Origin: a virus
Reading direction: 5' to 3' (one strand)
DNA length: 25,911 nt
IMG/VR virus record: IMGVR_UViG_3300027977_001244
Location: 1 to 25,911 of that record
The translations under genes were made by a program, and so were the position numbers. This document shows positions 1 to 25,911 of this stretch, piece after piece (the stretch's first letter is position 1; each line of letters begins with the position of its first letter). The notes under the pieces were generated by a model that saw only the letters and a list, made by a program, of their open reading frames with translations, had not been told where the DNA came from and ran no database searches.

Positions 1-1
1 C

Positions 2-439
2 GGCACATACCGTGGCACCGAGAATGAAGATAATTTTATGAGATTGCTAGAGGTATATGGTAATTGTGCAGTGAACATTGTGACCGAAACACAATATGAT
101 ATTGCTCCGGGGATTGTAACTGAAAAAACTTTTATGGCCATGTTGGCCGAACAAATACCTATTGTGATAGGATATCCAGGTATTGTTCAAGATTGCATTG
201 AATTAGGAGTTGACATGTTCACTGACATTGTTGATGTATCCTATGATACCTTGCCAAATGATCAAAGGATTCAACGTGCATTAGAATCTAATCAGGATCT
301 TATACTTGGAAAAATTGATCTTGAACCATATCGCGAACGATTACGTGAGCAACGAAGATTTTTGCTGGATGATTATCCCGCCATAATGGAACTGCGTTTT
401 ATTCGTGACTGCCGGCAACTCAGTAACTCAAACTTGTGA
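2..439 (+). CDS. GT10-like glycosyltransferase, C-terminal part (5' truncated by window edge)
   Basis: The reading frame is open from base 2, so the gene begins outside the window; the first ATG at 38 is internal. The visible 145 or so residues contain VTEKTFMAMLAEQIPIVIGYPG followed by a Gly-Val-Asp-Met-Phe segment. This matches the C-terminal half of the protein encoded at 13589-14620 (FLTEKTWKAIMQRQIPIWYG, then LGFDTFDDI). That pattern resembles the nucleotide-sugar binding half of GT10/fucosyltransferase-like GT-B enzymes, where a conserved Glu-Lys lies before a hydrophobic strand and a Gly-x-Pro loop. It is the only + strand gene. Its last 20 bases overlap the end of the opposing gene, so it marks the edge of a separate transcription unit. 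Acceptor and sugar cannot be inferred. Confidence 0.7.
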   Translation, partial: GTYRGTENEDNFMRLLEVYGNCAVNIVTETQYDIAPGIVTEKTFMAMLAEQIPIVIGYPGIVQDCIELGVDMFTDIVDVSYDTLPNDQRIQRALESNQDLILGKIDLEPYRERLREQRRFLLDDYPAIMELRFIRDCRQLSNSNL

Positions 440-779
440 TGAACCGTTGCATATCTCCATGCAAGGTGGCCATCATGGCTTCGCGACTGCCAAACATTAC
501 CAGTCTGTTTAGTTTGCGATTGTTGACCATGTAGTAGGGACAGGTCATGCGACGATCTAGTGCCAGCAAGTTTTTGGGAGTCAACAACTTTTCTGGCAAA
601 TCAAATGTGTAACTGCTGAGTTCTAACAAGTTCTCAAACACATAAAAGCCTTCATAGGTCAGTCTCAAGCCCCCGTCATCTTGAATATTCTGCCACCATG
701 TGCGCATGGCTTTGTCAAGAGGCGGCGCATCAGGATAACGTGTTATCAGTTCCTGTGTGAGAGTAAGTTTATTGGGCAT
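420..779 (-). CDS. Conserved phage protein of unknown function, 119 aa
   Basis: A soluble 119-residue protein with no signal peptide or membrane segment. The middle is rich in Trp and aromatic residues (TWWQNIQDDGGLRLTYEGF), followed by a basic stretch and a C-terminal GSREAMMATLHGDMQRFI helix. From general knowledge it resembles small hypothetical proteins of T4-like phages of aquatic bacteria, but I cannot name a function. It starts at an ATG whose first bases overlap the end of the upstream gene by 11 nt. Its stop overlaps the convergent + strand gene by 20 nt. It is the last gene of the leftward operon. Confidence 0.75.
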   Translation of the reverse strand: MPNKLTLTQELITRYPDAPPLDKAMRTWWQNIQDDGGLRLTYEGFYVFENLLELSSYTFDLPEKLLTPKNLLALDRRMTCPYYMVNNRKLNRLVMFGSREAMMATLHGDMQRFITSLSY

Positions 780-1065
780 TGGGATATATCTTATCCCCTT
801 GTGTCAACAGCACAACTGAGAACTTGTCTGTTCGAAACTGTGTGTTGAGTTTTCTAGCCAAGTTGATGGCATGCCCTGGGTTGGAAAACGATACCTTTTT
901 GTACTTGGGACCAGGAAACTGTGTGAGCAAATTGCTGGTTTTCAAGTTGATAGGCTTGGAGTCAAAAAACACAGCCCATACACCTTCCGAGGCCAGAACT
1001 TGTTCGGTCTTGTAGGTTTGTTTGTTGGTGTGCTCAATCAGCACTGTGGGTTTTGGTCGGCTCAA
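769..1065 (-). CDS. Conserved phage protein of unknown function, 98 aa, TTG start
   Basis: A basic 98-residue protein (PKPTVLIEHTNKQTYKTEQV at the N-terminus, then PGPKYKKVSFSNPGHAINLA and FSVVLLTQGDKI). It resembles a small conserved protein of T4-like phages; no function is known to me. The start is TTG at 1065. It is preceded by an AGGAG six bases upstream, inside the end of the homing endonuclease gene, and overlaps that gene's TGA as TTGA. No ATG nearby in frame would keep the conserved N-terminus. Translation is therefore probably coupled to the endonuclease, or served by the read-through transcript. Confidence 0.72.
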   Translation of the reverse strand: MSRPKPTVLIEHTNKQTYKTEQVLASEGVWAVFFDSKPINLKTSNLLTQFPGPKYKKVSFSNPGHAINLARKLNTQFRTDKFSVVLLTQGDKIYPNAQ

Positions 1066-1616
1066 GAGATTCTCCTTTTTGCCATTCTAATTTTTTGAGA
1101 TTCAGAAATTTTTTTCTTGGTCTCTTCTGCTAGTTTTTTACCAGATGGCATTACTTGTAGAGCACGTTTTTGTCGAATTTTTTCTTTTGATTCTTCGGAC
1201 AACTTTCTTCCTGTTGGCATTACCTGCAAGGCTCTTTTTGCACGAATTTTTTCTATGGTTTCTGGTGAATGTTTTCTGCTTGCTGATTTTTCACGTAATA
1301 GTTGTCTACCACGAGCAGTTATTCCAGTATTGCCGCCCATTAATCCATCCTCTGGCTTTAAATTAGCCCATTCTACAGATTCAACTATATTATTTTCTTG
1401 AGAAAAATTTAATGCAAATGATACAAGAGATTCTTTATCTGTAAAAAGTTGAGTCCAAACAGTAGAAACATTATTTCCATTTTTGGCTAGATGACGCAAC
1501 CATCGGGTTCCGGAACCTTTATAGTTTACAGGATCTTTTTGTGCTGTTTTGCCAAAATATTTTAGTCCAGTGTTATTATGTTGTTTTATATACAACCAAG
1601 TGGGCTCAAAGTTCAT
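1062..1616 (-). CDS. GIY-YIG homing endonuclease (Seg-like) with NUMOD3 repeats
   Basis: About 184 residues. The N-terminal GIY-YIG variant has LYIKQHNNTGLKYFGKT (the LYI and KYFGKT blocks replace GIY and YIG), then NYKGSGTRW, and WANLKPEDGLMGGN closes the nuclease domain. The C-terminal third holds three NUMOD3-like DNA-binding repeats (HSPETIEKIRAKRALQ, LSEESKEKIRQKRALQ, LAEETKKKISES). Enzymes of this type cut DNA to spread their own gene. An in-frame ATG lies 24 bases further upstream at 1640. I chose 1616 because GGAG at 1625-1628 sits eight bases before it and because the late promoter at 1642-1649 would start RNA at or below 1640. The gene is AT-richer than its neighbours, which fits recent insertion. 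Confidence 0.82.
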   Translation of the reverse strand: MNFEPTWLYIKQHNNTGLKYFGKTAQKDPVNYKGSGTRWLRHLAKNGNNVSTVWTQLFTDKESLVSFALNFSQENNIVESVEWANLKPEDGLMGGNTGITARGRQLLREKSASRKHSPETIEKIRAKRALQVMPTGRKLSEESKEKIRQKRALQVMPSGKKLAEETKKKISESQKIRMAKRRIS

Positions 1617-1624
1617 ATGCGTTG

Positions 1625-1628
1625 CTCC
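1625..1628 (-). promoter_or_regulatory. Ribosome binding site (GGAG) deciding the homing endonuclease start
   Basis: GGAG on the - strand lies eight bases before the ATG at 1616. The alternative ATG at 1640 has only AT-rich sequence before it. Confidence 0.6.
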
Positions 1629-1641
1629 AGATATACGCATA

Positions 1642-1649
1642 TATTTATA
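1642..1649 (-). promoter_or_regulatory. T4-type late promoter, TATAAATA
   Basis: A perfect match to the T4 late promoter consensus TATAAATA on the - strand, in the 40-base gap before the homing endonuclease gene. In T4 this element is read by gp55 with gp33 and the gp45 clamp. Transcription would begin about 5-7 bases below it, near 1636, giving a leader of about 20 bases to the ATG at 1616. T4-like homing endonuclease genes often carry their own late promoters. I found only one other perfect copy, at the right edge of the window. Confidence 0.65.
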
Positions 1650-1656
1650 TCAATAA

Positions 1657-1869
1657 CTATGTAGATTTAAAACTGCCGCCGGTGATCTGTACTTCTACAA
1701 CTTCTGCACCACGTGCTTGTTGTTCACGCAATTGTTCCAGAGTCAGCAACAATTTGGTTATGTCTGCGAGTAAGTCTTTGGCATCGCGCATGGGCATTAT
1801 GAAATCTTTCTGTCCACGTGCTTCGTGTGCTTTGACTGAATCGACAAATCTATGTATGTGTAAACTCAT
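1657..1869 (-). CDS. Conserved phage protein of unknown function, 70 aa
   Basis: A 70-residue protein predicted to be mostly helical (SLHIHRFVDSVKAHEARGQK, then RDAKDLLADITKLLLTLEQL and a REQQARGAE tail), probably a coiled-coil hairpin. It resembles small conserved proteins of T4-like phages; the function is unknown. Its ATG overlaps the TGA of the upstream pyrophosphohydrolase as ATGA and has only a weak ribosome binding site, so translation is likely coupled. The gap below it holds the late promoter of the homing endonuclease, which probably inserted just after this gene. Confidence 0.75.
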   Translation of the reverse strand: MSLHIHRFVDSVKAHEARGQKDFIMPMRDAKDLLADITKLLLTLEQLREQQARGAEVVEVQITGGSFKST

Positions 1870-2228
1870 TTTCTACGCAGGAATGGTAACAGTACAGGCG
1901 GACGCCAACCTGTGGGTTTCAATACCTTGCCATCTTCACGTTTGCGAACTTTGCCTGTTTCACGATCAATCTTGGCAAAGTTAGTGGCCATGACTTCTCG
2001 CCAAGCACTTTCACCGTCATATCCTGCTGAATGAATAGCATCAATTGTGACCACAAGGATGTCAATGAGTGCATCCAGTTCTGCTTCCATGTCATGTGCT
2101 TGTTGCAGTTCGCGGAATTCTTCCGCAATTAAATTTTTGTACATTGTGTACTGAGATTGGTTCATTGCGTCGACACTTTGGTCGCATGCTCGCATGAATT
2201 TTTCCATGTCACGAAAGGGATTTGTCAC
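1866..2228 (-). CDS. MazG-like nucleotide pyrophosphohydrolase (all-alpha NTP-PPase)
   Basis: About 120 residues with the metal-binding helices of the MazG/phosphoribosyl-ATP pyrophosphohydrolase superfamily: EEFRE at 36-40 and ELDALID at 50-56, then a conserved AWREVMATNFAKID and GKVLKPTGWRPP tail. Such enzymes hydrolyse (d)NTPs to the monophosphate and pyrophosphate; phage versions are thought to tune nucleotide or alarmone pools. I set the start at GTG 2228, six bases below a full AGGAGG, rather than further upstream. The start lies 20 bases inside the upstream gene's end. Substrate is unknown; a role in clearing unmodified nucleotides is only a possibility. Confidence 0.8.
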   Translation of the reverse strand: MTNPFRDMEKFMRACDQSVDAMNQSQYTMYKNLIAEEFRELQQAHDMEAELDALIDILVVTIDAIHSAGYDGESAWREVMATNFAKIDRETGKVRKREDGKVLKPTGWRPPVLLPFLRRK

Positions 2229-2658
2229 GTGCTGCCTCCTGGGTATGAAATGGACCTTGATATTGATAACGTTCCAACACAATTAGTTTTGGGTTGCGAA
2301 TCAGTTTCCATGCGCGATGTTGTTTCACAGCATACCAACCTGCGGCATACCATGACTTTGATTTGTTTTCTTTTGTGAACAATGGCAATCTGTGCTTGAC
2401 ATCCCACATGGGGTTGAACGCTCTACAGCCTGTTTCAAATCCATGCACTTGGTCCGGCGCAGGCTTTGTGGTCTTTTCAGGTGGCGAGAATTCAATGTTG
2501 GCCTTTTTACGAACCATGGGAATGGTTTTAAATTTGCCAACTTGGTCATTGATACGCACAGTGTAGCCATCACTCTCGGCTTCTACCACACCAATCTTGC
2601 GATCATCTTGTTTCAAGATCCAATACTTTTTATCCACTATGGGTTTTGCTTCGATCAT
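2209..2658 (-). CDS. Conserved phage protein of unknown function, 149 aa
   Basis: A basic 149-residue protein. The N-terminal segment KKYWILKQDDRKIGVVEAES looks like a small beta-sheet domain. The second half has conserved-looking blocks FNPMWDVKHRLPLFTKENKS, SWYAAGWYAV and KLIVLERYQYQGP. It resembles a hypothetical protein family of T4-like cyanophages and relatives. The ATG at 2658 has AGGAG six bases upstream. The gene overlaps the end of the nuclease gene by 29 bases and the start of the MazG-like gene by 20 bases. The link with the 5' nuclease suggests a DNA-metabolism role, but no motif proves it. Confidence 0.75.
   Translation of the reverse strand: MIEAKPIVDKKYWILKQDDRKIGVVEAESDGYTVRINDQVGKFKTIPMVRKKANIEFSPPEKTTKPAPDQVHGFETGCRAFNPMWDVKHRLPLFTKENKSKSWYAAGWYAVKQHRAWKLIRNPKLIVLERYQYQGPFHTQEAARDKSLS
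2235..2240 (-). promoter_or_regulatory. Strong ribosome binding site (AGGAGG) fixing the GTG start of the MazG-like gene
   Basis: A full AGGAGG on the - strand lies six bases before the GTG at 2228, inside the 3' end of the upstream gene. It is the strongest such site I noticed and decides the start. Confidence 0.7.
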
Positions 2659-3688
2659 CCAATACTCCTTTGTATGTTTCGTTCAACCAGCGACTGATGG
2701 CATCTGCATAGTCACTGAGTTTGGTGAGTTCATATTTGCCACAGAATCTAAAAAATTGCGCACCTACCATGCCCACATCTCTATGACTAATCTGCTCACG
2801 TATGGCTTCATCTACCACAGCTTTGATCTCATCGGGCTGTGCAGTAAGATCAATCAAAGTGCGGTTGCGTTCATAATCTTCCAACACCTTGTGCTCGGAC
2901 TGTTCATGATCTGACCAACGTTGCAACATGAGATTGTTCCACGCATAGCCACGACGGTCACGATCTTCAAACGCTTCTGTCAGTCCCACTTGATTCTTTG
3001 TGCCTTTCACACGCACACCTGGATAGGCCGAGAACACATTGTCACCGGGATCACCACGCATGCACTTCAAGAACAACACCCACTTCTGATAGTCAGTGGG
3101 AGGCACAAAGTTGGCATCGGCTTTGCCAACCTTGATCTTTGAGTTACTCTCAATAGTGAATGCCAAGTTTTTGCCTTTTGCGTCTGTGACACCAGCAGGA
3201 CTGAACAAGTGATCATTGATGCCATTGTAGAGTTTGACATTGGGTGCAATCAACTGCACAAAGTCAGAATCTGAACTGACAATAACATGTTCGTCTTGGG
3301 GGTGTAAAGCAATCCAACGTGCAATGATGTCGTCTGCTTCTGCTGTGGCACAACGGATCACACTACAGTTGGTCTTTGTAGACAAGTATTTAGTCAGCTC
3401 ATCATAGGTTTCCCAGAACAGCTTGTCCTCTTCTGCTTCGGTTTCACTCATCTGCCCACGTGCCACTGCACGGTTTGCTTTGTAGGGTTTATAGTGATCT
3501 TTGCGCCAGCTACGACCTTCCAGGGCGAATACCACATGATCAGCACCCAAATCACGTGCCACTTTGTTTGCACTCATCAAGGTCAAGTGCAGGGCAAAGC
3601 CCAATTTGGTCCATGTGTCAGCGGCACGATGCGCTTGGTGCCGCGCACGGAAAAACATGTTGCTAGTATCAATCAGTAGGTAGCGCAT
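2630..3688 (-). CDS. 5'-3' exonuclease / flap nuclease (T4 RNase H-like)
   Basis: 352 residues with the FEN/5' nuclease metal ligands in order: LLIDTSNMF with D7, AEADD at 116-120, SSDSDFVQL from 138, and RGDPGDN at 211-217, which starts the helix-hairpin-helix DNA-binding region. This family removes RNA primers and 5' flaps from lagging-strand fragments; T4 RNase H is the model. The length is slightly above that of T4 RNase H (305 aa), with an extended C-terminus. It starts at the ATG at 3688, 20 bases inside the upstream gene. It belongs functionally with the polymerase and clamp at the right end of the window, about 18 kb away. Confidence 0.88.
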   Translation of the reverse strand: MRYLLIDTSNMFFRARHQAHRAADTWTKLGFALHLTLMSANKVARDLGADHVVFALEGRSWRKDHYKPYKANRAVARGQMSETEAEEDKLFWETYDELTKYLSTKTNCSVIRCATAEADDIIARWIALHPQDEHVIVSSDSDFVQLIAPNVKLYNGINDHLFSPAGVTDAKGKNLAFTIESNSKIKVGKADANFVPPTDYQKWVLFLKCMRGDPGDNVFSAYPGVRVKGTKNQVGLTEAFEDRDRRGYAWNNLMLQRWSDHEQSEHKVLEDYERNRTLIDLTAQPDEIKAVVDEAIREQISHRDVGMVGAQFFRFCGKYELTKLSDYADAISRWLNETYKGVLDDRSKTHSG

Positions 3689-4388
3689 TTGTGTTCACCA
3701 AGTTGTGTTGTTTGATGTATTGTAACACATAGTTGGCCCAAAAGCAATGGCCTTTGGCATCAAAATGGTACCATTTTGAGGGCACATGCCCGTTTTGTTG
3801 CAAAATGGCATTGTAAGAACCCTGTCTGTTGTAAGGGTACATGTAACTGGTACCCCAAATATGTTGATTTTGGACATCACTGAAAGTGCTGTGCCCACTG
3901 TAAAACAAGTGAGGGATGTTCGACCTTTGCAGTTCGGTGTGTAATGTCCAAATCTTTTCATGACATTCCTGAGTTTTGATTGTCCAATCTACGTCAACCA
4001 CAAATTGTTTGTATCGTTGTTGCAATTTTGCAGGAACCCAATCTGCCCCAGATGCATTGACCTGATACCATGTGCCGTTGTGCAACCACTCTTCTCGTTC
4101 CCAAGTGGTCCACTGTATGACCATGAATGTGTTGCTCAATTTGTCAGGGTTGTTGGCTATCCACTCTCTAGTGGTTCTGATAATGCGATCATTACTGCTG
4201 GCCGACTCTGCATCACAGACCAATGTACGGCCAAGATCACGTGCCAAATGTGTACACCAACTGGCTGCCAAGTTTACAGGATGTGGACGACGATCTATAC
4301 CGTTCTTACCATCATCCACTGCAAATGCATCTGGCACAACTGCTTCTGCGGCAGCGGTGTGACTACAACCATTTGCATACAGTATCAT
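3669..4388 (-). CDS. SGNH hydrolase-like protein, 239 aa
   Basis: The N-terminus ILYANGCSHTAAAEA has the block I Ser of SGNH/GDSL hydrolases (S9). The ESASSND segment fits block II, VIQWTTWEREEW fits the block III region, and HFDAKGHCFWANYV near the C-terminus supplies a candidate Asp/His pair. SGNH enzymes are usually esterases or acetyl transfer enzymes acting on sugars or lipids. The frame is open further upstream, but I chose the ATG at 4388 because it overlaps the TGA of the upstream cytidylyltransferase as ATGA and places the GCSHT motif at the N-terminus. The neighbour suggests a glycan or polyol-phosphate substrate; this is inference. Confidence 0.65.
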   Translation of the reverse strand: MILYANGCSHTAAAEAVVPDAFAVDDGKNGIDRRPHPVNLAASWCTHLARDLGRTLVCDAESASSNDRIIRTTREWIANNPDKLSNTFMVIQWTTWEREEWLHNGTWYQVNASGADWVPAKLQQRYKQFVVDVDWTIKTQECHEKIWTLHTELQRSNIPHLFYSGHSTFSDVQNQHIWGTSYMYPYNRQGSYNAILQQNGHVPSKWYHFDAKGHCFWANYVLQYIKQHNLVNTNALPTD

Positions 4389-4876
4389 CTGGGACTGGGG
4401 CCACCTGTGTCGTCTGCGCCCACTGGTTCCCATGACTCTAATTTCTTTTTCATGTCTTCTGCTGTGGCCACACGCTGACGCAGTTCACTGCTGCTGAATG
4501 AATGATCGCGACCATTGAAGTGTAGTTCAATATCACGCTTGTGACAAATCTCACGACCAGTAAACTCTCGGCCTTCGTATTCTACACCAAGTATACGTAC
4601 ATCAATAGGCAGGATCAACAACAGGTCTTCCAGATCTTTTTCTGTGTTGTACACCCAAACTTCATCCACATACTTGCAACCTATCAGTTGCAGTTGTCGT
4701 TCCACGATACTTTGCACTGGCCGGTTCTTGTTGGGACGATCCAAGGTGGGATCGTTTTGCAACGCACAGATCAAGTAGTCACATTCTTCCTTGGCTTCAC
4801 GCAACATGGCAATGTGACCAGCGTGTAACAAATCAAAAGTGCTGGCAGTAAAGCCCACACGTCTTCCATCCATCAT
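4385..4876 (-). CDS. Cytidylyltransferase-like nucleotidyltransferase (TagD/GCT family)
   Basis: 163 residues with the nucleotidyltransferase signature GFTASTFDLLHAGH (HAGH at 18-21), a RPV-x-S-I-V-ER segment at 52-60, and SSSELRQRV at 128-136 in the place of the second nucleotide-binding motif. Family members activate glycerol phosphate, sugar phosphates or choline phosphate with CTP, releasing pyrophosphate. The first of two tandem ATGs is used, with AAGGA seven bases before it. The gene is coupled to the following SGNH gene by ATGA. With the glycosyltransferases in the window it could supply an activated sugar or polyol for a glycan, but the substrate is not visible in the sequence. Confidence 0.8.
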   Translation of the reverse strand: MMDGRRVGFTASTFDLLHAGHIAMLREAKEECDYLICALQNDPTLDRPNKNRPVQSIVERQLQLIGCKYVDEVWVYNTEKDLEDLLLILPIDVRILGVEYEGREFTGREICHKRDIELHFNGRDHSFSSSELRQRVATAEDMKKKLESWEPVGADDTGGPSPR

Positions 4877-4886
4877 ATCAATTTCC

Positions 4887-5285
4887 TTAACTTATCTCGG
4901 TGCGTCCGTCACCAATGTCACGGGTGTGTACATAACCGCCTGCTGAGTTGCGCATGGCTTGGTCTTGTTCCCATGTTTCCATCACAACGTGTCTGCATAC
5001 ATTTTGGAACCAACGATCCACAATGTCTGAGTCTGCGTCTGTGGGCTTCATCATGTAACCAGCCTTGACCAGGCGTGCAATGAATATCTCATTCCAGTCT
5101 AGTTCAAATGCACCTTGGTGCAAGTTGTTGGGATCAATGTCCATGTTCAAGATAGCCACATACGGTTCGTTGTTTTCGGTGGCAATTTGCTTGGCAGTTT
5201 TCTCAGGCGCCTTGGGTACACGAATAACTTTTTCCGCTACGGGTTTAGATTCTGGTTTTTTCTTAAATCTATCAAAGAATCCCAT
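4887..5285 (-). CDS. Conserved phage protein of unknown function, 132 aa
   Basis: It begins MGFFDRFKKKPE, followed by a Lys/Pro/Glu-rich linker of about 30 residues. A compact domain follows, containing AFELDWNEIFIARLVKAGY, DRWFQNVCRHVVMETWEQDQ and a short C-terminus. It resembles a hypothetical protein of T4-like cyanophages. Two upstream in-frame ATGs exist at 5297 and 5309. The ATG at 5285 is preferred because it overlaps the queE stop as TAATG and gives the usual amphipathic N-terminus. No catalytic motif is apparent. The position directly after queE may be by chance. Confidence 0.72.
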   Translation of the reverse strand: MGFFDRFKKKPESKPVAEKVIRVPKAPEKTAKQIATENNEPYVAILNMDIDPNNLHQGAFELDWNEIFIARLVKAGYMMKPTDADSDIVDRWFQNVCRHVVMETWEQDQAMRNSAGGYVHTRDIGDGRTEIS

Positions 5286-6130
5286 TATTTGCCCCATCCG
5301 TTGCCCCAAAGGTCAACGTGTAATCGTGGACTGTACCAGTAGCCACGTTTGAGTGCTTCATCGGCCACATTGATTCTGTTGCCATCGTATACACTGACCA
5401 CACCTCCCACAGGCATCACAAACACAGGACCACCAAACTCACGCAAGCGATATTCATCTACTGCACGATCCAGTTCATCAAAGTCCGCAACTTTTTCTAC
5501 CACAAACTTGAGATAGGTCACACCGTATGTTTCATAGTCCCACACAACATCAGGCTTGATAGCGTCCGCCCAGGACTCACCTGACACTGATAGTTTGGGA
5601 CTGACACTGAATGTGATCTCACCAAACCAGTTGCGCAAGTAGTCTTTAAATTCCCGAGTCAAGTCTTGAGTACCATTGGTTTCAAATGTGATGTGTCGCA
5701 GGCCATGTTCGTGCAACACATCCAACAGTTCTGGATAAGCACGTTGCCAACCCAACAACGGCTCACCTCCGGTAATAACCAAGTGTACTGGATTGCCATT
5801 GGGTTGAAGCCAATGCCCATTGGGCAACAATGCTGTCATCCGGTCCACAAGTTGTTCTACTGTGTATGTGGGACTCAAGTGTTTGAAGTCTGGATGCCAT
5901 GACGCATAACTGTCGCAACCTGTGTTCACCAGCGGCAATTCTTCAAATGTTTTGTACAACTCCACAGTCTTGGCCACTTCGTCTGCTTCTGTGCTCTTTT
6001 CACCAGGTTTGCAGCCAAACCCTGAACAGGTAAAGTTACAACCAAACATGCGCAAAAATACACTGGGCACACCAACATAGCGTCCTTCACCTTGTGCTGA
6101 ATAAAATAATTCTGATACTTTGAGTTTCAT
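5285..6130 (-). CDS. queE: QueE, 7-carboxy-7-deazaguanine synthase (radical SAM)
   Basis: 281 residues. SAQGEG at 11-16 is the QueE N-terminal signature. Radical SAM cysteines are C31 and C35 (GCNFTC). The third is most likely C72 in TGCDSYASW, which matches the canonical C-D-T/S-x-Y-A block; about 36 residues are inserted between the second and third Cys, including another Cys at 40. TGGEPLL at 120-126 binds SAM. QueE converts 6-carboxy-tetrahydropterin to 7-carboxy-7-deazaguanine, the step after QueD (9676-10209). The ATG has AGGA six bases upstream. The gene is downstream of queD on the same strand. Confidence 0.88.
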   Translation of the reverse strand: MKLKVSELFYSAQGEGRYVGVPSVFLRMFGCNFTCSGFGCKPGEKSTEADEVAKTVELYKTFEELPLVNTGCDSYASWHPDFKHLSPTYTVEQLVDRMTALLPNGHWLQPNGNPVHLVITGGEPLLGWQRAYPELLDVLHEHGLRHITFETNGTQDLTREFKDYLRNWFGEITFSVSPKLSVSGESWADAIKPDVVWDYETYGVTYLKFVVEKVADFDELDRAVDEYRLREFGGPVFVMPVGGVVSVYDGNRINVADEALKRGYWYSPRLHVDLWGNGWGK

Positions 6131-6137
6131 GTAATTC

Positions 6138-6827
6138 CTATAGTCTTGTTACTGTGCTCATGCCTGAGCGGTTCTTTTGTAAGTCGGCAGTCTCTTGTGC
6201 TATTTTAACACGAGTTTCCGGCTTTGTCACCCAACCTGGTAATACTGCATCCAAATAGGTCAAATGCTCTGCAGGGGTAGGGTGCGGGTCATCACTGTGT
6301 TTCCATCCTACGGGGTACAACACTGTTTGATAACTGGGCATGATGTTATTTAGAACAGGTTGATACAAATCAAAAATATCTTGATCGCCTGGTGAATAAT
6401 CAAACTGTCGGGGATTCATTATGTCACACATGGACAAAAACTTTGAGTTAACACCTGTGCAGTTTTTTAAAAAATTTGCAGTGGCCTTGATCGAAGCAAT
6501 GTCTCGAATCAAGCATCCTCTTTCAGTGATAGCATCTCGAACATAGCCAGGATCGTATATTGGACAAGTAGTTATGTTGCCTAGTGTCTGCCAACGATCA
6601 GTATAGCGATCCTCACGCATGACATTGGTCCAACACACTACCACAGTATCACCAGCACCAAAATGATGACGCTGATCTGCTTCCATTATGCTGTTAAAAA
6701 TATACTGATTGCCGGCGCCTGATTGACCCCAGTTTTCAAAATAGTCAAATTCTGGAGCAAGACAATCGGCCCAGGTGCTCCAACGATAGTTGGTAAAACT
6801 GCACCCGAATGCAAACAGTCTCGACAT
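6138..6827 (-). CDS. SGNH hydrolase-like protein, 229 aa
   Basis: RLFAFGCSFTNYRW gives block I with its Ser, NWGQSGAGNQYIF gives block II with conserved Gly, VVVCWTNVMREDRY fits block III, and DPHPTPAEHLTYLD near the C-terminus supplies the catalytic Asp and His. The fit to the SGNH family is better than for the second member at 3669-4388. The substrate is unknown; acyl or acetyl groups on sugars are typical. The ATG at 6827 overlaps the radical SAM stop as TGATG, which rules out the longer upstream extension that would overlap that gene by 100 bases. The two proteins may act in one pathway. Confidence 0.7.
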   Translation of the reverse strand: MSRLFAFGCSFTNYRWSTWADCLAPEFDYFENWGQSGAGNQYIFNSIMEADQRHHFGAGDTVVVCWTNVMREDRYTDRWQTLGNITTCPIYDPGYVRDAITERGCLIRDIASIKATANFLKNCTGVNSKFLSMCDIMNPRQFDYSPGDQDIFDLYQPVLNNIMPSYQTVLYPVGWKHSDDPHPTPAEHLTYLDAVLPGWVTKPETRVKIAQETADLQKNRSGMSTVTRL

Positions 6828-8833
6828 CACGCCACCAGTTGTTTTTTCTTCACTGAGAAACTGCCTTGTGCTTTGGCAGCACCTGCGCCTCGACGTGCAC
6901 CTGTGAAGTCTCCTCCACTGACGCAATCCACAGTGGCTTTGCCAAAGTTTCTGCGTCTTGCAAAGTAAAACAACTCCAAGAATCGGTTGAAACTCATGGT
7001 CTTGTCTTCAGGAAAGTCCAAGCGATACACAGTAGTAGCCTTTGTTAACGGTCGATTGAAACTTAAATATTCCCAGATGTTGTAGTCCAACTTCAAGTTC
7101 ATAGGGTACTGATTTCTGTCATCATACTTGATGTAGTAACTTCTTTGCAGTTTCATCAAACTGGCCAGCAAGTCTTCTGGCAAGTTGTAACGTTCCAGGA
7201 ACTTTTCCAAATAGTCATACAATTGTTCCACTTGATTTTCTTGATGCATGTTCATGCTGGTTCTGTGAATAATGTTCCAACCGTGAATTTCTACACCAAT
7301 CTTGGGATGATTAATGCGTCCAGTCATCATCCAATTGTTGAAGTACATGCGAGCTTCAGCTTCTTCTTTCTTCACCCAGTCATTGGTCATAAAGTATGCA
7401 AACAAGTCTTCGTAGTAGTCGTTGTAACTAACGTCCAAGTACTTGTTGACGAAACGTGCAACCAAGGTAGCAAAGCCATTGATATGAAACGTGGTCTGGA
7501 ACCAGGCAAATATCTGTGCGTCCAACATCACCGGAGTGGGCATGTCTTTGGTACCTGTGATAACATCAATGCTTTCTTCAATGTGTTCCACACTGTAGCT
7601 GCCAGCAAAATAGTCTGTGACAGGTTGGCTGGTGATCTTGAACAGTTTCTTCTGCAACAAGTTCATCTCAGCATTTTCCAACAACTGTGCTTGGAATGTT
7701 GTGATGCCAGTGTGTTGATTTAACTCATACAAGGCATAGAAGTTTTTCTTCCATGACTCCAGCGTCTCCCCGGGCAAACCCAAGATCAGTTCTGTGTATG
7801 CAGGGATATTGCGTTGATCGCACAGTTCAAACACTTCGTTGAGCTTGTTCATTTCCATGTTCTTGCGACGAATGTTTTCCAACACGTCATGGTCCAGACT
7901 TTGTACACTGAGCGTAAGCCCTTGATTGAAGCCACGTGCATCCAACAGTTTCTTCACAATGTCTATGACTTCTTTCTTTTGATTCTTGGCCCAGGCTACT
8001 GAGAATGTTCTCGGTGAGCCAAATTTTTCCTGCATCTCAATGATCTTGTCTGCAATCATGCCATCACGTTCAGGATACATGCCAAAGTTGGCGTCAGTGA
8101 TTGAGATCCAATCAAAGTTACGCCGCGCCATCCACTCTAGTTCAGCAAACACACGTTCCAGTTGAAATTTTTTGACCTTGTTGTAGGTCAAACTGCCCCA
8201 GTCGCAAAAGGTGCAAGCATAAGGACAACCACGATTGGTTTCCAAAGTGCCTTGCCATGTGACTTCGGGATGATCTGCAATCATCTGATCAAATATGCCC
8301 GACAAGTAAGGACTGGGCACCTGATCCAGAGTATCAATGCGTTCGGCATCTTGTGTTTTTACAGCAACACCGTTGCGATTGATCAACAAGCCAGGAATTG
8401 ATTCCCAGTCTTTGGTTTCAAAATGTTCAAGTATACGTTTGAAAGTTATTTCGCCTTCGTAACAAATCACAAGATCCATGAATGATTCTTTACGGAACAA
8501 ATCAGGATCAGTGATTGCAGGTTCTGGCCCGCCAAACACTGTTAACACACCAGGATTGATTTCCTTGATGCGCCGAGCCAACGCATAATTGTAACGATGA
8601 TTCCATACATAGGTACTAAAAGTCACTATGTCATTTTGTGCCAACCGTTGTGCCAACGGTTCTAGCGCATCTCTACGCCATATCCACTCGGTGGCTGAAA
8701 AATTATCACGAATCCAGGGATCCTGCAGCGAATAACTCCATACCACGCCTGCCGAATATGGCAAGTAGTAGGCGTTGAATTCTTTTGGCCCTTGTTGAAA
8801 GTTGGGCTGAACAAAGGCTATTTTATATGACAT
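6827..8833 (-). CDS. B12-binding-type radical SAM protein, 668 aa
   Basis: The N-terminal 190 or so residues look like the Rossmann cobalamin-binding domain of class B radical SAM enzymes (KIAFVQPNF, then TVFGGPEPAIT and DLVICYEGE). The classical DxHxxG cobalamin-ligand motif is not evident. The radical SAM core follows with NRGCPYACTFCDWGS, the cluster ligands being C203, C207 and C210, and a TIM-barrel pattern including TLSVQSLDHDVLENI and ELILGLPGETLESW. A C-terminal extension of about 250 residues has no recognised motif. Enzymes of this class methylate or rearrange unactivated carbons. No ribosome binding site is visible before the ATG. The substrate could be a sugar, lipid or modified base; I cannot choose. 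Confidence 0.82.
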   Translation of the reverse strand: MSYKIAFVQPNFQQGPKEFNAYYLPYSAGVVWSYSLQDPWIRDNFSATEWIWRRDALEPLAQRLAQNDIVTFSTYVWNHRYNYALARRIKEINPGVLTVFGGPEPAITDPDLFRKESFMDLVICYEGEITFKRILEHFETKDWESIPGLLINRNGVAVKTQDAERIDTLDQVPSPYLSGIFDQMIADHPEVTWQGTLETNRGCPYACTFCDWGSLTYNKVKKFQLERVFAELEWMARRNFDWISITDANFGMYPERDGMIADKIIEMQEKFGSPRTFSVAWAKNQKKEVIDIVKKLLDARGFNQGLTLSVQSLDHDVLENIRRKNMEMNKLNEVFELCDQRNIPAYTELILGLPGETLESWKKNFYALYELNQHTGITTFQAQLLENAEMNLLQKKLFKITSQPVTDYFAGSYSVEHIEESIDVITGTKDMPTPVMLDAQIFAWFQTTFHINGFATLVARFVNKYLDVSYNDYYEDLFAYFMTNDWVKKEEAEARMYFNNWMMTGRINHPKIGVEIHGWNIIHRTSMNMHQENQVEQLYDYLEKFLERYNLPEDLLASLMKLQRSYYIKYDDRNQYPMNLKLDYNIWEYLSFNRPLTKATTVYRLDFPEDKTMSFNRFLELFYFARRRNFGKATVDCVSGGDFTGARRGAGAAKAQGSFSVKKKQLVA

Positions 8834-8845
8834 TATGTATTTAAG

Positions 8846-9679
8846 TCATTTAGAAAAGTGTGCATGTGGATTATCAAACTGCACCATTTGCTTGTTTATA
8901 TCATTCCGGGCTAGTTTTTCCCAAGGGTCTTGTGTGCCTTTGAAGATGTTTTCAAAGAACTCAATGCTAATGCCATGATCTCGCATGTACACAGCTAACT
9001 TGACACAGTCTTTATGACGCAGTTCGATCTGCGTTCGACTGTGGAAATCTGCTTCGTCAAATGGACGACCTTCCAGTGATGCGCGTTCTTTAAACGTGGT
9101 GTCATTGTTGTTGCCTGTGATGTCGGCACGGTCATGCAACACCCATACAGGTATGCGTTCCCAAATGTCCAACATGTAGGCCTGCTGACTGAGCCAGCCA
9201 TCTTGCACACTGTGCGGAGAAATGTAACCCAACAATTCATACCACTTGCGAGGCAAAATTGGAAAAATGCTGTAGGGATGATCCAAGTGTGTATGGAATG
9301 CCAACAATTTGAACTGGCCTTCGTAACGCATGATCTCTGTGTTCCACCCCTGGGTCTCCATCACAGCATCATCGTTCCAGATCATCAGCCAGCGAGCATC
9401 AGTTTGTTCAGCCAGTTTATTGTTGTAGATGTGCAGTCTATGGTAGCCCAAGCGTTCAAACTGCATGGCAGTATAAGTAAGTTCTTGTTCGTCCAACCAC
9501 GGCTGTAGTTCAGTTTTAAAATACTCAGTACCTGCCACATCATCATTGTCAAACGCAAACATCAACTGTAGTCGGTCTGGATGATCAGCCAGTTTGATCA
9601 GGCTGCGAACACTGCGGCCCAGGCTTTCAGTCCGGCCTCTTGTGGCCAGCAACATGGCAATATCGTAAGCTGGTGTCAT
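8846..9679 (-). CDS. GT2-like (GT-A fold) glycosyltransferase
   Basis: 277 residues starting YDIAMLLATRGRTESLGRSV, the typical first strand and loop of GT2 enzymes. FAFDNDD near 42-47 and WLMIWNDDAVMETQGW at 97-112 carry the acidic nucleotide-sugar/metal motif (D103, D104). The C-terminal half is rich in His and aromatic residues and probably binds the acceptor. No membrane segment is present, so it is a soluble enzyme. It overlaps queD as ATGA and so lies on the queD transcript. Because of that linkage a role in glycosylating DNA or a modified base is possible, but a surface glycan is at least as likely. Confidence 0.75.
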   Translation of the reverse strand: MTPAYDIAMLLATRGRTESLGRSVRSLIKLADHPDRLQLMFAFDNDDVAGTEYFKTELQPWLDEQELTYTAMQFERLGYHRLHIYNNKLAEQTDARWLMIWNDDAVMETQGWNTEIMRYEGQFKLLAFHTHLDHPYSIFPILPRKWYELLGYISPHSVQDGWLSQQAYMLDIWERIPVWVLHDRADITGNNNDTTFKERASLEGRPFDEADFHSRTQIELRHKDCVKLAVYMRDHGISIEFFENIFKGTQDPWEKLARNDINKQMVQFDNPHAHFSK

Positions 9680-10209
9680 GCAAACAAATCCTCATTCCAT
9701 TCTCTATGGCCTTCTCTAAAAGCCATGTTTGATTGTGTTTCACGTACTTCCACTCGATAGCACCAAAGACGTTCTGCTTCACCTTGTCCCCACATATCTG
9801 GGATATAAACGCCATTGACATACTTGTAAAGATAGTCAGCGAGGGACTCGCATCCTAACTTTGGTAGTATAGTCAATTTCATAAGACCACGCTTCTCGGC
9901 TTCTTTATACCAATCAAGTTCCGGGTCATCAGAACTACAAAGCGTGGTGTGGTCAAACTGACTTTCCAATACTGACTTGAGTTCTTTTAGTCCGCCATAG
10001 TCAGCAGCCCAGTTGCGTGTGTCTAGGTTGTCTGTGCCAAAGTAGAACTTCATGGAGAAGCTGTATCCATGTATCAAGTTGCAATGACTGTCTGCCCTCC
10101 ACTGACGATATGCGCATGGAAATGCATCGTGGTATTCTTTAGTACTAGTGTATTTGTATTGTCTTGCGGACATCCAACGGTGCCCTACTTGGTTTTGGTC
10201 TTGTGTCAT
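9676..10209 (-). CDS. queD: QueD-like 6-carboxy-tetrahydropterin synthase with altered zinc site
   Basis: 177 residues of the PTPS/QueD T-fold. FPCAYRQW, HCNLIHGYSF at 42-51, SQFDHTTL at 83-90 and GCESLADYL (E120) align with the canonical AAHR, CxxxHGH, LDHxxLN and PTAExxA blocks. The catalytic Cys (C43) and the Asp-His pair (D86, H87) are kept. At the three zinc-His positions there are Y34, H47 and Y49. H27 or H42 could substitute. The enzyme turns dihydroneopterin triphosphate into carboxy-tetrahydropterin, the substrate of QueE. The ATG has AGGAG upstream and a sigma70-type promoter begins the transcript. It is coupled to the following glycosyltransferase by ATGA. Confidence 0.8.
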   Translation of the reverse strand: MTQDQNQVGHRWMSARQYKYTSTKEYHDAFPCAYRQWRADSHCNLIHGYSFSMKFYFGTDNLDTRNWAADYGGLKELKSVLESQFDHTTLCSSDDPELDWYKEAEKRGLMKLTILPKLGCESLADYLYKYVNGVYIPDMWGQGEAERLWCYRVEVRETQSNMAFREGHREWNEDLFA

Positions 10210-10227
10210 GCTTTTTCTCCTATGTTA

Positions 10228-10256
10228 ATTATAGCATAGGCGGCAGAGTTTGTAAA
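10228..10256 (-). promoter_or_regulatory. Sigma70-type promoter of queD
   Basis: On the - strand TTTACA (10251-10256) and TATAAT (10228-10233) are separated by exactly 17 bases, with TGC before the -10 giving an extended -10. It lies in the 81-base gap before queD and would start RNA about 15 bases above the ATG. This is the best host-type promoter I see in the window and suggests early transcription by host RNA polymerase. Confidence 0.75.
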
Positions 10257-10280
10257 GCGGGAATGACGCCAAGACCGCTT
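10255..10280. terminator. Inverted repeat between HIT gene and queD (weak terminator or operator)
   Basis: AAGCGG and CCGCTT form a 6-bp inverted repeat with a 14-base loop, followed on the - strand by TTT. It lies after the HIT gene stop and touches the -35 of the queD promoter. It may be a weak terminator of the incoming transcript or a binding site. The stem is short, so confidence is low. Confidence 0.3.
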
Positions 10281-10290
10281 AAAGAAATAC

Positions 10291-10692
10291 TTATGCTGGT
10301 TGTTGGTAACCTGTGGCTTTGTAGTTGGCTTGCCCAACAATAACTCCGCGAACACCGCCAACGGGATCAGCACAGTCGCCGTGACGTCGGGGAATCAAAT
10401 GCACATGTGGATACATCACAGTTTGTCCAGCGGCAGCACCACAGTTGATGCCTATGTTGAATGCATCACATTCACCAGCATCAACCATTCTACGACCTTC
10501 ACGCATGGCTGTTTCAAAACAATCCGAGATCACTGCATCTGTGTTGTATTGTGGCACAAACAACAAGTGTCCTGGAGCCACAGGATAACGATCTTGAAAC
10601 ACAGCCACATGAAAGTCGCTGAGTCGGCCAACTTCCAAATCCCAAGGTGCGACTCCTGCTGACTGTGCTTGTTCTAATGTTTCATATTGCAT
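10291..10692 (-). CDS. HIT-family hydrolase/transferase
   Basis: About 133 residues. HLLFVPQYNTDAV and GINCGAAAGQTVMYPHVHLIPR carry the HIT signature, followed by RRHGDCADPVGGVRGVI. The usual HxHxH triad reads Y-P-H-V-H, so the first His is Tyr while the nucleophilic middle His and the third are kept. HIT enzymes hydrolyse or transfer nucleotides from dinucleoside polyphosphates, nucleotide-sugars or AMP-lysine type substrates. I use the ATG at 10692, which overlaps the amidinotransferase end by 11 bases; a GTG at 10716 is the alternative. It is the last gene before the queD promoter. A nucleotide-processing side role is plausible. Confidence 0.82.
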   Translation of the reverse strand: MQYETLEQAQSAGVAPWDLEVGRLSDFHVAVFQDRYPVAPGHLLFVPQYNTDAVISDCFETAMREGRRMVDAGECDAFNIGINCGAAAGQTVMYPHVHLIPRRHGDCADPVGGVRGVIVGQANYKATGYQQPA

Positions 10693-11743
10693 TGATAATC
10701 TTTCTTTTATTTCCACGTCTTTTAATGTCTAAAGTGAAACAGTGCAAATTGCCAAACCAAAAATTCATGTGTCTAAATGGCGACACATGGACTGTGATGT
10801 TTTTACTCAAGAAAAAATCTTTTAGTGCTGGTGTAGCATGACTCATCACTATGTTCTGACTATCAACCACTATTACATTAGCATAAAAAATCACCATCTG
10901 TGTGTAGCCTTTGCTGTCTTCAAACAATCCAGCTAACTCGTGTGGCCCAAAATTTAAATAATTGTCATCAATGTAAGGCGTGATATCATAAATTGTTTTA
11001 TTTTTCAAACACTTTGGTACAAATTCAGTGCCCACACAAAACACAGTGTCGTCGTTGGTCATAAAGAATCCATGATCCACATGCCCCCAGTTTTGCAGTA
11101 TATTGTCTGCTGGCACAATAGTTTCGGCTGGCAAATTTTTATGCATCCATTCAAACCCCAACTGAGTACCTGGACCACGAGTGTTGGTTATCAATGTATC
11201 ACCACATTTGAACATGGTTGCTGTATGAGTCAACAGTAGATTTCGATACAACTTTTCATAAACCAAAGTCCCACGATTGGCTACTGGATCCAAGTTTTGA
11301 TATTCAAACATTTTATGCATGTCTCTCAACATTGGGGGCGGTTGACTGATCCAATTTGCACCAGCTGCAAACATTGTTTGAAAAATATTGTAGTATGCCA
11401 AACTATCCAAGTATCGATCCGGCATACTGGTGTATGTTTGGAAGATTGTGTCTCCATATACTAGATACTGATCTCTGGGCACCATGGGACTGAATGGTTC
11501 TTTCACAGTAAAACTAGCAAATTGAATTTCATTGCTGTATTTAAAAACTTTAGGACGATGTACCTTTGCACCCAAAGTTTGCAAAGTCTGTGCCAAATAA
11601 TCCAAGTCTGATTTAGTTTCCGCTAGCATGGTATTAAATGCCGATCTTTGATCTAAAGGTATGCACCAGTCTAGGTCTCCAGGACTGTAACAATCACCTA
11701 CTATGACCTCTTCAAGTGGATCCCATTCAGTCCATACACTCAT
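10682..11743 (-). CDS. Amidinotransferase (GATM/StrB1-like)
   Basis: 353 residues similar in plan to glycine and inosamine-phosphate amidinotransferases. SVWTEWDPLEEVIVGD begins the pentein fold. KCGDTLITNTRGPG holds the likely catalytic Asp (D182), NWGHVDHGF the His (H221), and WFGNLHCFTLDIKRRG the nucleophilic Cys (C335) with the family-typical D-I-x-R-R-G tail. The enzyme would move an amidino group from arginine to an amine. The acceptor is unknown; an aminosugar, an amino acid or an aminomethyl-deazaguanine are all possible. The ATG at 11743 overlaps the stop of a 25-residue ORF as TAATG. It lies between folE and queD. Confidence 0.85.
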   Translation of the reverse strand: MSVWTEWDPLEEVIVGDCYSPGDLDWCIPLDQRSAFNTMLAETKSDLDYLAQTLQTLGAKVHRPKVFKYSNEIQFASFTVKEPFSPMVPRDQYLVYGDTIFQTYTSMPDRYLDSLAYYNIFQTMFAAGANWISQPPPMLRDMHKMFEYQNLDPVANRGTLVYEKLYRNLLLTHTATMFKCGDTLITNTRGPGTQLGFEWMHKNLPAETIVPADNILQNWGHVDHGFFMTNDDTVFCVGTEFVPKCLKNKTIYDITPYIDDNYLNFGPHELAGLFEDSKGYTQMVIFYANVIVVDSQNIVMSHATPALKDFFLSKNITVHVSPFRHMNFWFGNLHCFTLDIKRRGNKRKIINAI

Positions 11744-11820
11744 TAGTGAGATTCCTCTTTTAGGCCAAGCCGCAGTTGAATACTATCCTCACTCGACTTT
11801 TGTCCGTCCCATGTTGCCAT
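11743..11820 (-). CDS. Small ORF, 25 aa, between the BI-1 and amidinotransferase genes
   Basis: A 25-codon frame starting MATWDGQKSSEDSIQL and ending KEESH. Its ATG lies two bases after the BI-1 stop, with AAGGA seven bases upstream, and its stop overlaps the amidinotransferase start as TAATG. It exactly fills the gap between two real genes, and both junctions are typical of this genome. It has no membrane segment. It could encode a real microprotein or act as a translational coupling leader for the amidinotransferase. No homolog is known to me. Confidence 0.5.
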   Translation of the reverse strand: MATWDGQKSSEDSIQLRLGLKEESH

Positions 11821-11822
11821 GA

Positions 11823-12521
11823 TTATTCCTTTCTACCGCCAAACAACTGCAACAGATTCAAGAACAAGTTGATAAAGTCCATGTACAAAGTCAATGCACC
11901 ACGTATTTCTGCACTGTCACTGGTCTCTACACTGAGTTCTTGGCGAATCTTTTGTGTATCATAGGCAGTGAGTCCCAGGAAGATTATGATTGCCAATGCT
12001 GAAATCACCATCTGCATCACAGTTGATCCAATAAAAATATTCACAATGCTGGCAATGATGATGGCAATCAAGCCCACAAACATAAACTTACCCACACTGT
12101 CAAGACTGCGTCGGGTAAAGTAGCCATAACCACTCATTACCCCAAACAAGATGGCTGCACCCATGAATGCACTCACAATCGATCCCATGGTAAACACCGC
12201 AAAGATCATGCTAAAACTCAAGCCCATCAAGGCAGCAAATCCATGCAAGCACAACTGTGCTGTGGATTTTGTGGGATTATTGGCCAACACATAACTCACA
12301 CCAAATATGGCTGCCAAGGGTGCAAAGATAACAATCCATTTCAACACACCAGTGAAGAAGAATTGCAACAGTTCTGGCGTGGTACCAATCCAGTAACTGA
12401 TCAGCATGCTGACCAGCACAGCCAAGCTCATGTGTCCATACACACGACCCATGGCCGAATTAATTTCTTCTGCTGAACGATAATTGCCAACATCATTGTC
12501 ATTGTAGTTTGCGCCAAACAT
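11823..12521 (-). CDS. Bax inhibitor-1 (TMBIM/YccA-like) membrane protein
   Basis: 232 residues with about seven hydrophobic segments starting near residue 30 (MSLAVLVSMLISYWIG, then WIVIFAPLAAIFGVSYVLA, FSMIFAVFTMGSIVSAFMGA, FMFVGLIAIIIASIVNIFIG and MVISALAIIIFLGLTAYDT). GLTAYDTQKIR and ALTLYMDFINLFLNLLQLFG at the C-terminus are the signature of the bacterial BI-1/YccA family, which acts as calcium/proton leak channels or FtsH modulators. It would sit in the host inner membrane. GGAG lies before the ATG. A phage copy may modulate FtsH proteolysis or lysis timing, which is inference. Confidence 0.87.
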   Translation of the reverse strand: MFGANYNDNDVGNYRSAEEINSAMGRVYGHMSLAVLVSMLISYWIGTTPELLQFFFTGVLKWIVIFAPLAAIFGVSYVLANNPTKSTAQLCLHGFAALMGLSFSMIFAVFTMGSIVSAFMGAAILFGVMSGYGYFTRRSLDSVGKFMFVGLIAIIIASIVNIFIGSTVMQMVISALAIIIFLGLTAYDTQKIRQELSVETSDSAEIRGALTLYMDFINLFLNLLQLFGGRKE

Positions 12522-12530
12522 AATGTCTCC

Positions 12531-12725
12531 TTAAGTATCAATTTCCATTGAGTTCCATTCATTGATCACGTCAAGCATTTCTGCTTCTGTGTTACAAAGA
12601 ATCTTGGCACTTTTCCAATCGTTTTCTTTGTCGCGACCGCCAACTTCGACCAAGAAGCCATTGTCGTAACGATTGATGGTGATTGATTCATTTACTTTGT
12701 CCAATTTAAGTAATTTCTTTGCCAT
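12531..12725 (-). CDS. Conserved phage protein of unknown function, 64 aa
   Basis: A 64-residue protein (AKKLLKLDKVNESITINRYD, then FLVEVGGRDKENDWKSAKI and a short acidic helix). It looks like a small beta-alpha domain and resembles short hypothetical proteins of T4-like phages. The ATG has AAAGGAG eight bases upstream. It lies between the 38-residue ORF and the BI-1 gene with gaps of only about ten bases, so it is part of the same operon. No function can be assigned. Confidence 0.7.
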   Translation of the reverse strand: MAKKLLKLDKVNESITINRYDNGFLVEVGGRDKENDWKSAKILCNTEAEMLDVINEWNSMEIDT

Positions 12726-12737
12726 GCTCTTTCTCCT

Positions 12738-12854
12738 TTAAGTTAATTCTGCTACTCGATATTGGCTGGCAGGATAGTGTTCCTGCAACCATTCCAACAA
12801 CCCTGGTTCCCAGGGCAATTTGATTTCACCGGTTATGTTTGTAATGTGCATCAT
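12738..12854 (-). CDS. Small ORF, 38 aa, coupled to folE
   Basis: A 38-codon frame starting MMHITNITGEIKLPWEPGLL and ending YRVAELT. Its first ATG overlaps the folE TGA as ATGA, with AGGAG eleven bases upstream in folE; a second ATG follows immediately. It fills almost the whole gap to the next gene. The fragment PWEPGLLEWLQEHYPAS looks like folded protein rather than random translation. It is likely a real small gene of unknown function. Confidence 0.55.
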   Translation of the reverse strand: MMHITNITGEIKLPWEPGLLEWLQEHYPASQYRVAELT

Positions 12855-13546
12855 CTTGGTGCAAACTCCTGTTGTAACTTGATATTGTCCATGAACTCTT
12901 TTTTCACACTGTCGTCCGTTTTAAAGGCACCACGCAACACAGTGGTCTGTGTTAGGCTGGAGTGTGCCATGATGCCGCGATTCTCACAGCAGCCATGCAC
13001 TGCCTGAATGTACACACCAACGTCTTTTGACGCAGTTGCTGCCATGATCTCGTTGGCAATGTCTATGCACAGTTCTTCCTGTAGCGTACCGCGACGGGCA
13101 CACCACTGAGCAATGCGTGTGTACTTACTAAGTCCGATCAGTTTCTCTGCCGCAATAATGCCAATATAAGCAACCCCAGCAACGGGTTGGTGATGATGAC
13201 TACACATACTACGAAGTTCACTGCGAACCACGAGCATGCCTTCGTAACGGTCTGCTGAATCATTTGGAAACGCTGTACAATCTGGTGCTTGTTCATATCT
13301 TCCTGCCATTATTTCGTTGTAGTACATTTTGGCCAAACGTCGAGCTGTGCCCTTGCTATTAGGATCTGTTTCACGATCAATCAGCAATGCATCTAACACA
13401 CCCTCAAACGCCACTGTGGCTTCGTCAATGAGTTTTTCTTTAATGGCATCGGTCATGTAATCGCTGATGTTGTCGCCGGCCCAGAAGCGGCGACCTCGGG
13501 CTGTCATTTGTTCTCTAAGTATTTGGGATAAATTTTTTTCTTGCAT
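12851..13546 (-). CDS. folE: FolE, GTP cyclohydrolase I
   Basis: 231 residues. RSMCSHHHQPVAG carries zinc ligands C115 and H118, LIGLSKYTRIAQW is the conserved GLSK block, and VHGCCENRGI carries the third zinc Cys (C186) and the RG pair. The enzyme converts GTP to dihydroneopterin triphosphate and formate. In a phage that also encodes QueD and QueE it most likely feeds 7-deazaguanine synthesis rather than folate. GGAG lies before the ATG and a sigma70-type promoter directly upstream. The N-terminal 45 residues before the catalytic domain are extended and helical, as in many bacterial homologs. Confidence 0.93.
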   Translation of the reverse strand: MQEKNLSQILREQMTARGRRFWAGDNISDYMTDAIKEKLIDEATVAFEGVLDALLIDRETDPNSKGTARRLAKMYYNEIMAGRYEQAPDCTAFPNDSADRYEGMLVVRSELRSMCSHHHQPVAGVAYIGIIAAEKLIGLSKYTRIAQWCARRGTLQEELCIDIANEIMAATASKDVGVYIQAVHGCCENRGIMAHSSLTQTTVLRGAFKTDDSVKKEFMDNIKLQQEFAPR

Positions 13547-13563
13547 TATAACTCCAGTGTGTG

Positions 13564-13592
13564 ATTGTACACTATTTAGATCTTGCAGTCAA
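13564..13592 (-). promoter_or_regulatory. Sigma70-type promoter of folE
   Basis: On the - strand TTGACT (13587-13592) and TACAAT (13564-13569) are separated by 17 bases, each one mismatch from consensus. The -35 overlaps the stop of the upstream glycosyltransferase gene. RNA would begin about 10 bases above the folE ATG, just before its ribosome binding site. Confidence 0.7.
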
Positions 13593-14620
13593 GTGGTTAA
13601 GGAATCAAATACTCGTATGGTATTGAAAACCTGGCGTCTATTTGTTCGAAAGTATACAAGCAGTTGTTCAAAGTTGGCTGCTAATCTTGGTTGCAGTTGT
13701 TTACGCAGTGCTTCACAATCTGCCAAACTGTATTGATTGTTGAGTTGGCTGATTAGGTCATATACGGATTGATGTCTTTGGGTTTCATCCGGTATGGCAT
13801 CATATTGGTGACCACCAAGTATGTCATCAAACGTATCAAACCCCAATTCCCTGACATGTTCAACCAATCCTGGCACACCATACCATATGGGAATCTGACG
13901 TTGCATTATGGCCTTCCAAGTCTTTTCAGTAAGAAACACACTGCGCCATTGTGGCGTATTGCCACAGTATTCAGTTTGACTACTGGTTTCAGCTGCGATA
14001 TTAAACAAACAAGAATGAAATTGGGGATTGCTGATATCAAACTCTTGCACTCGATCTGTCAACACACCGTCTACTAACAATGGCAAATCAACATCTACTA
14101 CGTCACGATACTGATTGAGGCCGTCACCTGCGCTAACGCCAAAACTCAATCTAACTGTGTCTAGCCCTATGTGATCCAAAAAGAAACGTGCCAGCCTTGC
14201 TCGGTTAAGGGAGGGTCTACGCAACAAACACAAGAACTTTCGGTCAAGGGCTAGATCAAAGTTGTGGTTGAGTTGATCTAACCGGTACTCACTGCGATGG
14301 ATCAACCATGTGGTAAAACAAACTGCAGGATAAGGCAATCGATCAACATTTACGTGTGCATTGAACAATACCATGAATCGGTCTGGATGTGATTGTAACA
14401 ACATGCGAGTCAGTGGCCCGATGTCGTCTGGCCCAAATCCTTCATCCAGGAATGACAGTATGATTTTGCTTTGAGCGAACTCTTCAGCAGTGATACCACT
14501 GCAAATGCAATCCTTCACAATTTGGCTTGCACAATAATCTGGTGTATGCATTTCTTCCGGTTGATAATGCGAAGCACCGTATTTCAGCATGCCTGGTCTA
14601 TTGCGAATTATGCAACTCAT
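13589..14620 (-). CDS. GT10-like glycosyltransferase, full length, 343 aa
   Basis: The C-terminal half has FLTEKTWKAIMQRQIPIWYG (Thr-Glu-Lys at 231-233), then a VPGLVEHVRELGFDTFDDI segment, the arrangement seen in GT10/fucosyltransferase-like GT-B enzymes. The N-terminal half (KIILSFLDEGFGPDDI, CLLRRPSLNRARLARFFLDH) probably forms the acceptor domain. It is a clear paralog of the truncated + strand gene at 2-439. No membrane anchor is seen. The ATG overlaps the aminotransferase stop as ATGA, linking it to the sugar genes upstream. Donor and acceptor are unknown. Confidence 0.68.
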   Translation of the reverse strand: MSCIIRNRPGMLKYGASHYQPEEMHTPDYCASQIVKDCICSGITAEEFAQSKIILSFLDEGFGPDDIGPLTRMLLQSHPDRFMVLFNAHVNVDRLPYPAVCFTTWLIHRSEYRLDQLNHNFDLALDRKFLCLLRRPSLNRARLARFFLDHIGLDTVRLSFGVSAGDGLNQYRDVVDVDLPLLVDGVLTDRVQEFDISNPQFHSCLFNIAAETSSQTEYCGNTPQWRSVFLTEKTWKAIMQRQIPIWYGVPGLVEHVRELGFDTFDDILGGHQYDAIPDETQRHQSVYDLISQLNNQYSLADCEALRKQLQPRLAANFEQLLVYFRTNRRQVFNTIRVFDSLTT

Positions 14621-15216
14621 TCAACTATGCGGGTTTGTCTACAATCTGGATAAGGGACCTGACGTGGCGGTTGACTAATATAATCTTTCAACAACTCTAG
14701 TCCACGTTCGGCTTCTTCAATAGTAGGGCGATAGTGATAGCCCACTCGAAACTCTGTTTGTTCAACCCAAGGGCTCACAGTCAAATCACGTCCATCATAT
14801 CGCATGCGCAACAAGGCTTGGTACGCTGTTTCATCATCCAACAGTATGGCACCGCCGCGACCAATAGCCAAAGGCTTGTCGTGCCCAAAGCTCACGCATT
14901 GCATTTGACCAGGTCGGTACATGTTGGCTTCCAGCCTACGTGCTGAATCCCAGATGCGTGTGAGTTCAAACTTGTACTCTCCGGTCCATTGTTGACGATG
15001 TGGCAATGAATCTGGATAGTATTCGTAGCGGATGCCCAGCTTGTGCATGGTCATTGGAATGCTTAAATAAGTGTACGGGGTAAACGTACAATTCCGTATT
15101 TGATCATGCCGCAGGCATAATTCAATGGCGTGTGTACAACAATCAGTCATGATTGCACGTGGTGCACCAGTAAACTCTGCCAACGCAGTTTCAAATGCCA
15201 GTATCTTATCGAACAT
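14617..15216 (-). CDS. DegT/DnrJ/EryC1-type PLP aminotransferase, compact form
   Basis: About 199 residues. AIMTDCCTHAIELCLRH near the N-terminus, TPYTYLSIPMTM, WDSARRLE with D90, and CVSFGHDKPLAIGRGGAIL with the likely PLP Lys (K114) follow the order of DegT-family sugar aminotransferases. These make amino sugars from keto-sugar nucleotides. The usual length is about 370 residues. Here the C-terminal small domain is mostly missing, although the PLP half is complete. The ATG at 15216 is used because it starts the family-typical helix; 15231 is possible. It overlaps galE by 11 bases. The pairing suggests a UDP-linked sugar pathway. Confidence 0.8.
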   Translation of the reverse strand: MFDKILAFETALAEFTGAPRAIMTDCCTHAIELCLRHDQIRNCTFTPYTYLSIPMTMHKLGIRYEYYPDSLPHRQQWTGEYKFELTRIWDSARRLEANMYRPGQMQCVSFGHDKPLAIGRGGAILLDDETAYQALLRMRYDGRDLTVSPWVEQTEFRVGYHYRPTIEEAERGLELLKDYISQPPRQVPYPDCRQTRIVE

Positions 15217-16159
15217 ACCAGTTCCAAGCATGTTGGATCATGTGATCTAATTCAAATTGTTTCCACCCCGTGGCAACCATGCCAAACTTGGCAGCACTTG
15301 CTGTGAGCACAGCAGGATCTCCTGGCCTGGCCGCTCCCAACACAACTTTTAATTTTTTTCCAGTTATGCGTTCGGCAGCGGCAATGATTTCTCGATTACT
15401 GACGCCGTTATTGTTGCCCAAATTGTATACACCAGTTGGGATTTCGGCATCCAAGGCCATGACATGTGCTCGAGCAATGTCTTCCACATGCACATAGTCA
15501 CGCACACATGTGCCGTCTGGGGTGGCAAAGTCTACGCCATTCAAGGTGAATTCTGCATCATCTCTCAAGGCTTCCAGCACTCTGGCAATGATGTGTGTGG
15601 CACCTAATTCTTGTCCGTGTCTTGTCTTACTGTCAGCACCACAAGCATTGAAGTAACGAAATGCCACGTAGTCTAATTTGTAGGCAGTGTGATATGCTGC
15701 CATGATCCGTTCTACCATGAGTTTGCTGTCGCCATAAGGAGATATGGGCTCACAAGGATCCACTTCGTGGCAGGGAGTCATCACAGGTTCACCATACACT
15801 GCGGCACTGCTACTGAAAATAACTCTGGTCCGGGGCATGCTGCTGCGCACCTGATCCAACAGTGTCAAGGTATTGACCACATTGTTTTCAAAGTAACGCC
15901 CAGGATGTAGGATGCTAGGTCCAACCAGACTGGTGCCAGCACAGTGAATGATGGCTTGGGGACCATGTACCAATAGTTTTACCAAAGAATCTTTGTCAGC
16001 AAACTCAAGTTCAACATAATCGTGAAACACTGATCGTAATCTTTCTGGGCACTTAGCTTTGTCGATGCCCACAACACGGTGTCCCAAGTCAGCCAATATT
16101 AGTGCAGTCTGGCCGCCAATGTATCCAGCAGCGCCTGTTACTACTACAGTTTTTTTCAT
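15206..16159 (-). CDS. galE: UDP-glucose 4-epimerase-like (extended SDR)
   Basis: 317 residues of the extended short-chain dehydrogenase fold. TGAAGYIGGQ at 8-17 binds NAD, FSSSAAVYGE holds the catalytic Ser, SPYGDSKLMVE gives Tyr142 and Lys146, and RYFNACGAD plus CVRDYVHVEDIARAH are GalE-type substrate blocks. It would interconvert UDP-glucose and UDP-galactose or the GlcNAc forms. The ATG has AAGG seven bases upstream and overlaps the glycosyltransferase stop as ATGA. With the DegT protein and glycosyltransferases it looks like a small nucleotide-sugar cassette. The exact sugar is not provable here. Confidence 0.9.
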   Translation of the reverse strand: MKKTVVVTGAAGYIGGQTALILADLGHRVVGIDKAKCPERLRSVFHDYVELEFADKDSLVKLLVHGPQAIIHCAGTSLVGPSILHPGRYFENNVVNTLTLLDQVRSSMPRTRVIFSSSAAVYGEPVMTPCHEVDPCEPISPYGDSKLMVERIMAAYHTAYKLDYVAFRYFNACGADSKTRHGQELGATHIIARVLEALRDDAEFTLNGVDFATPDGTCVRDYVHVEDIARAHVMALDAEIPTGVYNLGNNNGVSNREIIAAAERITGKKLKVVLGAARPGDPAVLTASAAKFGMVATGWKQFELDHMIQHAWNWYVR

Positions 16160-17370
16160 GACTCAACCTTAACTACGTGATATTTAGCTTCAGCCACATG
16201 GTCACGGTATCTCGCACCTGCCCTATTCCAATGCTCACCAAGACCAAGCAGTATATCAACCACACGGTCAACAGTGCCATTGTTCCAGTCAGATATGAGA
16301 CCCATGTTGTGATGAGGTTCTCGCAGGAGATTTTGCATCTTGTGATATGCATCATCAATGCTCCACGGAACGTACAGTCTGTTGGGATCGTTGGCAAAGG
16401 TTTCGGGGAATGACCGGTATGCCGGATATAACACATTGCAGCCGATAGTGTCAGCCTCACTGACCGTATTGCTGACCCAATCTTGTAAAGCACAGTTGAA
16501 CAAAACTCTAGTGTTGTTGAGATGATCATAGTATTCATTCTTGGTGATGTTGTCGTAGATTTTCAACTTGCCAGCTGCCTCCATGACCCTGGCACGTGTC
16601 ACATACTCTGGGTTGTTGCTACGCAATGGCCCACCTGAGTAGATGGCAAACTCGCATGGCTCGCTAGTAAGTTCACCATACATTTCAATGAGGTCCATGA
16701 AGAAGCCAGGTTGCTTTTCTTGATCAAAACGTGCGGCAAAGCCCACACGGTGCGGACGATCTGCAAATGGTCGAATATTGTCGCTACCGCCAATGCGTTC
16801 TAACACTTCCTCTTTGCCAAATGCCAAACCTGAGATGTTGTAGATAGGAGCAGTCCAACCAGCAATACGCATGTGTGCAATCATTTCTTCGTTGGTTGCA
16901 AGAACTCCACCATTAGATTTAGATACAATTTCATTGACCATTTGTTCATATAAACTCATCCACTTACTCATGCCCCACACATGCACAAAGTCATCGGGGT
17001 CAATGGCCTGTGCTAGACAGCGTACATAAATGCGAGGACGTTGTTCTGGGGGAATCTGGTCCATGATGTATGGCAAACTCTCAATGCCAGGCTGGAACAT
17101 GTCTTCAAAATAGATCACATCTTCATTTGTGACTTCACCTTGTTGCATGAGTCTGACCAAGTTCATCATCTGGCTCATGCCAAAGTAACTGCGTCCGTGT
17201 GCATCCAGCACTTGTCCCACAACAATCTTTTGACTGTTGTCTAGGGTCAAACCCGGCACATAAACCACGTCAAGACCTCGACGTTCAAACACACGTCGAT
17301 TCCACTCTGTGAGTTGCAGTGTGTAACGGGCCTCATAACTTTCAAGGCCCATGTAGTATAGTTTTCTCAT
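16156..17370 (-). CDS. GT-B glycosyltransferase (GT4-like)
   Basis: 404 residues with the C-terminal donor domain of GT4-type enzymes: HRVGFAARFDQEKQPGFFMD at 207-226 starts the second Rossmann half, and QDWVSNTVSEADTIGCNVLY with E305 is the nucleotide-sugar contact segment. The N-terminal half binds the acceptor. It is soluble and lacks a signal peptide. Similar glycosyltransferases are common in T4-like phages of aquatic bacteria. It is coupled to galE by ATGA and preceded by a GAGAAAG ribosome binding site. It most likely modifies a glycan or DNA base; the substrate is unknown. Confidence 0.8.
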   Translation of the reverse strand: MRKLYYMGLESYEARYTLQLTEWNRRVFERRGLDVVYVPGLTLDNSQKIVVGQVLDAHGRSYFGMSQMMNLVRLMQQGEVTNEDVIYFEDMFQPGIESLPYIMDQIPPEQRPRIYVRCLAQAIDPDDFVHVWGMSKWMSLYEQMVNEIVSKSNGGVLATNEEMIAHMRIAGWTAPIYNISGLAFGKEEVLERIGGSDNIRPFADRPHRVGFAARFDQEKQPGFFMDLIEMYGELTSEPCEFAIYSGGPLRSNNPEYVTRARVMEAAGKLKIYDNITKNEYYDHLNNTRVLFNCALQDWVSNTVSEADTIGCNVLYPAYRSFPETFANDPNRLYVPWSIDDAYHKMQNLLREPHHNMGLISDWNNGTVDRVVDILLGLGEHWNRAGARYRDHVAEAKYHVVKVES

Positions 17371-17373
17371 ATT

Positions 17374-18261
17374 TTATACTTTCTCTAGTAAATTGTAAAG
17401 TGTTTTAGAATCAGTTGGAAATGTGTTTAATTGGTCACATCGTATCTCGTAACCTAATGATCGTAAACGTTGTTGTACAATAGCTTCAGAAATCACGTTA
17501 ACTGGATTCCATGTGAGATCCTTATTACTCACCGTGTATGAGACAATTTGATTTAACAAATCAAACTCGTCAACAATGTATTGTTGTTTATTGCGCCATT
17601 CTAGACTAAATTCTTCGAGTCCTGATTTTAACGTAAGCTCACAGTGATTGATAATTTTTTTCATAGTTGGAACAAAATCGTTTAGTACATCTAAGTGATC
17701 AATTTTTATAAATTTATTATCAATTTCATATTGGGACTGTATCCACTCTTGTATCCAAGAAACATAAAACAAACTAAACCATTCTCTCAGTTCCCATAAC
17801 TGCATGTCCTTATAGTCGGTATAACAAATATTCCAATTTTTAATATTATGAGTATTGTCGCCACAAAATATTTGTAGCCCCGCATTAACTTTTTGTCCTG
17901 CGGCTATTTTATGATATTGAAACAAAATATTTAATTCAGCACCACTAAGCGAGTTAGCATGGAGTAACACACATTTATCTTTATGATAGTTTACATGCTG
18001 CCTTTTTATTGTTCGAAGTATTTCAGGAAAATGTGTATCACAAAATGGATAGATTGACGTTGTTATTGCATCGGTGCACAAGTTGTCAAGGCCTATTAAT
18101 TCTTTGTGTTGCCTTGGATGAAATTCTTTTGAAAAATTATGCATAGAACCATCTGAACATATAGATATATCGTGTAACGCACTGTATTCCTTTGTGAAAC
18201 ATCGTAACACATATTCAATGGTCGATCCAAACATACCTGGAACAAAGAACACATGAATCAT
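17374..18261 (-). CDS. Phage protein of unknown function, possibly sulfotransferase-like, 295 aa
   Basis: The N-terminus MIHVFFVPGMFGSTIEYVLR resembles the strand-loop-helix that binds PAPS in sulfotransferases, but the usual Lys and Gly-Thr-Thr are absent. The rest is acidic and aromatic without known motifs (NWNICYTDYKDMQLWELREW, KFIKIDHLDVLNDF). The gene is visibly AT-richer than its neighbours, with poly-A and poly-T runs, which suggests separate acquisition. Its ATG follows the upstream TAA directly. A sulfotransferase is one option next to a glycosyltransferase. I am unsure. Confidence 0.6.
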   Translation of the reverse strand: MIHVFFVPGMFGSTIEYVLRCFTKEYSALHDISICSDGSMHNFSKEFHPRQHKELIGLDNLCTDAITTSIYPFCDTHFPEILRTIKRQHVNYHKDKCVLLHANSLSGAELNILFQYHKIAAGQKVNAGLQIFCGDNTHNIKNWNICYTDYKDMQLWELREWFSLFYVSWIQEWIQSQYEIDNKFIKIDHLDVLNDFVPTMKKIINHCELTLKSGLEEFSLEWRNKQQYIVDEFDLLNQIVSYTVSNKDLTWNPVNVISEAIVQQRLRSLGYEIRCDQLNTFPTDSKTLYNLLEKV

Positions 18262-18486
18262 TTAACTACGATGGCCTGCAAAGCGACGAGTGTCCTCATC
18301 CCACATGTTCTTGGCATACTTGCCAGCATGCCACTTGCTGAACTGTTGCCAGGCGTAGGTTTTGAAGTTGTACAGATCCGCTTCGTTGTAGCGGTATCCA
18401 TAGTCCTGGCAAAATTCCAGATACACTTCAAGATCGTCTTGGATCTCACGTACTTTGGGGTTGGGTTTGAATGTGGGTCTTGCCAT
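18262..18486 (-). CDS. Conserved phage protein of unknown function, 74 aa
   Basis: A 74-residue basic and aromatic protein (ARPTFKPNPKVREIQDDLEV, then DYGYRYNEADLYNFKTYAW and HAGKYAKNMWDEDTRRFAGH). It appears helical and resembles small hypothetical proteins of T4-like phages. The ATG at 18486 has AAGGAG seven bases upstream; a TTG at 18507 is rejected. The stop is immediately followed by the next gene's ATG. Function unknown. Confidence 0.7.
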   Translation of the reverse strand: MARPTFKPNPKVREIQDDLEVYLEFCQDYGYRYNEADLYNFKTYAWQQFSKWHAGKYAKNMWDEDTRRFAGHRS

Positions 18487-18496
18487 GTTGTTCTCC

Positions 18497-18940
18497 TTAG
18501 ATAACAATATTGTTGAGGGGTCTAGTGATTTCGTATCGGATCAGTGCGCCGTTTTCTCCGTCTTCGGAGACTTCGATCCACACCGCTCGACTGGGATAGC
18601 GACCGGCTATTTGTATATATAGGTCGTCTGCCATCATCTCACAACTTTTGTAATCTAGTTGGAGAGTTCCACTGCGGTAGAGATTTTCAAGCCAGCGTTT
18701 GAATTGGATAAATTCAATATCGCGATCATTGTGTACAACATCAATCCACACCCGGAAATGGAACATGTGACGATGAGGATTGGCAAGAAACGAAACGTCA
18801 TATTCATCACCTGTGGCCAGTGCAGGATCTGTGGCAGCCGCAGGATATCTGTGCATGCCTTCCTTTTGAAACGTGACCCAAATTTTTCTTTGTGCATGTT
18901 GCATTATCCTGTCTACCACTTCACGTTGTTCTTGATTCAT
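18497..18940 (-). CDS. T-fold (PTPS/QueD-like) protein, 147 aa
   Basis: The sequence follows the PTPS/QueD plan. H30 in KEGMHRYPAA and H56/H58 in ANPHRHMFHFRVWIDV fit the three zinc-His positions of QueD (AAHR and HGH). RDIEFIQFKRWLENLY matches the helix after the second strand, and IEVSEDGENGALIRY has a Glu (E126) at the usual catalytic Glu place. The Asp-His pair reads D96-Y97 (LDY) and the catalytic Cys is absent. It is therefore probably a T-fold protein with a changed reaction or a binding role. It lies two genes after dpdA. A QueF-like role is another possibility. The fold assignment is inference from motifs. Confidence 0.6.
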   Translation of the reverse strand: MNQEQREVVDRIMQHAQRKIWVTFQKEGMHRYPAAATDPALATGDEYDVSFLANPHRHMFHFRVWIDVVHNDRDIEFIQFKRWLENLYRSGTLQLDYKSCEMMADDLYIQIAGRYPSRAVWIEVSEDGENGALIRYEITRPLNNIVI

Positions 18941-19236
18941 GATTTCAAACTTTCAAATGTCACAATCTTGCCCAAGGCATCACCAAGGTCTTGATCTGGA
19001 TGTACAATGTGTAACTCACAGTGATGTTGGTCCTTGCGTTCATCATATCTGTTGATCTCTACCAGTACGCCGCCATTGGCACGATACACAGTGAAATTCA
19101 TTCTATGCCGACTACTGCCAATGTCTTGCCGGTCTCTTGTGATGCTGTTTGATAATCTAGCTACCTCACAGATTGTTTCTTCACGGCTTGTAATGCGTTT
19201 GGCACGTTTTAATATCCAGTTGTCAAGCCATTTCAT
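18937..19236 (-). CDS. Conserved phage protein of unknown function, 99 aa
   Basis: 99 residues: KWLDNWILKRAKRIT at the N-terminus, then MNFTVYRANGGVLVEINRYD and ERKDQHHCELHIVHPDQDLG. The second half looks like a small beta-sheet domain. It closely resembles a hypothetical protein family of T4-like cyanophages. It overlaps both neighbours as ATGA and lies in the group following dpdA. No enzyme motif is seen. Confidence 0.74.
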   Translation of the reverse strand: MKWLDNWILKRAKRITSREETICEVARLSNSITRDRQDIGSSRHRMNFTVYRANGGVLVEINRYDERKDQHHCELHIVHPDQDLGDALGKIVTFESLKS

Positions 19237-19730
19237 AGTTTCTTATCACCTTTGTAATCATCCCATGAAGTAAATGTCTCACGGCTCATTAGGCTGTGCA
19301 GACTGTGGCACCAGACGCCGGGATTGGTAGCGTCAAAGTCCTTGTCATCTATTTTTAACATTGTATTATAATTCCACAGTTTTGTATACGGTACACTTAC
19401 TCGAATCTGTGGAACGAAGTTGCGGTAATCACACAAGCCGCCTTCATGGAATTCCTCCACTGCCGAGATGGGAATATCCAAAGTGCAAAGGTAACCACGT
19501 GTCAAAAAGTACGTGATCATGCTTTCCCACTTGCGCCACTCTTCGGGAGTTTGAGGATTGAAACTGTGGTTGGCACCAAAGAATATGTGTTCACAACCTG
19601 CCATTTTGGCAGCAATACTATCAACAGATTGTATGCCTACAACAAACAATGTTTGCTTGCCAAATGCCGGAGTGCGTTCTACTTCTGTCCCTGTAAAGAA
19701 ATCAACTTCTGCATGTCCTGCTCTATTCAT
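19233..19730 (-). CDS. Conserved phage protein of unknown function, 165 aa, next to dpdA
   Basis: 165 residues: MNRAGHAEVDFFTGTEVERT, GKQTLFVVGIQSVDSIA, EHIFFGANHSFNPQTPEEW, a YLCTLDIPISAVEEF segment, VSVPYTKLWNYNTMLKIDD and a C-terminal DFDATNPGVWCHSLHSLM. The alternating strands and helices suggest an alpha/beta domain, perhaps barrel-like. It resembles a conserved T4-like phage protein whose function I do not know. The ATG overlaps the dpdA TGA as ATGA, so it is translated with the transglycosylase and may assist it. Confidence 0.76.
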   Translation of the reverse strand: MNRAGHAEVDFFTGTEVERTPAFGKQTLFVVGIQSVDSIAAKMAGCEHIFFGANHSFNPQTPEEWRKWESMITYFLTRGYLCTLDIPISAVEEFHEGGLCDYRNFVPQIRVSVPYTKLWNYNTMLKIDDKDFDATNPGVWCHSLHSLMSRETFTSWDDYKGDKKL

Positions 19731-21322
19731 GTTGTGGTTCCCAACGTATCAAGTTTATTAGAATCAAAATCTTCTTGTTCAGTTTGTTCGTATTCAAACA
19801 GTGCATTGAATTGTGTACGTGCGTTCTTGGTTTTCTTACCTTTAAATCCACGTGTGCCCACAATCTCCATCCAGTAATCATCATAATATTCAATGATGGC
19901 TTCTGAATCTTCACGTGTGGGAGCGGCAAATATGGCTTCCACAATGTCTTCAAACTTGGCATAATCCCCTGTGCTACGGCGCATCATAGCAGGGTGTTCT
20001 CCTGCATCAAAGCGACGATTGGCTTCTTGCACAGCAGTCAAGTGCATCCACACATTGTGCCCCATCAGCAATGCATAACTAAAACTGTCCCAACTTGTCT
20101 TGCCCCACTTGCCATTTTTGTTGACATCTGGCAGCACATCATACATTTCTGGATCTCGGAAGTTTTCTTCTGTGAGTACAACTCCGGGCTTGGGTGTACC
20201 TGCTTTGTAAATGCAAATGTCTTTCATTGTAAGCATGTTGCTGAGCGGCGAATCTTCCCAGCGTGGGTAAATGCCATCTGCTACAATGCCATCTGACCAC
20301 TTGCGTGTGTCTGTGGCATACTTCTTGTCGTCAGCACTTGGCGCCATGCGATACGACCACTTGGAGTCATGTTCAAACACATTTTCAAAGTACACCTGTC
20401 CATTGGCAGTAGCGAGGAATGGGCTGGCACAATCAAAGGAGATAGTAAATTCGGGGTTAGCGTATTTTCTAACTGCTCTTTGAATCACGGTGAGTAGCAC
20501 AGCCCATTCCAACTTTGAGGTGCCCAAGAAGTGCATCCAATCGTGTACGCCTGGCTGCAACAAGCCATCATACTTGAGTGCAATCAGTCGCTTGAGTACC
20601 AAGTGTACATCGCACATGTTCTGTCCACCCATGGCCCAACCATCAAAGTGTGTGTCTGGATATTGCACAGGGTCACAGTATTGTTTCATGGTTTGGTACC
20701 ATGTTTCTGCTGACGTGTGATTATCACCTTGCAACACATTCAAGAACTTAGCACCACCATTGGCTTTGCCCCGACGGTGAGCCATAAAGTATTCATTGTT
20801 GTACTTGGTGGCGTCTACTGCTTCTTGCAGTGTTTTGATACCACAGGCATCGCTGGCTTTTTTGTCATGAATAACCCAGGTAGGGATATCAAGAATCATG
20901 CCATAGTCGCTGATGGTATCCAGCCACTTCAAAATACTACTGCGTTTCTTTTCTGCTTTGGCACAGCCCGAGTTGGCTTTCCAGTCGCCTTCCCACAAGC
21001 CTTTGGCAATCTGGAATCCACCAGAGTCGCCAAGCATGAACGTGCCTGACTCGCGATTGCGAACCATGTCTTCTGACCAGTCCTGCTTGGTCAAATCCAA
21101 GTTGGCATGCCCGCCTGAATACAATGACCACTTATACGGAAACAATGCTTTTTGACTGTTGAGCCAGTTTATTTGTTCCATATCAGTCAGCCCCTGGGGA
21201 AATCTTGCAGGGTCTACATACAGTTCGTTGCGTTGCTTGCCTACAAAGGTGGCATAAAAGCCAGATATAGCTGGTAAGAACACAGCGTAGTCAAGTTGTT
21301 TGGCGGTTAGATTATCTTGCAA
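19727..21322 (-). CDS. dpdA: DpdA-like DNA guanine transglycosylase (TGT superfamily)
   Basis: 531 residues. FMLGDSGGFQIAKG holds the TGT signature (D99, S100-Q104), MILDIPTW places D145 where TGT recognises the base, LNVLQGD and WAMGGQN match the QG and GG blocks, and TISFDCASPF gives the nucleophile D297 (FDC-x-x-P). The Cys-rich zinc site of tRNA-TGTs (CxCxxC...H) is absent after D297, which fits DpdA, the enzyme that exchanges guanine in DNA for a 7-deazaguanine. A C-terminal extension of about 150 residues is unassigned. The start is TTG at 21322, because a stop lies seven codons upstream and no ATG exists in frame. It overlaps the DUF2061 gene by 11 bases. Confidence 0.85.
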   Translation of the reverse strand: MQDNLTAKQLDYAVFLPAISGFYATFVGKQRNELYVDPARFPQGLTDMEQINWLNSQKALFPYKWSLYSGGHANLDLTKQDWSEDMVRNRESGTFMLGDSGGFQIAKGLWEGDWKANSGCAKAEKKRSSILKWLDTISDYGMILDIPTWVIHDKKASDACGIKTLQEAVDATKYNNEYFMAHRRGKANGGAKFLNVLQGDNHTSAETWYQTMKQYCDPVQYPDTHFDGWAMGGQNMCDVHLVLKRLIALKYDGLLQPGVHDWMHFLGTSKLEWAVLLTVIQRAVRKYANPEFTISFDCASPFLATANGQVYFENVFEHDSKWSYRMAPSADDKKYATDTRKWSDGIVADGIYPRWEDSPLSNMLTMKDICIYKAGTPKPGVVLTEENFRDPEMYDVLPDVNKNGKWGKTSWDSFSYALLMGHNVWMHLTAVQEANRRFDAGEHPAMMRRSTGDYAKFEDIVEAIFAAPTREDSEAIIEYYDDYWMEIVGTRGFKGKKTKNARTQFNALFEYEQTEQEDFDSNKLDTLGTTT

Positions 21323-21494
21323 TTTTGCCCCACTTGATTTTTAGCCATACACGTTCCATGATATAATGAACAGCAGCCAACACAATGTGAATAATCACTG
21401 CATTGCCTAGGCCAGTCCATAAGGCAGTGATCAACATGGCAATGATCCTATAGCTTATTGTTCTTGCAACAGTACGTGTGTGTGTTTCTGTCAT
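21312..21494 (-). CDS. DUF2061-like small membrane protein, 60 aa
   Basis: A 60-residue protein: ETHTRTVARTISYRIIAMLI, then LWTGLGNAVIIHIVLAAVHY and MERVWLKIKWG. This is the pattern of DUF2061 (Arg-rich start, two membrane segments, H/E-R-x-W ending). The ATG at 21494 overlaps the clamp stop as TAATG; a longer upstream frame would lie wholly in the clamp gene and is rejected. The protein would insert in the inner membrane. The function of the family is not known. Its place between clamp and dpdA may be only operon packing. Confidence 0.75.
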   Translation of the reverse strand: MTETHTRTVARTISYRIIAMLITALWTGLGNAVIIHIVLAAVHYIMERVWLKIKWGKIAR

Positions 21495-22216
21495 TATTTG
21501 CTTTGTGCAGGCAAGATGTAGTTGTAAACAGCCACACCTGAATCCACTGTGATCTTGGCAGCACCATCGTCGCTGATGCGAACAGTTTTGTCTCCAGTCA
21601 ATGCCATAATGGCTATGAACTGCGAAGCTGGCCACGACCAAGCACGTTTGAGTTGACCATTCACACCTGCGTGAAACACAAAGTTACCAGCGTGTGTTGA
21701 ATGATCACCAAAGAAAAACTTCAAGTCGCCATTTTCAGTCTTTGCCTGGAAGTTGGGCTCTTCAGCATTGGCCTGTGCCTGCATACGCAATCGTTGAATT
21801 GCAGCCACAGTGGGTTCAAATTCAATTTGCCAGGCAGCCCCTTTGAACTTGGGAGTTTTCAGTTTGTCGTTCACAATCTCTGCTGCCATAAAACGATATG
21901 TGTTACGGAAGTCACCTGTGGCATTTTCAAACTCAATACCATCGGGTGCGCCAGTGGCTTTTTTGGTCAACGCAAGTTTGGCATTTTCTCGGTACTCCGG
22001 CAAGTTTAACAAAATTTTCAACTTGTTTAAATTGGGCATGCCAAATGTGCCAATAAAATCTGGGTGCGGATTTTTGAATTCGCCTTCTAACACCACACTC
22101 AAGTCTTCTGCCACACCCACAATTGCTGTGTTTTTGTCGTTGCCGGTGATCTTGATCAAGTCAATGCAGCCAAGATCGTGTGTGTGTTCTACCAAGTCTT
22201 TAAGATAATCTCTCAT
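21494..22216 (-). CDS. Sliding clamp (T4 gp45-like)
   Basis: 240 residues similar in length to T4 gp45 (228). IVGVAEDLSVVLEGEFKNP and FIGTFGMPNLNKLKILLNLP match the gp45 family, followed by FMAAEIVNDKLKTPKFKGA and a final HAGNFVFHAGVNGQL region. The trimeric ring tethers the polymerase to DNA and, in T4, activates late transcription with gp33/gp55, which fits the TATAAATA promoters found here. The ATG has AGGAG six bases upstream and a sigma70-like promoter before it. The polymerase gene lies 1 kb upstream, but clamp-loader genes are not between them. Confidence 0.88.
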   Translation of the reverse strand: MRDYLKDLVEHTHDLGCIDLIKITGNDKNTAIVGVAEDLSVVLEGEFKNPHPDFIGTFGMPNLNKLKILLNLPEYRENAKLALTKKATGAPDGIEFENATGDFRNTYRFMAAEIVNDKLKTPKFKGAAWQIEFEPTVAAIQRLRMQAQANAEEPNFQAKTENGDLKFFFGDHSTHAGNFVFHAGVNGQLKRAWSWPASQFIAIMALTGDKTVRISDDGAAKITVDSGVAVYNYILPAQSK

Positions 22217-22236
22217 GCTTACTCCTATGTTGTATG

Positions 22237-22265
22237 ATTATATAGATTTTTTTACTGATTAGCAA
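22237..22265 (-). promoter_or_regulatory. Sigma70-like promoter before the sliding clamp gene
   Basis: On the - strand TTGCTA (22260-22265) and a perfect TATAAT (22237-22242) are 17 bases apart, in and just above the 35-base gap between the methyltransferase-like gene and the clamp. RNA would start about 13 bases above the ATG. The -35 is only 4 of 6, so the call is moderate. Confidence 0.55.
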
Positions 22266-23193
22266 TTATTTTGGCCAGGCTCTGTCCGCCTCTGACTGAT
22301 TCAACTTCGCCAGGTCGGCGTATTTCCATCCAGCACACATTGCCTGTGCCACGTTGATAGTGAGTGATTTCAAACCCGGTATTGTGGCAATGCTGTCGGA
22401 TTACCTTGCCGGGTGTATAGGTCATCAAACTACTTTCAGCCAAGGCGACACCGTGCGCCCAGTCGCAGTCATTGAAGGTAAAGATGGCTACGCCGCCAGG
22501 TCGCAAGCACTCAAATAGGCTGGTTATATATCTGCACATCACACCAATGGGCTTGTAGTTGAAGTAGTTGTAGGCCAGCACAAAGCCAAACTGACCACGC
22601 GGCAGTTGCCACAACGGATCATTGTTGGTATAGTCATCGATCACGTAGGGTCGTAATCTCCGCTGATAGCCCGGATTAAAAGCATCAATGGCAGGCTGCA
22701 ACAAATCATTGTGTTGATCCACTAGATACAACGGATCAAGTGGCACAAGATCTTCAATAAATTTTTCCTGTGCTGGCCGAAAAATCATTCCAGGTGTGCG
22801 CCAGTCGGTGTATCGCAACACACGACCTTTTAATATCATGGCATTATCAGCATCAATGGTCATGCGCCGTGATAGAATGTAATCTGTGGTTTCGAATATC
22901 ATTTCTTGTTCGTACAACAACTGGCTGGTTTGATACTGCGCTGCCTCTGCTGTGGCAATTTGATCGCACACTGCCAAACGCAACTCATCTAATGACTGTT
23001 GTGCGTGAATAAAGTGTTGTGAAATCTGGTCTACAGTGTGACAAAATGCCTTGCTGCGTTCGCTGATTTGCACAGCATGATTGGCTACAACATGATTGAT
23101 TTCATGAAATTTTTTGGCCAATGGATCATGTTCAGCTGTGAGATTCACACTGTCCAACAAGTTTAAATAACCAACCAGTTCGCTGAGTTTCAT
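22252..23193 (-). CDS. SAM-dependent methyltransferase-like phage protein, 313 aa
   Basis: The N-terminal 100 residues are helical and probably coiled coil (LAKKFHEINHVVANHAVQIS, HAQQSLDELRLAVCDQIATA). The C-terminal half fits a Rossmann methyltransferase: LYLVDQHNDLLQPAI (motif I/II with D), GFVLAYNYFNYKPIGVM (motif IV) and FECLRPGGVAIFTFND (motif V-like, LRPGG). A classical glycine-rich motif I is weak. It is coupled to the polymerase by ATGA and lies next to the clamp and dpdA, so DNA or a DNA-base precursor could be the target. That is inference; sugar or protein targets are equally possible. Confidence 0.65.
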   Translation of the reverse strand: MKLSELVGYLNLLDSVNLTAEHDPLAKKFHEINHVVANHAVQISERSKAFCHTVDQISQHFIHAQQSLDELRLAVCDQIATAEAAQYQTSQLLYEQEMIFETTDYILSRRMTIDADNAMILKGRVLRYTDWRTPGMIFRPAQEKFIEDLVPLDPLYLVDQHNDLLQPAIDAFNPGYQRRLRPYVIDDYTNNDPLWQLPRGQFGFVLAYNYFNYKPIGVMCRYITSLFECLRPGGVAIFTFNDCDWAHGVALAESSLMTYTPGKVIRQHCHNTGFEITHYQRGTGNVCWMEIRRPGEVESVRGGQSLAKIIANQ

Positions 23194-25832
23194 TCAAAAG
23201 AAAATAGTGATGTAAATGTGTTTTCTGTGTTGGTGGCAGCAGCCAAGTCCCAATCCAACACGCCCAGCAGGTTGTCAATCTTTTGATCCACCACAGTGGC
23301 TTCCATTTCTGTGTCATCAAAAGGCAAATCTTTGAACCATTGCGGCAAGTGCATTTCGTCTGTGGGATAACCAATTGAAGTCCAGCCCAGCGCATTGCTT
23401 CTGAGTTTGCACACAATGGTTTTCATGCCATCAACAATTTGCATACTGTAGTTGTCTGAGTTCATTCTACGCAGGTTGTTCCAGTTCATGGCCGCACGCA
23501 CATGCCCGGGCATGTTGGCTTTGCCCAGGCGTGCTTCTTCCTTGCTGTACTTGGTCAAGTTGTTTACACGCTTGGGTGAGCCTTTTTCCCAGCCTGGACG
23601 CTCTTTGAATTCATACTTGAACTCACGCACACGTTCAATGATTTCGTCACGACCAGCACCAGCTAGCACTCGATTTAGAATTTCCAACAGGAAGTCTTGA
23701 ATAACCTTGGGAGTATCTGAACGTTTCAAGTCCAGGCCAGTGGCTTTGGTCTTGCCAATGGCGCCGTTGACATCCAGACGTTTGTTTTCAATGTCAATGG
23801 CATTGACAGCATAGCGTTTCTTGGTGATAAACAAGCCACGGTCCGCCACTGTTTCACGTCCGGCCCGGATCAACTCGCCCATGTTTCTAGGGCAGTGAAA
23901 AGCACGTTCCATAAACGCTGGGAATGAGTCGTTGACCTGATCAGCAATGCTATCGTACAGTTGTATGCAAATTTCCTTTGACCATTCCATGCGGCCTTCG
24001 GCAACTTCTTGTTTGAGCACAGGCCATGCTGAGAAGTAGCATGAGTCTGTGTCGCCGTAGATCACTGCCCGGCCCACATGGTCATATTCGCCTGTGATAC
24101 ACTCATTCAAGTGTGCATCCATGTGCCGGGCAATGTTTCGACCGGTAAGGGTTGTGCTTTGGCCAATTCGCTTGTCAAAAAACCTACAACCAGGATTAAG
24201 AATAGCACCATACAGGCTGTTGAGGTTGATCTTTTTAACCAACTGACGTTTGTCCCAGAAAGCAATTTCTTTGGCATCTTTAGCTTCTTTCTTTTTGACC
24301 TGCATGTCTTGGCGTTCAGCATACCAGCGTTCCAGCAGGCCAGGAATTACACCTTTCTTTTCGTAGGTGAATATGGTACCGTTGGCACTGAGTATCCAGG
24401 GCTGATTTGAGTCAAACAACATGTACCAAATTTCGGCACCCGAGTGTACAGTCTCTTCACCTGACTGCCAGTCAATGGTGATCTCTGTGCCACGTTGCTG
24501 TTCCATCACTGCGGTGTATTCTAAACTGGCAAACATGCCTTCCCATGCAGCCGCAAACGAGTCACCCCGAGCCATTTTGTCTCGAATGTATCGGTCAGTC
24601 ATCACCGGACGCAGTTGACCTATGATGGTTTCTGGTCCCATGTTCAAGGCACGAATTGCTGACGGATATAGACTGTTGATGTCCACTGAGCCAATCCATT
24701 CATGTATGCCCTTTCGAGGATATGCCACATAAGCACCTGCTGCCTGTGTGTCCTCGTCAGTGAGTCGTTGTTGGCGGTTGGGCACAACCATGCCACGTTC
24801 ATGTGCTTCGTTGATAATGGCCTGTTCTGTCACTGCCACAGCACCCATTGTGGTGGCCAACAGCACTGTGTTGGCATGTGCCAGTTCACTTGCCAGTTCC
24901 AAGAAGCGTAATTTCCGGTCCAGTTTGTCCAGCAACAAGGTATCTTGCCGGTTGTATTCAATAAAGTTACGAAAGTGTTGGTTGTACAACTGATCCAAGG
25001 TGCCTTCAAACTGTGTTTTGCGTTCGCCCAGTTCGTATTCGGCAATGGCATCCAGGCTGTAACTGTGACGTTCTTCATAAGTGTACTTGCGATACAGTTG
25101 CATATAGTCCATATGCACACGGCCCACCAAGTCGTAAGTTTCGTTTTCAGCACCAAAGCGTTCAAACACACGTTTCTTGGGAAACTGCCCCCACAAACAA
25201 AAACGTCGGGTATCATCTTTGCTGAGCACTCGAGTGATACGATTCACTGTGTAAGGTATATCATAACCTTCCGAATTCCAGCCACTCAAGATGTCTGCAT
25301 CTTCGATCAGATCCAGGAACATCTTCAACATTTCTGTTTCCGACTCACACAGCACAGTGTTCTCAAATTCCGCACAAATCTCACGAGCGGTCTCTGCACT
25401 CATGTGGCGTGGTGCCACCACAAGTGTAACCAGTTGCTCCAACCAATTCAAATATACCGATATAGCAGTGATGGGATTGAAAGGATCTGTCACAGGCGAG
25501 AATCCACGCACAGGATCAAAAGCAACTTCAATGTCAAAAAAGGCTGTGTGTAAGGTAGGTGCGTCTTGATCTCGATAGTTCTCTTCAAAGCAACGAAATA
25601 TGGGATTGATATCCGATTCATAGATCTGTCGCCCGCTTTGTGCTCGAACTTCCTTGCGAAACTCTTTGTTGTTGCGTGTGCTGAATCTCGACACAGGTGT
25701 GCCGTAGATGCTCTGGAACTTGCCACGTGGGTCATCAAAATAGAACACATAATTGGCAGGATATTCCTTGTACTGCCGTCGGCCATCGCGGCGCTCTACC
25801 ACGTGAATGCGATCGTGCTCACGATCAAACAA
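23190..25832 (-). CDS. Family B DNA polymerase (T4 gp43-like)
   Basis: 880 residues as drawn. Exonuclease motifs are FFDIEVAFD (D100, E102), SGWNSEGYDIPY (D191) and YNRQDTLLLDKL (D297). Polymerase motifs are DINSLYPS (D384), KKINLNSLYG at 533-542, YGDTDSCY with D594 and D596, and KKRY at 671-674. The tail TSLFSFE is a clamp-binding peptide like those of T4 and RB69. The start at TTG 25832 is the first standard codon, but it is 25 bases below the only ribosome binding site. The frame stays open to 25862 and the residues just upstream (ISYIDAL) look like protein, so translation probably begins at ATC 25850 or ATT 25853. The stop overlaps the next gene as ATGA. Confidence 0.95.
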   Translation of the reverse strand: MFDREHDRIHVVERRDGRRQYKEYPANYVFYFDDPRGKFQSIYGTPVSRFSTRNNKEFRKEVRAQSGRQIYESDINPIFRCFEENYRDQDAPTLHTAFFDIEVAFDPVRGFSPVTDPFNPITAISVYLNWLEQLVTLVVAPRHMSAETAREICAEFENTVLCESETEMLKMFLDLIEDADILSGWNSEGYDIPYTVNRITRVLSKDDTRRFCLWGQFPKKRVFERFGAENETYDLVGRVHMDYMQLYRKYTYEERHSYSLDAIAEYELGERKTQFEGTLDQLYNQHFRNFIEYNRQDTLLLDKLDRKLRFLELASELAHANTVLLATTMGAVAVTEQAIINEAHERGMVVPNRQQRLTDEDTQAAGAYVAYPRKGIHEWIGSVDINSLYPSAIRALNMGPETIIGQLRPVMTDRYIRDKMARGDSFAAAWEGMFASLEYTAVMEQQRGTEITIDWQSGEETVHSGAEIWYMLFDSNQPWILSANGTIFTYEKKGVIPGLLERWYAERQDMQVKKKEAKDAKEIAFWDKRQLVKKINLNSLYGAILNPGCRFFDKRIGQSTTLTGRNIARHMDAHLNECITGEYDHVGRAVIYGDTDSCYFSAWPVLKQEVAEGRMEWSKEICIQLYDSIADQVNDSFPAFMERAFHCPRNMGELIRAGRETVADRGLFITKKRYAVNAIDIENKRLDVNGAIGKTKATGLDLKRSDTPKVIQDFLLEILNRVLAGAGRDEIIERVREFKYEFKERPGWEKGSPKRVNNLTKYSKEEARLGKANMPGHVRAAMNWNNLRRMNSDNYSMQIVDGMKTIVCKLRSNALGWTSIGYPTDEMHLPQWFKDLPFDDTEMEATVVDQKIDNLLGVLDWDLAAATNTENTFTSLFSFE

Positions 25833-25856
25833 GGCGTCGATATAGCTGATAATAAT

Positions 25857-25861
25857 TCTCC
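25857..25861 (-). promoter_or_regulatory. Ribosome binding site (GGAGA) for the DNA polymerase, pointing to a non-standard start
   Basis: GGAGA on the - strand lies 7 bases above the ATC at 25850 and 4 above the ATT at 25853 (counted from the GGAG core). No ATG, GTG or TTG lies within reach in the polymerase frame; TTG at 25832 is too far. Confidence 0.55.
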
Positions 25862-25873
25862 AAAATTAGTAAT

Positions 25874-25891
25874 ATTATATAAATATTTATG
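25874..25891 (-). promoter_or_regulatory. AT-rich promoter region of the DNA polymerase (CATAAATA and TATAAT)
   Basis: On the - strand CATAAATA (25884-25891) is one base from the T4 late consensus and TATAAT (25874-25879) is a perfect -10. No good -35 or MotA-type box is seen at the right spacing. The block lies 25-60 bases above the likely start. Confidence 0.4.
25878..25885 (+). promoter_or_regulatory. TATAAATA on the + strand at the window's right edge
   Basis: A perfect T4 late promoter consensus reading rightward out of the window, overlapping the leftward polymerase promoter region. Its gene, if any, is beyond the window, so a role cannot be shown. Confidence 0.35.
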
Positions 25892-25911
25892 TAGATGCTT
25901 TTTACAGGATA

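Follow-up and report, generated by a model that had tools for sequence, protein, structure and literature searches.

A probable QueC-less 7-deazaguanine DNA modification cassette with a putatively glycosylated end base in a phage genome fragment

The window analyzed here, IMG/VR record IMGVR_UViG_3300027977_001244, consists of only a 25,911-base fragment of the genome of a large, uncultured phage. As a prior sequence-only reading had proposed, genes for FolE, QueD, and QueE, identified by profiles, lie on one strand with a TGT-like ORF, identified by its predicted fold, near a DNA polymerase gene (Table 1), and they are interleaved with sugar genes, for which profiles supply the names GalE-like epimerase, DegT-like aminotransferase, nucleotidyltransferase, and glycosyltransferase. 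The QueE family is present in all 26 long records searched (five of them reference phages). The same reading had called the phage T4-like; this holds only broadly, and the polymerase is closest to those of the jumbo phages Phosso (50.6%) and Atu_ph07 (45.6%), away from the classic T4 phages. In all 12 contigs compared, one ORF sits between the polymerase gene and dpdA; it matches a family that carries no function in the PHROG library and may be the sliding clamp. Homology, fold, and synteny support a pathway for 7-deazaguanine in the window, together with a transglycosylase of the DNA type.

Table 1. Features of the cassette and its context in the window
Feature	Coordinates	Strand	Basis
QueE, 7-carboxy-7-deazaguanine synthase (radical SAM)	5285..6130	(-)	phrog_2076, E = 5e-52
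QueD, 6-carboxytetrahydropterin synthase	9676..10209	(-)	PF01242, E = 1.2e-15; phrog_2389, E = 1e-36
HIT-domain protein between FolE and QueD, conserved neighbor	10291..10716	(-)	PF01230, E = 1.7e-10
FolE, GTP cyclohydrolase I	12851..13546	(-)	PF01227, E = 2e-39
Glycosyltransferase, probably of GT-B type, linked to deazaguanine genes	16156..17370	(-)	Weak Pfam match, family profile, loci counts
Small conserved ORF between QueD paralogue and glycosyltransferase	18262..18507	(-)	78 of 105 loci with at least 2.5 kb downstream of dpdA
QueD paralogue	18497..18940	(-)	phrog_17812; hhalign to QueD family
Conserved protein directly downstream of dpdA, overlap of 4 bases	19233..19730	(-)	103 of 105 distinct loci
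DpdA-like DNA guanine transglycosylase, predicted TGT fold, without CxCxxC	19727..21322	(-)	AlphaFold2 model, Foldseek, VIA, residue conservation
ORF at sliding-clamp position, cassette context	21494..22216	(-)	phrog_12062, E = 1.6e-31
Family B DNA polymerase, cassette context	23190..25832	(-)	PF00136, E = 1e-32

Sequence comparison alone failed to identify the TGT-like ORF: none of the Pfam, PHROG, or NCBIfam profiles matches it, PF01702 finds nothing across the window at E ≤ 1, PDB sequence profiles did not name it, and the match to E. coli TGT is weak. The assignment was settled by an AlphaFold2 model built from 34 aligned sequences (pLDDT 87.5, pTM 0.85), which was used instead of a useless single-sequence model (pLDDT 35). 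All 14 Foldseek matches of this model in the PDB at E ≤ 0.001 are TGTs, TGTs also lead the VIA results, with Z = 20.2 over 306 residues for T. maritima TGT, and the protein is predicted to have a TGT-type TIM-barrel fold. D99, D145, G199, L266-G267, and D297 are invariant in 34 of 34 aligned sequences, whereas position 198 varies (Q in 27 sequences, S in 7); D99, D145, D297, and their companions we take, from the motifs of TGTs and partial-coverage hhalign alignments, to be the TGT catalytic aspartates and base-binding residues. The CxCxxC zinc motif, a feature of tRNA TGTs, is absent from the window protein, from all 210 copies fetched, and from all 153 distinct relatives, in agreement with the initial description of a DpdA without zinc cysteines.

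A QueD paralogue, not singled out in the sequence-only reading, belongs to the conserved cassette. In hhalign, its profile matches the QueD family at 90.4% (10 control families reach at most 1.4%) and single QueDs more weakly, at 28.9% and 7.3%; a first impression that the ORF is a QueF relative was given up when profile comparison preferred QueD. H30, P33, H56, and H58, invariant in 19 of 19 sequences and aligned with E. coli QueD, would make up the HxxP and HxH motifs with their zinc histidines, and two glutamates are also kept. Four residues before HGH, at the spacing of the QueD catalytic cysteine, stands an invariant Leu52, and because this leucine replaces the cysteine, we regard the protein as a paralogue rather than as a QueD. 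It occurs at 103 of the 105 distinct loci with enough sequence and in 27 phage records, and a reciprocal scan (best 80 kept, 79 counted) places DpdA or FolE/QueD/QueE near it in 75 of 79 cases.

The glycosyltransferase is likewise part of the conserved cassette, although the sugar genes had at first been treated as one background. Its match to Pfam Glyco_trans_1 is weak and below the cut-off (E = 0.04–0.05), a profile of its family reaches glycosyl transferases of group 1 with solved structures (E = 3e-4), and a loose EX7E/DX7E pattern, without placement in the alignment, fits 78 of 80 sequences; the enzyme is probably of the GT-B type. It is found at 102 of the 105 distinct loci with enough sequence, and tblastn against 50,697 phage records returns matches only in BUCT-ZZ01, ACP17, and X1. 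In the reciprocal scan, each of the best 80 glycosyltransferase loci contains a DpdA or FolE/QueD/QueE gene, the DpdA being of three kinds, and where it is of the 9g type, the frame gap to dpdA is at most 301 bases at 15 of 18 loci. The base rate for the reciprocal scans is the frequency of QueE homologues (222 of 50,697 phage records) and not a matched control, because control scans gave too few loci: 7 with gene 13589–14620, which only visual inspection suggests to be a glycosyltransferase, and 1 with the amidinotransferase.

The ORF directly downstream of dpdA is likewise unmatched in Pfam, PHROGs, and NCBIfam, and its phage homologues found by tblastn are confined to the PA5oct group and ACP17; its candidacy as a truncated QueE was dropped (hhalign 1.1%, no higher than controls). 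The HIT-domain protein is present at 46 of 69 loci with at least 6 kb downstream of dpdA. Most sugar genes, the amidinotransferase, and the radical-SAM genes are variable cargo. The B12 radical SAM gene (6827–8833) and the genes for a BI-1-like membrane protein, GalE, and DegT were rejected as core members, being rare or not found in far loci when searched with single-sequence models. The amidinotransferase (10682–11743) was rejected as a base-finishing enzyme of general role: among 12 contigs, two of them fetched over too short a stretch for certainty, it stands at the same place only in G002 and G003, and a scan yielded one further relative. A homologue (25.7%) exists in Campylobacter phage CP220, which we take to be a deazaguanine phage, but lies there inside a cluster of radical-SAM and sugar genes.

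Related systems occur in cultured phages. Pseudomonas phage PA5oct, to whose deazaguanine system Iyer et al. (2021; PMC7824862) drew attention, has a DpdA of the same family as the window (36% identity), no QueC, and a similar gene order of polymerase, dpdA, glycosyltransferase, QueD paralogue, and queE; unlike in the window, the annotation around the cassette shows neither GalE nor DegT nor a B12 radical SAM gene. The part of that paper available to us does not name the missing QueC, the QueD paralogue, or the glycosyltransferase of PA5oct. Acidovorax phage ACP17 and Xanthomonas phage X1 also hold FolE, QueE, the QueD paralogue, the glycosyltransferase, and a DpdA-type protein together (in X1 in the order glycosyltransferase, dpdA, QueD paralogue, queE) and no QueC over the cut-off, but their DpdA-type proteins are shorter and belong to another branch, although the ACP17 protein matches the window family profile at 93.6% and the X1 protein at 7.0%. 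The DpdA2 pathway of Vibrio phage nt-1 (Hutinet et al. 2019; PMC6884629) resembles the window in FolE, QueE, a protein of QueD type, and a DpdA that is divergent but has the TGT fold, and the structure search with the window DpdA also finds R9TGF0 of nt-1 (BFVD, E = 1e-9). The nt-1 pathway differs in having QueC, in giving no match to the glycosyltransferase profile, in standing outside the 27 QueD-paralogue records, and in a single-sequence profile match of only 1.4% for its DpdA. In the dG+ pathway of phage 9g, dpdA directly adjoins an annotated clamp gene and pathway genes, a likeness to the window, whose clamp is putative, but a QueC-type gene is present, profile comparison does not match the DpdA with the window family, and there is no glycosyltransferase. 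In Phosso, dpdA lies ∼170 kb from the remaining cassette genes, a point against the explanation proposed below.

We propose a pathway that builds on the presence of the genes, the predicted fold, conserved residues, the absence of QueC across the lineage, and gene coupling, and in which each chemical step is inferred. FolE, QueD, and QueE would convert GTP to 7-carboxy-7-deazaguanine (CDG), where the pathway most likely stops. The QueD paralogue probably acts on CDG or a product of it, and as a decarboxylase-type enzyme it would most plausibly remove or alter the 7-carboxyl. The window DpdA, which very likely exchanges guanine in DNA for a deazaguanine, would insert the resulting base into the phage DNA, and the glycosyltransferase would then place a sugar on it, a role in acting on the modified base to which we give a chance just short of even. 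By its bulk, the sugar-bearing base could protect the DNA from restriction and from further defenses aimed at DNA. T4 glucosyltransferases add sugar to an already modified base, 5-hydroxymethylcytosine, after replication; the likeness to the proposed role of the window enzyme lies in the mode of action, the base and the pathway being others. On balance, we lean toward a QueC-less cassette with a glycosylated end base as the explanation of the whole, and we put forward tentatively its extension to many large phages of diverse hosts, which would make a hypermodified guanine derived from CDG, shaped by the QueD paralogue, inserted by any of three DpdA kinds, and glycosylated. Phage DNA reportedly includes bases that derive from CDG and are made without preQ0 (Cui et al. 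2023); glycosylated derivatives are not known to be among the 7-deazaguanines described there.

A rather unlikely alternative is that the base stays unglycosylated, the paralogue being a CDG decarboxylase, the end base 7-deazaguanine (or CDG), and the glycosyltransferase acting elsewhere, for example on virion or host surface glycans. Cui and colleagues reportedly described dDG and dCDG in phages, together with DpdA3, and predicted a CDG decarboxylase, DpdL, which would suit this alternative. The glycosyltransferase profile finds nothing in phi13:1, Ahp1, RHph_I1_18, Bakedbeans, D479, and Roos, all of which have the QueD paralogue and most of which have annotated FolE, QueD, or QueE adjoining (in MA9V-3 it finds a marginal fragment only), and glycosylation is therefore not universal. 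Full decarboxylation of CDG by the paralogue would leave the sugar without an O or N substituent at C7, which counts against glycosylation, as do the other sugar genes close by in the same operon; cyanophage glycosyltransferase clusters have been explained by Iyer et al. (2021; PMC7824862) as genes for surface glycans. Against an unglycosylated base stand the coupling of the glycosyltransferase to three DpdA kinds, often directly adjoining dpdA, its restriction by tblastn to deazaguanine phages, and the lack of such coupling for the neighboring GalE-like and DegT-like genes (5 and 0 of 84 far loci, with weaker models built from one sequence each).

The absence of QueC from the window, as first read from the sequence, is borne out by a search at E ≤ 1; because the window is a fragment, the case for the source phage itself is carried by its relatives. 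QueC exceeds the cut-off in 0 of 23 contigs of one set and in 1 of 24 of a second, where the match is marginal and partial (22.7 bits, positions 3–91 of 210). It is absent from the complete genomes of PA5oct and Phosso, which share the DpdA family of the window, and of BUCT-ZZ01, with nt-1 and CP220 positive as controls, and it is found near none of the best 80 glycosyltransferase loci and none of the 79 QueD-paralogue loci. QueF, sought within the window only by library scans of 28 ORFs, occurs in 0 of 28 records; by this search, the QueF/QueF-L feature of dG+ (archaeosine)/preQ1 pathways is missing. By the QueC searches, QueC is absent as a rule in the lineage, beyond the window alone. Since it is missing from complete relatives and nearly all long contigs, a CDG-derived base is likelier than preQ0, and derivation from CDG has, in our view, a high probability; of the two fallbacks first offered, a carboxy-derived form thereby gains, and preQ0 by way of a host or distant QueC loses. 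That a host or distant QueC-like gene supplies QueC, with DpdA inserting preQ0 or a later queuosine/archaeosine intermediate, is improbable: the marginal contig match and a partial one in Vibrio phage D479, which has the QueD paralogue, would fit, and a part played by hosts is discussed by Hutinet et al. (2019; PMC6884629), but FolE, QueD, and QueE are kept while QueC is missing, complete genomes included, and the operon has a QueD paralogue instead.

Compared with single proteins, the window DpdA family gives profile matches of 93.6% to the ACP17 DpdA-type protein, 20.3% to E. coli tRNA TGT, 7.0% to X1, 2.6% to BUCT-ZZ01, 1.4% to nt-1 DpdA2, and 0.1% to 9g DpdA. A match of 90.9% to a set of four (ACP17, X1, BUCT-ZZ01, and nt-1) is carried by ACP17, and the statement that the window DpdA is nearer to DpdA2 than to tRNA TGT was withdrawn, since a set was there compared unfairly with a single sequence and singly only the ACP17 protein beats TGT. 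The family profile has no hits in nt-1 at E ≤ 1, and a scan with PA5oct DpdA alone as query gave no matches. It is highly improbable that the enzyme modifies tRNA, the operon tuning translation with a queuosine-type base: the fold is common to tRNA enzymes and E. coli TGT outscores nt-1 DpdA2 and 9g DpdA, but CxCxxC is missing throughout the relatives, the match to ACP17 is far higher, and the gene adjoins replication genes.

Deazaguanine DNA is already known in phages, and the coupling to a glycosyltransferase suggests a further sugar coat; no description of glycosylated 7-deazaguanine DNA was found within the literature searchable. What points to an unrecognized, common hypermodification is a branch that lacks QueC, has a QueD paralogue of its own, and couples a glycosyltransferase to three DpdA kinds; the cultured carriers PA5oct, ACP17, X1, and BUCT-ZZ01 make it accessible to direct testing. 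If our reading is true, glycosylated guanine would be the purine counterpart of the glucosylated cytosine of T4. Compared with small substituents at position 7, it could then be a stronger obstacle to restriction enzymes, and perhaps to CRISPR effectors, and it would offer a new target to type IV enzymes specific for glycosyl-DNA.

The fragment, 25,911 bases long, makes up the whole of its virus record, with nearly all ORFs of at least 200 aa on the minus strand. As the sequence-only reading had claimed, FolE, QueD and QueE are all secure by profile matches in the window, and QueC gave no match there in a profile search at E ≤ 1. That reading had also named a TGT-like DpdA without the zinc Cys motif, and this too is borne out. 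Searches of Pfam, PHROGs and NCBIfam leave the DpdA ORF unmatched, and it is also missed by Pfam's TGT model at E ≤ 1; its tblastn relatives (13 records in all) are hypothetical proteins, with identities of 36% in the Pseudomonas phage PA5oct group, 34% in Vibrio phage 2.275.O and 30% in Sinorhizobium phage Phosso. In IMG/VR, at least 600 stretches encode relatives, the best 80 of which were used. A model predicted from 34 aligned sequences (pLDDT 87.5, pTM 0.85) has the TGT fold: each of the 14 structures matched in the PDB at E ≤ 0.001 is a tRNA-guanine transglycosylase, VIA aligns 306 residues (4.5 Å) to the Thermotoga TGT at Z 20.2 and its 50 listed entries are all TGTs, and among viral models the matches include DpdA2 of Vibrio phage nt-1 and the Motura transglycosylase. 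D99-S-G-G, Q104, D145, G199, L266-G267, D297 and H422 are invariant in all 34 rows, and C370 is present in 31; the CxCxxC pattern is found neither in the window protein nor in any of 210 fetched copies, nor in any of 153 distinct proteins.

Against single sequences, the profile of this alignment scored 93.6% with the DpdA-type protein of Acidovorax phage ACP17, 20.3% with E. coli TGT, 7.0% with Xanthomonas phage X1, 2.6% with Synechococcus phage BUCT-ZZ01, 1.4% with nt-1 and 0.1% with 9g; against ACP17, X1, BUCT-ZZ01 and nt-1 pooled it scored 90.9%, and against eight control families at most 0.4%. The predicted TGT fold alone is insufficient to assign a DNA substrate; the putative assignment is based on the missing zinc motif, the link to ACP17 and the gene context.

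Within the parts that were fetched, 12 long contigs largely share one gene order: polymerase, clamp-position ORF, dpdA, ORF 19233, ORF 18497, glycosyltransferase, FolE, QueE. Contigs G002 and G026 stop short of QueE, and tblastn did not find the glycosyltransferase in contig G031. Of 149 distinct DpdA loci, 105 extend 2.5 kb or more past dpdA on its downstream side; among these, ORF 19233 and ORF 18497 each occur in 103, the glycosyltransferase in 102, FolE in 78, GalE in 47 and DegT in 38. Of the sugar genes that the sequence-only reading saw interleaved with the pathway, the glycosyltransferase belongs to the conserved cassette, and GalE and DegT are variable cargo. QueD lies within the fetched stretch in none of 84 far loci, yet several of those contigs have it elsewhere. 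The distance from dpdA to the QueD paralogue (ORF 18497), FolE and QueE is ∼170 kb in Phosso; adjacency in the cassette is therefore usual, not universal. The conserved unit is FolE, QueD, QueE, DpdA, the QueD paralogue, the glycosyltransferase and ORF 19233, the last of which has no detected relation to the families tested and has homologues in PA5oct (∼30 kb from dpdA) and ACP17 (adjoining dpdA).

Other genes of the window are more narrowly distributed. The amidinotransferase-like gene is cargo present in few relatives only, with a distantly similar gene upstream of the polymerase in ∼12 loci, and the B12-binding radical SAM protein is confined to closer relatives. The membrane protein has 91–96% identity in two relatives, and the homing-endonuclease-like ORF has no match in the 12 compared contigs. 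The methyltransferase-like ORF occurs at 63 of 65 near loci and at none of 84 far loci, and its low median identity (44%, versus highly conserved neighbours) marks it as fast-evolving.

Features in the window and in related loci
Record	Coordinates	Strand	Feature	Match or position
Window	1062–1640	−	Homing-endonuclease-like ORF	phrog_314, E 1.8e-8
Window	6827–8833	−	B12-binding radical SAM protein, 668 aa	Best NCBIfam match KedN5 C-methyltransferase family, below cut-off
Window	10682–11743	−	Pentein/amidinotransferase-like gene	phrog_25854; 25.7% to Campylobacter phage CP220 gp086
Window	11823–12521	−	BI-1/YccA-type membrane protein	FtsH modulator-like, below cut-off
Window	16156–17370		Glycosyltransferase	
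Window	18497–18940		QueD paralogue (ORF 18497)	phrog_17812, no function given
Window	19233–19730	−	ORF 19233	Downstream of dpdA
Window	19727–21322	−	DpdA	
Window	22252–23193	−	Methyltransferase-like ORF	Between polymerase and clamp-position ORF
BUCT-ZZ01 (L086)	20855–21316		Annotated xanthine-guanine phosphoribosyltransferase	Immediately following queE
Vibrio phage Bakedbeans (L260)	6254–7405		Longer protein	QueD paralogue is its C-terminal part
Chryseobacterium phage MA9V-3 (L262)	6431–7312		Longer protein	QueD paralogue is its C-terminal part
L287	8602–9966		∼460-aa gene	Radical SAM-like by eye
L289	8571–9977		∼460-aa gene	Radical SAM-like by eye
L292	8563–9984		∼460-aa gene	Radical SAM-like by eye

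QueC exceeds the cut-off in none of 23 contigs (possibly fragments), with two sub-threshold fragments, and in one of 24 contigs whose DpdAs are more distant (again possibly fragments), where the lone match (22.7 bits, the cut-off being 22) covers positions 3–91 of 210 and is accompanied by one sub-threshold fragment. The complete PA5oct, Phosso and BUCT-ZZ01 genomes likewise lack a QueC match over cut-off, with nt-1 and CP220 as positives, and QueF is found in none of 28 records. QueE is present in all 26 long records (21 contigs with the window DpdA family and five reference phages) and QueD in 21 of them, counting nt-1, where the match is weak and partial; all five records without a QueD match are IMG/VR contigs. 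Since QueC is absent while QueE and QueD are kept, the phage pathway would most likely stop at 7-carboxy-7-deazaguanine (CDG). A base completed by a host or distant QueC, which the sequence-only reading had offered alongside a carboxy form, is less likely given a lineage-wide absence that includes complete relatives. CDG was already considered for Mycobacterium phage Bipper, lacking QueC only, by Hutinet et al. (2019; PMC6884629). Among nine phages with the QueD paralogue, a QueC search gave one match over cut-off, in Vibrio phage D479, and one sub-threshold fragment, in X1. The D479 match is partial (32.8 bits, positions 133–201 of 210), and this paralogue-bearing phage is, on that match, the only named phage to depart from the QueC-less rule.

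The QueD paralogue is found in 27 phage records (E ≤ 0.1), namely the PA5oct group, Phosso, RHph_I1_18, ACP17, X1, Bakedbeans, Ahp1, D479, Cellulophaga phages phiST, phi13:1 and phi19:2, BUCT-ZZ01, MA9V-3 and, as a weak match, Roos. In 11 phages (PA5oct, ACP17, phi13:1, Ahp1, Phosso, RHph_I1_18, X1, Bakedbeans, D479, MA9V-3 and BUCT-ZZ01), an annotated FolE, QueD or QueE is no more than a few kb away; no such annotation was found in the stretch around the Roos copy. A 19-member paralogue profile scored 90.4% (E 1.4e-6) against a 12-sequence QueD family and at most 1.4% against ten other cassette families, with lower scores for single QueDs (E. coli 28.9%, the window's own QueD 7.3%). Two of the 19 members match Pfam PTPS, with E 0.084 at best and alongside other weak matches, and a PDB profile search placed PH0634, which we take to be a QueD homologue, first at a non-significant E of 0.14. 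In the sequence alignment, H30, P33, H56 and H58 are the counterparts of the QueD HxxP and HGH motifs, and Leu52 stands at the position of QueD's Cys; on this alignment, the ORF is a QueD scaffold with predicted altered chemistry. The likeliest putative activity is CDG decarboxylation, favoured because of the paralogue's position in the pathway and because Cui et al. in 2023 reportedly described DpdL as a predicted CDG decarboxylase. When a scan was started from the paralogue and the best matches were kept, 75 of the 79 loci counted had DpdA or a pathway gene nearby, three of the four exceptions being contig pieces shorter than 5 kb, and none had QueC.

In 50,697 phage records, tblastn with the glycosyltransferase matched only BUCT-ZZ01 (62.6%), ACP17 and X1, each of which has FolE, QueE, a DpdA-type protein and the QueD paralogue. 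This list is not exhaustive, because tblastn misses the divergent copies in PA5oct (EST35_0317) and Phosso (XYS97382), with 22–24% aligned identity. A profile from these five genomes recovers all of its sources and a marginal fragment in MA9V-3, with no match in nt-1, CP220, 9g, phi13:1, Ahp1, RHph_I1_18, Bakedbeans, D479 or Roos. A reciprocal scan confirmed at least 447 relatives, the best 80 of which were analysed; 79 of these loci lie outside the DpdA-scan stretches by an exact 120-base test, and some contigs are shared with the QueD-paralogue scan. DpdA is present in 72 of the 80, as the window family in 51, the ACP17/nt-1 type in three and the 9g type in 18, the last number leaning on itself in that 15 loci came from plain BLAST (two weakly) and three from a profile built on those hits. 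The 9g-type frame overlaps the glycosyltransferase frame in 12 of the 18, both taken stop to stop, which does not imply gene overlap. All 80 loci have DpdA or FolE/QueD/QueE (78 without counting the 9g type), 71 have the QueD paralogue and none has QueC, by a model used in both reciprocal scans and built from nt-1, 9g and CP220, whose two positive controls are thus its own members. The base rate for comparison is that of QueE homologues, at 222 of 50,697 phage records. In loci with 9g-type DpdA, a radical SAM-like gene separates the QueD paralogue from the glycosyltransferase (see table), and in locus L281 this interval holds a different radical SAM-like gene together with a kinase-like one; extra base-tailoring steps are possible.

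Because the glycosyltransferase is coupled to three kinds of DpdA, we tentatively favour, as the best explanation of this coupling, a putative addition of sugar to the deazaguanine base. Chemistry is where this reading is weakest: full decarboxylation would leave C7 without oxygen or nitrogen, so the sugar would need a retained carboxyl as its attachment site or a carbon linkage, unless the paralogue has a different activity. In BUCT-ZZ01, the phosphoribosyltransferase gene hints that DpdA may be accompanied by salvage or by a route acting on nucleotides.

A deazaguanine synthesis and incorporation system in PA5oct is already stated by Iyer et al. (2021; PMC7824862). The titles and abstract openings of the literature searched, a scope outside which subscription papers and preprints fall, hold no report of a coupling between deazaguanine genes and a glycosyltransferase. 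The deazaguanine pathway itself is already known, and what we claim as new is a QueC-less branch of it with two partners, the QueD paralogue and the glycosyltransferase.

Follow-up and report, generated by a model that had tools for sequence, protein, structure and literature searches.

Human L-arginine:glycine amidinotransferase (GATM) relies on the catalytic residues Asp254, His303 and Cys407 (PMC3684758). In phages, CP220 was noted in 2010 to carry an amidinotransferase within a cassette of radical SAM genes (PMC2853527), and a glycine amidinotransferase is included in a gene table of lake viruses (PMC8226683). dADG is present in CP220 DNA (cited in PMC8306585); no link with the CP220 amidinotransferase gene is shown. 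Neither a viral branch of these enzymes nor an altered catalytic triad was found described in the literature searched. The DNA analyzed here is the 25.9-kb record of a water-borne phage, taken at its full length (the window), in which an amidinotransferase-like protein is encoded between folE and queD.

The gene is an uninterrupted open reading frame that starts with ATG, spans exactly positions 10682–11743 on the minus strand and encodes 353 residues. An AGAGGA ribosome-binding site (11753–11758, minus strand) lies just upstream of the ATG, and the dN/dS relative to the nearest relative is 0.082/1.05. The reading frame is thus a real gene under purifying selection. The first-pass annotation had delimited the same interval without giving a strand, and its placement between folE and queD is also correct: FolE (GTP cyclohydrolase I, 12851–13546, minus strand) is recognized by PF01227 (2.4e-39), and QueD (9676–10209, minus strand) by PF01242 and phrog_2389. 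The amidinotransferase gene adjoins neither of them. On the folE side there is the gene of a membrane protein that we take, from reading its sequence, to be BI-1-like (11823–12521, minus strand, no PHROG match). On the queD side lies the gene of a HIT-family protein (10291–10716, minus strand, PF01230 1.7e-10), and its likely ATG and the end of the amidinotransferase gene overlap (ATGCAATATGA).

The protein is matched by no curated Pfam or NCBIfam profile, and its sole profile match is phrog_25854, a family of unknown function. Among PDB sequences, phmmer matched it to HsvA (5e-26), SxtG (1e-19), StrB1 (9e-19) and GATM (3e-16). The AlphaFold model (pLDDT 83, pTM 0.87) adopts the five-bladed α/β propeller of the penteins. 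All the top Foldseek matches of this model are penteins, the best being HsvA, SxtG, StrB1 and GATM, well above arginine deiminases and DDAH. Read from sequence and predicted fold, the assignment to the GATM/StrB1-type penteins is secure. The family and the direction of the chemistry advanced by the first-pass annotation, with an amine receiving the amidino group of arginine, are supported by phmmer and Foldseek, and amidino transfer by the viral protein appears likely.

The nucleophilic cysteine, the catalytic histidine and the two guanidinium-binding aspartates of a pentein are all recognized. Asp91 (PRD motif, 11471–11473), His221 (11081–11083), Asp223 (11075–11077) and Cys335 (10739–10741), all on the minus strand, correspond to GATM Asp170, His303, Asp305 and Cys407, respectively. 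They are invariant across the first viral set (n = 75 rows). Cys335 would be the nucleophile and His221 the general acid/base, while Asp91 and Asp223 would bind the guanidinium, as do GATM Asp170 and Asp305. It had been stated that the catalytic Asp, His and Cys were all recognizable; this holds for these four residues but not for the triad aspartate that supports the catalytic histidine (GATM Asp254), the place of which is occupied by His173 (11225–11227, minus strand). Asp254 was located by numbering the GATM chain. It is the first Asp of the FDAAD motif, where the viral protein has THTATM, and the region is aligned without local gap. A phage relative that is otherwise of the His type (L083) still has FDAAN at this place, which fixes the alignment with His173 opposite GATM Asp254. 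The GD that follows THTATMFKCG was considered as the catalytic Asp and was ruled out by the GATM chain numbering.

In an aligned sample biased towards relatives of the 10682–11743 protein, all 77 cellular (bacterial) homologs have Asp at the triad column, and 59 of the 75 viral rows have His, the remaining viral rows having Asp (7), Ser, Asn, Met, Pro or Lys. The His group further shares an invariant Gly220, Phe286 and Trp329, none of which occurs in the cellular-type group. Among the extra copies found in jumbo phages, those with Gly220/Phe286/Trp329 have kept the Asp in 1 case out of 15, those with Ile at 286 and Leu at 329 in 4 out of 4. In a tree built by a quick method with the trait columns removed, the cellular enzymes cluster together with StrB1, GATM and the enzyme of phage CP220, and the His types are found in two viral clades. 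Relatives are encoded by at least 570 viral stretches, and the best cellular relatives retrieved by a pattern-based search are less than 30% identical. Judged from these alignments, the protein is a non-canonical GATM/StrB1 member belonging to a subfamily confined to viruses, the active site of which is remodelled; it would work like an amidinotransferase, as a viral variant without the triad Asp of the family. Several records (L322, 331 kb; L393; L083) carry two to four distinct amidinotransferase genes, with a cellular-type gene beside a viral-type one.

The favored reading, to which a probability of about 0.5 is given, is that of an arginine-dependent amidinotransferase from a virus-only subfamily that acts on an amino-sugar or similar amine rather than on a deazaguanine. 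Asp91 and Asp223 would hold the guanidinium of arginine while Cys335 attacks its carbon. The leaving ornithine would be protonated by His221, and the Cys-bound amidino group would then be passed to the amine acceptor to yield a guanidino product. As the equivalent of His221 is supported by an Asp in cellular enzymes and His173 stands at that place here, the relay would have to be tuned differently, probably by a His–His pair or by the Gly220/Phe286/Trp329 remodelling. A PLP aminotransferase encoded nearby would make the acceptor amine, which would serve in the tailoring of surfaces or glycans.

The lost triad Asp could also mean that the protein is a hydrolase or a dead enzyme. The strong purifying selection argues against a dead enzyme. 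In a hydrolase, the thiouronium intermediate would react with water and the substrate would be arginine or protein arginine. Pentein hydrolases have the same Cys/His/Asp core and the residue at the acid position varies within the viral branch, but both the sequence and the predicted fold are much nearer to the transferases than to deiminases or DDAH, and such an activity is considered improbable. The greater proximity to GATM, StrB1 and HsvA than to arginine deiminases would speak for transfer. We infer transfer over hydrolysis, with arginine as the donor and an amino-sugar-like acceptor in this phage.

The acceptor was considered in the light of the neighbouring genes. The window encodes, on the minus strand, a short DegT-type aminotransferase (14617–15231, 204 residues, PF01041 2.6e-12), a GalE-type epimerase (15206–16159, TIGR01179 3.9e-85), a glycosyltransferase (8846–9679, phrog_14945 2.7e-9), a probable glycosyltransferase with a weak match (16156–17370, PF13692 0.04), and an HldE-like sugar nucleotidyltransferase (4385–4876, phrog_7878 4e-33, TIGR02199 2.9e-18). 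The DegT-type protein, a core product of the lineage that is near-universal there, has only about 200 residues and retains the PLP-lysine region. These flanking genes count in favor of an amino-sugar acceptor, and the guanidino-sugar that had been suggested is plausible in this respect. However, DegT, GalE, glycosyltransferase, QueE and DpdA2-like genes are near-universal in the lineage with or without the amidinotransferase. The sugar genes being just as frequent in relatives without it, their link to the amidinotransferase is non-specific. No significant association with DegT, GalE or glycosyltransferase genes was found inside the lineage. The only genes enriched together with the amidinotransferase are those at 13589–14620 (p = 0.01) and 6138–6926 (p = 0.02), out of 14 tests without correction.

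The interval between folE and queD, which form the upstream and downstream borders, is a variable slot. The amidinotransferase is an optional occupant, present in 9 of the 68 intervals of the lineage. The BI-1-like gene is likewise optional, and the other occupants include HIT and a pair made up of a Rieske-like and a PP-loop gene. In six records (L187, L188, L193, L268, L312 and L318), the slot contains a PP-loop ATPase (TilS-like, weak match) accompanied by a Rieske-like protein or some other gene; this pair is a different optional module. Elsewhere in the window, a homing-endonuclease-like gene with NUMOD3 is found at 1062–1640.

Relatives from other phages provide further neighbours. In the nearest marine clade (L035, L010, L022 and L029), the amidinotransferase gene comes after a class III aminotransferase gene and a gene that we take to be 2OG-oxygenase-like from its HxD...H motif, with overlapping ends. 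In this operon it has no obvious sugar genes beside it, which counts against an amino-sugar acceptor. In a second clade, twitch radical SAM genes usually adjoin the amidinotransferase gene, and in L009 the gene directly after the latter encodes a homolog of a KedN5-like cobalamin radical SAM enzyme. This enzyme is encoded in the window at 6827–8833 on the minus strand (NF033712 6e-77, below the model cut-off) and reaches 95% identity between contigs of freshwater phages. Two genes before the L009 amidinotransferase, an FAD-dependent oxidoreductase (weak matches) with a tryptophan-halogenase-like N-terminus is encoded at 8002–9582. In the amidinotransferase-bearing L013, L051, L063 and L083, several radical SAM genes of the twitch/SPASM type stand in arrays. 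The aminotransferase/2OG operon and the radical SAM neighbours count for an amine acceptor, and the presence of as many as four paralogs in a single record of 331 kb would suit varied acceptors. The best fit is an amine supplied by the neighbouring PLP aminotransferase, here possibly an amino-sugar.

The marine class III aminotransferase resembles acetylornithine/omega-aminotransferases, and the top sequence match of the 353-residue protein is HsvA, a polyamine amidinotransferase. Both observations are compatible with a metabolic gene expressed during infection, either amidinating a free small amine such as glycine, a polyamine or an amino acid, or serving mainly to release ornithine. Against this, Gly220 replaces GATM Met302, which presumably makes the pocket more open than one suited to glycine, and a single metabolite would hardly account for several paralogs per genome. 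A small free acceptor is a possibility of lesser weight, somewhat unlikely, compared with an amino-sugar or similar amine.

A guanidino derivative of an aminomethyl-deazaguanine had also been put forward, arising by amidination of preQ1 or of the deoxynucleoside and adding 42 Da to the phage DNA base. In its favor, FolE, QueD, QueE and a DpdA2-like protein are all encoded in the 25.9-kb stretch. The QueE-like radical SAM protein (5285–6130, minus strand, phrog_2076 5e-52) is a 7-carboxy-7-deazaguanine synthase. The transglycosylase candidate (19727–21322, minus strand) contains a DSGGFQ motif and was matched by hhalign with a broad profile to the nt-1 DpdA2 family (96%, E-value of 4.4e-9, 186 columns), over a region that spans DSGG(F/L)Q, HxLG and ISxD; homology to known DpdA2 proteins with the DSGG motif is thereby found. 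It is 36% identical to PA5oct gp316, the gene of which sits near the PA5oct QueE gene. It has no Pfam TGT match, neither the PDB profile search nor AlphaFold/Foldseek (pLDDT 58) yielded a usable result, and two candidate phage VH7D genes did not match it. This DpdA2-like reading frame, missed by Pfam, PHROGs and PDB profiles, is kept across aquatic jumbo phages, which suggests that deazaguanine DNA modification without a phage QueC is widespread among them.

Among 44 longer contigs with an amidinotransferase, QueD was found in 10, a strong QueE match (E-value below 1e-50) in 20, and a DpdA2-like gene in 18, every absence being limited by the fragmentary state of the contigs: L017 shows no QueD and has the same amidinotransferase as a 289-kb record. 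The que- or DpdA2-positive contigs nearly all belong to one large-phage clade, plus that 289-kb record, which belongs to the same clade as the 10682–11743 protein. Co-occurrence with dpdA, an earlier suggested check, is thus weakly borne out by the 18 contigs but follows phage lineage: the amidinotransferase and the que/dpdA2 genes share genomes through it, with no sign of obligatory coupling.

Other observations weigh against a guanidino-deazaguanine. FolE, QueD, QueE and the DpdA2-like protein are core genes of the lineage in which the amidinotransferase is optional (the same 9 of 68), and consistent presence with them is not found. A que gene is absent from the 10 kb around most related amidinotransferase loci, and no que or DpdA2-like gene is detectable in the aminotransferase/2OG-operon subclade on contigs of up to 91 kb. 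Neither QueC nor QueF, both required for preQ1, was found in the 25.9-kb record or in related records of up to 331 kb beyond weak partial PP-loop matches, a single one of which, partial, lies above the cut-off for the QueC family; there is thus no visible phage route to an amine-bearing deazaguanine, with the reserve that contigs may be fragments and that the host may supply preQ1. A guanidino-deazaguanine base would need this host preQ1, and shared genomes are its sole positive support. The proposal is weakened by the optional gene, the missing QueC and QueF and the many close viral relatives without detectable que genes, and amidination of a deazaguanine is very improbable. The same slight chance is given to its fullest form, an undescribed guanidino-deazaguanine DNA base made by phage FolE, QueD, QueE and the DpdA2-like protein with host QueC and QueF, a His-based relay replacing the Asp.

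Most aligned viral relatives lack a residue held to be catalytic in the best-studied amidinotransferase. With the viral branch, nature offers a test of the ways in which guanidino-modifying enzymes can reassemble their Cys/His/Asp relay. The branch also suggests that guanidino chemistry is common in the tailoring cassettes of phages, where it has hardly been studied.

The viral protein shares with StrB1, the scyllo-inosamine-4-phosphate amidinotransferase of the streptomycin pathway, the fold, the core of Cys, His and two Asp, and a sugar-gene neighbourhood, and the two are about 24% identical when aligned by structure. StrB1 differs by an Asp at the triad place and by Thr, Ile and Leu where the viral branch has Gly220, Phe286 and Trp329. 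Human GATM has the same fold and the equivalents Asp170, His303, Asp305 and Cys407; its Asp254 is replaced by His173 and its Met302 by Gly220 in the viral protein. The polyamine amidinotransferase HsvA, the best sequence match (5e-26), differs in that the FDAAD motif is kept. The "glycine amidinotransferase" of the Campylobacter phages CP220 and CPt10 is likewise phage-borne and encoded in a radical SAM gene cassette (PMC2853527), but it has the canonical Asp and groups with the cellular enzymes in the tree.
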